64,000 nt of DNA, from contig JAQMRL010000012.1 of the NCBI GenBank assembly GCA_035578175.1, positions 17,525,715 through 17,589,714 on the forward strand. The letters are read 5' to 3'. The position numbers were made by a program, and so were the translations under genes. The stretch is from Catonia carolina. Taxonomy: Eukaryota; Arthropoda; Insecta; Hemiptera; Achilidae. The notes under the pieces were generated by a model that saw nothing but the letters and a program-made list of their open reading frames with translations, made no database searches and was not told where the DNA came from. This document shows, in pieces, positions 1-64,000 of this stretch; the stretch's first letter is position 1; each line of letters begins with the position of its first letter.

Positions 1-742
1 TCCTTACGGAACAAGGTTCAATTAACTCCCACAAAGTTTTTGCTGCAAATAACAAAAAAAAAAAATTAATTAATTTGTAAATAAAAATCATAGCTTGTCT
101 GAATATGCAGGTGTGGATGGGTCAATTGGAGCCAGAGTCTGCTAGCTGTGTAGGCCCACATTTACGTACAAGTAGCTGTAGAATAAATTATATTCCTATA
201 ACACTTCAAAAATGTTGTATTAGTACATCTTTTATGATTCTTTCACATGTTAAGAACCGATATAGTCTGTTAACTACTTTGTTTAATCTTGTCTTGGATA
301 AAATAATCACATGCACCATCGTAAGGTACAAATAGCCTAACAATCAAAATTTTGGTAATTCCTAATTATTATAATTTCCAGTATTTTGCTGAAAACCCAA
401 CCAACAGGTATGAGGATGGAACCCATAGTTAAAATTAGTTGCATTAGACAATATGTTTTATATATAGCCAACTGTCAATCATCTGGTACAGACTAGTATT
501 GTTTAGCAGGCTATGTTTCCCCCTTTGTGTTTTCAGCCCTTTCTTTCACCTGGCAACTTTAAGCCAATCATTGGGGTAGTTCTCTCTCCCTTTAGTCCTC
601 CAGGTTGTTTGAACGGTTTTGGTGGGGCTGGAGGCTGGTTAACCAGAGATTTTGAGGTTTCAGGAGAGTGTCAATTAGGTTAGTTCCATTCGGAACTCAG
701 CTACAAGGAGGTTGTTCAAGAAACAAAAGAAAGTAACTACTA
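1..742. other. No gene recognised
   Basis: AT-rich non-coding sequence. The only open frames are short, have no recognisable motifs and show no clear splice context. No terminal repeats or tandem structure were noticed. Confidence 0.5.
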
Positions 743-745
743 TTA

Positions 746-1035
746 AGCCTAGTTTACACAGGTCGAGTATCTTAGTTGAGTAGCAACAGTCAATTAATTT
801 AGTAATTGAGTAACTGTCCGCACACACATGTAATGTAGACAGCATATTTAGTGCATTGTTATGGCTCCACGGAGGCAGGATATCGCTCGTAAAGTACATT
901 GAGCGTAATGGTGGGGGTAAGCTACTAAACTGTGCACTCGACCGTTCTACTCAACTAAAAAAACGTGTCCAAACAAGTCTAGTACTAAATTACTAATCTA
1001 CTCAACTAAAATACTAAACCTGTGTAAACTAGGCT
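746..1035. mobile_element. PIF/Harbinger-like MITE (290 bp)
   Basis: The ends are a perfect 18-bp inverted repeat, AGCCTAGTTTACACAGGT on the left and its complement on the right. They are flanked by a direct TTA at 743-745 and 1036-1038. A 3-bp TTA (TWA) target duplication is typical of PIF/Harbinger elements. The interior has no useful open frame, so this is a non-autonomous copy. The terminal structure is seen directly; the superfamily is inferred from the duplication and the end sequence. Confidence 0.75.
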
Positions 1036-1837
1036 TTAGAGATGATCAGGAGAACAAGGAGAAAAAAAGAAGAAATACTAATTTAGAGGTACTTAATAAT
1101 AAAATTTAATTTCATTTATCATAAGGGATTTAGTAAGCTTGTTCTTTCAGTCAAACTCATGAAATGAAAGGTTGGCTATGTTATTTTTTATTTAAATAGG
1201 TTATGGTTAGTTACGAAAATAAAAATGTGAACAATTTGTTTATTAAATACTTTTGTTAAATCAAAGAGGCATAGATTTTATTAATTAGTTTAGTTTTAAT
1301 CTCATGTTCTATTAATATAGCTGGCGCCCCACCATGTATTAATTTTATAATTAGAGCATTTACATACTGGACAATTTACAGTGGTGGAAACAGAAGTGGA
1401 CTCTAAGGGAAACATTATAAAGAGTTGTTACATACTGGTAATGTGATGACATAAAAGGAATAACTATGTTATTGTGTGGTAATAATAGTTATAACAGGAG
1501 TCATTCATCCTTTTTCTTAACGATGGGTCCTACCCTTTTAACATTTTTGTTCTTATGTAAAAGTAGAACTTGTGTAACAATTATACTTTCTCTTATTATC
1601 TGTTCTAGTCAATTCTATTATTCTGGATAATTCTACAGTAAAAGCCATTTAACTATAAAGTAAACGTCAACAATCCTTTTCCCTCTGATTGGCTAGAACT
1701 CAACCCAGATTGCTTAAAGCAACCTATACTCACAGTTCACCCTATACCTAGCACTACTTTTAACAGTTTTTTTCTGAAAACTCATAAAAACTCACTAAGT
1801 ATCTATTTATAATTAATGCAGCACATATGGTGCGGTT

Positions 1838-2226
1838 CCAAGCTCCATGTAGTTGCGGGGTGAAGGGTACGGGTGAGGTACGTAATAATGAATGAGTGAC
1901 GCATGCTGGGAGAACGATTGTTGTATTACTCCGATACAAAACAATCGTTTTCAAATTTTCCGTATTTAACATATTTGTTTGTATTTATTGCATTTATTTA
2001 TTTACATATTTTGATATAAATTAGCAAGTTAAATATTATGAATCCAACCAAGTTAATAACCCGGTAGGTATTTGTTAAATTAATGCACCGGATGATAAGC
2101 ATATTTTTAAGTCTAGTTAGTACATGCTAGCACTGCAAATGCATCAGCTGTGAAACACTACTAACTCATTCATTCTCTTACTACTACAACAACGCACAGC
2201 ATTCCTTCCAACTACACGGAGCTGGG
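1838..2226. repeat. Possible MITE with imperfect inverted ends
   Basis: The sequence CCAAGCTCCATGTAGTTG at 1838 is mirrored by CAACTACACGGAGCTGGG ending at 2226, with two or three mismatches. No target duplication could be defined, so the element class is unknown. The surrounding 1039-2270 holds no gene. Confidence 0.35.
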
Positions 2227-2649
2227 ACTCGAGCAATCCAAATCCCTAAATTTAACTTATGACAGCAAACAAATAATCTGGTGTGAAACACTCACACGAC
2301 TTTCTCTTGCCCATGCAAATAATGAACAATAAAACCTAACATTAGAAATAAACCATAAAACTAACCTCAAAAAATAACCTTATTTTAATCGTGGGTAAAT
2401 GATGCAAAATTAAAACAAACCTTAGTTTGAGTTAATAATACGAATAATCACTCTTTGATGCTAAACTAGGCTCTGTAAAGAAAAATGCTTGAAATAAAAG
2501 TTGTAGATCTTTTAATTTCCTATAAATTTGATTATACACAATTTTGTCATAAAGCATATGAAGTCCAAAATCTTAAAAAATTCAATTTTTTATAGATTTT
2601 CATTAAAAAAAACCCAGAAAATCACTAATTACTGCTAAACTAAGCATTA

Positions 2650-4641
2650 GGGGAGAGTCGTACAGTATGGGTCGGCAGGCAGTATGGGGCAGTGTCAATT
2701 ATTCTGTTACCACGTTTTTTACATAGAATAATACATCTTTGTTTGGTGCCTTACTGTTACCATTGGGACGATGCTGAACATCACTGGCCTTGTAAAGTTA
2801 CGAGGAAATGTTTGTTTTGATACCTCATGCTCTTCTGCAGATATAAACTTCAACAATCAGTCATAAAAATTGTGGTAATTTTATTTGAAAATATTATTAT
2901 ATTGTAATAGAACATACTTTTATGCATATTTTTAGTTAGTTACATTTTAATAAATTCTAAAATTAAATTCCAGGAGAACATTTTATCTCGGAAATGTCTG
3001 TCGCCTGGTATGGGCCACCGCATAATCGTGCAGTATGGGCCACTGGCCCTTACCGTCCAAGTATGTTAATACTGTCTAGTCTGTTTAAAATAACTTCCTG
3101 TGGCAGCCTGATTTGAGAAAATTTACAATTTGGAGTTTTATTCTACCTTTATTATTTTATTTTTATTATTATTTACATTTCACAAGAATAATTGCAATTG
3201 TACTAGCCTAGAGAATTTTTTAATTTGACTTTTCAAAAAATGAATTAACAAGAAGAGTGCAAAACGTTAGCTCTCCCGTCTCTCAATAAAACTATAGACT
3301 AATTATAGCTTTTTGTTTCTTTGTTACAGTCAAATTTGTTTATTCAACGTGGTAAACGGGATGAATGTACCTGACGAAGAGTGGATTTCTCTGTACTGGC
3401 ATTTACCCATTGAATCCAAACATTTTTCTGATTTTATATAGATTTTACTTATTAAAGAAACAAAATTATAACATCAAGTTCTTGCAAAAATAAGCTAGAA
3501 GAGAAATCTCAAAAACTGGAGAAGGAAACACGGAAATTGGAGAAAAGCTGAAGAAAGGAACAAACCAGAAAAGGAAATAAAGTGAGAAAGCTAGACAAAA
3601 GTGCTGAAATTCAAATATTAAAGAGAAAACTAGTTTTCTAAATATCAAAATAGTGCTAATGACAAGCAATAAACATTCTGCATTGTATGCAATGAACATT
3701 TTTTGGAAGACTGGACATTTTTGTGCAAGTTGGGCTCATGAAAACTATGCTAATGTGGAGTAGCACGCCACTTATTATAAATGTGGTTTTAGTGAAACAC
3801 AAGAGTAATTTTATTTTTACGTTTTCTTCTCAATAAGTGAGCTTGTATTTTTTGTACTAAAAAAGTATAAAATATTCTGTTGAAAAATATTTCTAAACAC
3901 CAGAATACGGTAACAGAAAACACTTACCAGTATTTATAGCGCTTTCGTGTATCTTGTACACATCTTCAGTACATTAAAATTAAAAAAAAAATTTAATTTA
4001 CTTAAGATGTGTACAAGATACACAAAATCGCTATAAGAATTGTTAAGTGTTTTCTGTTACCATATTCTGGTGGTCAAAAATATATATTTAAATTTTAAAT
4101 AATACGGCTGTTTATAATCCTACATAAGATGTTTGATAACATAAGAAATATTCTGTATATTTTTAAACAAAAACATGAACTTTTCAAATACTATTTTTAT
4201 TGTGAATTATTTGCTTTATTCCGGGGTTTCGAACAGCTTATGTAAACAAATATTTATATAAATATACAATAATTATTATATTTAACATACAAAAAAGTCA
4301 ACTTGCATCATATAGGCTAAAGAGAGTGAAAATAAAAACAAAAAAGCTGGTGGCCCATACTGCCCTCCACTTTCTGGGAACAGCAAGTTTTATAGCCATT
4401 GAATCACACATTTACATTTACATTTTACTTACATTTTCACTTAACAAATCAACTGGGCATGCATGAAAATAAATAAAAAATTTAGTCTGCCTATAACTTG
4501 AAATTACCATTTTACCGGTTTTCTTATTTAAGTATTGTATATTATACATTATGATAAACACATTACAATTCAATTTTACAACAATTACAACAAAAAAAAT
4601 TTAAGAAATGTGTAAGTGGCCCATACTGGCCGACCTTCACC
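2650..4641. mobile_element. Non-autonomous pogo/Tigger-like element
   Basis: It is flanked by TA at 2648-2649 and 4642-4643. Its imperfect inverted ends are GGGGAGAGTCG..CAGTATGGG and the complement of CCCATACTGGCCGACCTTCACC. The core CAGTATGGGCCAC is repeated just inside both ends (near 3003-3050 and 4352-4365), so there are subterminal repeats. Inside are remains of a transposase C-terminus: a Lys/Glu-rich stretch from about 3489, then a PHD-like zinc-finger relic CIVCNEHFLEDW (3680-3715) and, in another frame, CASWAHENYANVE (3721-3760). Pogo-like insect transposases often end in such a PHD-type finger. A foldback (3898-4072) is nested inside. Confidence 0.65.
3898..4072. repeat. Foldback / hairpin MITE
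   Basis: Two arms of about 85 bp are near-perfect inverted copies, from CACCAGAATACGGTAACAG on the left to its complement ending at 4072, around an A/T-rich centre near 3985. Both arms contain GTGTATCTTGTACACATCTT. The structure can form one long hairpin. No coding capacity; class unknown. Confidence 0.7.
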
Positions 4642-5239
4642 TATACAAAGAAATGTTACAAATAAAAGTTGTAGGTTTTTAAATTTTCTACAACTTTGAT
4701 TACGTACACTTTTGCACAAAAATGCATATTAAAGCCGCAATCTTAAAAAAAACATTTTTTTCTACAAGAGAAAAGCCGCCCCAAGAATTTCAACAGACAT
4801 GGCGCTTATCCTATTGTGTAGAGCATAAAAAGTGTAGTAAATGAGGCTATGATTTTTTTGTATACCGCTTAGTTTAGCAATAATTAGCGATTTTATGTTT
4901 TTTTTTCTCACGAAATCGTGTAAAACAATCGATTTTTTTAAAGATTTCAGCCTTATTATGCACTTCACGATAAAAAAGTATAATCAAATTTATAGGAAAT
5001 TAAAAGATCTACAACTTTTATTTAGAGTATTTTTCTCTACAGAGCCTAGTTTAGCGTGAAAGTGATTTTCCGTATTTTTACGCTAAACTGAGGTTGATTT
5101 TCGCTTAACATCTTTCACTTATGATTAAAATAAGATTATTTGTTTCTTTATTTCTAATGTTTTATTACTAATGTTAGGTTGTATTGTTAATTATTTGCAT
5201 TGGCAGGAGAAAGTTGTTTGAGTGTTTCAAACCAGATTT

Positions 5240-5950
5240 TTTTTTATTAAAATCAACTGGGAAAGAAATGAAAAACAATATAATACACATAAAATTGGAA
5301 TAAAATATGTTATAATAATTTTTAAATAAATAATTTAGTTTTTTTAAATGTTTAACATTATTCACATAATCAATCATAAAATAAATAAAGCGTTGTAAAT
5401 ACTTTATGGTCACAAGTTCACAACTGTAATGTTGTGATTATGAACTATGTGTTATGTTCATTCTATTGTAAGTTGTGTTTAACAATCAAATATCTAAACA
5501 CAAGAAATATTTACCGTTTATGTAGGCAAAGGCATCATTTGCAAACAAAAAACAAATCAAAAACAGTCTCTGGGTCAGGCATTTCTCCAAGGTGGCGCCC
5601 TATTTATAACCCTAATTTAAAAATTATTGAAATAAGACAAAATTATAACCGGGTAAAGCTAGGACGGGCAGCTAATTTATTGGATAACTTTAATATATAT
5701 TATTAGATTTGTATTATTTACATTTTAAAAGTAAAGATTGCATTTTTCTCCTAATGGCGGACTTATTTTTATTAAAATTGCCAATTCTGTCAATCTGTTC
5801 AGACCAACATTATCTATTTTTTTTTGTTAGAATATTTTTTGCTTTTAATTTAAATTCCTTCCAAATATTAAAAGGTAAATATTAAGAATAATTGAAGCAA
5901 CCCCAATTTTTATATTTTACTTAATTACTTAATATATATTTAAAATTTTC
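5240..5950. other. No gene recognised
   Basis: A 90-codon open frame on the plus strand (5434-5706) shows no recognisable domain and no supporting splice signals. It is not called as a gene. Positions 5951-6003 hold a fragment of the 950-bp repeat end (AATCTGGTGTGAAACACTC). Confidence 0.45.
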
Positions 5951-6111
5951 AAAATCTGGTGTGAAACACTCAAACAACTCACACTCACACGACTTTCTCT
6001 TGATCCAAGCAGCCAGAAAGGGAAAGTTTCTAAATCTTTTCCTCACTGCTTGTATGTTTAAGGAGATGGGAGTAGCGCCACCATACTTTCTTATATCATG
6101 TTCCAACCTTA

Positions 6112-6871
6112 GGGTAACCGCACAGTGAACGCTGGTCGCGGGTGCTGATTCACGCTGGCAAGCATGCATGGTAGGAGCATGTAACTACGCGCTTAAACTT
6201 CATTCAGTTGTCGGTATTCAACAGGAGTTCCACTAGCACCAGTGATGATGAATTATTTCTAATGGAAAACGTTTACACGAAATTATTATCATTTAAAGAC
6301 GATACCGTTAGTGACATTAATAAGAAAAGAAAATTGTACAGCGAGTATCATCATATTTTTGCACAATTAAAAAAAGATAGAGACAGGTTTTTTACATGAT
6401 AATGACTCTGGAAACGTTAACTTTTTTATTGTCAAAAGTACAACTTCGTTTCAAAAAACAATGGTGCAACTTGCACAAGCAACCAATATTGTCAAAAGAA
6501 AGACTTGTGATTACTTTGAGGTACATATTTTGAACATTTTGACTACCGATATTCAATATTATAAAGCACTGTTTGGCCAGTAATAATCTTTTAAAGTTAT
6601 TTTTATAAACCTATGTTATAATTAATTAACAAGTTGTTATTATTTATGAATACATATAATATGGCGCCATGTACACTTAGCAACCTGCCAGTAAGCAGCA
6701 GGCAGGTTTATACAAAACAAACCCATGAGATGATATGCACAGAACACCAACGTGCAGCTTTCTCCACCAGTGTTTACTGTGAGACGTTGGATTAAAATAC
6801 AATGGCATATTCATACTAGCAGGCTCCCGCTTGTAAGTGACCAGTGACCAGCGTTCACTGTACGCTTATCC
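6112..6871 (+). mobile_element. PIF/Harbinger element, internally deleted
   Basis: Inverted ends of 26 bp (6112-6137 and 6846-6871) differ at only three positions and share the perfect core ACAGTGAACGCTGGTC. Direct TTA copies flank them at 6109-6111 and 6872-6874, as expected for PIF/Harbinger. The element is 760 bp, far too short for a complete transposase plus Myb-like protein, but keeps one coding relic on the plus strand (6220-6399). It lies about 150 bp past the donor of the CoA synthase first exon, within the expected first intron of that minus-strand gene. Confidence 0.8.
6220..6518 (+). pseudogene. Harbinger-type transposase N-terminal relic
   Basis: The open frame from 6220 encodes an acidic start (SSTSTSDDELFLMEN), then YSEYHHIFAQLKKDRDRFF. 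This resembles the conserved block just before the DDE domain in HARBI1-like transposases, where a His-rich segment is followed by a Phe-Phe/Tyr-Phe pair. The frame stops at 6397-6399 (TGA). A second frame, shifted near 6395, continues from 6400 to a GAG|GTACAT donor-like site at 6518 with no recognised motif. There is no ATG near the 5' end and no catalytic DDE residues remain. The family call rests on the short motif and the surrounding TTA/TIR structure. Confidence 0.5.
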
Positions 6872-7025
6872 TTAGCTCATATGATTTGTTTACACAGTTC
6901 CAGTGTTAACTGGAATAAGTTGCATTTTAACAAGTCTTTACATAATGATTATAGAACCCCTTAAACAATTTTTAACGTACACATATGATAAAATTACTAA
7001 CATTTAAAATTTAAGTAATATTTAC

Positions 7026-7645
7026 CTACTTTTTAACATATCTGTATCCGTGACTCCAACAGTCAATTTCTTCTGACAATGTAAAACAGCTTCACTTAAC
7101 AATATTTTATGTCCAACATGTAACCTATCAAAAGTACCACCAAGAACTACATTATTGTATACAATCTCTGATTGTGGACCAACAGAATTTGTTGTTGAAT
7201 TACTCGCTGAACATTTATCTTCATTATTTACAGAAATAACCTCACAATCTGACATCTTATTAGTTATTTGAGATGTTAAAAGTTTTTTAAAATCTATTTT
7301 ATTTAATAGATTGTCAATGTAGATAACTTCAATTGGTATTTTTGTCTGAATATCTGTAGAAAATGGTTCCCGTAACCCGCTTAGTAATACACGAACTTCT
7401 AAATTCGTATAAAATGTGTCTTTATATAACCCGACCACAGAGGAACTATATTTTGACGCACTGCCAAGGTTATGTTGTTGCTTTTTATTTAATAATACAT
7501 TATTATCAACATTTAAATTCTGCATTTTATTTTCCGATAATAATAAAATATATAATGTATTTTTTAAATATCTTTTAACTTCTGGTATTATCTTTAACAC
7601 TTTATTTGGTTTTGTAACAACGATCATTGCTGTTTTAGGCGGCAT
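7026..7645 (-). CDS. Coasy: Bifunctional coenzyme A synthase, first coding exon
   Basis: This exon encodes residues 1-206 plus two bases of the next codon. The enzyme carries out the last two steps of CoA synthesis, joining phosphopantetheine to AMP and then phosphorylating dephospho-CoA. Residues 168-180 read GGTFDRLHVGHKI, the nucleotide-binding T/HxGH signature of phosphopantetheine adenylyltransferase, followed by a typical segment ending TVGVTDTDMLKS. Residues 1-160 are the poorly conserved N-terminal region. ATG at 7645 was chosen because an in-frame TGA lies 15 bases upstream. The donor is AG|GTAAAT (intron begins at 7025), at the place where the animal protein has Lys-Ser-Lys. The C-terminal half of the adenylyltransferase domain and the dephospho-CoA kinase domain are not found on this strand down to position 1, so they lie beyond a large transposon-filled intron or outside the window. 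Confidence 0.88.
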
Positions 7646-8390
7646 CGTAAATAACAATCAAAAATTTTATTACTTACAATTTTAAATAACTACGTATTAA
7701 GTAACAAATAACACGTTTAATCACGGTTTAACAACACCATAAGATATCTTAACTAAACAATATTATGTGATTTCAAAGCAGTTAAACTACAATCAATTAA
7801 ACCTTGTACTTATTTTTTTAATGTTTATCTTGTTAGTTTTTCTAATATTTGTAATTGTTGACAGGTTTTAAAAACTGTATAACCTTAAAATATAACCTTC
7901 AAAACACTTAACAAAAACATTATTGTAATGACTGGTTTAATGAAAATATTACTTATCAGCTGGAATTATATTTTGATAACAATCAGCTGTTCGTGTATCA
8001 CTGATTCTATTCGTGTATAGACGGTACACCATATTATAAAATTCATGTTTTACCATTTTGTAAATATATATCAACAAGAGCCAACTCAAAACATACAATT
8101 ATTAATTCATAAATTATTTAAATGTGCAAAAAGTTTACCCATTGACAAATGTATTAAGTTATTATACATGTATGTACTAAACTAGAAATTGTAATATCCT
8201 AGGCCGCCATACTGAAAAGAAGTAATTTCAATTTATTTCCCCGAGTGTTCAATACGGATCTTAGAGTTTACGGATCCTTCCACGTGTATTTCGATTCATG
8301 TTCATTCTTTCAAAAATATGTGATCATTCTTGGAAAGCGTCCCTTCTTTCTTTCCTCAGTCCACCGGTTTTTTCTTACAATGCATATAAT
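7646..8390. other. CoA synthase upstream region, no gene
   Basis: AT-rich sequence immediately upstream of the minus-strand CoA synthase start. It should contain that gene's promoter and 5' UTR, but no clear TATA box or initiator can be defined by eye. No other gene is visible. Confidence 0.45.
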
Positions 8391-8670
8391 TTAATATTTA
8401 GGTTTATTTGTTTTCGGGAACGGTAAAAATACAGTTCCCTTCTCTTCTGTAAAAATACGGTGGTTGTCAATAAAAATTAACAACCACCGAATTTGATCGC
8501 TGCTGCCGCTGTATTTTTGACGTGTTTGGCATGATTTTTTTGACATCGACCCCAGTGGAATTTGTTCAGGAAGGACTGTCACCTGGTCACCATTCAAAGT
8601 CGCTTGCCCAACCAGTGTTGCTTAACAATTAATAGCGACTTTCCACCAGCTGACTGGCAGGGTCGAGCCA
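8391..8670. repeat. Interspersed repeat shared with 35880-36095
   Basis: The stretch TTTGATCGCTGCTGCCGCTG through GCTGACTGGCAGGGTCGAGC aligns along about 200 bp with 35900-36090. Both contain GTCACCTGGTCACCAT-like and CCAACCGGTGTT-like blocks. Neither copy has intact coding sequence or clear ends, so this is a decayed repeat of unknown class. Confidence 0.5.
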
Positions 8671-9433
8671 AAGGCCATTAAAAACTTAATCTATGTTTAA
8701 TCACGCTAAAGTATCAACAATGAATTTTAATTTAATTTTAATCATGAGTAAATAACTAATGAAAATAATAATCAACCTCTGGTGGACTTAAAAATATGAA
8801 AATCAGAAATCTGCCTACGCTAAACTAAACTCTACGAAAAACCGCTTAAAATGACAGTTGCATGGTTTTAACCTTCTATAACTTTAATTATATACGCTTT
8901 TCAATTAAATGCATATTAAGGCCGCGATTTTACAAAAACCAATGTCGTTTACAAGGAATGCCCAATTTATCAGACTACAAAACCTAAAAAGCTGCGCAAG
9001 ATGACACGTGAAACAGATCACGGAAATGTAGGCTTCTATTAAATTGGTAGACTAAACAATTTGGTATAATATTTACTATAGCAACCTAACATTATAACAG
9101 AACGACATAGTAAGAAAATTTCCTATGCGTATACGCCAACTGGAAGATTGAAGAGTTCCCTCCTAACTGTCTCTTTGCGATAGTTGGAGCAGCTTCAGCG
9201 ATCGACAGTAGGGGAATAGTATCAATTCACAGGAGTGGGAGATACGAAAACATTACAAGCAGAACAAGCCACTTTCAAGTTTTTTGAATTGTAAAATAAT
9301 AGTAGAATGGCGTTAAGGAATTCACTTGTTCCTTCACTTCAGTCCGCAAAGACGTACTAGTCAGCAATAAGTGAACTATATTGTCCGTGTGCCTTTCATT
9401 ATGTCCGGACTATTTCCTTTGTAGAGCCATTTT

Positions 9434-9960
9434 TACGTTCTCTTGCCTTCTACAAAATATAGGGAAGGAAAGAATTGGTTTCATGTTGATATTTCAAAAC
9501 CTAGTTTTTACCAAATATACGCGTTTTCAGGCCCCCTGAACCCAAAAAATATAGTTTCACCGTGTGGGCTGCGTGCGCGCGCGCGTGTTTAATATAAGTA
9601 CCATGAGCCAACCAGACACATACATTTTTATCAAAATCAGTTAATCGGTAATAATTTTTATTCGTGCAATTGTTTATTTTTTTGCAATTTTCTCAATAAC
9701 AGCATTTACCACTTACTACTTCTTCTACTACTACTACTTTAGTGTAAAATCAACTCATTTACTATAAATTTTTTGTGCTCTACAAGATGGAGTAAGCGGT
9801 TTGGCTGCTAAAATTAGTGGAGGAGCTGTCGTACTAAAAAAAATCGCGTCAATTAATGATTTTCCGTATTCTGTTCACGTAAAGCATATATAACGAAATA
9901 TAAAATCTATTTAAAATATCTTCTGTAATTAATAATGTGAAACAAAGGAGTGAAAACTTA
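9434..9960 (+). repeat. HINE-like repeat, partial and diverged
   Basis: It begins with the family's left end (CTCTTGCCTTCTACAAAAT, normally followed by AGGGAAGGAAAG). It has the block CCCCCTGAACCCAAAAAAT, a decayed GC/GT simple repeat where full copies have (GT)n, and the later block CTCTACAAGATGGAGTAAGC. The right half with the terminal hairpin is missing. The preceding 8671-9433 shows no gene. Confidence 0.6.
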
Positions 9961-11270
9961 ACTTTAACAAAAATTATTTATAAATTTTAGTAATATATTC
10001 TATGAATAATATTGTTTTCTTTAGTTTAGTTTAGAACACGATGATTTCATTTTTCATGTTGGTAACGAACAAAAGACAGTCTAATTTCTGTTTGTATGGC
10101 ATTGTTAACAATAAAATGTTTATGAATATGGCTGATATTCAGTTAGCTAGCAGATCATCATGTTAGAACATTAATTTTTTAAGAACTGATAAATGTCAGC
10201 GGATGGTGCATTTTTAAGCATATTACATTGATCTTATTTGTCTAGCAATTTGATTTGTCAAGATACTTCGGTACAATCTTCGTTGTTAATATTAATTATT
10301 TCATGGTACGTATTTGTATTCAAAAGTATTAGGTAAGAAATACTTACGAATAAGAAAAATTTGTTCCGATTGTTGTTCACATTAAATTGAAGTATCAAAA
10401 TAATAGATGTATAATTAAAAAATCTGTACTATGGTTTGTAATTTTTTATGGTTACATAAATTTTTAGACTAAATGTTTCGTAATTGTTGAGTAAATTTGT
10501 AAAATAAGGGAAGTTAATGTATTTAATTTGGATTGCCTTCAAACAATACTTTTTGTTAATTAGGTACTTAATCGTTCTTTAAAACTTCTTTAAAGCTTTA
10601 AAAAAATACTAAATGGTGCTATGCACTGCTTAAATCTATTTTTTGTATTAGATTAAGATGATAACCCTATATCACTAAGCGTTTTCTGACTTGCATTGTT
10701 GAAGCGAGTTTCCACCAAACAATTAAAAAAACTTATTTTTGCAACAAAATGTCATGTATTTAAAATTAAGAACAGTTTTCAAAACATTTTCCTGTCAATG
10801 ATTGGGGAAAAACAGGTTTTTATTTTCTTGTTTTTGGAAACTAATTCCTTTTGGTGGAAATATTTTGTCTGTTTTCTCAGAACTTTTTCAGTATTGCATA
10901 ATTAGTCATTGAGGATGGATCTCTCTTTATCTTTTTTTAACAATAGCGTCAAAAAAATTGGGTTAAGTTGAGTCTGACATGTTTAATAAAAAGGACAATT
11001 TGGGGAACCTGAAGAATGAAAAGCTTAGGTGCGTTACAGGACATGGTAAAAATTTTAAATACCAACTTTGATGAAATTGTCAAATCCGATAATAATTCTA
11101 TGCCGTAATTATTCTTTTTTGTAACATCGAACTGACCCAATATCTAAGTTTTTTTTCTCTTTTAGCATTTGTAAATTAAAACAAATTGCAACTCAATAAA
11201 CAATTTTCATCAAAAGATATCCTACAAAACCAGAGACTGTCGCCTGGTGGAAATACATGAAAACAAAACC
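9961..11270. other. No gene; short duplicated segment
   Basis: AT-rich and non-coding as far as can be seen. Positions 10440-10650 and 12240-12410 share ordered blocks such as TTTTTGTTAATTAGGTAC, which suggests an old local duplication. No function is apparent. Confidence 0.4.
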
Positions 11271-11274
11271 AAAA

Positions 11275-12125
11275 AAATCTGGTGGGAAACACGACTTTCT
11301 CTTGCCAATGCAAATAGACAAATATAAACAAAAAAATAATGTGATAAAACATAACCTGTTATTTTTCAGCATTGATGAGCTCTGAACTTACACATTGCCA
11401 TTTATAGCTAGCCAATGACTTGCCAGCAACGATGCCAATAATTGCTCTCATAGCTTTGCTATTATTTCATCAGCTATTATTTTGGTCTTTCATTAACAAT
11501 TATAACCTATGAACATACAACCTGATTATATTAAGCTGATTATTTTATAAAGTATTGCATGTTATCATGCTCTATAATAAATATGTTAAGCACGAGATGC
11601 AAGACACGAGTGAACTACTGCGGCTCTTATATGCATGCGAGCATAATGTTTGTCAGGCTGAAACGTTTGTACGATCTGAACGCTGCCAAATGTTCTGATT
11701 GGTTTAAACGTGTGGAACAGCAGAGTTCATCAACTTTGAAAAGTTTTAAGTATGAGTAAATGATTCAAAATGAAAACTAACCGTAGTTTGGCTTAATAAT
11801 ACGGAACACCACTAAACTAGGCTCTGTAGAGAAAAATTCTTAAAATGAAAGTTGTAGATCTTTTAATTTCCTTTAAATTTGATTATACACTTGTAAAATA
11901 TATACTATGCTGAAATTTTTAAAAATCAATTTTTTACAGATTTTCATGAAAAAAACCAAAAAATCACTTTATTACCGCTAAACTAAGCATTATACAAAGA
12001 AATGTTTGAATAAGTTGTAGATTTAAAAATTTTGTACAACTTTTATAAATAAACATAGGTTATATAATTGTTTATTATTTACATTGGCAAAAGAAAAATG
12101 TGTCAGTGTTTCTCACCAGATTTTT
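11275..12125. repeat. Head-to-head pair of HINE-like repeat ends
   Basis: The left edge is the repeat's hairpin end in reverse (AATCTGGTGGGAAACAC then GACTTTCTCTTGCC). The right edge is the same end forward (TTGGCAAAAGAAAAATG then TTTCTCACCAGATTT). Internal blocks such as CTAAACTAGGCTCTGTAGAG and CTAAACTAAGCATTATAC are on the reverse strand in the left part. It has the same palindromic arrangement as 2275-5237. The following 12126-12610 holds no recognised feature. Confidence 0.55.
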
Positions 12126-12664
12126 TTAAATAGGATCAGTAGATACTGTGGTTGTCATTTTTGTTAAGATTATGTGAAATTGTTAAAAATTTAATTGAAA
12201 AAACATGTATTACTTTCTTTTAGACTGTAAATCCTCCATATTTATTTTACGTAAATTTTATGGTATTTATAAATCAGCAAAAGTTATGTATTATTAATTT
12301 GGATTGAAATCAGACATAATATTTTTTGTTAATTAGGTACATAATCTTTTAAAGCCGAAAGAGATAGAAAAACCATGGAGCTGTGCACTTTTTTACAGTT
12401 CATATAAACATAATTTATATTTTTCATCATTTGCACTGGCAAGTCACATAAAAATTTCACATCAGATTTATTTTCAAATTTATATGTTTCTTGTGCAGCA
12501 CAGCACCTTCATCCACTAAACTCAATTGCTAATTTAGATTCCAGATAGTCTTAAAAAAAAAATTTATTTTTATTTGATTTACTAATGGTAGGCTGTATAT
12601 TTGATTCCAGGTGATTGATGTAAAACTTGTTCTTATTATTTACGTCGGTTTTCATTAATCCAAA

Positions 12665-12727
12665 ATGGAGGCCGATGTTGTTATGGAAGAAGAATACCCT
12701 GATTCGAGTGATTCTTCTGATGATGAG
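12665..12727 (+). CDS. C2H2 zinc-finger gene, first coding exon
   Basis: ATG at 12665 lies in a good start context (CCAAAATGG). It encodes 21 residues, MEADVVMEEEYPDSSDSSDD followed by Glu, a highly acidic N-terminus. The exon ends GAG|GTAATA at 12727, exactly on a codon boundary (phase 0). That matches the entry phase of all downstream cassette exons and of the zinc-finger exon, which is why it is joined to them. A non-coding upstream exon is possible (an AG at about 12610), but none is proved. The assignment to one gene is inferred from phase, order, strand and acidic composition; no transcript evidence is available here. Confidence 0.6.
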
Positions 12728-13168
12728 GTAATAGTTAAAGATAAAATAAAAATTATTAAAGTCACTTTTACAAACTACTCGTAAAATTACTCCTAAATTA
12801 CTCTTTCAAAGTAATTACTTTTCGAACCCCCACACAGTTATGGAAATTATTTTTCCACCCTTTATAACAGTGCTGGTGGAAGTAGAATACTGAAATTACC
12901 CTTAGCTTGTTGGTTACGGAAGTTTTAATTTTTTTAATGTCTTAAACGATACACTTTGAGGTTATTTTTCAATCTGGGTTATTGTTATGGTTATTTGTTC
13001 AAACATTTTCTTTCATTGTCGGCACATAAAATGTCTGTAATAAAGATGTGTTATGAAACTGCCTCAGTTATTTTTCTAACTGGACTGTAATGGCTAGAAA
13101 ATTATAGGCTGATTTAATAAATAGATAAATAAGTGACTGTTTAATCTTATTAATATGAGTTATTAATA

Positions 13169-13837
13169 CAGTAGACTCTTAAAAATCCGGATCGCGCTAG
13201 TCCGGACGATGATGGGATTGGCCCGATGAACGATCATGCAATTAGCACTATAATTTGTGTGTATGTACTTTTTAATAATAATTGCATATATGAAATGTAT
13301 GTAAATGACATTTTTTATCATTTAGGGCCCACAGTAGTTTGAGTCGTTGGGAGCTCTGTGTTTCAGTAAAACCTATGTTTATAATTTTACGAGACATTTT
13401 ATTTAATCCCAGAACGGTACTTTACTAAGCACAGTACCGTACTACAGTACATATAGATTTTATTTAGTTGATCGTGTAATTACTCTATAATTGAGACATA
13501 TATGACGTTCATTGTTACATGTTTGAAATCCGTAACTTGCAAATCTTACAAAGAGTGCAATCGAATCTTATTACGGTACAGTAGCGTTAAGTTTAGTCAA
13601 TGTTTGTGCTTCGTATATTGAATAATTACAGTACCAGTAGCCTACTGTAATTTATTAGGCCTACTGTGTTTTAAAGTTTTTTCAGAAGCTCACTCTTATA
13701 TTAACAGATAAACGTTAATGCTTTTTGTCATAATTATTCACCATAAAGACGAAATTGCCAACCTCCGGGAAATCCGGATTTTTCAAAATCCGGACCGGCC
13801 GTCCGCCACATTAGTCCGGATTTCTGAGAGTCTAGTG
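13169..13837. mobile_element. Tigger/pogo-like MITE in intron
   Basis: It is flanked by TA at 13167-13168 and 13838-13839. The ends are CAGTAGACTCTTAAAAATCC and the complement of GGATTTCTGAGAGTCTAGTG, an imperfect inverted repeat of about 23 bp. CCGGA-containing subterminal repeats occur near 13190-13205 and 13770-13820. Ends starting CAGTAGACTCT with a TA duplication are typical of Tigger/pogo families. No coding sequence remains. Confidence 0.7.
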
Positions 13838-13894
13838 TATTATGAAAACACTGAGAACAAATAGAATAGAATTGAAATCACAAGTAAACAATAT

Positions 13895-14040
13895 AAGAGG
13901 CGTGGCAATTAAATTAACAGACTGGTGCTGATAGCAGCAAATAGTGAGCGCGATGTGGCAGGTTTGAACATGTCTGTGCCTGCATCAACAGGCACAGACA
14001 TGTAATTCTGTAAATTTATACAAAAATTGCGAAATGAAAA
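13895..14040. repeat. Mariner-like end relic with a perfect palindrome
   Basis: The block GGCGTGGCAATTAAATTAAC resembles the start of some mariner elements. It is followed by a perfect 14-bp inverted repeat (CATGTCTGTGCCTG, 13969-13982, complement at 13989-14002) around a 6-base loop. No second end or transposase was found, so the mariner link is weak. Confidence 0.35.
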
Positions 14041-14519
14041 GGCTCATAAATTAAAAATAGTACAAATAAATACAGTAGGTAGATAGCCTTATGTAATAAA
14101 TGCACACAAAAAATAAATTTAATAAAACCATAAAAAAACATTTTGAATGTTTATCGTAATTTAGCATATTCATCTGTTGAGATTTCATTTTCCAAACATT
14201 CTTTTAGATGTGTCATTAATTCCGTTATACACTGTCATCAATTGTTTTCTAATGGAGCGGGTGAAACTACGTACGGGGAGGGGGGACTAGAAATGTTACA
14301 CAGTGGCAGGCATTCAACCTTTTCAGTCCAGGTTTGGATTGGTCGATGAACTAAACACAATACAGTAATAAAAATGCAAAAATATTATTTCAACAAAATT
14401 CTTGGAATTCTAGGAGCGTAACTGTTCCATTCACAACTTAACAATGAATAGTAGTAGGCAAACAACTAACATGTGTCCATCTACAGTATTGAAAATTCCC
14501 TAAATCTTGTGACTGTAAA

Positions 14520-14625
14520 ATTTATGGTTGCCCGAAAACAAAAATGCCTTTTTACCAGTTGGTCGTTGGTCGCTGAATGGGGTGGTCATTAAGAGAAGTT
14601 TAACTGTATTAAATTGTAGTTTAGC
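14520..14625. repeat. Tail repeat of the array units, upstream copy
   Basis: AATGCCTTTTTACCAGTTGG through AGAGAAGTTTAACTGTA matches the terminal block seen at 23160-23310, 26460-26630, 29390-29550 and 33550-33720 inside the exon array. The end, read on the minus strand as CAGTTAAACTTCTCTTAATG after TA, looks like a Tigger-type terminus. Here it stands alone, outside the array. Confidence 0.5.
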
Positions 14626-14801
14626 GTCAATTAGTAATTTTCTGTATTAGGCTCATTTAAATCTGTAAAAAATATTGGGATTTTTAAGAAATTGTGGCCG
14701 AAGTATGATGCATTTCACAACAAAAGTATATAAAACTAAAGTTATAGAAAATTAAAAAAAAACCTAAACCTTTTATTTAAAAATTTTTTCTACAGTGTTA
14801 A

Positions 14802-15392
14802 CCCCTTAACGGTTCCTTTTTTTAGCCAAAAATGTTCATATCCTGCTCAATTTTTTTTTTCATAATTTTGTATAATATGACTGAATAAAGACATATAGAT
14901 CAATTTCCATGCTCAAAAACATCATTTTTTTAAAAAAAAGAGGTACCGGCCATCACTTACGAATAAATAATAAACAATCCTACTACAATAAACTGAATTG
15001 AAATACCGGACTAAATACTATGTATGAAATGAAACCTACTACTAAAAAACTATAAACAATATCGAATAGCTTAAATTTCTTTTCGTAAACACTTATAACA
15101 AACTTACAACTTTACAACGAAACGCACCGAACTAACCAAAACATAACCTTTACGCAACATTAGAGAGTACGACGTAAACAAATAACATAGTCATCTAACC
15201 TATAGAAAGGAACCTTTACTAGCGCTAATATTAAAGTTACAGGTATAAGATAAACTACTTTTAATGTTACGGCGAGATATTTCGACAGAAAACAGAATAA
15301 ATAGAGACAAATTCAGTTGCGAGTTATCTCGTCAGGGGCACTTTTCTACGACATTTACGTTGCGAGATATCTCGTCATAAACCGTTAAGGGG
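14802..15392. mobile_element. piggyBac-like MITE (591 bp)
   Basis: TTAA occurs at both edges (14798-14801 and 15393-15396). The perfect 13-bp inverted ends are CCCCTTAACGGTT and AACCGTTAAGGGG. Duplicated TTAA and CCC-starting ends mark piggyBac-type elements. An empty site is visible in the paralogous sequence at about 34797-34815 (CTACAGTCTTAATTTAGTG), which reads straight through with a single TTAA. No transposase remains. The right end carries GCGAGATATCTCGTC-type palindromes. Confidence 0.8.
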
Positions 15393-15592
15393 TTAATTTA
15401 GTGTAAATTAGTGATTTTCTATATTTTTAAGTCGTACACAGGTTGATTTTCAGTTTGCGTCATTCAGTTGTGATTAAAATTAAGTTATATTTTTAATCTT
15501 GCATTGTTTACTAATATTATAAAACAGATTTATTATTTACACTGGCAAAAGAGAGTTTGTAAATATTTCACACCAGTTTTTTTTACCTAAAA

Positions 15593-16355
15593 ATCTGGTG
15601 TGAAACACTCACACAACTTTCTCTTGCCTGTGCAAATAATTAACAATAAAACTAACATTAGTAATAAAACATTAGAAATAAATAAAAAACTAACCTCAAT
15701 AAACATAACTTAATTTTAATCATATATGAAAGACGCAAAATGAAAATCAACCTCAGTTTGGCCTAAAAATACGGAAAATCACTCTTTCACACTCAACTAG
15801 GCTCTGTAGAGAAAAATGCTATAAATAAAAGTTGTAGATCTTTTAAATTACTATAAATTTGATGATATATACTTTTGTCGAAAAATGCATACTAAGGCCG
15901 AAATCTTAAAAAAATAGATTTTTCACACGTTTTCGTAAGAAAAAAACAGAAAATCGCTAATTACTGCTAAACTAAGCGTTATACAAAAAATGTTTGAAAT
16001 AAAAGTTGTAGGATTTTAAATTCTCTACATTTTTTATTATATACATTTTCGCGCTATAATACATATTAAAGCCGTAATCTTAAACACTTTTTTACGTGAA
16101 AACAGCCTCACCAAGAATTTCAGCAAACATGGTGCCTACCCTATCTTGTAGAGAATAAAAAATTGAGTAAACCAGGCGATTTAAAAAAAAATCGTAGGAC
16201 CAGTTTTTGAGAAAATTGCAAAAAAGTGAAAAATTACACGAATAAACTACTACTTCCGGTTGACCGATTTTGATGAAAATGTTCGTGTCGGGTCTGGTAG
16301 TGGTATGTAACTTAAGTTTCAAGTTCGTACAATGTTCCGTTCTTGAGATATTTTG

Positions 16356-16387
<32 letters not shown>

Positions 16388-16542
16388 AGACACACAGACA
16401 CACACAAAGAACAATCGCTAAAAACATGTTTTTTGGGTTTAGGGGGTCTGAAAACGTATAGATCCGGTGAAAACTCGATTTCGAAAAATCGACGTGAAAA
16501 CAATACTTTTCTTCCTATATATTCATATAGGCAATAGAAAGT
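15593..16542 (-). mobile_element. Full-length HINE-like repeat, upstream of cassette 1
   Basis: This is a complete copy in reverse orientation. From the left it has the terminal hairpin (GTGTGAAACACTCACAC), subterminal repeat ACTTTCTCTTGCC, about 750 bp of family sequence, an (AC)n run at 16360-16387, and the far end TATTCATATAGGCAATAGAAAGT. The family shows 13-bp subterminal inverted repeats, an internal microsatellite and a hairpin near one end, the layout described for Helentron-associated elements such as DINE-1. The insertion split the text CCTAA|AATTGTG, which is intact in paralogous array units (24592-24606, 27302-27316). It ends 96 bp before the cassette 1 acceptor. Confidence 0.65.
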
Positions 16543-16638
16543 AAAAATTGTGTCTGTAATTTGTGTTTAACCTGTCTTGTGTATATAAAAAGGGCTTGTC
16601 TGTGAATTGTGGTAAAAAAGTTTTAATTTTCTTTTTAG

Positions 16639-16758
16639 ATTCAGGTTAAAATTGACCAGGAATGTCTTATGAACAGTGATAAGGGACTTGATGCGATCAA
16701 TTATTGTGATGATGAAGAACCTCCTTTTGAAAGTAGGCCTACATCTCCTGTTACAATG
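16639..16758 (+). CDS. Cassette exon 1 of the zinc-finger gene (40 codons)
   Basis: The acceptor is CTTTTTAG|ATT (16638) and the donor ATG|GTAAGT (16759). It is phase 0 at both ends and fully open. It encodes IQVKIDQECLMNSDKGLDAI and a further 20 residues including DDEEPPFE. It aligns along its length with eight other exons downstream. The VKID motif is the counterpart of VKIE/VKSE in the others. It is the most diverged in the middle (NYC for NSG). The conserved flanks, TTTTAATTTTCTTTTTAG before and GTAAGTCATCATTCTTGTTT after, show that exon and intron edges were duplicated together. Confidence 0.65.
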
Positions 16759-18365
16759 GTAAGTCATCATTCTTGTTTCTGTGTTCAATTTTTCAGTTTT
16801 GTGTATTAGTTAACCCTTATAAGCAGTGGGCCGATGGAATGGACCCACAACTTTCAATGTTCGTAGTTGAAACATTTCGATACAGATTATGTTGTTATGA
16901 TACTATTAAAACCAGCTATTGTTTTTCTGTGTACATGTGTATGAAATTTTATCTCTTTTAATTACCACCAACGGAGATGCAGCAATTGAATGGGCAGTTA
17001 GTTTTCATCATGGTAGCCACGCCCGTGATGTAACCTAGATAATTTTACTTTATCTATGTATGATTCCGTTGCATTTATTCCATTTGTACATTCATAGTCG
17101 TTTTAAGAACAATTTATACAAAATTAAAAACTGATTGCATGCTAAATGTTCCTCACAAGAGAATAGAATTTTAGCAAATAAATCTTGTAGAGCATAAAAA
17201 ATTTAGTAAATGAGGCGATTTTTAACAAAAATTCATAGCAGTTTTTGAGAAAAATGTGCCTAATGTAAGTTTCATGTTCCAACTTTGCACTATTCCATTC
17301 TAGAGATATTTTGTTCAAATGCAGACGAATTGCCAATAGTACGTATATTTTTTGGTTCAGGGGACCTGAAACTGATATTTTCGGTGAAAACTCAATTTTG
17401 AAAAAATGACAAAACCTGCATTGTTCTTCCCTGTATATTCATACAGGGCAAGATAAATTAAAAAGCTACCAAACTGATCTACATTAAAAACAAGTCTTAG
17501 TAATTCTTTAGCCATGGCAGTATGACCTTTTCTTTCCATGATTTACTATCTGTTTCTCCTTGTATCATGCAATAAACTATTCCGTGATGTATTTTTAAGC
17601 AATCACTCCAACGATTGAAACCAATAAAGTCATTATTTGCAATTAAGATAGATATTTTCTGTTAAAATGAACGCACAACTCGCATTAAGAATAAAATTCA
17701 CTTTCGAAACCACCTGGCAGCTGTGAGAGTTTATTGACGTTGGTGATTTCAATATTTACTTTCTTGCCCTTTGTGAAATATATAGGGAAGGAAACATTTG
17801 GTTGTTTTATGGCGATTTTTCAAATTAGTTTTCACCAGAAATACTTGTTTTCAAGTTCCTGAACCCAAAAACCATGTTTTTAAAGTTTGGCATGTGTGTG
17901 CATGAACAAAACTAGGAACGTTAAGTTACCTCTAGGGGACCTGACACTTAACATTTTCATAAAAATTGGTCAACCGGAGGTAGTAGTTATTCGTGCAGTT
18001 TTTAACTTATTTGCGATTTTTTCATAAACGGCTGCTATGATTTGCTTTAAAATCTTCTCATTTATAAAATTTTTGTGCTCTACAAGATACAGTACGCTGC
18101 GTGTCTACTGAAATTCACTGAGGGTGGTGCTGCGCTGTTTTAGTAAAGTGTTTTTTTTTTAAATAGTGACCTGAATATGAATTTCAGGGCAAAACCATAT
18201 ATAATCATTTTCATTTCGGGTTTTGTTTCTACAGTGCGTGAGTTAGTAATTTACATACTTTTTAAGTCGAACAGAGGTTGATTTTCATTTAGCGTCAATC
18301 ACTCATGATTAAAATTAGGTTATGTTTGTCTTATAACATTGTGTACTTGTGATTAAAGTAATATG

Positions 18366-18812
18366 TAACCCAACTCAAACCACGTGGCCTCACAATGGTG
18401 AATGCGCAGCAGTCTAGTCTGACCTTGAATGACTGAGGAGCTGGCCGCACAGCCAGCTACAACAAGACTTGTAATTGGTCATACAGTCCGCACTCTAATT
18501 ACAAGCTGAATATCTTAGGAGCAACAATGATAGCTAGTATATTCCTTCATCTTTAGTTGATAAGTTGGAGTGTCTTAAGTGCTAGTTCGATATTATCTTA
18601 AATATTGCGTTGATGTCTAGTAAGTATCAATATTTATTTCTAGAGTAGTTCAGTTTTCAGTGCTGCGAATAAAATACATTTTCCGAAATTTAGTTTAAAT
18701 TTTCAATCTGACTGTACAGAACGTGTCACAGTATTTCCATCTCTTTCTAAATAGCTCTTTCTCACACAGCTGGTGTGTGCATCTCAAAAGCCATGTGGTT
18801 TGAGTTGGGTTA
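18366..18812. mobile_element. MITE-like insert with 23-bp inverted ends
   Basis: TAACCCAACTCAAACCACGT at the left edge is mirrored at the right edge (ACATGGTTTGAGTTGGGTTA-type, one mismatch in 23 bp). It lies in the decayed repeat part of array unit 1. The target duplication is unclear, so a DNA transposon or a short LTR derivative are both possible; an AATAAA sits at about 18669. Confidence 0.55.
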
Positions 18813-19035
18813 TATTTCATTATAAATAAAATTTATCACCTTAACTTTTGTTGCGTTTTAAGTTTAAAAAACTTATGCGTGTTTCACTGGTACCTTCTTC
18901 AGATAAATATTATTAAAATGAAAAATAAATTAAGAACTGTTACCATTCAGTCATTTAGATTAAAAATTGTCTTTAATTTAATTTTCTTTAATATAAAGCC
19001 CCAGCCAAAATGACTGACTGACATAAATTATAACC

Positions 19036-19515
19036 CCTTAGGAGGTCTTTAGAAGCAAAATCCCTGAAGACCTTTTTTGTCGGGCGTCGGCTGAAACCCC
19101 CGGGAAAAATTGGAAATTAAAAGTATCTTTTCGAAAGCTCAAGGAGGCGCGCGAATATTTCGATCTTTTTAACGAAGTCTCGTAGCGCAAAGGCCACTGC
19201 GACCACTTTTGTTACCCTCCAGTAGTACGTTAAGACCATATATATAAAGTTGCTCTTAACCTGACGGTTCGCTGGAAAAACACAAAAAATAAAAATTCGG
19301 CTTTTTCGGGGTTGCAATTTTTAAGTTTTTCTTTGTAACACCACGAAGACAGGTTTCTCTGGCAAATGTTTATTAGGACCACATTACACTCACTCTCAGC
19401 ATTACGGGTGACTTTTCAAATTTTAGATCGGGATCGGGGTCATACGGGGTTTGGTACTCTTATTTAAAAATTATGAAATTTTAAAATTTTTAGAATACAA
19501 AAAATCTGTTTACGG
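19036..19515 (+). repeat. Single copy of the 440-bp satellite-like repeat
   Basis: ACGGTTCGCTGGAAAAACAC, CGGCTTTTTCGGGGTTG, AACACCACGAAGACAGG and ATCACGGGTGAC-like blocks match the tandem repeat at 36375-37880 in the same order and orientation. The copy sits just upstream of cassette exon 2. The first 200 bp are less certain. Confidence 0.6.
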
Positions 19516-19597
19516 TATGTAACCCTATCTCGTGTGTAGACAAGGGACTTGGCAATGAATGCTGGTAAACCAATATTAATTTTAATTTTCTTTTTAG

Positions 19598-19729
19598 GTT
19601 AATCTTCAAAGCGAATACGAATCTATTTTGAACGAAGGATTTATTATCACATCTGATCAAGGATCAGATATGATAAATTATGGTGATTATAAAGAACCTC
19701 TTGATGAAAATATTTCTCCTCTTACTACG
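19598..19729 (+). CDS. Cassette exon 2 (44 codons)
   Basis: The acceptor is TTTTTAG|GTT (19597) and the donor ACG|GTAAGT (19730). It is open and phase 0 on both sides. It encodes VNLQSEYESILNEGFIITSD and a further 24 residues containing MINYGDYKEP. This is the longest and most diverged cassette: the lysine of the VKxE motif is replaced (LQSE) and a short insertion precedes the DQGSDMI block. The splice-site flanks match the family. Paralogy is clear, but inclusion in mRNA is unproved. Confidence 0.6.
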
Positions 19730-21589
19730 GTAAGTCATCGTTCTTGTTTCTGTTTTCAATTACTGAGTTTTGTAATTTGTGTATTAGTTAACCCTTTTAG
19801 GCCATGGGCCGATCGATTGACCCACAACTTTTAATGTTTGTAGTTCAAACATTTTGATACAATCGCATTGTTATTTACATTATTAAAACCTGCTATTGTT
19901 TTTCTGTGTACGTGTATATGAAAGTTTATCCTCTTTTTATTAGCAGCAATGAAGATACTGCAATTGAATGGGCTGTTCGTTTTTATCAATCATGGAAACC
20001 ATGCCTGTGTTTTAACCTATAATTGTACTGCATCTGCGTGTGATTCCTTCGCATTTATTCTAAATGTACATCCATAATCAGTCGTTTTAAGAACAATTTG
20101 TACAAAATGTAAAAACTGATTGCATGCTAAATGTTCCACACAAGAGAATCATGATAAATCATGATATATCAGCAGATATAGCCCTTACCCTATCTATCCT
20201 AATCTATCTTGTAGAGCATAAAAAATTTAGTGAATGAGGTAAGTTTTTAAAAATAATTCCTAGGAGCTGTTTTTTGAGAAAATCGCAAAAAAGTGAAAAA
20301 TTGAATGATTCATTTATTACTTTCGGTTGACTGAAATGTTCTTGTCGGGTCCACTAGTGGTACCAAACTTAAGTTTCACGTTTCAACTTTCTAGTATATT
20401 CCATTCTAGAGATATTTTGTTCACATTGTAGACCAATTGTTGAAAAGACGTTTATTTTTTGGTTCAGGGGACCTGAAACATGTATTTTTCAGGGAAAACT
20501 TTATTGTAAAAAATGACATAAAACCTGTACTGTACTAACCTGTATATTCGTATTGGGCAAGAGAATGTAAAAAGATACCACACTGATTACATAAAAAACA
20601 GTCTTGGTCACTGTAAATTCTTTAGTCACTCTGGCAAGATATTTTCTTTCAATGATTTACTCTGTTTCTCCATGTATTGTCACATAAAACAGTGATAATT
20701 TATCCCTTCTAGGGAATGACAAATTTGTTGTTTTAGGGACTCTCACAATTGAATATATAAAAAAATAATAATGAATGTAATATTAAGTTAACCATCTAAT
20801 TTTTTATTTCTTTGATTTTATTATGTAGGTAACATGTATTTTTAATTATGATTTAAAAAATAATTAATTTCAAACGACAAATTAAAGTTACAGCCTTTTA
20901 ACCCTAGAAGCGGTAATAGGTTTAACTTAAAGTGCCAAGCATTTTTAACAAAAAAAAAAACATGCTTACGAAAACAATTTTGTATTTTTGTATTTCAGAT
21001 ATCAGGTACATATTATATACCAAATTAAACAGAAAAGATACCTGACTGTTATTTTTGTTTTCTGATAATATTATTTCCCAAATAACCAGGACTAATGAAA
21101 TATTTATAATAACAAATTTGAGTAATATGTTTTGTGTTATTAGCTACTTGACAGATTTACCTAAACAAATGTGTAAAAATGGAAATATACATTTTTTTGT
21201 GCAATCTTTCTAGAATAATTACTTTTTTGAATTATCAGTTTATCTGTTTTCGTTATTATAATATGTGAAAAAATGGTAAGGTCTGTAGAGAAAAGATCTA
21301 GGTTATGTTTACGCAATGTCAACATTTACAGAGTACACATTTATTTTCGTAGGTTTTATTTATTAAATATTTCATTCTTTTGTATTTTTTATTTATTATC
21401 ATGTTTGCATTTTTCCATTTTGTACATGTCCTCTTCTATTTTTCGAGAATTATGTCTTAATTCTTTCACATGTTTTGCATAATTAGATTCTATTCTATTG
21501 TATTTGAACGCTCTCTCATGTTCTTTAAATGTGGTGTAAAAATTACAAGTTGTCATTCCAAGACAGAAAATATCACAATCTTTATTTCC

Positions 21590-22095
21590 ATATTTTAGGT
21601 GTGGTGAGGAAGGACACAAACGAGATGACTGCGCCAAGGAGCTGTGGTGCATGTTATGTGCCATGGAAAATCTTTGTAAGGAGGTAGTTGCATATGTTCT
21701 GGGGTCGGGTGCGTGCCATGCTTTTTGCAAATGGGCTAAAGTAAAATAAGAAATGCGACATCGATTGGTTTAAAAGCATTGAGGATTAGGACAACATTCT
21801 TTCAGGTGAATCTGGGTAGAGGAAGAATAGCCCAGAATCTGTGTCTGCAGACAGCAACTGAACATTGAGCTGACATTCTGTTACCATCAGAACAGTATGG
21901 AAGAGTAGACACGGCAGAATAGTATAAAGATAAGAGTGGCGGGGGGAGCGATTATGGGTGTCAACCAGGCGATTCGTGTAAAAGTCCGTCAGACGACAGA
22001 CAGTTGGTTCGTCTTCATTAAGAAAGAGTGGACGTATTTAGTTGTTATTTTTGGCCTAATGATAAGAAAAAAATTTGAGGAGGAGCTGTTAGAGC
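21590..22095 (+). pseudogene. Non-LTR retrotransposon fragment: gag zinc knuckle and endonuclease start
   Basis: The first part encodes a CCHC knuckle RCGEEGHKRDDCAK followed by CMLCAMENLC, as in the gag-like ORF1 of R1-type non-LTR elements. The next part (from about 21790, frames interrupted) reads VNLGRGRIAQNLCLQTATE and ILLPSEQYGRV-like text, the start of the apurinic-type endonuclease. It then continues VRQTTDSWFVFIKKEW and EEELLELKNRV. Stops and frameshifts make it dead. It ends where the conserved flank of cassette exon 3 begins. Related pieces recur at 22430, 25405 and 32870. Confidence 0.7.
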
Positions 22096-22171
22096 TCAAA
22101 AACAGGGTCTTGTGTGTAGACAAAGGGCTTGGCAGTGAATTCTGGTAAACCAATTTTAATTTTCTTTTTAG

Positions 22172-22294
22172 GTTCATGTAATAATTGAACACGAACCTCT
22201 TTTAAACAGTAATGAGGGAACAAATCTGTTTAATTCCGGTGACGATAAAGAACATCCTGTTGAAATTACAGGAATTACAGCTCCTGTAACAGTG
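22172..22294 (+). CDS. Cassette exon 3 (41 codons)
   Basis: The acceptor is CTTTTTAG|GTT (22171) and the donor GTG|GTAAGT (22295). It is open and phase 0/0. It encodes VHVIIEHEPLLNSNEGTNLF and a further 21 residues (NSGDDKEHPVEITG...). It is close to cassettes 4 and 5, with a short insertion EITGIT. The VKIE lysine is changed (VIIE). The conserved downstream flank is cut short at about 22430, where non-LTR sequence follows directly, so this unit has an internal deletion. Confidence 0.65.
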
Positions 22295-22429
22295 GTAAGT
22301 CATCATTTTTGTTTCTATGTTCAGTTACTAAGTTTTGTAATTTATGTATTAGTTAACCCTTTTAGGTGACTGGTCAATTGAATTGACCCGCAACTGTTAA
22401 TGTTCGTAGTTGTTCAACATTTTGGTACA

Positions 22430-23310
22430 GACTCGTGTAAAAGACCATCAGGGGACAGACGGTTCATCTCCATTAAGAATTATGGAATGGGGGTATTTAG
22501 TTATTTTTGGCCCAATGATAAGAGGGAGGAATTCGAGGAGGTGCTGTTAGAGCTCGAAAACAGGGTCAGAATGGGAGGTGATTAATTCATAGTTGCAGGA
22601 GACTTTAATGCTATATCCCCACTATGAGGGGAATAGTGTCAGGACTAGAGATAACAGTAGGTAGAGGAGATTATACCAACGTTGGATATAGTAGTGATTA
22701 TTGTTGGGGAAGTCATGAGCATTGGAGGAGGGAACACCGCGTCGATAATAGATATGACACTAGTCAATAATCTGACACTGGCTAGTCAGCAAGTTGCTAA
22801 GCGGTTTTGAAGTTGGGAAGTCCTAGAGAAGGAAACGCTGAGCAACCATTCATAGATCCTTTTCCATATCTTAGGGACTGAAAGCTGGAGAGGCTACAAT
22901 GGCTCAGATAAAGAGAGAGACCAGAGATTGACTTCTCAGGAGGTGGCAGGAGAGATTTGATGAAGAGGTGTTCGGTCGATGGACACATAGATTGATTTCA
23001 AATCTAAAGAAATTGCTTAGTAGGTTGCCGATCAAATGAAGCAAGCTAACTGGATGGTGAGATGGAAGAGAGGGCGATGTAGATGATGTGATGTTCAATT
23101 GCAGAAGATTGATACCAGAGAGGAAGGTTCTAGGGACCCTGTTTGGGTCGCCACGAAAATGCCTTTTTACCTGGCGGTCGTTGGTTGGAGTGAGGGTGGT
23201 CGCTTAATAGGGGTATAGAATATATTGGTCTTATGAGTAATAAAATCGGTTCCACAAATATTCGGTTGGAGAGAAGGGTGGTCGTTGAGAGAAGTTTAAC
23301 TGTATAATAA
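22430..23310 (+). pseudogene. Non-LTR retrotransposon fragment: endonuclease to C-terminus, with tail repeat
   Basis: It is readable in pieces as FSYFWPNDKREEFEEVLLEL, VAGDFNA (the conserved GDFNAK/H endonuclease motif) and DMTLVNNLTLASQQVAKRF. Then come LKAGEATMAQ-like text and a C-terminal RRLIPERKVLGTLF-type segment. Many stops occur. The final 150 bp are the tail repeat ending in TTTAACTGTA. The order endonuclease to C-terminal domain without a full reverse transcriptase shows a large internal deletion. Confidence 0.65.
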
Positions 23311-24690
23311 AAGTTGTAGGAAATTAAAAAGCTTATAACTTTTGTTGCAAATAATTTTTTCTTCAATATGCAGTTTAGTGTCAATTAGTAATTATCTGTG
23401 TTAAGCTTATAAAAATCAGTAAACCAGTAAAAATAAAATTTACTGGAATAAGTTATTTTTTAATTAATTTTCCATAAATATTTAACGAAGTTACAAAATG
23501 TTCAACATTAGTCCATTTTCACATCACAGGGAAGCATGAAAGGATGGTATTTTACATTCTTTATGGTGATGTCACAGAGCCACTATTGTATTTAGGTTAC
23601 AGCTGTGAGCAAAACAATGTAGAAAATTCTTTTCCCTATAACCACGGGTTTTGAAAAATTCTGTAGGTGCGGTTAGAACGAGCCGTTACACATCCTTTAT
23701 AGGATGTTGTTTTAGGAGGGGGTTTATAAACCCCCTCCTGAACAGTAAAGTGGACTCTTCTTCCCTTTTCAAGGGTAAATTCCGTTATAGAAATAGCTTC
23801 AATACAAACTAAAGAACATGCATGTACGTGGACTTACACACGAGCTGGACGAACTTCCATTCAAAACAAACAATTCCCAAACCATCAATGCTACCTACAC
23901 ACTATAGAGGGAATAAAAATTTTCCTTTTTATAAAATTCTATTTCTGTAAACACTATTAGATGCGTTAAAGAATTCCCTACTGGAAAAGAACAATATTTA
24001 CCGGGTTCCGTCTAACACTTAACTAGCTGCAGCGTGTTTCATCGCCTCCCCCATCATCAATTGTGCAGATCTACTGAATTAGATCTACTGTTTGAACTGG
24101 GTTAGCTTTAAATTGATTTATTTATACTGTGAATTTCAAGAACTATTTTAACTATTTTAACTATGTTAAAATAGTTCTGAAAACTTTATTATCGAATAAA
24201 TATTTATTAATATACTTTATAATGATCGACAAATTAACAATACAACTTGAATGTTAAATAATGCATAATTTAAACTTTTAATAACAATGAAAAAAATTGT
24301 AGAGGGAAATTTTCAATTTCAAAAAGGGAATTCTTTTTTTAAAATATATCTAAAATATCCCTCAGGGAAAAAGTTACTATCTGCATAATTTGAAACTACT
24401 GTAATATAGTGTCAATTAGTGATTTTCTCTATTTTTAAGTTCTACACAGGTTGATTTTTGTTTTTTGTTAATAACTCATTATTAAAATTAAGGTATGTTT
24501 TTAATATTACATTGTTTACATATTATAAAACAAGATTCATTATTTATACTGGCAAGAGAGAGTTGAGAATGTTTCTTACTAGATTTTGTATCTAAGAATT
24601 GTGCCTGTAATTTGTGATCAACCTGTCTTGTGTATAGACAAAGGGCTGGGCTGTGAATTCTTGTAAACATGTTTTAATTTTTTTTTTTAG

Positions 24691-24804
24691 GTTCATGTTA
24701 AAATTGAACATGAATCTCCTTTAAACAGTGATGAGGGAACAAATATGATAAATTCTGGTGATGATAAAGAACGTCCTGTTGAAAGTACATCTCTTGTTAC
24801 CATG
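24691..24804 (+). CDS. Cassette exon 4 (38 codons)
   Basis: The acceptor is TTTTTTTTAG|GTT (24690) and the donor ATG|GTAAGT (24805). It is open and phase 0/0. It encodes VHVKIEHESPLNSDEGTNMI and a further 18 residues (NSGDDKERPVES...). This is the copy closest to the family consensus. VKIEHESP exactly fits the pattern psi-K-x-E-x-x-S-P, known as a phosphorylation-dependent sumoylation motif; whether it is used is unknown. The poly-T tract before the acceptor is unusually pure. Confidence 0.68.
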
Positions 24805-25404
24805 GTAAGTCATCATTCTTATTTCTGTTTTCAGTTACTTAGTTTTGTAATTTGTGTATTAGTTAACCCTTTTAGGCAGCGAGCTGATCGAATTGACCCA
24901 CAACTTTCAATGTTCTTAGTTCAAACATTACGGTACAGATCGCGTTGTTATTTACACTGTTAAAACCAGCTATTCTTTTTCTATTACATGTATATGAAAT
25001 TTTATCCTCTTTTAATTAGCAGCAACGGAGATACAGCAATTGAATTGCTGTTAATTTCCATTCATCATGGTAACCACACCAAGTTTATATAATTATACTG
25101 CATCTGCGTTTGATTCAGTTGCATCTATTCCATTTGTACATTCATAATCAGTCGTTTTAAGAACAATTATGTGTTTCAAACATTTGAAATATTTAATTTT
25201 TTGTATTTATTTATTATCATATGTACATTTTTCCAATATATAACCTCTTCGTTTTGTTTTGAAAATTATGTTCTGATTCTTTTACTTGTTTTGCAAAATA
25301 AGATTCTATTTTATTGTATTTGAGTGCTTTTCAATGTTCTTTAAATCTGGTATAAAAAATTCCGAGTTGTCGTTCCAATATAAAACGTATCCCAATCTCT
25401 ATTT

Positions 25405-26640
25405 CCAAATTTTAGGTAGGGCGAGGAAGGACACAAACGAAGTGACTGCGTTAACGAGCCATGGTGCATGTTTATGTGCTGCAAAAAACCTTCGTAAGAA
25501 GAAAGTTCCACATGTTCTGGAGTTGGGTGCATGCCATACTTCTCGCAAGGCACTCAAACGGGTCAAGGTAAACTAAGAAATACCACGTTAATTGGTTTAG
25601 ACAGCAATGAGGAATAGGATGACGCTCCTTCAGGTGAATCTGGGTAGAGGAAGAATTACCCAGAATCTGTGTCTGCAGACAGCAACCGAACATCGAGCTG
25701 ACCAATATCGGCTATGTTACTATCAGAACAGTATGGAAGAGTAGACATGGCAGAATGGTATGAAGATGCAAGTGGCAGTGGAGCGATTATTGTTGTCAAA
25801 CAGGCGATTTATGTAAAAGACTATCAGGAGACTGACAGTTTGTTCATCTTCATTAAACATAATGGAGTGGGCGTATTTAGTTGTTATTTTTGGCCCAATG
25901 ATCAGAGAGAGGAATTCGAGGAGGAGCTGTTAGAGCTCGAAAACAGGGTCAGAATGGCAGGTGATGAATTCATAGTTACAGTAGACTTCAATGCTAAATC
26001 CCCACTGTGAGGGGAACGGCATCAGGACTGGAGAGGACAGTTGGTAGAGGAGATATGAAGGTTGGATATAGCGGTGATTAACGTTGGGGGAAGTCCCACT
26101 TTCAGAAGAGGGAACGCCACGTCAATTATAGATATGACACTAGAGTAGATTATCTGACACTAGCTAGTCAGAAAGTTGCTAATCGGTTTTGAAACTGGGA
26201 AGTCCTAGAGAAGGAAACTGAGCGATCATTCATAGATTCTCTTCCATATCTAAGGGACTGAAAGCTGGAGAGGCTACAATGGCTCAGATAAAGAGAGAGG
26301 CCAGAGATTGGTTATTACCTCACATAGGCATTGACGGGGCCTGGTTGCTTTTGGATGGATCTCCACTGGTTCAGATGATAAGATGAAGAAAACTGTCTGG
26401 ATTGTGAGGTGGAAGAGGATGACGCAAAACATGCGATTTTCAACTGTCGAAGATTGATACCGCAGCCATTTTACCTGGCGGCTGTTGGTTGGAGTGAGGG
26501 GTGGTCGCTTAATAGGGGTGTAGAATACATTGGTCTTATGAGTAATAAAATCGGTTCCCCCAAATATTCAGCCGGAGAGGGGTGGTCGCTGTATAGGAGT
26601 GGTCGTTGAGAGAAGTTTAACCGTGTAATTAAAGTTGTAG
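25405..26640 (+). pseudogene. Non-LTR retrotransposon fragment (ORF1 end, endonuclease, C-terminus, tail)
   Basis: It begins with a decayed zinc knuckle, then VNLGRGRITQNLCLQTATEH, LLLSEQYGRVDMAEWYE, and an open stretch at 25714-26010. That stretch encodes an endonuclease segment with FSCYFWPNDQREEFEEELLE and a VDFNAKSPL motif. A C-terminal segment (EEDDAKHAIFNCRRLIP, 26409 onward) follows, then the tail repeat. The reverse transcriptase is missing. The layout matches the fragments in neighbouring units, so one insertion was probably copied as the array expanded. Confidence 0.72.
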
Positions 26641-27113
26641 GAAATTAAAAACATTATAACTTTTATTGCAAACATGTTTTTCTTCGACACAGTTTAGCAT
26701 AGTAATTTTTTTTTGTATTTAGCTCATTTAAATAGGTAAAAAAATTGAATTTTTAAGATTGCGGCCTTAGTATGTTACAGAAAATTAAAGAAAAACCTTA
26801 AATTGTCATTTCAAGCATTTTTTTCTACAGAGTCTTAAATGAGTGTCAGTGATTTTCTCTATTTTAAAGTTTTACACAGGTTGATTTTCATTTTGCGTAA
26901 TTCACTCATGATTAAATTGACTTTTTATTAATCTTATATTGTTTACTAATTATGAAACAGATTCATTATTTACACTGGCAAGAAATAGTTGTGTGAATGT
27001 TACTCAAAATAATTTTTTTTTTTTATGCCTGTAATTTGTGTTCAACCTCTGTTGTGTATAGACAATGGGCTTGGTAGTGAATTCTGGTAAAACAATTTTA
27101 ATTTTCTTATTAG

Positions 27114-27227
27114 GTTAATGTTAAAATCGAACACGAATCTCTTTTAAACAATGATGAGGGAACAGATTTGATAAATTCTGGTGACGATAAAGAAAGTCCT
27201 GTTGAAACTACATCGCCTGTTACAATT
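27114..27227 (+). pseudogene. Cassette exon 5, donor site lost
   Basis: The exon body is intact and open for 38 codons, VNVKIEHESLLNNDEGTDLI and then NSGDDKESPVETTSPVTI. Its acceptor is usable (TCTTATTAG|GTT). The donor is destroyed: where the other eight have GTAAGTCAT, this copy reads GAAAGTCAT at 27228. The conserved downstream flank is also deleted after about 25 bp, bringing exon 6 to only 180 bp away. If that 180-bp segment were retained, a stop (TAA, 27318-27320) would end the protein. The copy is therefore probably skipped or dead, although its coding sequence shows little decay, which suggests recent loss. Confidence 0.65.
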
Positions 27228-27407
27228 GAAAGTCATCATTCTTGTTTCATTATTTACACTGGCAAGAGAGAGTTGTTTGACTGTTTCACACGAGAGCTTT
27301 TACCTAAGAATTGTGCCTAAGAAATTATGGTGTGGTCAACTTTTCTTAAGTATAGACAAGAGGCTTGGCAGTGAATTCTGGTAAAAAAGTTTTAATTTTT
27401 TTTTTAG

Positions 27408-27530
27408 TTTCATGTTAAAAGCGAAGACGAACCTCTTTTGGAAGGTGATGAGGGTACCTCTTTTGGAACTGAATTGATAAATTCTGGTGACGATGGTAAA
27501 TGTACTGTTGAAACTGCACCTCCTGTGATT
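27408..27530 (+). CDS. Cassette exon 6 (41 codons)
   Basis: The acceptor is TTTTTTTTTAG|TTT (27407) and the donor ATT|GTAAGT (27531). It is open and phase 0/0. It encodes FHVKSEDEPLLEGDEGTSFG and a further 21 residues (TELINSGDDGKCTV...). It groups with cassette 9 in sharing VKSEDE, an L-L-x-G-D-E-G block and an ending in PPVI/LPVI before the donor. A short insertion (SFGTE) is specific to this copy. The downstream flank is well conserved with unit 9, including AACTGTCAATGTTCGT. Confidence 0.65.
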
Positions 27531-28673
27531 GTAAGTCATTCTTGTTTCTGTGTTCAATTACTTAGTTTTGTAATTTGTATACTCTTGTTAACCTGTACAG
27601 GCCATGGGTCGATCGAATTGACCCACAACTAACTGTCAATGTTCGTTGATCAAACATTTCGGTACAATTGCATTGTTATTTACAGTATTAAAATCAGCTA
27701 TTGTTTTTCAATGTACGTGTGTATGAAATTTTATCCTCTTTTAATTAGCAGTAACGAAGATACAGCAATTGAATGGGCTGTTAGTTTCCTCATGGTAGCC
27801 TCATGGATTCATCATGGTAGCCATGCCCATGTTTCTATAATTGTACTGTATCTGTGTGTGATTCCGTTGCATTTATTTCATTTGTACATTCATAATCTGT
27901 TGTTTTAAGAACAATTTGTTCAAAATGTAAAAAGTGATTGCATGCTAAATCCATAGAATATCAGCAGATATAGCCCTTAACCTATCTTGTAGAGCATAAA
28001 AAATTTAGTAAATGAGGTAATTTTTTAAAATAAATCTTGGAGCTGTTTTTGAGAAAATCGGAAAAAAGTGAAAAATTGCATGATTCATTTATTACTTTCG
28101 GTTGACTGATTTTGATGGAAATGTTCTTGTCGGGTCCACTAGTGGTACCAAACTTTTATTAAGTTTCACGTTTCAACTTTGTACTATATTCCATTCTAGA
28201 GATATTTTGTCCACATGCAGACCAATTGCTGAAAATACATTTATTTTTTGGTTCATGGGACCGAAAACATGTATTTTTGGTGAAAACTCAATTTTGAAAA
28301 AATGATATAATACCTGTACTGTCCTTCCCTATATATTTGTATAGGGCAAGAGAAAGTAAAAAGATACCAAACTGATCTACATTAAAAACAAGTCTTTGTA
28401 ATTCTTTAGTCACAGCGGCAAGATATTTTCTTTCCATGTTTCTGTTCTTCTATATGTTTTTCTATGTATTGTCACACGAAACAGTGATAATTTATCCCTA
28501 TTAGGGAATGACACATTTGCCGCAATATTGACTCACAATTGAATATACATAAAAGAATAAATGAATGAATATTAAGTTTATCATCCAATTTTTAATTTAT
28601 TTAATTTTTATTAGGTAAGTTCTGAAAAAAATAGCCTACATGAAAGGTTATGAAAGAAAAAAAATGACTAGGC

Positions 28674-28958
28674 ATTTTACGACAAAAGTGTATATAATAA
28701 AATTTAAAGGTATCTACAACTTTTATTTACAGCATTTTTCTCTACAGAGCCTAGTTTAGCGTGAAAGAGTGATTTTCCATATTTGTAAGCCAAATTGCGG
28801 TTGATTTTCATTCTGCATCTTTTACTCATGATTAAAATAAGGTTGTTTTTTGAGGTTAGTTTTTTGTTTTTTCTAATGTTTTATTACTAATGTTAGGTTT
28901 TATTGTTCATTATTTGCATTGGCAAGAGAAAGTCGTGTGAGTGTTTTGCACTAGATTT
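28674..28958 (+). repeat. HINE-like repeat, hairpin-end fragment
   Basis: This is the last part of the repeat in forward orientation (CATTTTACGACAAAAGTGTA through GGCAAGAGAAAGTCGTGTGA and GTTTTGCACTAGATTTTT). The left portion is absent. It lies between cassette units 6 and 7. Confidence 0.6.
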
Positions 28959-29369
28959 TTAATTATGCACTCACGCCCTAACACATGTTTCCACTTCTCG
29001 CTGGTCAGATCAGGAGTCCACTTCCCACCTTTTTTAATAATTGAGTTTTTTCAATTTGGCTTTCATAATTGACCGTTAATTTGAATTACCCAATAAAATA
29101 GTCTAAAACTCTTTTTCTTTTTTTACTTCCATGGTGTCTCTCACCACGTGTATAATTTTAAATTTAATAATACTTCTTGTTTGTGTTTTTAAAAACAATG
29201 ACATCAATTTAAGACTAATTAAAGCAAAAAAACATAACTATACATAACATACATAAATAAAAAAACATAACTAAGACTAATTACTAATTATGATTTCGGC
29301 ATTTTACTGCAAACGTCTCATGGACTTTAACAAATTCTGTTTATTATTAATATAAAACTGTTTATTATT

Positions 29370-29560
29370 CTAGGACCCTGCTTGGGCCGCACGAAAATGC
29401 CTTTTTACTTGGTCGGAGTGAGGGGTGGTTGGTTAATAGGGTTATAGAATACATTGGTCTTATGAGTAGTAAAATCGGTTCCCCAAATATTCAGCCGGAG
29501 AGAGGGGTGGTTGCTGTATGGGAGTGGTCGTTGAGAGAAGGTTAACTGTGTGATTAAAGT
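29370..29560 (+). repeat. Non-LTR tail repeat only
   Basis: GGACCCTGCTTGGGCCGC through GAGAGAAGGTTAACTGTG is the 3' block found after the non-LTR fragments in other units. Upstream coding pieces are missing here. Positions 28960-29369 show no recognised feature. Confidence 0.6.
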
Positions 29561-30024
29561 TGTAGAAAATTAAAAAACTTATATAACTTTTATTGCAAAC
29601 TATTTTTTCTTCAACACCCAGTTTTTAGCATCAATTAGTAACTTTTTGTATTTAGCTCTTTTAAATCTGTAAAAACATAAGATTTTTAAGATTGCGGCCT
29701 AAGTGTGATCCATTTTAGAAAAAAGTATAATATAAAACTAAAGTTATAGAAAAGTAAAAAAAAAACCCTGAAACTTTTATTTTAAACATTTTTCTACAGA
29801 GTCCTTATTTAGTGTCAATGAATGATTTTTTTATATTTTTAAGTTCTACGCAGGTTGATTTTCATTTGCGTCATTCACTCACTACTAAAATTAAGTTATG
29901 TTTTTAATCTTACATTGTTTACTAATTTATAAAACATACATTATTTACACTGGCAAGAGAGTTGTGCTTTGTATAGACAAAGGGCTTGGCAGTGAATTCT
30001 GGTAAACCAATAGTAATTTTAATT

Positions 30025-30970
30025 ACTTTCTCTGCCTATATGAATATATAGGAAGGAAAGTATTGTTTTCATGTAGATTTTTAGAAATCGAGTTTTCACC
30101 GGATCTATACGTTTTCAGACCCCCTGAACCCAAAAAACATGTTTTTAGCGATTGGTCTGTGTGTGTGTGTCTGTGTGTCTGTGTGTGTGTATACAAAATA
30201 TCTCAAGAATGGAACATCGTACGAACTTGAAACTTAAAACTTAAGTTGCATACCACTACCGGACCCGACACGAACATTTTCATCAAAATCGGCCAACCGG
30301 AAGTAGTAGTTTATTCGTGTAATTTTTCACTTTTTTGCGATTTTCTCAAAAACTGGTCCTACAATTTTTTTTAAAATCTCCTGGTTTATTCAGTTTTTTA
30401 TTCTCTACAAGATAGGGTAGGCGGCATTTTTGCTGAAATTCTTGGTGAGGCTGTTTTCACGTAAAAACGTTGTTTTTTTAAGATTACGGCTTAAATATGC
30501 ATTTTAGCGCAAAAATTTATATAACAAAAGTTGTAGAGAATTTAAAATCCTACAACTTTTATTTCAAACATTTTTTTGTATAACGCTTAGTTTAGCAGTA
30601 ATTAGCGATTTTCTGATTTTTTCTCATGAAAACGTGTGAAAAATCTTTTTTTTAAATATTTCGGCCTTAGTATGCATTTTACGACAAAAGTGTATATAAT
30701 CAAATTTATAGGAAATTAAAAGATCTACAACTTTTATTCAAAGCATTTTTCTCTACAGAGCCTAGTTTAGTGTGAAAGAGTGATTTTCCATATTTTTAAG
30801 CCAAACTGAGTTCGATTTTCATTTTGCGTCTTTCACTCATGATTAAAATTAGGTTATGTTTATTGAGGTTAGTTTTTTGTTTATTTCTTATGTTTTATTA
30901 CTAATGTTAGGTTTATTGTTAATTATTTGCACTGGCAAGAGAAAGTTGTGTGAGTGTTTCACACCAGATT
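30025..30970 (+). mobile_element. Full-length HINE-like repeat inserted beside cassette exon 7
   Basis: A complete forward copy runs from ACTTTCTCTGCCTATATGAA, through a (GT)n-type run at 30155-30190, to subterminal GGCAAGAGAAAGT (30937-30949) and the terminal hairpin GTGTGAGTGTTTCACAC before CAGATT. Paralogous units read TTTTAATTTTCTTTTTAG before their exons. Here the element sits between TTTTAATT and TTTTTCTTTTTAG, so it landed in the T-run of the polypyrimidine tract, about 13 bp before the AG. Insertion between two Ts fits Helentron-type elements. Confidence 0.7.
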
Positions 30971-30983
30971 TTTTTCTTTTTAG

Positions 30984-31106
30984 GTTCATGTTAAAATTGA
31001 GCACAAATCTCTTTTAAGCAGTGATGATGAGGGAGCAGATATGATCAATTCTGGTGATGATAACGAACGTCCTGTTGAAAGTACGCCTACATCACCTGCT
31101 ACAATG
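30984..31106 (+). CDS. Cassette exon 7 (41 codons)
   Basis: The acceptor is TTTTCTTTTTAG|GTT (30983) and the donor ATG|GTAAGT (31107). It is open and phase 0/0. It encodes VHVKIEHKSLLSSDDEGADM and a further 21 residues (INSGDDNERPVESTPTSP...). The branch-point region normally upstream has been displaced by the HINE-like insertion, so splicing must use element-derived sequence. The coding body shows no decay. Three residues (TPT) near the end are shared in position with cassette 1. Confidence 0.62.
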
Positions 31107-32567
31107 GTAAGTCATCATTCTTGTCTCTTTGATCAATTACTGAGTTTTGTAATTTGTGTATTAGTTAACCTTTTAAGGCCGCTGGCCGATCAAATTGACC
31201 CACAACTTAAGTGTTCGTAATCAAACATTTCCGTACAATCGCATTGTTATTTACACTATTATAACCAGCTATTGTTTTTTTATGTATGTGTGTATGAAAT
31301 TTTATCCTATTTTAATTAGCAGCAACAAAAATATAGCAATTGAATGGGCTGTTAGTTTCCATTCATCATGGCAGTCACGCCCGTGATTTAACCTATATTG
31401 TACTGCATGTGCTTGTGATTCCGTAGCATTTATTCCATTCGCACATTTACGATCAGTCGTTTTAAGAACAATTTGTACAAAATTTAAAAACTTATAGCAT
31501 GCTAAATGTTCGACACAAGAGAGTAAAATTTTAGCAAATTTAGCTCTTAACTTATCTTGTAGAGCATAAAAAATTAAGCAAAGGAGGCAATTTTTTTAAA
31601 AACAATTGTATAAGCTGATTTCGAAAAATTGCAAAAAAGTGAAAGATTGCATGAATAAACTTACTTTTGCTAAACCGATTTTAATGAAAATGTTCTTGTC
31701 GGATCCTTTAGCGGTACCTAACTTAAAAGTTACAAAGTTTATGTTTGAACTTTGTACTATATTTCACTCTTGAGATATTTTTGCACATGTAGACAAATTG
31801 CTGAAAATATTTATTTTTTGGTTCAGGTGAACTGAAATTTTGGTGAAAACTCAATTTTGAAAAAATGACATAAACTGTACTGTACTTCCTTACATATTCA
31901 TATAGGGCAAGAAAAATTAAAAAGATTCCAAACTGATCTACATTAAAAACAAGTCTTGGTAATTCTTTTGCCATGGCAGTATGGCATTTCTTTCTATGAT
32001 TTACTATCTTGTTTCTCCATGAATCATATAATTAACTTTTCCGTAATTTATCGTTAAGCGGTCAATTCAATGAATGAAACCAATGAAGTCAGTAATGTTT
32101 AGTTCTTTTGCAGTTTCCATAGATTTTATCCATTAAAATGAACACACAACTATCTTTAAGAATCAAATTAATTTTTGAAACTACCAGGTGGGCTGTTAGA
32201 GTTCATTAACGTTGACGATGATTTCTATATTTACTTTCTCTTGCCCTATGTGAAATATATAGGGAAGGAAATTATTGTTTTAAGGTGATTTTTCAAATTA
32301 GTTTCACTAGAAATACTAGTTTTCAAGTTCCCTGAACCCAAAAAACATGTTTTTACAGATTGGTTGTGTGTGCTTGAATGTGTGTGTGGAATATCATACA
32401 AACTTAAAACTCGGATTAGTTAGGAACTCACCACATCGTAAGCACTGGATGCTTTTATCAGATTTTTACCTAAGAATTTTGCCTGTAGTTTGTGATCAAC
32501 CTGTCTTGTGTATAGACAAAGGGCTTGGCAGTGAATTCTGGTAAACACGTTTTAATTTTTCTTTTAG

Positions 32568-32681
32568 GTTCATGTTAAAAGCGAACACGAAACTCCTTTA
32601 AGCGGTGATGAGGAAACTGATGTGATAAATTCTGGTGATGATAAAGAATGTCCTGTTGAACCTGCATCTCCTGTTCCAATG
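32568..32681 (+). CDS. Cassette exon 8 (38 codons)
   Basis: The acceptor is TTTCTTTTAG|GTT (32567) and the donor ATG|GTAAGT (32682). It is open and phase 0/0. It encodes VHVKSEHETPLSGDEETDVI and a further 18 residues (NSGDDKECPVEPASPV...). The distance from cassette 7 is only 1584 bp because much of the usual inter-exon sequence is missing. The downstream flank runs only about 190 bp before joining non-LTR reverse-transcriptase sequence. Confidence 0.65.
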
Positions 32682-32869
32682 GTAAGTCATCATTCTTGTT
32701 TCTTTGTTCTGAGTTTTGTAATTTGTGTATTTAACCCTTTTAGTCCGTGGGCCGATCGATTGACCCACAACTTTCAATGTTCGTAGTCAAACATTTCGGT
32801 ACAGATAAATAACAATGTGTTATTTACACTATTAAAACCAGTAATTTTTTTTCTATGGGATTATTTTTT

Positions 32870-33735
32870 CTACAGGGGTTTTACTTTTGGACCTCACATG
32901 AAAAAGGTATCAAAGAAGGCCGCTGTGGCGGCAGGGAACTTATCATGGTTGATACCCAATGTTGGTGGGTCCAGAGAAAAAAAGCAGGTTGCATGCAAGT
33001 GCATCAACCCGGTCTGGGTTGATGTGATGACAAAACTGTTACATAACGAGAGGGTGCTGTTGGTTCAGAGATAAGTGGCACTAAGAGTTACGTCGGCAAA
33101 CCGAATAGTTTCAGCGGGTGTAGTAATGGTGGTGGCAGGCATAACCCTTATAGATTTGCTAGCCTGGGAAAGAAGTGAGATATCTGGGGGACTGAAAGCT
33201 GGAGAGGCTACAATGGCTTAGATAAAGAGAGAGAGGTCAGAGATAGACTTCTCGGAGGTGGCAGGAGAGATGGAATGAAGAGGGGTCCGGTCGATGGCCA
33301 CATAGATTGATTTCAGATCTAAAGAAATGGCTGCGTAGGGTGTACAGCGAGATATGTTATTACCTCATGCAGGCATTGACGGGGCATGGTTGCTTTCAGG
33401 TGTATCTCTACTGGTTTAATCCAAGAGAAGCTGTCAAAGAAAGCTGTCTGGATTGTGAGGCGAAAGAGGATGACTCAGAACATGCGATTTTCAACTGCAG
33501 AAGATGGATACCAGAGAGGGAGGTTCTGGGGACCCTGCTTGGGCCGCCATGAAAATGCCTTTTTATCTAGTGGTCGTTGGTCGGAGTGAGGGTTGGCCGC
33601 TTAATAAGGGTATAGAATACATTGGCCTTAAGTGTAATAATCGGTTCCGCAAATATTTGGTCGGAGAGAGGGTTGGTCGCTGAATAGGAGTGGTTGTTAA
33701 GAGAAGTTAAACTGTATAATTAAAGTTGTAGGAAA
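32870..33735 (+). pseudogene. Non-LTR retrotransposon C-terminal fragment and tail
   Basis: It encodes FGPHMKKVSKKAAVAAGNLS and WLIPNVGGSREKKQV, the thumb-like region after the reverse transcriptase in R1-group elements. This is followed by VWVDVMTK and then YYLMQALTGHGCFQVYLYWF with EDDSEHAIFNCRRW, the conserved C-terminal HCCH-like part. Frameshifts separate the pieces. It ends with the tail repeat (ATGAAAATGCCTTTTTAT through AAACTGTA). Confidence 0.72.
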
Positions 33736-33742
33736 TTAAAAA

Positions 33743-34587
33743 TCTGGTGTGAAACACATGACTTTTTCTTGTCAATGCAAATAATGAACAATATAACCTA
33801 GCATTAGAAATAACAAAAATACTGACCTCAAAAACATAACCTTTTTTTAATCATGATTGAATGATGCAAAATGAAAATCAACCTCTGTTTGGGTTAATAA
33901 TTTGGATAATCACTCTTTCATGCTAAACTAGGCTCTGTAGAGAAAAATGGTTAAAATAAAAGTTGTAATCTTTTAATTTTTGATAAATTTTATTATATAC
34001 AAGTTTGTCGTACAATGCATACTAAAGCTGAAATCTTAAAATTTTCTTACAGATTTTTATGAAAGAAAACAGACAAGAACTGCTAAACTAAGTGTTTTAC
34101 AAAAAAATGTTCGAAGTAAAAGTTGTAGGTTTTAAAATTGTCTAAAACTGTTATACACTTTATATTAAGGCTGCAATCTTAAAAACAGCTTCCCAAGAAT
34201 TTCAGCAGACATTGCGCCTACCCTATCTTGTAGAGCATACAATGTGGTAAATGAGGCGATTTTTTAAAAAATCGTAAAAGCTGTTTTTGAGAAAATCGCA
34301 AAAAAATGAAAAATTAAACAAATAAACTACTACTTCTGGTTGACCGATTTTGATGAAAATGATAAGTGTCTGGGTCCTTTAGTGGTACTAAACTTAAGTT
34401 TTAAGTTTCAATTTTGTACGATGTTTTGTTCTTAAAATATTTTGTACACACACACACACACACACAGACAAATCGCTAAAAACATGTTTTTTTGGTTCAG
34501 GGGGTCTGAAAATGTGTTTATCCGGTAACTTGATTTCGAAAATCAACAATACTTTCCTTCCTATGTATTCATGTAGGCAAGAGAAAG
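33743..34587 (-). mobile_element. Near full-length HINE-like repeat, reverse
   Basis: It starts with TCTGGTGTGAAACACATGAC and ends with ATTCATGTAGGCAAGAGAAAG, with an (AC)n run near 34443-34465. It interrupts GGAAATTAAAAA|ATACATAACTTTTATTGC, which is uninterrupted at 26638-26668 and 29565-29600, so an empty site exists in paralogous units. Confidence 0.65.
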
Positions 34588-35091
34588 AAAAAATACATAA
34601 CTTTTATTGCAAACAATTTTTTTCTTTAAAACTCAATTAAGCATCAATAAGTAATTTTCTGTATTTTGCTCATGTAAATCAGTTTAAAAAATGGGATTTT
34701 TAAGATTGCGGCCCTAGTATGATGTATTTTACAACATAAGAATATAAAACTAAAGTTACAGAAAATTAAAAGAAACTTAAAACTTTTAACATTTTTTCTA
34801 CAGTCTTAATTTAGTGTCAATTAGTGATTTTTTCTATATTTAAGTTCTACACAGGTTGATTCTCATTTTGCATCATTCACTCATAATTAAGTTATGTTTT
34901 TATCTTACATTGTTTAATAAAATTATATAACAGTTTTATTATTTACACTGGCAAGAGAGAGTTGTTTGACTGTTTCACACGAGAGCTTTTACCTAAGAAT
35001 TATGCTGTAATTTGTGATCAACATTTCTTAAGTATAGACAAGAGGCGCTTGGCAGTGAACTCTGGTTAACAAGTTATAATTTTCTTTTTAG

Positions 35092-35202
35092 GTTAATGTT
35101 AAAAGCGAAGATGAATCTCTTTTGAAAGGTGACGAGGGAACAGATTCGACAAATTCTGGCGATGATGAAAAAAGTCCTGTTGAAACTGCACTTCCTGTAA
35201 TT
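35092..35202 (+). CDS. Cassette exon 9 (37 codons)
   Basis: The acceptor is CTTTTTAG|GTT (35091) and the donor ATT|GTAAGT (35203). It is open and phase 0/0. It encodes VNVKSEDESLLKGDEGTDST and a further 17 residues (NSGDDEKSPVETALPVI). It is the last recognisable cassette before the zinc-finger exon 7.2 kb downstream. Its flank continues to about 35830 before joining unrelated repeats. Confidence 0.65.
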
Positions 35203-35879
35203 GTAAGTCATCATTCTTGTTTCTGTGTTCAATTACTCAGTTTTGTAATTTGTGTTTTGGTTAACCCTTACAGGCCATGGATCGATCGAATTGACGCACA
35301 ACTAACTGTCAATGTTCGTAGATCAAACATTTCGGTACAATCGCATTGTTATTTACAGTATTAAAATCAGCTATTGTTTTTCTATGTACGTGTGTATGAA
35401 ATTTTATCCTCTTTTAATTAGTAGCAATGAAGATACAGCAATTGAATGGGCAGTTAGTTTACATTCATCATGGTAGCCATGCCCATGTTTATAATTAATT
35501 GTACTGTATCTGTGTGTGATTCCGTTGCATTTATTTCATTTGAATATTCATAATCTGTTGTTTAAAGAACAATTTGTACCAAATGTAAAAACAGATGGCA
35601 TGCTAAATGTTCCATACAAGAGAATAGAATATCAGCAGATTTAGCGCTTAACCTATCTTGTAGAGCATAAAAAATTTAGTAAATGAGGCAATTTTTAGAA
35701 ATAAATCTTGGAGCTGTTTTTGAGAAAATCGGAAAAAAGTGAAAAATTGCATGAATCAACTATCACTTTTGGTTGACTGATTTTGATGGAAATGCTCGTG
35801 TTGGGTCCTCTAGTGGTACCAAACTTTCAACTTTGTACGTTTTTTTTTTTTTTTTAGCTTTTTGTTATTGGGAACTGTA

Positions 35880-36276
35880 CATTTTTTTTTTGACAACTAC
35901 CCAATTTGATCGCTGCTTTTGCTGTATTTTTTGATGTGAATAAGGCATGAGTTTGAACAGGGACCCCCAGTAGAGTTTGTTCATGGATGGCTGTCAGCTG
36001 GTCACCATACAAAGTCGCCCAACCGGTGTTACTTAACAAATAATAACGACTTACTAACAGCTGACTGACTGGGCTGGCCCGAAGGATGTTTTGTTTTTGA
36101 AATATTTTGTTCACATGCACACACACACAGACGCACATACACAGACCAATCGCTAAAAATGTATTTTTTGGGGTTCAGGGGGTCTGAAAACATGTTTATG
36201 CGGTAAACTCTATTTTGAAAAATCGACATGAAAACAATACTTTCCTTCATATATATTCATATAGGCAAGAGAAAGA
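35880..36276. repeat. Decayed repeat (copy of 8391-8670) plus HINE-like fragment
   Basis: Positions 35900-36090 match 8500-8670. Positions 36090-36276 are the far end of the 950-bp repeat in reverse: an (AC)n run, CAGACCAATCGCTAAAAATG, GGGGTTCAGGGGGTCTG, and ending ATATTCATATAGGCAAGAGA. Confidence 0.6.
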
Positions 36277-36374
36277 TAAAAATACGTAGTTGTAAAATAA
36301 TAATTTTAAATTATAGCTGTGCACTACGTGACAATTCAAAAATGTTTGGGTTAAATCTTAATCCACTGTTAATT

Positions 36375-37880
36375 TAACCCGCCGGTTCGCTGGAAAAACT
36401 CAAAAAACAAAAATTTGGCTTTTTCGGGGTGACAGTTTTTAGGTTTTTCTTTGTAACACCACGAAGACTGGTTTCATTGACAAATTTTTATTAGGACCAC
36501 ATTACACTAACTCCCGGAATCACGGGTGACTTTTCAAATTTTAGATCGGGGTCCTAGGGGGTTTGGTACCCTTATTTAAAAATTATGAAATTTTTAGAAT
36601 AGAAAAAATTTGATAACGACATGTCGTTTGGCGTTAAAAACTACATAAAAATGTGATAAACCGAAAATTTTAAAGTTGCACCCTCTTTTTTGCAGTAGGG
36701 TTTGTATTTTTTTATCTCATAAACGGTGCATCGTAAAAATAAATTGTATAGAATATTTTTTGTACCCCTTGCAAAGTACTTTAAAACCATATAGCTATCG
36801 TACCCTTCACTTGCCGGTTTGGTGAGAAAACTCAAAAAACAAAATTTCGGCTTTTTGGGGTTTGCCGTTTTCATATTGTTTTTTCTTTACACCTTCAAAA
36901 TGGGTTATTTCGTAAAATGTATATTTATAAACAGTTACACGCACCTGTAGGATCACGGGTAATGTTTCAAATTTTAAATCGGTGTCCTACGGGGGTCACT
37001 ACCCTTATCCAAAAGATATGAAATAATTCAAATTTTAGAATACAAAAAGTCTTTTAACGGCATGTTTTTTGGCGTTAAAGTTACATAAAAATTTGGTAAC
37101 CCGAAAATGTTCAGGTCGCACCCTCTTCCCTGGGGTTGGGGTTGTATTTCTTTATCTCTTAAACGGTGAATAAAGGGACAAAATGCATCAACCTGTTTTG
37201 TGCCCTACTAAAAGTAATTCAAGATTATATCACCAAAGTTGCCCTTAACACACTGGTTCGCTGAGTAAACCAGAAAAACCAAATTTCGGTTTTTTGGGGC
37301 TTGCCGTTTTCAGGTTTTCCTATCTTTACACCTTCAAAACTGTGTTTTAAGGCAAATTTTTATTAGCAAAACGTACAGGTACTTATAGCATCACGGGTAA
37401 TTTTTTAAATTTCAGATCGGGGTCTTGGGGAGGGGGGTTACTACCCCTATACAAAAATTATGAAATTTCTAAATTTTTAGAATACAAAATATATGTTAAC
37501 GGGTTGTTTTTTACGTTCAAATTAAATAAAAATTTTGTAACGCGAAAACTTTGAGGTTCAACCCCCTTACGTCTGGTAGGGGGTAGTAATTTTTACCTCC
37601 TGAACGGTGCTTCGTAGAGAAAAAGTGTATAGAATCTTTTTTGTGCCTCTCCCAAAGTACTTCAAGCCCATGTAGCTAAAGTTTCTCTTAACCTACCTCT
37701 TCGCTGAGAAAACTCAAAACACTAGCATTCCGGCTTTTAGGGCTTGCCGTTTTCACGTTTTTCTTTTTTTACACCTTCCCAACGGTTTTTTCACAAACGC
37801 TTATTAACAAAATGTTACACATACCCCTAGAGTCACGAAGAATTTAGGTCGGGGTCCTACGGTGATTCATATCTTGAAAT
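36375..37880 (+). repeat. Tandem satellite-like repeat, about 440 bp x 3.4
   Basis: Unit starts with the block CGCTGG/AAAAACTCAAAAAAC at about 36380, 36813, 37252 and 37695, giving periods of 433, 439 and 443 bp. Each unit then has a CGGCTTTTT-GGGG block, TTTACACC, ATCACGGGTAA, GGGGTCCTA and AATTATGAAA. Units are diverged (visible mismatches throughout). The fourth is truncated near 37880. No long open frame is shared between units. It lies in the intron before the zinc-finger exon. Confidence 0.75.
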
Positions 37881-37990
37881 TTCTAAATATTGTGATCCAC
37901 CCAGCCCCACTGGCGGCCGAACTTCATCTTGTGGCAAATGATTCTGATCCACTTATGAATTCTGATCCACCTACTTCTCTGAGGTCGAGA

Positions 37991-38021
37991 CACTCCAGCG
38001 GCGCGAAGCGCCGCTGGAGTG
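37991..38021. other. GC-rich perfect hairpin
   Basis: The 14-bp arm CACTCCAGCGGCGC (37991-38004) is followed by a GAA loop and its exact complement (38008-38021). It is followed by GCGAGTTTTATATAAAG. It stands out as GC-rich within AT-rich DNA. Function unknown. The following 38045-38690 contains no recognised feature. Confidence 0.7.
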
Positions 38022-38689
38022 GCGAGTTTTATATAAAGTCATAATATTCTACATTAATTTAATAATTTTTAACTAATAAATAAATTCTCTGCATGCTAAA
38101 ATATTAATTTTTTTACAGACAGGATATTGATGTGTGAAGAAGTGAAAACAGCAATGACCGGTGATTAGAAAATAGGGCATAACTTTTTTTTATATTAACA
38201 AATTTTTAAAAATTTGAAATAGTTTTGTAGAAAAAAGAATTCTAGATTGCCCTTATATACTGTTTTATAGAAAATTATAAACTTCTAAGTTACAATTAAA
38301 AAACCTTAAAAACAAATTTCACTTGCAAGAAAAAAAATTGTTTAAAAATTTGTAGAAAAAAAAATATTTCAAAGACAATAAAATTAATTTTGTCTAAATG
38401 GTTACTAAATTCTTAAAAAATGAAAAAAAAATTAAGAGAATTGTTTAAACGAAAAAAAAGTTATTGTCTTTTTACAATAGTGTAATTTTATGCAAAATTA
38501 AATCCAACTGTAAGGCCACAGAGAGTAGAAAACAATTCGTAGGTCAGTGGGTTAATCCTGTATAGTTTCCATGTTTAAAATGCAATTTAATAATTGTGCA
38601 TTAAACAGTTAGCATTTTAATTAACAAAAAAAAACATCAGATAAAAATAATTGTATAACAGAATAATTTGATGTAGTACATTTTTGAAC

Positions 38690-39360
38690 ATCTTCTTCTT
38701 CTTCTGACATCCATGGCATAGGCATGTCTGCCTGTTCCGGTCTATAAGATTGCCTCCTTCTGTTAATTTTTAATTTTGTCGATTATTTTTTAATTTTTTA
38801 ATTTCTAGTTTTGTTCCCATCTTTTCCTAGGCCTTCCAATATCTCTTCTTCCTGTTGGTTTATATTTCAGAGCCTGAAAGGGGATGCTATCAGATGGCAT
38901 TCTTTCCAGATGTTCTCTCTATTTGATTCGATACTTCTCCATCATCCCGTTCAATGACTCCACCTTTAGTTCATTTCGAATATCTTCATTTCGCAAGAGA
39001 TCCAATCTTGTACAGCCTTTAACACTCCTTAGAAAGCGCATTTCTGCCGCCTGTATTCTGCTTGCTTCCTTTTTACCGAGAACCCATGCTTTACTTCCAT
39101 ACAACAATATTGGGATGGCCATGGTCTGGTAGAATTTCAGTTTCGTTTCTCTCCTTGCTTTGTTCTTCAAGCTCCTATGGATTGTTCCGCAAAGATATTG
39201 GAATTTATTTATTTTATTCGAAACATCTATGTCTTTCTCATAGGTGAGTGTACAGCCCAAGTATGTAAAAGCAGAAACTTGCTCCAAAACTGAATCTCTA
39301 ACCACTATCTTCGTTCGAACCGGCCATTTTACATTTTTGATTCTACATTTCTACATGTTT
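38690..39360 (-). pseudogene. Non-LTR (RTE-like) retrotransposon 3' part
   Basis: On the minus strand an open frame (39305-38919) encodes VSAFTYLGCTLTYEKDIDVS, YQTMAIPILLYGSKAWVLGK and MRFLRSVKGCTRLDLLRNED. This is the conserved C-terminal part of many insect endonuclease-reverse-transcriptase proteins. A shifted frame continues to ALKYKPTGRRDIGRPRKRWE, and the element ends in an (A/G)-rich GAAGAAGAAGATG tail near 38690. This is a 5'-truncated insertion. The exact clade (RTE or a related one) is inferred from the tail type and motif, not proved. Confidence 0.7.
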
Positions 39361-39907
39361 GAACATACATTTGAATAAATTTAATTGATACTAAAATTAA
39401 TTATATTTTAAATAGGAATAATAAAAATTGCAATATAAAATTGGAGTTTTACAAAAAAAGCTGTTTTTGTATGATATTTAACTTAGTTAAGGTCACGTCA
39501 ACTATACGTGATTTGCACTATAACTGCGTAACAACTACTTAACAAAATATTAATTAAAAACACAAAATTATCAACAATTTACATAAAAATATCAGATTCT
39601 GGGTAAACATTAAGAATAATTGAACATTCTATAATAATAAAAAACATTATAAAAGGGCAATATAACTAACAAAACTAAATATTATGAAAATACTATTAAC
39701 AGGCTTAAGTTCACTGTTCAACAAAGAGCATGGTAGTAGCGAGTGAGTCTTATTATTTCCCCCAACCAAATCAGTTATAAATAAATAAATAAATAATTAC
39801 TTCTTAAAATAATGTACATTATTCCCGAAGGAAACTAATCTACATCGAAAAATAAGAAAAATGTTTAATATAAACGTTGGTCCTGATATGCTTTGTTAGT
39901 ATTTTTA
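39361..39907. other. No gene recognised
   Basis: AT-rich intronic sequence. An (ATAA)n run lies at 39778-39796. A HINE-like fragment follows at 39908-40035 (TATGAATATATAGGAAGGAA). Confidence 0.4.
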
Positions 39908-40457
39908 CTTTCTTTATATGAATATATAGGAAGGAAAGTATTGTTATCATGTCGATTTTTTGAAATAGTTTTCACTGGATATACACGTTTTCAGACCCCC
40001 GTGAACCCAAAAAAAATGTTTGTAGCGATAGGGTCTAGTGCAATTTCACTCGGATTTCGGCTCAACCCCCATGAAATAAGTTCACAATGAAATTTTTAGG
40101 GTGTTAATGAAGAGTCAAAAAATGATAGTTTCTTATGGTTTGTGGAACAGATTCCAGAACCATATCCCAAGTAGTTTTTGAGAAATCTGGCGGTAAAACT
40201 GAAATAAATAAGGGGAAAAAACCTCTGTTTCTTATAACTTTGTTAAATATAGGGAATAAATACATACTGGTTTTAAATGAAATTTGTAAATAAGGTTTAA
40301 ATAGTCAACTACAAAACAATAAGTTGCAAAAAACAAAACTTAATTCACGTAGAAACAGAAGTACTTTCGGTGATAAATTTACATAAAAAAAATTTGTTCA
40401 TAAATACATAAATTCATAAAATTGTTAGCGTGTTACGGTATATAAATATACCGTATT

Positions 40458-41660
40458 TCACCTGTTATTTTCTAAAATAACAGCTGGTATAGAATGGTTG
40501 TGTTTATAATCTTCCCCAGTTACAAGAGAGCGATTATACCCACACCACGATAATTTCCCACTTGGACATAGCTGATGAGTGGGGTTTTGATCAGTGGATT
40601 TTTTGTGATAAAATATCATGGCCCATATTGCTTTTCTCATTTCATCTACATCTTCGCAATTATCTCTTATTGCCTTAACATAATAATTTTGGAGATTATC
40701 AATTTCCAAATCAGTCAGTCTTTCTTTCCCTCGCAAATTTTTACCATCTGAAAGTTTTTCACCTCTACTTTTTCTGCAAACTTCTCGCAGTCAAGCCCCC
40801 ATCCTCTTCTGCACATGGCAAATGCATTCTACCTTTTCAATTAAAACATCAGGACCATATGGCTGTTTGACAAACAGAATCATAGCCTTTAGAATCCCCA
40901 TCCCCTAAATGTCAGAAACCTAACACCGCATTTCATAGTGGAATTACAGAAAATGCGTTCTGCTCCCTTCACCTCGATTTAGCTCACAATCTAGCTCACG
41001 TTTATCTCTCTTATTTTCATCACCCTTTGATAAGACACAACCATGACAATATTTAGACATGCAGTACACATCAATTATTTTCCCTGTTTCAACAGACGGT
41101 GCAGCAACGACATAATGCAGTGAAGTATAACCTCTCTTTCGCCAAGTTCGATCTAAGGCAATAGCAAGATCTGTTGAGCCAGTTTTACTGATAACTTCCT
41201 GAGTGGCTTCTACCATGCAACTTTTTCAATATTAGACCGAATCAATTTATTATACGTCTGAAACCATGTAGGGGGTCCAGGTATATCGAGAACAGTACAT
41301 AATGTATTTGCATCATTTCTTCCTTTTCCGATAGAACGAAGGGCATATACAAATTTTTAATTTATGTCGTAACCACTGTCTAACTTTTCACTACTCATGA
41401 ATGATTTTTGTTTATTACATTCGTTACATGAAAGTTGCTAGTTAGATGCACATCCTTTTCTTTTATCAAAATTTTCTGTAAGAGTTACAGTTCCTGTACC
41501 ATAGGATTTCCAAATGACAAAGTCGGATGAAATCAGACAGAAAAAACATTTTCAGCAGAAAAAACATTTTCAGTTTGCTCTTCGTTTTGGTTAGGTCGAA
41601 CCGTATGTTGATTATTAGAGAATTTACGTCTTTTTAAGTAATTTATTAGATCCGGCATAT
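40458..41660 (-). pseudogene. Mutator-domain (MULE-like) transposase fossil
   Basis: Read on the minus strand from ATG at 41660: MPDLINYLKRRKF, then FVYALRSIGKGRNDANTL and VLDIPGPPTWFQTYNK. After a frameshift come TDLAIALDRTWRKRGYTSLH and VVAAPSVETGKIIDV. Downstream are ECICHVQKRMGA and KERLTDLEIDNLQNYYVKAI with a C-terminal HQLCPSGKLSWCGYNR. The order DxTWxKRGHTS, then TGKxIDV, then an LQNYY segment is characteristic of the eukaryotic Mutator-like transposase domain family. Several stops and at least one frameshift make it non-functional. Terminal repeats were not found. Confidence 0.65.
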
Positions 41661-41918
41661 TTACTGTTTCGCAGAAACAGTAAATATCATAACGCAGAAA
41701 CCGTTTCTTACTTCCTCAACATACTTGCCACATGTAGCCCCTCTAAAAGCACGCTGCCAAAAATTTGTGTCTCTTAATTTATCTTTTATTTTTTGCCATT
41801 CTCTCACAAACTTTTCACTAACAGAAAACTGCCATTCCACTGCTCTGTTACTGTGTTTTTCAGCAAATGCAATAACTATTAGTTTAAAACCAGCGGTATA
41901 ACTGTCGTATTTCACCAT
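41661..41918 (-). pseudogene. Pogo-like transposase N-terminal HTH fragment
   Basis: The frame encodes KYDSYTAGFKLIVIAFAEKH followed by VSEKFVREWQKIKDKL and RAFRG. This matches the Psq/CENP-B-type helix-turn-helix of pogo-like transposases (YxxxFKLxVIxYAE...VSExxVRxWRK). Only this domain is present. It abuts the Mutator-like fossil head to tail on the same strand, so either the elements are nested or one lies inside the other's edge. Confidence 0.6.
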
Positions 41919-42435
41919 TTAGAACCTAAAGATACATACTATTATGGTGTACTACTAAACACACTGAAATGGGTTGTTTACATAACAGCAGGCTTTTACT
42001 GAGAAACTGATAAGTGTTCGTTAAAACTGTCTGACTCAAACACAGCATTACCAGTCTCTTTCCGTTAAACAATTCTGATTTTTTGTAAATGACTAACAAC
42101 AAAAAATTTTAATACCATTTTTTGCCGTCAGAATTAGGGTTGCGACCATTATAAATTGCAAAAAATTAATTTTATTAACATCAAAATATCTGAGACTTGG
42201 CTGGAAAAATGCAATAACTTTTTACAGGAAGAATAATACATATAAATCAGATTTTGATCGGTGGAGCTTCGAAAAAGGTTCATCATGTTTTGCATTTATT
42301 TGAAATGATCTTCCTGTTAATGTGCACAATTTACATACTGCATGTACTTTTGCATGTTACGCGTAGATATTAAGTTAGTATTTTCATTTTGAAGTTATGT
42401 AATTGTTAAAACAGAAAAATTGATGTGTTTTTCAG

Positions 42436-43188
42436 TATGTACGGGAGAATATGGAGATGTTTACTGCTGTACATGTGCCGCCGAAAGACATTAACCGTAT
42501 CAAATCAACTTATCAAACTTCCAGCGATAATAACAATTGTAATGATATTCCAGACAGTAAAATAGGATTAAAAGAAATGATGTCCGGTAATAATAAAGAA
42601 AGTATTAAAAATAAAAATTTTAAAAACGATTCACGTACGAGTTCAACTGCTAAGAAAAATATGAAAAGTGATAAAGTGAAAAACAATTTTACTTGTCAAT
42701 TGTGCAACAAAGTGTTCTCTTCAACTGATAATTTACAAATCCATCTAAGGTCTCATACCGATGAACGACCATTTAAATGTGCCATTTGTCACGCAGATTT
42801 CTCATTATTAAAACGTGTACAACTGCACATGCTGTTACACATCAATGACAAACGATTTAAATGTCAATTTTGTGATAAAAAATTCTCACAAGCTATTCAT
42901 CTGAAAAAACATATGTCTATTCATGCCGGAAGGAAACCGTTTATGTGTCAAATATGTGATAAGAGTTTCGCGAAAGAAATCAATCTAAAATCGCATATGC
43001 GTTTGCATACCGGCGAAAAACCGTTCAAGTGTAGTCAGTGTAGTAAACGATTCTCGTTATTTATCACGTTGAAACGACATCAGATCATTCATACTGGTAA
43101 AAAACCGTTTAAATGTTTAGTTTGCCAAAAAGAATTTTCACTTGAGGTAAATTTGAAGTCGCATATGAAAGTTCATCCGGTTGTATAA
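42436..43188 (+). CDS. C2H2 zinc-finger protein, final exon with six fingers
   Basis: The acceptor is GTTTTTCAG|TAT (42435). Read in phase 0, the exon starts Tyr-Val-Arg-Glu-Asn and continues into Met at 42451, giving 250 residues to TAA at 43186-43188. The first 80 residues are Lys/Ser/Asn-rich. Six tandem C2H2 fingers then follow, with linkers HTDERP, HINDKR, HAGRKP, HTGEKP and HTGKKP. Each finger has C-x2-C-x12-H-x3-H. Such arrays bind DNA, so the product is probably a nuclear transcription regulator. No specific orthologue is recognised. The phase matches exon 1 and every cassette exon, supporting one gene; a start at the internal Met 42451 cannot be excluded. Confidence 0.85.
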   Translation, partial: YVRENMEMFTAVHVPPKDINRIKSTYQTSSDNNNCNDIPDSKIGLKEMMSGNNKESIKNKNFKNDSRTSSTAKKNMKSDKVKNNFTCQLCNKVFSSTDNLQIHLRSHTDERPFKCAICHADFSLLKRVQLHMLLHINDKRFKCQFCDKKFSQAIHLKKHMSIHAGRKPFMCQICDKSFAKEINLKSHMRLHTGEKPFKCSQCSKRFSLFITLKRHQIIHTGKKPFKCLVCQKEFSLEVNLKSHMKVHPVV

Positions 43189-43286
43189 TATCGTGTTAAT
43201 GAACTGGCGAGAAACCGCCGAATTTTTTCCTTATAGAAAGGAAACTATACTTAAATCAATCCAGTACAAGCGATTAAGTAAATTAG

Positions 43287-43292
43287 AATAAA
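43287..43292 (+). promoter_or_regulatory. Poly(A) signal of the zinc-finger gene
   Basis: AATAAA lies 99 bp after the stop codon, followed by T/G-rich sequence. It is the first canonical signal downstream. Confidence 0.5.
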
Positions 43293-43404
43293 TAATATCT
43301 GTGTAGGTATTAATCGCTCAACTGGATGATATGGCTTTAACAACGGATAATATAAACATGACAACTTGCCAATTGGAAGCAAAGTTGAAGTCATGCTGAT
43401 TAGG

Positions 43405-43625
43405 TTAATTTGTTGATTAAGTTGATGTGTTCATTTTTTGATTAAGTTGATGTGTTCATTTTTTGATTAAGTTTATTTGTTCAGTTTTTGTTGAAGTTTA
43501 TTTGTTCATTTTTTGTTAAAGTTTATTTGTTCATTTTTTGTTAAAGTTTATTTGTTCATTTTTTGATTAAATTGATGTGTTCATTTTGATTAAATTGATT
43601 TGTTCATTTTTTGATGAAATTTATT
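43405..43625 (+). repeat. Minisatellite, about 26 bp x 8
   Basis: Repeats of TTGATTAAGTTGATGTGTTC plus ATTTTT, with variants TTTATTTGTTC and GTTAAAG. Unit length is 24-26 bp. It sits just beyond the zinc-finger gene's poly(A) signal. Confidence 0.8.
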
Positions 43626-43695
43626 AATTCACTAAGTTTGCATGAAAGTGTTAGTTGCACTAGCGTGCTATTTAGAAGTTTTTCATTGTCTATGC

Positions 43696-44457
43696 CAGTG
43701 GTTCTTAACCTGTGGGGGGGAGGCGTAGAAGAATTTCAAGGGAGACGTGAGTGCATTAAAAGAAAGTAAAACTGCAATTCACTCAGTTTTGTATTTGCAT
43801 GTATATTTTCACAGGATCACATTCAGAAACAAGCAATTGACCTAAAATGTGATTCTCAAGCAAACGCGGATTTTGCAAACTCGAATGTTGAAGATTTTTG
43901 GTTAAGTTATTTTTGTGTTTACCCACAAGTTGCTTTAGAAGCTGCAAGGTTGTTGGTACAGTTTTCATCAATATATCTCTGTGAATCTGGATTTTCTACG
44001 CTAGCATACATAAGTCAAAATGTCAAGCAAGGCTGGATGTCCAAAGTGACTTGAGGTATGTTTTGTCACAGTTACAACCAAATATTCAAAAACTTGTCAA
44101 GGACGAAGTGTCAGCATTCTTATTAATGTTGACTGGTATGACATGCATAAATACCTCGGATAGATTACCTAAAATAAATTTGTTTTAATTACATAATTAT
44201 TTTATTTAAAGGATTAATCAAATTCTACAGCTACCTATACGAATAGTGATAATAAGCTACACAAAATAGTGATATGTTGTGTATAAAATTATCTGAAGTT
44301 TACTGTAATAACCTGCTGCACCCAAATTAACCAGCATCTGTTTCATATTCTGATTGTAGGCTACTACTTTTTTGACCATTTATAGTGGTGATGGGGGGGG
44401 GGTGACCTCACATTAGTTTTCAACAGGGCACAGTGCCTGAAAGGTTGAGAACCACTG
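43696..44457 (+). mobile_element. hAT element, internally deleted (762 bp)
   Basis: The ends CAGTGGTTCTTAACCTGTGG and the complement of AGGTTGAGAACCACTG are typical hAT termini. The 8-bp duplication GTCTATGC is perfect (43688-43695 and 44458-44465). The interior keeps part of the transposase C-terminal dimerisation region on the plus strand (43890-44012): VEDFWLSYFCVYPQVALEAA followed by LLVQFSSIYLCESGFSTL. The rest of the transposase is absent. Confidence 0.88.
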
Positions 44458-45000
44458 GTCTATGCGATGCTGAACAGCACAAATATTCTGACTTAAGAAA
44501 AGCTAAAACCCAACAGATTCATGAGGACAATGCTCATGTATGTTCTTCCTCCTTTAATCAAAACTTCTTGGCAAAAGACAACGTCTCTGTGTTACATAAT
44601 ATTCGTGATTCCTGTGAGTGGAAAAATAATAGTTGCAGAATGTGATGGGTCAGCTTAAGACCATTTTGAGACTGATGGAGTAGTTCACCGTAAGTTTGTA
44701 GAGGAGTGCCAGGTAATCAAAAAACAGTACTATTTTGAAGTTCTTCATTGTCTATGCAATGCTGTGCGGCACAAAACAAATGTTGTGACTTGCGAGAAAA
44801 ACCAAAACCCAGCAGATATATGAGGACAATGCTCATGTGCGTTCTTCCCACCTTAATCAAAACTTCTTGGGGAAAGACAATATTTCTGTTACTTCCCAAT
44901 TCCATTGAAGGTGGCACAAGACTTGATTTGAGTCCAAAAATGACAATGTAAAACATTATGGCTGAACTAATTGATTTCAAAAGTGGCAGGAGCACGTGTC
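44458..45000. repeat. Two diverged copies of a 250-bp segment
   Basis: Positions 44463-44640 and 44753-44930 share the order GCTGTGCGGCACAAA-like, AAACCCAGCAGATA-like, TGAGGACAATGCTCATGT and TAATCAAAACTTCTTGG. The left copy begins before the hAT element (43672-43695, TTTTTCATTGTCTATGC), which split it. No protein is recognised. Positions 45001-45730 hold no visible feature. Confidence 0.65.
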
Positions 45001-45770
45001 TATGTTTGTGTTTCAAAGGAGGGTATAGTTTTTAAGACCACTTTTTAAAACATGCTGATGAATAAATAAGCTTTATCTAGATGAAGATCGGATGAATACT
45101 ATTGCTTAAATTTCTTCTTCGTACATCTTTGAAGTGATAATTTATGTAAAACAAAAAATACATTGTTACAGAATTTTTTAGATGTCCACACTCACAACAC
45201 AAGTAAAAGAATTTATTAGTATGGTAATAATCGCTACACTAAATTGTTTCAACAAAAATATATTTTTGCAGGTCATCAATAAATTGCAAAATTTAAGAAG
45301 TTGTGTTAATCTAAATTTGTTCAAAAGTAAAGCCAGAAATATACTTCATTGATAAAACATTTCATAGCATTTTATAAGAATTCCTTTCTAAATTCTTTTC
45401 CAATGACCTTTCTAATTCATTTCTAAAAAAAATATGCTCAGCATATTATGATGAGGGAAATTGTGTATTATTTGATAAAAATGATTGGACGACGTACTTA
45501 TTGAAAGTAAGCAAGTAGTGGTAAGTAATGAATTTAATATAGTGTTAATCAGTTTCATCCATTATCAGTTTCATCTTGGCATGTCCTTTACTCCGTTTCT
45601 GGAGCCTAATGGATGCAGTTATAAAATTACTTTTTAACAAACCTTGTATGTAGATGTTAGATAAAACAAAACTTTTTGTTTTTATTTAATTTTTGTATAA
45701 AGTCATACATAGTTATACCTAGTTAATTTAATACAGTTGAACTTTGATATAACTACAATTAAACTTTATA

Positions 45771-47025
45771 CGAGGTAAGGCCAGAAAGTATGTTCCGTTT
45801 GGTAATAAAAAAAAATTGTGTACAGATACAGAAAAAACATTTATTGCACAAAAATGTTCAACTCTTAAAACTACTTGTCCACAAAACTGCCAAATTTTTG
45901 CAGGCATTTGTCATAGCGTGGTACAAGTTTTTCTATGCCTTCTTCATAGAAGGTTGCCACCTGTGTCTTCAACCAGTTGGAAACTGTTTCTTTCAGCTCT
46001 TCGTCATTATTGAAGTGTCGACTGCCAAGGAAAGACTTGAGATGTATGAACAGATGAAAATCGCTAGGAGCGAGGTCAGGGCTATATGGAGGATGATCAA
46101 ACACGTCCCAGCCAAATCCCTGTAGGAGGTTTTTCGTTGCATTTGCAGTGTGTGGTCGAGCATTGTCGTGAAGAAAAACAACACCTTTTGACAGAAATCC
46201 TCGGCGCTTATTTTGTATTGCGCGGTGCAATTTCCCAAGTGTCTCGCAGTAAACATCTGCATTGATTGTTTGACCTCGCTGTAAGAAATCAATCAGTAAG
46301 ATGCCTTTGCTGTCCCAAAAGACTGTGCACATGATTTTTCGAGGTGTCAACAATTGTTTCGGCTTAACCTTGGCTGGGGATGAAGTGTGCCTCTATTCTA
46401 TTGATTGCCGCTTACTTTCAGGGGTGTCATAAGAAAACCACGTTTCATCTCCTGTGACAAAATCTTCGCCGCCTTCATCATAACGGGTCAAAAAATGAAG
46501 TGCACTGCCCATCCGTTTGGTTTTGTGTTGCTCAGTAAGAATTTTTGGTACCCAATGTGAGCAAAGTTTACGAAATTTCAGTTTTTTAGTAACAATTTCA
46601 TGAATTAGTGATTTTGAGATTTGTGGAAATTCAATAACGAGAGCTCTAATTGTAAACTTACGGTTTTCCCTGATCTTCTCATCAACCGCGTGAACCTTCT
46701 TCTGTACACAAAGATGGACGCCCACTTTGTTCTTCATCGTGCACTTCACTACGTCCTTCATTGAACGGTCAGACCCATCTTCTTACCATTGAATCACTTA
46801 TCGCATTTTTTCCGTAAACTTCACAAATTTGCCGATAAATTTCGATTGGTTTCACTTTTTTATTGTAAACAAGCACAACAAAGCGTAGGCGGCTGACAGC
46901 GATCTCAAAATGGCGCAGGTTTCTTCTTCTTGAAACAGAGCGTCTGCTCGGCATGCGCGGAACTGCGATCGCAGTGCTGCAGCGGATATAAATAGAAACG
47001 GAACTTACTTTCTGGACATACCTCG
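45771..47025 (-). mobile_element. Mariner element 1
   Basis: It is flanked by TA at 45769-45770 and 47026-47027. The inverted ends CGAGGTAAGGCCAGAAAGTA and the complement of TACTTTCTGGACATACCTCG differ at about three positions. Length is 1255 bp, usual for mariner. It carries one transposase gene on the minus strand, now broken. Confidence 0.9.
45871..46954 (-). pseudogene. Mariner transposase (DD34D), inactivated
   Basis: Start ATG is at 46954 (MPSRRSVSRRRNLRHFE). Catalytic residues are all present: VTGDETWF for the first Asp, HDNARPH for the second and SPDLAPSDFHLF for the third, with exactly 34 residues between the second and third. Three breaks are visible: a TGA about 46774 just after VRRWV, a frameshift near 46700 around the SGRPSLC segment, and a TAG at 46391-46393 where relatives have Trp in SKRQSxEWRH. 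The coding sequence otherwise runs to the natural end (FVDK, then stop). Inactivation is recent enough that the protein aligns throughout. Confidence 0.88.
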
Positions 47026-47027
47026 TA

Positions 47028-48505
47028 TTTATTTCAATTTAACGAATAAATGTTACTAAAATAGTTACCTTATTATTAGAAATGTTTGATGTACTGTAAG
47101 TACCAGCTACCTTATTCTATTAGAATATAATCTTTTATGAATGAATCGCCTTCTTTACTCGCTATTTTTTTTTGTCTTCACTATCAGTCTCGCTAGTATC
47201 TACCTAACTGTTTTCTTATTTTTTTTACCAGGTGTCTACAAAACTGGTAAAAAAAAATAGCTTCTTCATGTTTTCAATTTTCTTCCTTATTTTTTGAATT
47301 GTGGAGAAACATCACAGTAGTTAGCTACTCGCTCATGGCTTTTGTTAAGATATGAGGAAAGGCATTTTTGTTTAGCTTCAACTTTACATTTTATTCCACT
47401 GCATATTAATTTCATTCACCACTGTGAATAGTCCAGCCACATTATTGAAAACCAACATTTTTGTTTTGGTAAAAAACTACAACAGGTTCTGCGATAAACT
47501 GTATTTGCTCTGGGTGTAGTGTACGTTGTTGTGTTGGTTGTACTCAAATTAAAGTACTCACGTTTGAGCACTGATGCTTTTCCCCCTTTGCCCCTCGTTA
47601 AAGCCAAAGGCAAACTTGTGACTCTAGTAACTATACTTTGATTTAATGAATTAGTGACATGCTGCAAATAAGTACGCAGTAACATAGTGTATTATTTACT
47701 ACTACTGTTATGTTTTGTAAAAAGTACATGTTTAGGTCATCAACCAAAAGGCTGGTTTGAACCTCTACAGGCCTTACCTTACTAAGGGTAAACCCTTGGC
47801 TTACTTAATGGGTTTACTTATGCCTTTCTCACTCAGTCGAAAAGTGTGCTTATTAGCAGGCCAGGCCCTGTGAAAATCGTCTACTTTCCACCCTAGAAAT
47901 AACACCTTCACTTCATTCACCATGGTGTGGCTGTATTATGAGATTCATTACTCTTAGAGGAGGTAACTCTTACTAGTGTCTTTTACACGTCTACCTCTTA
48001 TGTTCTTATGCTTTTCATATAATTGGCTGACCATGTGATAAGAAACAGAACTATTTTTGTAGTCCTGGAACTAGTACACCAAGTGCCTGTTTTGGGCATT
48101 AAAAATATACTGACTTTAAATTTTGAACTACTGTATTTTGAATTTCTTTGTGGGTTTCAAGGTAGATTCTTTAGATTTCTATACATAAATTGTACCTGTT
48201 TACAAACACAAGAATGAAAGGTTATTTTTGTTCAATTCTTTAATGGGGTTATCTGAATTTTTTATTTAAAACCCATAACAAAAAAGATTAAAACAGGTGT
48301 TCAACAGGTACAATCAGCCTTTTCAAAATGAAATAGTGGTATTTCCTGAAATTCATTAACTAACGCAGAGGCCTAAAACTACTGTATCCGTACGTGTACA
48401 CTATGCGTCGATGTACACACTGTTTATATATACTGTGCACACACTATGCATACTTTCATTGATTACTGTTCTGTATTTGTTTTATCAAACTTTAATTATC
48501 AAATT
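47028..48505. other. No gene; possible retroelement 3' region
   Basis: Sequence between the two mariners. Positions 47735-48010 (GGTCATCAACCAAAAGGCTG..GGTTTGAACCTC) resemble the 3' untranslated part of arthropod non-LTR/SINE families that carry GTCATCAGTC..CTGGTTTGATGC. Nothing else was recognised. Confidence 0.35.
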
Positions 48506-48506
48506 A

Positions 48507-49837
48507 CGAGGCATATCCAGAAAGTAAGTGCACTGAATTTTTGTAGGTTTCAAAATTTTTTTTAAACAAAAATATTATGTGGCTACTTTAGTATATACCT
48601 ATATGTAAGCTATTTTTCTACCTAGTCGCCATTCCTCTAAATGTTGGTGGTAAAGCGGGGTATCAATTTTTTTATGCCTTCCTCGAAGTAGTTTCTCGCC
48701 AACCCCTTCGTCCACTTCTTCACCTCCTTTACCTCCTCGTCGGTTGAAAACTTTTTTCCATCCATGTGTAGCTTCAGGGAGGTAAAGAGATAGTAATCTA
48801 AAGGTGCTGGGTCAGGGGAATGTGCGGGATGTTTCAGGACATCCCATTTAAACGAGGTGAGTAGTTCCTTCGTGGCGTTGGCCGTGTGTGGTCTTGTATT
48901 GTCGTGCAGCAGGCAGACTACTTTTGTCAGCATGCCTCTCTTCTTGTTCTCAATCGCCCTCCGCAATTTTTTTAGGGTCTCATAGTATCTTGCAGAGTTG
49001 ATGGTCTCCCCTTGAGGCATATATTCAATTAAAATTATTCCTTGACAGTCCCAAAACACGGATGCCATGATTTTCTTGGCTGAAATTGTGGTTTTGAACT
49101 TTTTGGCGGAGGGTGAAGAGGTGTGACGCCACTGTTGAGACTGTCTTTTGGTTTCAGGCGTGTAGTGTGCAACCCAAGTTTTATTTCCAGTAACAATGGA
49201 GCGGAGAAATTCATCTTCATAGAGTTTGCAGCACCTTAAAAACTATTGCCCGGCCTCCAATCGATTCAACTTGTGTTGGTCTGTCAGCTGTTTTGGGACC
49301 CACCTCGCGAACAGTTTCCGATATCCGAGGGTTTCTGTGATAGTTTTGTGTAGTAGAGATCTGGAGATTTGCGGAAACATCGCAGAAGTTCATCTACAGT
49401 CAATCTGGGATCGTCACGGAGCACATTTTCGATTTTTTCCACAATTTTGTCAGTCACAAGTGAAGGTCTCCCGCTCCTCTGATCATCATGCACAGACATA
49501 CAACCGTTTTTAAACTCGCAACAGCACTTGTACACACTCGTATAATTCATAGCTTTATTACCATATGCAATTTTCACTCATTATAAACCTCAACCGGAGG
49601 TGTTCCCTTCCAAACGAGATAACGAATGACGCCGCGTATTTCACACTTAGCGGGAGATTGGATTGACATTTTTCACAAAACGTGTTGTCACGTCGACAGT
49701 TCTCAACGTACTGACCTCGAAACGGTCTCGATGTTAAGGGGAGAAGTCAGGCTACACGGAAGTGTAGCTAAAATGTCAAAAATAAAGTCCCTCCGGCCGT
49801 GAGAGCCTCAGTACACTTACTTCCTGGATATGCCTTG
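48507..49837 (-). mobile_element. Mariner element 2
   Basis: TA lies at 48505-48506 and 49838-49839. The inverted ends are CGAGGCATATCCAGAAAGTA and the complement of TACTTCCTGGATATGCCTTG. Length is 1331 bp. It belongs to a different subfamily from the 45771 copy (distinct ends and protein) but has the same orientation. Confidence 0.9.
48637..49577 (-). pseudogene. Mariner transposase 2, inactivated with catalytic Asp changed
   Basis: The N-terminal part includes SVHDDQRSGRPSLVTDKIVE and PRLTVDELLRCF. A frameshift near 49370 leads to GYRKLFARWVPKQLTDQHKL in another frame. The first catalytic motif reads VTGNKTWV where mariners have VTGDETW, so the aspartate is now Asn. The second (HDNTRPH) and third (SPDPAPLDYYLF) are kept with the usual 34-residue gap. 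The C-terminal frame ends PRFTTNI. It is dead both by frameshift and by active-site loss. Confidence 0.85.
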
Positions 49838-49981
49838 TACGTACGACATAACAATAGAGTTCCTAGAAAACATTAACCACATCCTTCCTGTATTGTTAAG
49901 TGAATACTGTAGACTACATATACAGTAGTTCAACTGTAATTTTTATTAAAAAAAGATCCTCATCCTGCAGCTTGAAATCAA

Positions 49982-50394
49982 TTCTATTTTTTATAATAAA
50001 TGTATACAATAAATTTCACTAACGTTTTTAAGGTGCTTTGATTTCTACTACATGTCCCTACTCGTGTTTTGGTGGATCCACAATCTTCAGAGTAAACAAT
50101 ATCATTTGAAACTAAAATTTTTTATTTAAAACCTGTAGAAGACATCTTTAGTCATCTATATAAAAACTAAGTTATTAAAAAAAAAAAAACAGTTCTTATA
50201 TAGATGACTGAAGATGTAACATCTTCTACAGATTATAATAAATAAACATTTTTATTTTCAAATTATATTGTTTTTTACTATAATAATTGTGGATCCACCA
50301 AAACACGTGCTAGTGGCAACAGGTAGTAGAAATTAACGCAGCTTAAAAAGGTCAGTGAAATTTATTGTATACATTTATTTTATGAAATAGAATA
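49982..50394. repeat. Large foldback element (arms about 190 bp)
   Basis: The left arm (49982-50175) and right arm (50190-50394) are inverted copies. Shared blocks include GTATACAATAAATTTCACT, GTGTTTTGGTGGATCCACAA, CTGTAGAAGA and CATCTATATAAAAACT-type. The centre is a poly-A run. Arm identity is roughly 80-85 percent by eye. No coding sequence; class unknown. Confidence 0.8.
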
Positions 50395-50622
50395 ATTTTT
50401 ACTTGGATAGATTCAGTTGGTTTCTGCATACAAATTGAGTTACTGTATTCTTGTTTAAATATACTGTACTGTACTGTTTCTGTGGTGTCGTATGCGATGT
50501 AAAATGGAAATGCCTTAATGTTTTAGAAAATATTAGTGTCATACAGAAAGCTGATAAAGGTGTTAAAAAAAATATCGCTCAAAAATTTGAAATTCCAGTT
50601 CATCGTTGACAAATTAAAAAAA

Positions 50623-51397
50623 TCTGGTGTGAAACACTCACACAACTTTCTCTTGCCAGTGCAAATAATTTAAACAATATAACCTAACATTAGTAATAAA
50701 ACATTAGAAATAAACAAAAAACTAACCTCAAAAAACATAACCTTATTTTAATCATGAGTGAAAGATGCAAAATGAAAATCGACCTGTTTGGCTTCAAAAT
50801 ACGGAAAATCATTCTTTCACGCTAAACTAGGCTCTGTAGAGAAAAATGTTCTAAATAAAAGTTGTAGATCTTTTAATTTCCTATAAATATGATTATATAT
50901 ACTTTTATCGTAAAGTGCATACTAAGGCCGAAATCTTAAAAAAATCGATTTTTCACACGTTTTCGTGAGAAAAAAACAGAAAATCGCTAATTACCGCTAA
51001 ACTAAGCGTTATACAAAAAAATGTTTGAAATAAAAGTTGTAGGTTTTCAAATTGTCTACAACTTTTATTTTATAAATTTTTCCGATAAATTGCATATTAA
51101 AGCCGTAATATTAAAGAAACTTTGTTTTTACGTGAAAACAGCCTCACCAAGAATTTCAGCAAACATGACGCCTACCCTATCTTGTAGAGAATAAAAAATT
51201 GAGTAAACCAGGCGATTTTAAAAAAAATCGTAGGACCAGTTTTTGAGAAAATCGCAAAAAAGTGAAAAATTAGACGAATAAACTACTACTTCCGGTTGAC
51301 CGATTTTGATGAAAATGTTCGTGTCAGGTCCGGTAGTGGTATGTAACTTAAGTTTCAAGTTTCAAGTCCGTACGATGTTCCGCTCTTGAGATATTTT

Positions 51398-51459
<62 letters not shown>

Positions 51460-51593
51460 CAATCGCTAAAAACATGTTTTTTGGGTTCAGGGGGTCTGAA
51501 AACGTATAGATCCTGTGAAAACTCGATTTTGCAAAATCGACATGAAAACAATAGTACTTTCCTTCCTATATATTCATATAGGCAAGAGAAAGT
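50623..51593 (-). mobile_element. Full-length HINE-like repeat with long (CA)n
   Basis: This is the cleanest reverse-orientation copy. It runs from terminal hairpin TCTGGTGTGAAACACTCACA and CTTTCTCTTGCC at the left to ATTCATATAGGCAAGAGAAA at the right. The microsatellite is (CA)28 at about 51400-51456, the longest in the window. It is flanked by A-runs on both sides (T on the other strand). Confidence 0.72.
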
Positions 51594-52194
51594 AAAAAAG
51601 TTGGGATGAGATTTTTTGAGAACCTGTATTAGACCAGTGGAAAGAAAGAAATTCAAACAGAAAGAAATTAAATGGTAGAACGTACTATGACATTGACGAA
51701 GACACTTTTAAATGGACGACAGTGATGTGAATAAAATTGTAATATTAAGCTTCAGATGAGTTTCAGAATTTGTTAAATTATTTTATGTGTATCAGGTTTT
51801 AAATTGATAAAACAAAGCTTGAAATTTGTAAACATAATAAATATCTTTTGTTACTTAAATTAATTTGATATATTTTTAAAAGAATTAAAAAATTAATTAA
51901 CCTCAATTAAAATGCCTCATGAGTTTTAACAATGCTGAGTATTCAAATCAGCAAATATAAAATTTATAATGAGGGTATAAACCATATTCCACCTGTGTGT
52001 TTCTGCAGGGTTTGAAACAATGATAAATCTTACTGTAATGGTTTTTACTTTCTCTTGCCTATATGAATATATAGGAAGGAAAGTATTGTTTTCATGTCGA
52101 TTTTTCAAAATCGAGTTTTCACCGGATCTATACGTTTTCAGACCCCCTGAACCCAAAAAACATGTTTTTAGCGATTGGTCTGTGTGTGTGTGTA

Positions 52195-54099
52195 GAGTAA
52201 AGTGGGGCAAGAGTACGCGGCGGGTAAGAGTACGCAATGCGGGAAATTCGGGTTTAAAGAACTTTTCTTTGGCACGACTGTGGGGCATTGTTAGAACTAG
52301 TGACGCCCAACTGTAGATCAACACGCTTCAAGTCGGTTCCGTGTTGTTTCACAGAGATAATGAGGTAAGTTTGTATTTTCTTATTCGGATCTAATATTTA
52401 GTTCCCTTTAGTTAAGCTCTGTGGCTCGAAGTAACGAATGTGTTAGGAAAGCAAATAAACTGTCTGAAAGAGGAAATGCAGTACTACAATTTCATGTAGT
52501 TCATTGTCAGTGAGTCTGTTTGTTAGGCTGTACCACGTGACGGAATTATTCTGCACGCACCGCGGGGCAAGAATACGCATTTACTGCGGGGTAAGAGTTC
52601 GCATGCGTACTCTTCCCCAAACAGTGAGACAGAGTACACGTTTCATCAGATGACTCAGAATTATTTAAATACATGTTTACTAAAATTGAGAGAAAATTTA
52701 TCTGCATATTAAAAAATACGTAGGCTATTATCATTTTTTTATATAAGACCTATAGAAAATATTTTAGGTATTTATTTTAGTAGCAGACTAACACATTTTT
52801 ATTTGTTTTCACTCGTCAGATTAATACAATGCATTCATAGTATCATTTTTTCATGAAAATAGTCAACATAATACTGGTATGTATGCAAACATTAATACAA
52901 ACAATTAAAACAATGTACTAGCCTAAATGTTTTTCTTGTTTTTCTAAGTGTTTCAATACACTAATAAATTATTAAAATTTGTTATTTTATTTTAGGAATC
53001 CTCCTAGGAAGAGTGACAGGAAAAAATCAGAAGTTTTCACTTCGTCACCATTTATTTAAGCAACAGCTAGAATTATCGTTAACAGCGTCCAAAACACGGA
53101 TATTAGGTTTAAAGAGGAAACTTGATACTGAAAATAACTTAATTTGTGGTACTAAAGCAAAAAACCAAAGAAACAAAGAGCTAAGATATCAGGGCAATTT
53201 AAAGCGATTGTAACGAAAAATCCTCTAACTTGTAGGCTTCCGGATGATGCTGGCTGGCAATTCTAGTGATACGACGATATGTCCAGTCTGTGAACAGTCG
53301 TACGTCAATCCACCGATGAAGATTGGATCAAATGCCATGTGTGTGAGTCGTGGTGGCATGATGCCTGTTCTAGATTTATGAACGTATCAGACGTTTTACC
53401 TGCGACTATTGTCTGATTAGATCTAACTGGACTAAAACTATGAACATAATTTTTTAATGTTTCTTTTCAAATGTATTTTAATTTAGTCTGTTAATAATTT
53501 GTACTCGGGTAGAATGTTTGTAGCAAAATACTCGTAAAATTGGGTACTTTTAACCAAATAAATAGAATTTAAGTAAAATTAGTTAAGTTAGGTTTTTTGT
53601 TACATTATATTTACTGTTAATACTATTTTAGTTTAAAATTTTTTTTGTGTATTTTAAATTTGAATTCTCTTTTATTTGTAGACGACTTAGACAACTATTT
53701 TAATTTTATACAAACTTGATTTTAAGACTGTTATTATTAACTATTATTTGATGCTAATTATGTTATTGCACATGATACAACTTAATTATCAATAAAAAAA
53801 TATTGTGAAATAGATGGTTTTTGTTTTTCTGATTTATTCTTGCGAAAAAAGGTATGCGTACTTTTGCCCCACGGGGTGCGTACTTTTACCCGGCAGGTCG
53901 GGTAAGAGTACGCATTTGACGTAAGTGTGAAAAATATTATTTTCCTGGAAAATGGATAAGCTGATATTTGTTTTAATACTTTCTATTGAAACCTAATAAA
54001 GTAACATTATTTTCCACCAATTTCCAAACACGTAAGTGTAACGGCATACACAGAATTGCTGACGAAATATTAAATGCGTACTTTTGCCCCACTTTACTC
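52195..54099 (+). mobile_element. Non-autonomous pogo-like element (1905 bp) nested in GT repeat
   Basis: TA lies at 52193-52194 and 54100-54101. The inverted ends start GAGTAAAGTGGGGCAAGAGT and match over about 24 bp with one mismatch. The motif GGGG(C/T)AAGAGTACGC is repeated inside both ends (52215-52235, 52562-52615, 53865-53905), so subterminal repeats are present. The interior keeps the transposase C-terminal coding remains (next entry). Confidence 0.8.
52995..53415 (+). pseudogene. Pogo-like transposase C-terminus with PHD-type finger
   Basis: After TTTTAG, one frame reads PPRKSDRKKSEVFTSSPF. The KSEVFTSSP segment matches the basic/TSTP linker of insect pogo-like transposases. Farther on are SSDTTICPVCEQSYVNPP and, after a one-base shift, TDEDWIKCHVCESWWHDACS, ending VLPATIV and a stop. 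Together these form a C-x2-C ... C-x2-C ... H-x3-C PHD-like finger. The DDE catalytic domain is gone. Confidence 0.65.
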
Positions 54100-54874
54100 T
54101 ATACAAAATATCTCAAGAACGCAACATCGTACGAACTTGAAACTTGAAACTTAAGTTACATACCACTACCGGACCCGACACGAACATTTTCATCAAAATC
54201 GGTCAACCGGATATAGTAGTTTATTCGTGTAATTTTTCACTTTTTTGCAATTTTCTCAAAAACTGGTCCTACGATTTTTTTTAAAATTGGCTGGTTTACT
54301 CAATTTTTTATTCTCTACAAGATAGGGTAGGCGTCATGTGTGCTGAAATTCTTGGTGAGGCTGTTTTCTCGTAAAAACGTTGTTTTTTTAAGATTACGGC
54401 TTTATTATGCATTTTAGCGCAAAACTTTATAAAATAAAAATTGTAGAGAATTTAAAATCCTACAACTTTTATTTCAAACAATTTTTTGTATAATTCTTAG
54501 TTTAGCGGTAATTTGCGATTTTCTGTTTTTTTCTCATGAAAATGTGAAAAATGATTTTTTTAAGATTTCGGCCTTAGTATGCATTTTACGACAAAAGTGT
54601 ATATAATTAAATTTATAGAAAATTAAAAGATCTACAACTTTTATTTAGAGCATTTTTCTCTATAGAGCCTAGTTTAGAGAGAAAGAGTTATTTTCCGTAT
54701 TTCTAAGCCAAACTGAGGTTGATTTTCATTTTGCGTCTTTCACTCATGATTAAAATAAGGTTATGTTTTTGAGGTTAGTTTTTGTTTATTTCTAATATTT
54801 TATTAATAATGTTAGGTTTATTATTAATTATTTGCATTGGCAAGAGAAAGTTGTGTGAGTGTTTCACACCAGAT

Positions 54875-55734
54875 TTTTTATTTTATAAATGTACACAAAC
54901 TGGTACACCCCATAGTGCACCCATATAATTGTTGGATTTCCTTTGAAATCAACTAATTGTGATATGGTGGCATAATTGGTTTCAAACTGAAGGTTTAAAT
55001 TAAACACTTTTTTGTGTTTCATGAATGGATTGCTCCATTGGATACTGGATTTCGTGAACTGAATACCTTTTTGCCTTCACTCGCAATTCCACAAGCGAGA
55101 GTGGTTTTAACAACACATGTTGTTCAACATCTGAGCTCGTCAAGAGAACGCTTTGTAGTTTGAAAGTATTAAACCGCCCTTATCAATGTGTCTTCCGTCG
55201 TAGTTAGTCATAGTTTTTCAGAAGGTTTCTAGTTTTATCCTAAAAACTCAGTGGTGGAGGCCTAAACCTAGAAGTTTCGCAATACCAAGTGAAATCTACT
55301 AATAAAGCCGTTTTGGCTTGTAGGGGCCACCTTTGTCGATGGTGCCCTTCAGTATTAAGGTATTGTTAGGTTACAATACCTGGTAAGTTTATTTTTAAAA
55401 AAATGTGTGTTTTTATTTATTTAGCTAACTACATGAAGAAGGATCACTTAACAATGTTTAATAACCGAAGAATCATTTCTTGTACATATAGCCTACGTAA
55501 ATTTATTAAATTTTTTTACATTATTATATTTCAATTTTAATCTTTAAATTTTTTACAAATTATTTTTTATTATTATTTTATTATTATTATTATAAGTAGG
55601 CTATAATATAAATATATATGTATGTTCTACTATCACGCGTCCGTACATTGACATTTTCCTATCAATCTGGAGTCCGAGCGTAATTTGGCGTCCGTATAGG
55701 CCTACGGACGAAAAATTATAATTCTTAATAAAAA
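54875..55734. other. No gene recognised
   Basis: A 50-codon open stretch at about 55015-55160 (FHEWIAPLDTGFRELNTF...) has no start, splice context or known motif. A (TTA)n-rich run lies at 55558-55592. Confidence 0.35.
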
Positions 55735-55971
55735 TTTATTGTGACATGATTTTTGGACGTAATTTTTTCAAACTAAAGTACATTGTTACGGGCAACTATA
55801 TTTACTTTTTGAGAATTTTATTGGTAACCAGAGAGACATAAAAAAATAAATAAATTTTGGTAGGCCTACCGGATGCGAAATTGCGGTGTTTAGAACAATT
55901 TTATACACCGTACCTTGGAGGGTTTCTCACCAGAGTGCTCTAGCAACGCCCCTATGTAATAATATACGTAA

Positions 55972-56741
55972 TGTAACAAGATCGAAGAAAAGACAAGATT
56001 GTTCACGAACGTTCCAGAATTCCACTCATAAAAATAATTAAGGAATAATAAAAATAACAATCCACAATAAGATCAGTTTTATAAATGACAGTTGTAACCA
56101 TAATAGTGTGTCTATTCATAAGGGTTGTAATAACTATTATAAAGTTTAGGTATTGTGTACAGCTATTATGAGGGAGGCAGGTTGTTTACGTTTTCTATTT
56201 ACAAAAGACCTTTTGTTGACCTATTTACAACGGATTTTTCTAGCACTCATTAAGAGTTATTTTTTTGTACTTTATGATTTCTCTACTTTGTTCTGGAATG
56301 ATCTTTTATAAATAGGTATAAAAGGAGACCCCCGAGCACGGTCCAGTCAGTACCCGTTTGATGTTCGACGAGTGTTTATAGCAGGTTAACTATTCCGAGC
56401 ATTGTGTTGATCGACGACGGTTATACTGCCTTTGTTGTGTGTGTATTGTGTAAAGCCTTTTTGTGAGTGTATTGTAAAGTTAATGTATGTGTAAATTTTG
56501 TGAATTCAGTTTCGGTGTTTTGTATGCTTGTGGAATCTATAAAAGTGATTGTAAGTTATTTATTGTTAATTATCTATTTTAAGTGAATTATTAAATCATT
56601 TATTGTAATACTTAATTATAATTAGTTTAATCATTTATTTTGTAATCTTTTAGTGAAATAAATATTTATAATTATAAACTTTAGTGTATTAATTATTTAA
56701 TTACCTAGATCCCGAAACGGACCTTAGCAATAAGTGTCACA
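55972..56741 (+). mobile_element. Solo LTR (770 bp)
   Basis: It starts TGTAACAAGATCGAAG and ends AATAAGTGTCACA (TGT...ACA). It interrupts the left inverted-repeat arm, whose right-arm partner reads through without it, so the empty site is visible. The flanking 4-mers are GTAA and GTAT, an imperfect duplication. A TATA box (TATAAAAGG, 56317) is followed by GAGACC..AGTCAGTACCCG, a plausible transcription start, and AATAAA lies at about 56656. No internal retroviral-type coding region or second LTR is present, so it is the recombined remnant. Confidence 0.75.
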
Positions 56742-57296
56742 GTATATTATGTATATTGTCTCAGAGAAGTCAATTTCTCATCTGCTATCAATTTTCCGTC
56801 TACCCGTTAAGAAAGTAGATAAAACATGTTATAAATAAATATTATATTGTTTTAAGAAAAAACAGTTATAAAAACACATTTTTATTAGTAATTGAAATAC
56901 AATTCTTTCAAAAACTCGGATTCACAATCTAATTTACTTATCATTTTTGAATAATTTTAATCCGGCAAATGTTTTGGTATCACTAATATAATTTAATTTA
57001 GTTATTGGTTTAATTATTTTCTGATGGACGATTTTTTGGGTTGACAAACTATCCTGGAAGGAAACCAGTGCAAATAGTAGTCAGGATTAAATTATTGTTA
57101 TGGCTGGCAGTTTTCTTTCTAAACGCGTTGTAAACAGAAGATTATTTTGAAGAGTTGTTCTTCGTCGTTCTGTCGTATTCCATACATGAGTCCATCTCAC
57201 GTCGCTTTGGTTTCTTTTTTCAAATTAGCCATAAACCAACCATTAAAGATTCCATGAACAATAACTTTAGTAATTTGTTTGCGGTTTTTTTATTAT

Positions 57297-57590
57297 CCAC
57301 CGGGTTGGTCTAGAGGTAAAGTCGTCGCCGCGAGTCAGTTGTTCAATAGCTGATTTTTGGAGCCGTAGGTTCCTAGTAAAGTTAGTTATTTTATACGGAT
57401 TCGAATATTAAGATAGTGATTACCGATGAACTTTGATGGTTGGGGTTCAATTAACCATACTCTCTCAAGAATGATAGGCTTGGGTCTGTACAAAACAACC
57501 TCATTTACACGTCATACATATCATTGGGTCATGGGGTTGCTTATTGTTCTAAATTGAGATTGCAACGTACACACATTACTGATAAAAAAA
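57297..57590 (+). repeat. tRNA-derived SINE, copy 1
   Basis: CCACCGGGTTGGTCTAGAGG holds an A-box-like sequence. The B box is partly deleted (GGTTCCTAGTAAAG) compared with copies 2 and 3. The shared body includes GTGATTACCGATGAACTTTG, ACCATACTCTCTCA, CGTCATACATATCAT and TGCAACGTACACACATTA. It ends in an A-rich tail. It lies in the loop of the large inverted repeat. Confidence 0.75.
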
Positions 57591-57929
57591 ATATTTGTTT
57601 AGTAATTTATCACATTTAGTAATTTGTTAACATGTAATTTCATGATTTTTACAACATTACACCGCCAGACAATCGTTGAATATTTCCTGATTTCGCTTAC
57701 GATATGAAAGAAGAATGCGCATTTTGCTTTTTGTCCACTGCCTCTGCACAATAATTTTAAGTGTACTTCTATTCTGCTATTTCATGTCACCTCATTAATA
57801 GTTTCAGCAGTTTTACAGTACAGTAAATAAAGCGATAAAGAGAAAAAAAATTTTCTAAAACATAAAAAATGGACAAACAGTATATTATTATTAGCCTAGT
57901 TGTACGGTTGAACACAATGCGATAAAAAA

Positions 57930-58213
57930 TTAGACTTAGAAATTAGGAAAATAGCACACTTACTAGTCAGACCTGAACCAAGGAGACTTATTTTAATAAT
58001 TTAGACTTAGAAATTAGGAAAATATCACACTTACTAGTCAGACCTGAACCAAGGAGACTTATTTTAATAATTTAGATTCAAAAATTAGGGAAATAGCACA
58101 CTTACTAGTCAGACCTGAACCAAGGAGGCTTATTTTAATAATTTAGACTTAGAAATTAGGAAAATAGCACACTTACTAGTCAGACCTGAACCAAGAAGGC
58201 TTATTTTAATAAT
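57930..58213 (+). repeat. Tandem repeat, 71 bp x 4
   Basis: Four consecutive units start at 57930, 58001, 58072 and 58143 with an exact period of 71 bp. The core is CACACTTACTAGTCAGACCT then GAACCAAGGAGACTTATTTT. Units differ at only a few bases. Confidence 0.9.
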
Positions 58214-58479
58214 ATTTATTCTGCACCGATTTTCTGGCATTATAAAATTCTGGACAGTGACTACAAATTTCAGGAAAAAAATGTTCAAGGTGGAATAGAG
58301 GTAACGATAAAGTTTAAATTGAGTTTCTTAGCGTATACCCCGATTCCTAAGTTTTTCACAATTTTCTCACTAGTTTCGGCAGATCAAACAAAACATTTTA
58401 CAGAACAATCCAGAAAAAACGAGAGCTATCATTTGAAGTAAAAACACTAAAGTATTGAATACATGGCTTATCCTTACCT

Positions 58480-58612
58480 TTTTAAAGTTTTCTTTGGTTT
58501 TTTTTGCGTATTTGAGTGGAAAAACGGAAATTTTTGCGGAACGATCCGGAACAAACGAAGGACGTGAAAGTGATAGCAGATGAGAAATTGACATCTCTGT
58601 GACAATATACAT
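58480..58612 (-). other. Possible small coding exon, unrecognised
   Basis: On the minus strand an ATG at 58612 opens MYIVTEMSISHLLSLSRPSF, continues FVPDRSAKISVFPLKYAKKT, and meets a good donor (AAAAAG|GTAAGG, near 58480). The N-terminus is Ser/Leu/Arg-rich, like a mitochondrial presequence. The first 15 codons recur in the opposite inverted-repeat arm (56750-56795), which favours a repeat origin. No family is recognised. Confidence 0.25.
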
Positions 58613-58861
58613 AATATAAGTATATTATTACATAGGGGCGATGCTAGAGCACTCTGGTGAGAAACCCTCCAAGGTACGGTGTATAAAATGGTTCAAAACA
58701 CCGCAATTTTGCATCTGGTACCAAAATTTTATTTAGTTTTTATGTCTCTCTGGTAACAATAAAATTTTCAAAAATAGTAATAGTTGCCTGTGATAATGTA
58801 TTTTAGTTTCAAAAAATGACGTCCAGAAAGTATGATTTTTTTGTGACCATCAGCTGTTATG

Positions 58862-59410
58862 TAAAGCATTACAGTACAGCGTTGTTTCTTGTTTTCTCGC
58901 GTCAACACCGATAACGTTTTAGCATCCTTTTCATTTATTGTTGTGGCATCTCAAAGAAAACAGGTGTCTGGTCTGTATTCTCAAGTTGACTCATATAATA
59001 TTCTTTTTTCTCTCTTTGAAATAACATATTGAAATTCAGTTAGTCGTTCTTCATAGTCCTTGGGTAAACTCTGACATATTGTTGTACGGCGACGAGTACT
59101 TAAGGAATGTCAATTAAAAAATCGTGTCACTCAGTTACGACTTGCTTTAAAAATGACTTACTTTTGGTTCTTTTATTTTTAGGGCTTCTATGCAAACCAT
59201 ATTACTCGACGCAGCACGTCCTTTCTCCCGTAAATTAGTGATGTAAGTTTTCAGTTCCATTTGTAGTTCGGGAAAATTTTCTGCTTTCTTTCGGAAAGGT
59301 TGACGACTTTGAAAAGCTCAAAATAGTTTTTCTTTTTGTTTACGCCATAAACGATTGTTAGCCCCATTTATTCCATTTTTCTTGAAGCTTGTCGGTTTCA
59401 CAATTCTTCC
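58862..59410 (-). pseudogene. Pogo/Tigger-like transposase fossil
   Basis: Minus-strand pieces in order: NRLWRKQKEKL (end of HTH), AENFPELQMELKTYITNLRE and KGRAASSNMVCIEALKI (CENP-B-type second HTH). Then FKASRNWVTRFF, RRRTTICQSLPKDYEERLTE, and NTDQTPVFFEMP, which contains the first catalytic Asp of the DDE domain. The next part, TVMLCITADGHK, runs into the large inverted-repeat arm. Stops and frameshifts are frequent. No terminal repeats assigned. Positions 59411-59837 have no feature. Confidence 0.65.
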
Positions 59411-59850
59411 GTTAGTTGAATAATTTTTATTTTTCTCCTACCATGTATCTTTGTTTCATAAAATCGATGTTTTAAAAGGTTAGGAGCAAAGTGCACTAAA
59501 TATAGTAGGTAGTATAGTATACGACAGACATTGCTAATGAAATGTTACTCGTTCAATTCCAAGGTTTAAACTGATGTGTTGTGGAGGGAGGAAGGAAGGA
59601 AGGAAAACAGAAACACACTGAACAACGTCCGTTGAATGCTGCGTACTAAAATACATGTCTGAATGTGTCTTAGATTACGAACAGTAGACAGTAGATCGGA
59701 TGCATCGTGTTTGTTAACAAATTCAGAACTACCTTACTTATTATGATTTAATTCCTAAAATAATGACAACAGTATTTTTAGGTATTTGTACTACCAATGT
59801 GTAAATGAGTGCTAAAGAGTTTTTAAAGTTTTTAGTCACTCAAACAACAA

Positions 59851-60176
59851 ACCCACCGCGTTGGTCTAGAGGTAAAGCCGTAGCCAAAATCAGCTGTTTA
59901 ACAGCTGATTTTCGGAGACAAAGGTTCCTGGTTCAAATCCTAGTAAAGGTAGTTACTTTTATACGGATTTGAATACTAGACAGTGGTTACCGGTGTACTT
60001 TGATGGTTGGGGTTTAAATAACCATACTCTCTCAGGAATGGTCGACCTGAGTCTGTTCAAGACTATACCTCATTAACACGTCATACATATCATCCTCATC
60101 TCATTGGGTCATGGGATTGCTTATTGTTCTAAATTGAACAGATTGCAACGTACACACATTAGGGATTTAAAAAAAA
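59851..60176 (+). repeat. tRNA-derived SINE, copy 2, with perfect target duplication
   Basis: Flanked by the identical 13-mer ACTCAAACAACAA (59838-59850 and 60177-60189). The head has A-box TTGGTCTAGAGG and B-box GGTTCAAATCC, as in tRNA genes; this is an RNA polymerase III promoter. The tRNA-unrelated body matches the other two copies. It ends in an A-tail. Positions 60190-60700 contain nothing recognised. Confidence 0.9.
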
Positions 60177-60718
60177 ACTCAAACAACAATCCCCGGCTTA
60201 TTTGAGTACAGATGAAGATGAACAGAACAATCACACTGTCAAAGTGATTAGAATAACTGATTTTGTTCAATTAAGACTTTCTGATATTTCCAAAAATTAC
60301 TGTATCTTGTGAGAAAGCAAATAAAAATTTGGTCCTTTTGAAGATTTTTATGATTGACTTGGTGAGATTTCACTTGAAACCCCAAATAGTTCTTTAAGGA
60401 ATTAAAATAGTCATACCAAAATTATTTCACATTTTTTATTTAAATTAATCCTAATTGTCGATATAAAAAGTTTGCAACTGAAAGTGATTTGGTCTTGCTT
60501 TAATAATGTACCGGGAATATGTACCGCACCATACTACGTCATTAAACTAGTTGAGGCTTCTAGTAAAATCCCACGAAGGCTACAATCAATGTTTTCTCGT
60601 ATTCACTTTTATCAGTTGTATGTACAAATCAGGTAACTGTTGTTATTTTTTGTAAATTATTTCTCTAATAAAATGGAAACAGCTGTTTTAAAATATTAAA
60701 AATGTTAATGTATATTTA

Positions 60719-61044
60719 CCCACTGGGTTGGTCTAGAGTTAAAGTCGTCGCCGCGAGTCAACTGTTTAACAGCTGATTTTCGGAGACGAAGGTTCCTGGT
60801 TCAAATCCTAGTAAAGGTAGTTACTTTTGTACGGATATGAGTATTAGACAGTGGTTACCGGTGTACGTTGATGGTTGCGGTTCAATTAACCATACTCTCT
60901 CAGAAAAGGTCGGCCTGGATCTATACAAGACTACACCTCATTTACTCATCATGCACATCATCCTCATCTTATTGGGCCATGGGGTTGCTTATTGATCTGA
61001 ATTGAACAGATTGCAGCGTACACACATTAGATAATAAAAAAAAT
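60719..61044 (+). repeat. tRNA-derived SINE, copy 3
   Basis: Flanked by TATATTTA (60711-60718 and 61045-61052). A box TTGGTCTAGAG and B box GGTTCAAATCC are intact. The body is nearly identical to copy 2 (GTGGTTACCGGTGTACGTTG, GATTGCAGCGTACACACATT). AT-rich featureless sequence follows to 61560. Confidence 0.88.
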
Positions 61045-61568
61045 TATATTTAAATTTATTCAAAATTCTAACAATTTAGTTATTTTACAAATAATAAAAT
61101 CACAAAAAAACTATTATTCAATATTTTGTTATTTTTAAAATTAAATAATAAAGAATTTAAATATTTAATTAAAATGTAAGTAATGGTTACTGTCGATGGA
61201 TAAACAAGGTCTTGAGCAACAATTAAAAAAAAATGAAAGAATTTGTTTTTGAACTGAAAATCTATTATGCATCAAACCTGTATTGTGCACACATTGATAA
61301 CACACGCGTGTTACATTTTGATAAAATGAATCTAATTTATCAACAAAAATAAAAGATAAAAACAAAGCGAATCACTATTTTGTAATATTACAATTTGGGT
61401 TATACATTACATTTGGTAATATTAGAAATTGGTATCAACATACCATGACATAACATAACATGCTTTTAGGCTATTTTAAACACCCTATTCTGCTAATGAA
61501 AAAAGACCTGTCTTCTGCCACAACAGCTGATAACAGAATGGCATAACATTAAAGTTTGTATTACAAAT

Positions 61569-61817
61569 GTGGTACTGGAAGCCTTAGGGAAAAGGAAAAG
61601 GAAGAGAGGTACGAGACGTTTAAGGATTTGGAATCGTGAGATCGAGGAGGCGATTAAAGCAAAGCAGAAGGCTTATCTGGATTTTCTGTGGAGAAAGACA
61701 CCAGATTCTTGGGGTCAGTATAAAAGGAAGCAAAATGCTGCAAGGCTTGTACATAATAAATCTGTAGCCTTTGCTCTTAACCAATCACAAGTTAGAAACA
61801 ACCTGCTCTTTGATTTT
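61569..61817 (+). pseudogene. Non-LTR retrotransposon fragment, linker before reverse transcriptase
   Basis: The open frame encodes RLRIWNREIEEAIKAKQKAY, LDFLWRKTPDSWGQYKRKQN and AARLVHNK. This resembles the segment between endonuclease and reverse transcriptase in many insect non-LTR elements (WWNxEIxxAIxxKxxAY...YKxxRNxxxxLV). Only this piece is present, and it ends where the next, opposite-strand element begins. Confidence 0.55.
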
Positions 61818-64000
61818 TTGTCATCAGTCTCTCAACTGGTTTGATGCAGTTTTACAAGCTGTTCTTTCTTGTGCATGATCGTTTCATATCTACATACCTG
61901 TAATACCCTACATCTTTTGTAATTTTCTTTAAATATTCTAATCTTTGCTTCCCCTACAATTCACTCCCTCAATATTATCCTCCATTATTGTTAGGTCTTG
62001 GGTTCGAATTCCATTCAGGCACGGCATATTTTCATACGTTACAAAAAGAATCATTTCATCCTTCACCGTTTGCATTAGCAGTAATTGCAGAACAGTCGGA
62101 CGTTAAACAAAAAAAAAAAAATTGTCAGCGCAGTACTTGGATGTCTTAAGATATTCCGCACTAGCCTATCCCTTCTTCTTGTAAGATGTTTCCATATACT
62201 TCTTTTTTTATCTATTCATCTAAGAACCTCTAAATTACATATTTTGTCCACCCACCTAATCTTTTACATTTTCCTATAACACCACATTTCAAAAGTTTCT
62301 ATTCTCTTTCTTTCTACAACCCTCGCCACCCATTCTTCTAACACCAGTCTTTGTTGCATTATCCCTAGCTTAATATACAGTGCGAGTTACTTTTAGTTAC
62401 ATAGATCATGAAAACCTGTTAAATTTTTAGAAGGAAAGAAAGGAATTATTTTTACGTAAGCGCGGTTCATCCAATGCCGGCGTCAGTTAGGCAACCGGCA
62501 GTACAAATATCACGTGAAAAACGCATGTATTTGTTGATGCATATCTCTAGACTCGGTGAATACAGTATAGTCAGTAAGCTGTTTTTCATTACAAAGGCTT
62601 TTCTAACTTGAGCAATCCTACTTTTGATATCACTTGTACTTCTACCATCCTTTGTTATTTCTCTCTCTAGATAGCAGAATTCTCCCACTTTCTGTATGTT
62701 TTTGTTGCCTACTTTTAAATTTCCTATCTCTTCTAAACTATTCTTGCTGCTGCACATACTTTCGTTTTGTTGTTACAAATTTTCATGAAGTAATCCTTTC
62801 TCATGATTTCATCCATTCCATTTGAGATATTTTTTAGTTCTTTCTTTGTCTCGGCTAATACTACGATATCATCGGCGAATCTCAGCATTATTACTGTTTC
62901 TCATTGAGTATTTATTCTTGCGTCAAATTTTTTCTTTCACTTCATTTATATTCTTCTATATACAGATTAAAATGTAGTGGTGACAACGAACATCCTTGTC
63001 GTACACCTTTTTTTGCAGCAACTTCTTTTTCGTACCCTTAAATTCTTAAAATAGCCGTTTCATTCTTATACAGACTGTAGATAACTTTCCTTTCTTTGTA
63101 TTTAATTCCTAGTCTTTTCAAGATTTTAAACATTTTGCTGCAGTCCAGGTTGTCAAATGCTTTCTCTAAATCTACAAATTCTATATATGTTTTTCTTTTT
63201 CTTTATCCTTTTCTCAATAATCAATCTCAGACCCAATATTGCATCTTGAGTTCCCATTCTCCTTCTAAATCCAAATTGGTCATTGTCTACACTACTTCTA
63301 CTCGGTGTTATATTCTCCTGTGTAAAATAATTATATATACTCTATAACAAGAATTATTCTTGTTCGTATCTTGGATGCAGGGGATGTTAGGCTTATAGTT
63401 CTATAATGTTCACACTCCTCTGCTCCTGACTTTTTTGGCGTGGGAATCATAATATTTTTTTTAAAGTCAGATGGTACTTCTCCATTCTTATTCATTCTGC
63501 ACACAAGTTTGTATAATTTGTTTTGTGCAACTTCTCCACAATGTAATAATAATTCCGATAGTACGTTATCTATTCCTTCTGCCTTATCCATACTCATATC
63601 CTTAGTGCCTGGTCGGATTCCTCTCTTAGTGTAGGGTCACCTCTTTGATCCTCTTCAATATTAGTTTCTTGTTTTATCGCATCATGATCTAATTCTCTTT
63701 CCCTGTAGAGTTAGTCTACGTATTTCTTCCACCTTTCTGCTTTCTCTTAGCTATTCAAAATTGTTTGCCATCTGCACTTCATAAATTGACAGCTTTCTTC
63801 TTTCGTTCTCCGAAGTTTTCCCTTTTTTCCTGTAAGCTGCGTCTACTTTATCAACTACCATATTATTTTCAGTCTCCGTACATTTCGCTCTGATCCAATA
63901 TTCCTTTGCTTTCTTACACCTTTTGTTTAAAGTATTTTTCAAGTAGCAATAAGTTATTACATTTAACCTCTTTCGTCCTTCGCGGTTTTAAATTTTCTTT
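61818..64000 (-). pseudogene. Non-LTR retrotransposon, decayed, running off the window
   Basis: The 3' end on the minus strand is the arthropod-wide block whose plus-strand text is TTGTCATCAGTCTCTCAACT then GGTTTGATGCAG. Going upstream: FCYLEREITKDGRSTSDIKS (62,680 region), the reverse-transcriptase catalytic motif LRFADDIVVLAETKKELKNI (about 62866-62884), then KAEGIDNVLSELLLHCGE and VPSDFKKNIMIPTPKKSGAE (63331-63590). Finally NKRCKKAKEYWIRAKCTETE lies near 63751-63942. Many frameshifts separate the pieces. The 5' part lies beyond the window. Confidence 0.75.
61993..62117 (+). repeat. Short SINE-like insert in the non-LTR element
   Basis: It interrupts the non-LTR 3' region. It has a B-box-like GGGTTCGAATTCC near its start and a 13-A tail at 62107-62120, with a likely short duplication ATTGT on each side. 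It is 5'-truncated (no A box). Related to tRNA-derived SINEs, but not the family at 57297-61044. Confidence 0.5.

Follow-up and report, generated by a model that had tools for sequence, protein, structure and literature searches.

A tandem array of nine acidic cassette exons in a C2H2 zinc-finger gene of Catonia carolina

Described exon arrays and exon-choice genes

The Drosophila genes lola, broad, fruitless and mod(mdg4) yield many isoforms by joining a shared part to one of many exons; the N-terminal BTB half is shared and the C-terminal exon varies. The C2H2 zinc-finger gene described here was found in a 64-kb window, the whole stretch of DNA that was analysed. It would likewise combine a shared part with alternative exons, and it would do so in reverse, with a constant finger exon behind an N-terminal part that could differ between isoforms.

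Rows of paralogous exons that arose by tandem duplication are known from Dscam1, Mhc, CadN, MRP and hydra, and the duplication can copy the adjacent intron, according to two reports (PMC9013439, PMC6071210). The present gene resembles these arrays in having paralogous exons in a row, and its nine copies equal in number those given for hydra, seven of which have transposon flanks in hydra itself. The nine cassettes depart from all five arrays in being internal coding exons for that half of a C2H2 protein which does not bind DNA, and there is no clear support for their being spliced in a mutually exclusive way. In Drosophila, serpent (srp) encodes a zinc-finger transcription factor, and the choice of exon distinguishes its isoforms (PMC8844375); PMC9013439 counts it among the genes with mutually exclusive exons. 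Both srp and the cassette gene encode zinc-finger proteins with the potential for exon choice, srp being a GATA-finger protein. The choice in srp adds or omits a DNA-binding finger, whereas the cassette gene has a constant finger exon and carries its array in the other half. The preliminary description knew of no array in the regulatory half of a C2H2 protein, and searches of a partial open-licence library, several of them narrow, listed none of this type in a C2H2 gene.

At the protein level, the gene is similar to arthropod and fish poly-C2H2 proteins in which an acidic N-terminus with repeated PsiKx[ED] precedes the finger block. Examples with KxE-rich acidic N-termini are the Periplaneta proteins P0015, P0022 and P0060 and the fish proteins P0003 and P0013. 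These are known as single protein models, and no cassette homologue was found at E <=10 with four of the nine cassettes queried.

Structure of the cassette gene

The gene lies on the + strand and runs from exon 1 through nine paralogous exons (16639-35202) to the finger exon, with all junctions in phase 0. Exon 1 (12665..12727) provides the start codon and 21 acidic residues. Its ATG stands in the context AAAATGG, with an in-frame TAA upstream and two codons separating them, and the exon, which reads MEADVVMEEEYPDSSDSSDDE, ends at the phase-0 donor GAG/GTAATA (slash at the junction). The last exon (42436..43188) is directly preceded by TTTTTCAG and opens in phase 0. It encodes 250 residues, namely a K/N-rich linker with a net charge of +6 and, in an open frame, six C2H2 fingers that are complete by pattern, and it terminates with TAA at 43186-43188. 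Pfam assigned PF13465 (6.7e-41) and PF00096 (1.4e-28) to the finger exon, five stretches of each passing alone. An AATAAA hexamer resembling a polyadenylation signal follows 3' of it at 43287..43292. The introns between cassettes measure 180 to 3453 nt, and the intron preceding the finger exon, which contains transposon pieces, measures 7233 nt.

The nine cassettes were delimited by splice sites and frame. They are c1 (16639..16758, 40 codons, VKID), c2 (19598..19729, 44 codons) and c3 (22172..22294, 41 codons), the latter two without PsiKxE, c4 (24691..24804, 38 codons, VKIE), c5 (27114..27227, 38 codons, VKIE), c6 (27408..27530, 41 codons, VKSE), c7 (30984..31106, 41 codons, VKIE), c8 (32568..32681, 38 codons, VKSE) and c9 (35092..35202, 37 codons, VKSE and LKGD), all on the + strand. 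Their lengths of 120, 132, 123, 114, 114, 123, 123, 114 and 111 nt (37-44 codons) are all divisible by three, and no in-frame stop is found in any of the nine. An AG acceptor after a T-rich tract precedes every cassette, and GTAAGT directly follows eight of them; the exception is c5, whose donor is lost (GAAAGT) and whose read-through would run into a stop codon at 27318. With neighbouring paralogous exons that share one phase, 9/9 acceptors and 8/9 donors, the gene has the structure of a tandem exon duplication array. A 27-letter probe allowing up to nine mismatches gave 12 matches in the 64-kb window, namely the nine cassettes, one unrelated site (14084) and two on the strand opposite c3 and c4; as all 12 are accounted for, no tenth cassette is seen at the sensitivity of the probe.

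The preliminary description of nine related phase-0 exons of 37-44 codons between an acidic first exon and a six-finger exon is correct to the base, and our counts bear out an acceptor in all and GTAAGT in eight. It also stated that any subset could be joined in frame and could add up to 320 residues, which agrees with the phase-0 junctions, the multiples of three and the summed length of the eight usable cassettes (320 residues). Its range of zero to eight modules is possible on this structure, although in c7, one of the eight, the sequence immediately 5' of the acceptor has been replaced.

Each cassette module carries a net charge of -5 to -8. VK[IS][ED], which is a SUMO-acceptor consensus, occurs in seven of the nine, and c2 and c3 are without the lysine; these counts are not independent of one another because the copies are related. 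By consensus, the PsiKx[ED] sites of the cassettes are predicted SUMO acceptors. Conservation of V3-K4-E6 above the other cassette positions was not found, as 16% of random triples were equally conserved. The N-termini of 100 other C2H2 proteins, a set chosen by finger similarity alone whose members are not mutually independent, contain 142 PsiKxE sites, compared with 40.2 +/- 6.2 after shuffling; 20 of the 120 listed proteins had been dropped since their first finger starts fewer than 40 residues in. Four control motifs showed no enrichment in the same 100 N-termini. The enrichment suggests a broader SUMO-acceptor rule for this protein class.

Pfam searches of exon 1 and eight of the nine cassettes gave three unrelated matches, all below curated cut-offs, and none above cut-off to any of the established N-terminal effector domains (KRAB, ZAD, SCAN, BTB). 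Rfam gave no match at gathering thresholds within the window. A protein search with the finger exon returned 836 matches at E <=1e-10 among 1051 candidates; the best 120 of them are generic C2H2 proteins of 28-50% identity, with no evident orthologue among these 120. For the cassettes, the query was taken from a 425-residue model; its residues 1-260, which were used, cover exon 1, c4, c7, c8 and c9 together with the linker and the beginning of finger 1, but not c1, c2, c3, c5 or c6, and no cassette homologue at E <=10 was found among 3535 word-sharing candidates.

Duplication history and divergence of the cassettes

Similarity among the cassette copies is far beyond chance. Each of the other eight cassettes aligns with the c9 unit over 326-933 nt, with 75.0-86.5% identity, and 0.3-0.9 kb of the duplicated genomic units still align. 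The core of the c9 unit (34994..35620, + strand) comprises upstream flank, exon and about 420 nt of intron. The cassettes are parts of larger duplications in which the intron was copied too, and which were later broken up: homology of the c5 unit stops about 20 nt downstream of the exon, and c7 is preceded, some 12 nt away, by roughly 950 nt of sequence that was inserted or duplicated (~30021-30971). The region is full of dispersed repeats, and such repeats adjoin several of the cassette units. One view of the origin holds that the unit itself is a dispersed repeat with an exonisable segment and the array an insertion cluster, which would be compatible with the other readings given below. Drosophila hydra offers a precedent: DINE-1 flanks seven of its nine homologous initial exons (PMC9013439). 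Within the 64-kb window the exon-bearing core was found only inside the gene, and the c6-c9 pair together with the c5-c8 pair looks like a two-exon block copy; both argue against the insertion cluster, which we consider very improbable. Trees placed c6 with c9 at a support of 96-100 and gave no other clade above 71. As c5 was not placed with c8 and joined c3 at 54-57 in intron and combined trees, the block copy is suggested by local identity and the c6-c9 pair; gene conversion between units could distort these trees.

The pooled dN/dS among the cassettes is 0.81 (36 pairs; single pairs 0.30-2.46), and equal synonymous and nonsynonymous rates were not rejected by likelihood on three topologies (2dlnL 0.7-1.2). 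Purifying selection was thus not found among the nine cassettes, 0.81 being indistinguishable from 1. The exons, with a mean divergence of 0.24, have diverged more than the introns of their own units, by a factor of 1.5-1.7. In six units, exon divergence was 0.259 vs 0.155 for introns, and none of 20000 permutations gave a difference as large; unalignable stretches were dropped from the intron alignments, which lowers apparent intron divergence. Exon divergence exceeded that of the downstream intron in 26 of 28 comparable pairs (the reverse in c3-c4 and c4-c7), the eight c5 pairs being left out since c5 has no comparable intron. The preliminary description had set beforehand, as its refutation, a dN/dS near 1 with flanks as conserved as exons, and that is literally what these figures give. 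With dN/dS near 1 and conserved introns, purifying selection at the amino-acid level is not shown among the copies.

With the c7 upstream and c5 downstream flanks masked, a likelihood fit put the nonsynonymous rate 1.5-1.7-fold above the intron rate (2dlnL 9.6-16.3 vs equality) and the synonymous rate also 1.9-2.15-fold above it (2dlnL 7.9-12.8). The parallel rise in synonymous change means that a local rate effect could be at work instead of diversifying selection.

These rates bear on a decaying array, in which the gene uses one or two cassettes, the others being neutral leftovers of segmental duplication that look intact by chance. A dN/dS that the likelihood test does not place below 1, introns more conserved than exons in nearly all comparable pairs, the lost donor of c5 and the abundant dispersed repeats would all suit such decay. 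Simulated neutral evolution, run 4000 times per setting, left the full set of nine free of stops in 0.9-3.0% of cases at the exon rate and 6-10% at the slower intron rate, so that at the slower rate stop-free cassettes are only suggestive of constraint. Against decay stand the absence of stops and the in-frame lengths of all nine, as well as exons outpacing their own introns, which is unexpected under neutral decay alone; this last objection would lapse under constraint on the introns, or if the alignment makes them look too similar. Of 26 intron gap blocks, only 8 are divisible by three, as opposed to 9/9 raw exon lengths, which we relied on because the protein-guided alignment forces exon gap blocks into multiples of three. 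Nine stop-free copies with nine lengths in multiples of three favour cassettes that are translated modules, loosely constrained or diversifying, over dead exons, and we judge decay unlikely. A usual screen, which looks for dN/dS well below 1 and exons more conserved than introns, would discard this array despite its intact frames.

Possible use of the array

The best reading, to which we give about an even chance, is a count-variable array of acidic SUMO-acceptor modules in a C2H2 gene. One short acidic N-terminal coding exon would have been expanded by duplication of its genomic unit into independent cassettes, probably recognised by exon definition, and transcripts would carry differing numbers of them. 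Every module would add 37-44 acidic residues and seven of the nine also VK[IS][ED], so exon number would set acidity and SUMO load. Module number might in turn set repressive or partner-recruiting strength while DNA specificity stays constant.

If instead all usable cassettes were always spliced in, the gene would give a single protein without isoform diversity, its acidic N-terminus always consisting of eight modules. We think this rather unlikely. All eight usable cassettes have consensus donors and similar T-rich acceptors, and inspection of the sequence gave no sign of weak or regulated cassettes. Equal inclusion is made less likely by the replacement of the c7 upstream context up to about 12 nt before the exon, and the wide range of inter-cassette intron lengths also speaks against it.

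Choice of one cassette per transcript, as in Dscam, is often linked with tandem exon duplication (PMC9013439, PMC6071210). With c5 excluded, 420 dock windows were paired with 28 segment windows. The strongest candidate docking site lies at 14553 in intron 1 and pairs with a segment downstream of the cassette exons at a mean of -22.95 kcal/mol, and 23 of 24 shuffles were weaker (all of the first 6, the best at -22.17, and 17 of 18 further ones). As one shuffle was stronger (-24.19) and seven fell within 0.8 kcal/mol, the candidate does not clearly stand out from chance. BLAST gave no minus-strand match to the c9 core (35000-35620) in the window, and with all junctions in phase 0 the frame does not bar double inclusion. 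The preliminary suggestion of one-at-a-time choice consequently finds no clear support, and we regard it as quite improbable.

The count-variable reading can be carried further, to a C2H2 factor of constant DNA specificity whose regulatory half consists of evolvable, count-variable acidic SUMO-acceptor exons under diversifying selection, with splicing setting effector strength; we put this forward tentatively and think it doubtful as a whole. If a variable number of cassettes is used, the gene would amount to a natural titration of effector modules on a single DNA-binding domain, in which the dependence of repression on module number could be studied simply. Since every junction is in phase 0, gain or loss of a module would be cheap. 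The loss of the donor from c5 fits such cheap gain and loss.

Structure of the gene and its relatives

The gene extends from 12665 to 43188 on the plus strand and consists of an acidic first exon, nine related cassette exons (c1 to c9) and a zinc-finger exon. Exon 1 (12665-12727) encodes MEADVVMEEEYPDSSDSSDDE, and an in-frame TAA lies 5' of its ATG with two codons separating them. The cassettes start at 16639 (c1), 19598 (c2), 22172 (c3), 24691 (c4), 27114 (c5), 27408 (c6), 30984 (c7), 32568 (c8) and 35092 (c9). All nine have lengths that are multiples of three (111-132 nt), follow directly on an AG and are free of in-frame stop codons; eight possess a GTAAGT donor, the exception being c5 with GAAAGT. 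The last exon (42436-43188) is in phase 0 and encodes a basic K/N-rich linker and then six C2H2 fingers, complete by pattern, with an AATAAA located 3' of it at 43287. The introns measure, in gene order, 3911, 2839, 2442, 2396, 2309, 180, 3453, 1461, 2410 and 7233 nt. Re-checking of the exon boundaries confirmed the phase-0 cassette array before a C2H2 exon reported in the preliminary description, with its coordinates, exon counts and figure of 320 additional residues. In c4 (24691-24963) and c9 (35092-35364) the frame stays open for about 50 codons beyond the donor, giving 90-residue stop-to-stop ORFs, which is probably due to chance. Close 3' of the polyadenylation-like signal is a 25-bp minisatellite of nine copies (43404-43625).

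A protein search with a query containing four of the nine cassettes found no relatives of them, and no Pfam domain exceeded the cut-off in exon 1 plus eight cassettes. Among the 836 matches to the finger exon, the best 120 are C2H2 proteins of a generic type. Genes for comparison are lola, broad, fruitless and mod(mdg4). The literature searched offers general accounts of tandem exon duplication, and also serpent, a GATA-finger gene. No comparable array in a C2H2 gene was found in the portion of the open-licence literature searched, where several queries returned no result, and the term "zinc finger" is absent from the main text of PMC9013439.

Origin and divergence of the cassettes

When the c9 unit (the cassette with its intron flanks) was compared with the window by BLAST, all eight other cassettes were matched, with 75.0-86.5% identity in alignments of 326-933 nt. 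The exons were not duplicated alone, since for c1, c2, c4, c6 and c7 the match reaches several hundred bases into the intron. The segment 27023-27254 on the c5 side is 85.3% identical to 32477-32708 on the c8 side, and 27244-28156 on the c6 side is 86.5% identical to 34933-35827 on the c9 side. Approximately 2.2 kb between c8 and c9 has no counterpart between c5 and c6. The pairs (c5, c6) and (c8, c9) are likely related by the copying of a two-exon block; c6 with c9 is the sole well-supported clade in trees (96-100), and because c5 and c8 are not joined there, we grade the block copy as likely rather than established. Homology breaks off about 20 nt 3' of c5, which therefore lacks a donor and its own intron. 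For c7, the matching upstream flank (29971-30020) is followed by an insertion or duplication of about 950 nt (30021-30971) that ends about 12 nt 5' of the exon, and homology picks up again at 30972. This segment provides the bases immediately 5' of the c7 acceptor, and the replacement may serve as a natural test of how much change the acceptor tolerates. Dispersed repeats of other kinds flank several units and have further copies elsewhere in the window (BLAST).

The surprising aspect of this frame-intact exon array is that it diverges faster than its introns. Mean divergence is 0.236 in the exons versus 0.156 in the downstream introns and 0.167 in the upstream flanks, and of the 28 pairs whose downstream introns could be compared, 26 show the higher divergence in the exon. 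Among the six units with long introns, the column difference is 0.259 in exons and 0.155 in introns, a gap that 20000 column permutations never equalled, and the 110-column windows of the introns all stay at or below 0.192. In a joint likelihood fit of exon and intron with common branch lengths under three topologies, synonymous change proceeds at 1.9-2.15 times and nonsynonymous change at 1.5-1.7 times the intron rate. Equality with the intron rate is rejected for the exon as a whole (2dlnL 16-26, 2 df), for nonsynonymous change (9.6-16.3, 1 df) and for synonymous change (7.9-12.8, 1 df); equality of synonymous and nonsynonymous change is not rejected in this fit (0.7-1.2).

The preliminary description had held that dN/dS near 1 among the cassettes, with flanks as conserved as the exons, would refute its reading of the array. 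Taken literally, this is what we find, as the introns are less diverged than the exons and NG86 gives a dN/dS of 0.81 pooled over 36 pairs (pS 0.27, pN 0.23; individual pairs 0.30 to 2.46). That proposition was aimed at junk, yet junk is not expected to outpace its own introns. Retention of frame points in the same direction: raw cassette lengths are multiples of three in 9/9 cases versus 8/26 intron gap blocks. So do neutral simulations, in which the exon rate leaves all nine copies stop-free in 0.9-3.0% of runs, although the slower intron rate raises this to 6-10%. We thus read the cassettes, from their sequence, as coding sequence under weak or diversifying residue constraint. Since the synonymous rate is also raised, a local mutation effect, constraint on the introns or alignment bias may instead account for the rate gap.

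Splicing mode and possible function of the modules

As all junctions are in phase 0, any subset of cassettes joins in frame. The preliminary description also allowed for choice of one cassette at a time, for which a mechanism would be Dscam-type docking/selector pairing, as set out in PMC6071210. We computed RNA duplex energies between 28 flank segments and 420 windows taken from intron 1 and the last intron. The strongest mean pairing, -22.95 kcal/mol, joins an intron 1 window at 14553 (about 14553-14602) to a segment behind the cassettes. In six initial dinucleotide shuffles the strongest pairing fell short of this value each time (-20.6 to -22.2), but one of 18 additional shuffles surpassed it (-24.19). 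With 1/24 shuffles at or beyond the real value, this stretch is a weak docking-site candidate, a lead rather than a finding. BLAST found no minus-strand match to the c9 core (35000-35620) in the window. Given these two results, independent use of the cassettes or their constitutive inclusion appears more likely than one-at-a-time choice. The earlier interpretation is supported in part.

The cassettes carry a net charge of -5 to -8 each, and seven of the nine contain VK[IS][ED]. The SUMO consensus is hydrophobic-K-x-E/D, according to PMC12630355. As an independent sample we took the best 120 of the 836 finger-exon matches (P0001-P0120), kept the 100 whose first finger starts at least 40 residues in, and counted motifs only N-terminal to the fingers. 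The consensus occurs 142 times versus 40.2 +/- 6.2 after shuffling (1000 shuffles, maximum 62), an excess of about 3.5-fold that, as the proteins share ancestry, is not a probability; examples come from cockroach, fish and fly. At least one motif is present in 59 and at least two in 40 of the 100 N-termini. The enrichment is confined to the exact consensus, which is telling: in the same N-termini (200 shuffles each), no enrichment was found for the reversed motif (35 vs 40.6), a non-hydrophobic first residue (101 vs 137.2), R for K (25 vs 25.7) or Q/N for E/D (19 vs 22.5). Within the cassettes, conservation is no higher at the motif positions than elsewhere (16% of triples drawn at random match them), and we therefore only infer that the cassettes might serve as SUMO-acceptor modules.

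Other features in the window

A cytidylyltransferase-like exon (PF01467, 4.5e-6) lies on the minus strand at 7022-7657 and presumably belongs to a leftward-running gene for coenzyme A synthase. Mariner-like transposase fragments (PF01359) occupy 45871-46392 and 48637-49242, both on the minus strand; an ORF adjoining the former (46393-46782, minus strand) has a sub-threshold match to a transposase HTH. The last intron contains a Mutator-like transposase fragment (40458-40790, minus strand) scoring just below the Pfam cut-off (26.2 vs 26.5 bits), and a reverse-transcriptase fragment whose best match among 44, most of these lacking a named source, is a Nilaparvata lugens protein (78% identity). 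Judged by this single mobile fragment, the host is probably a planthopper or a close relative of one. A 71-bp tandem repeat is present at 57923-58213 (4.1 copies, 93% matches).
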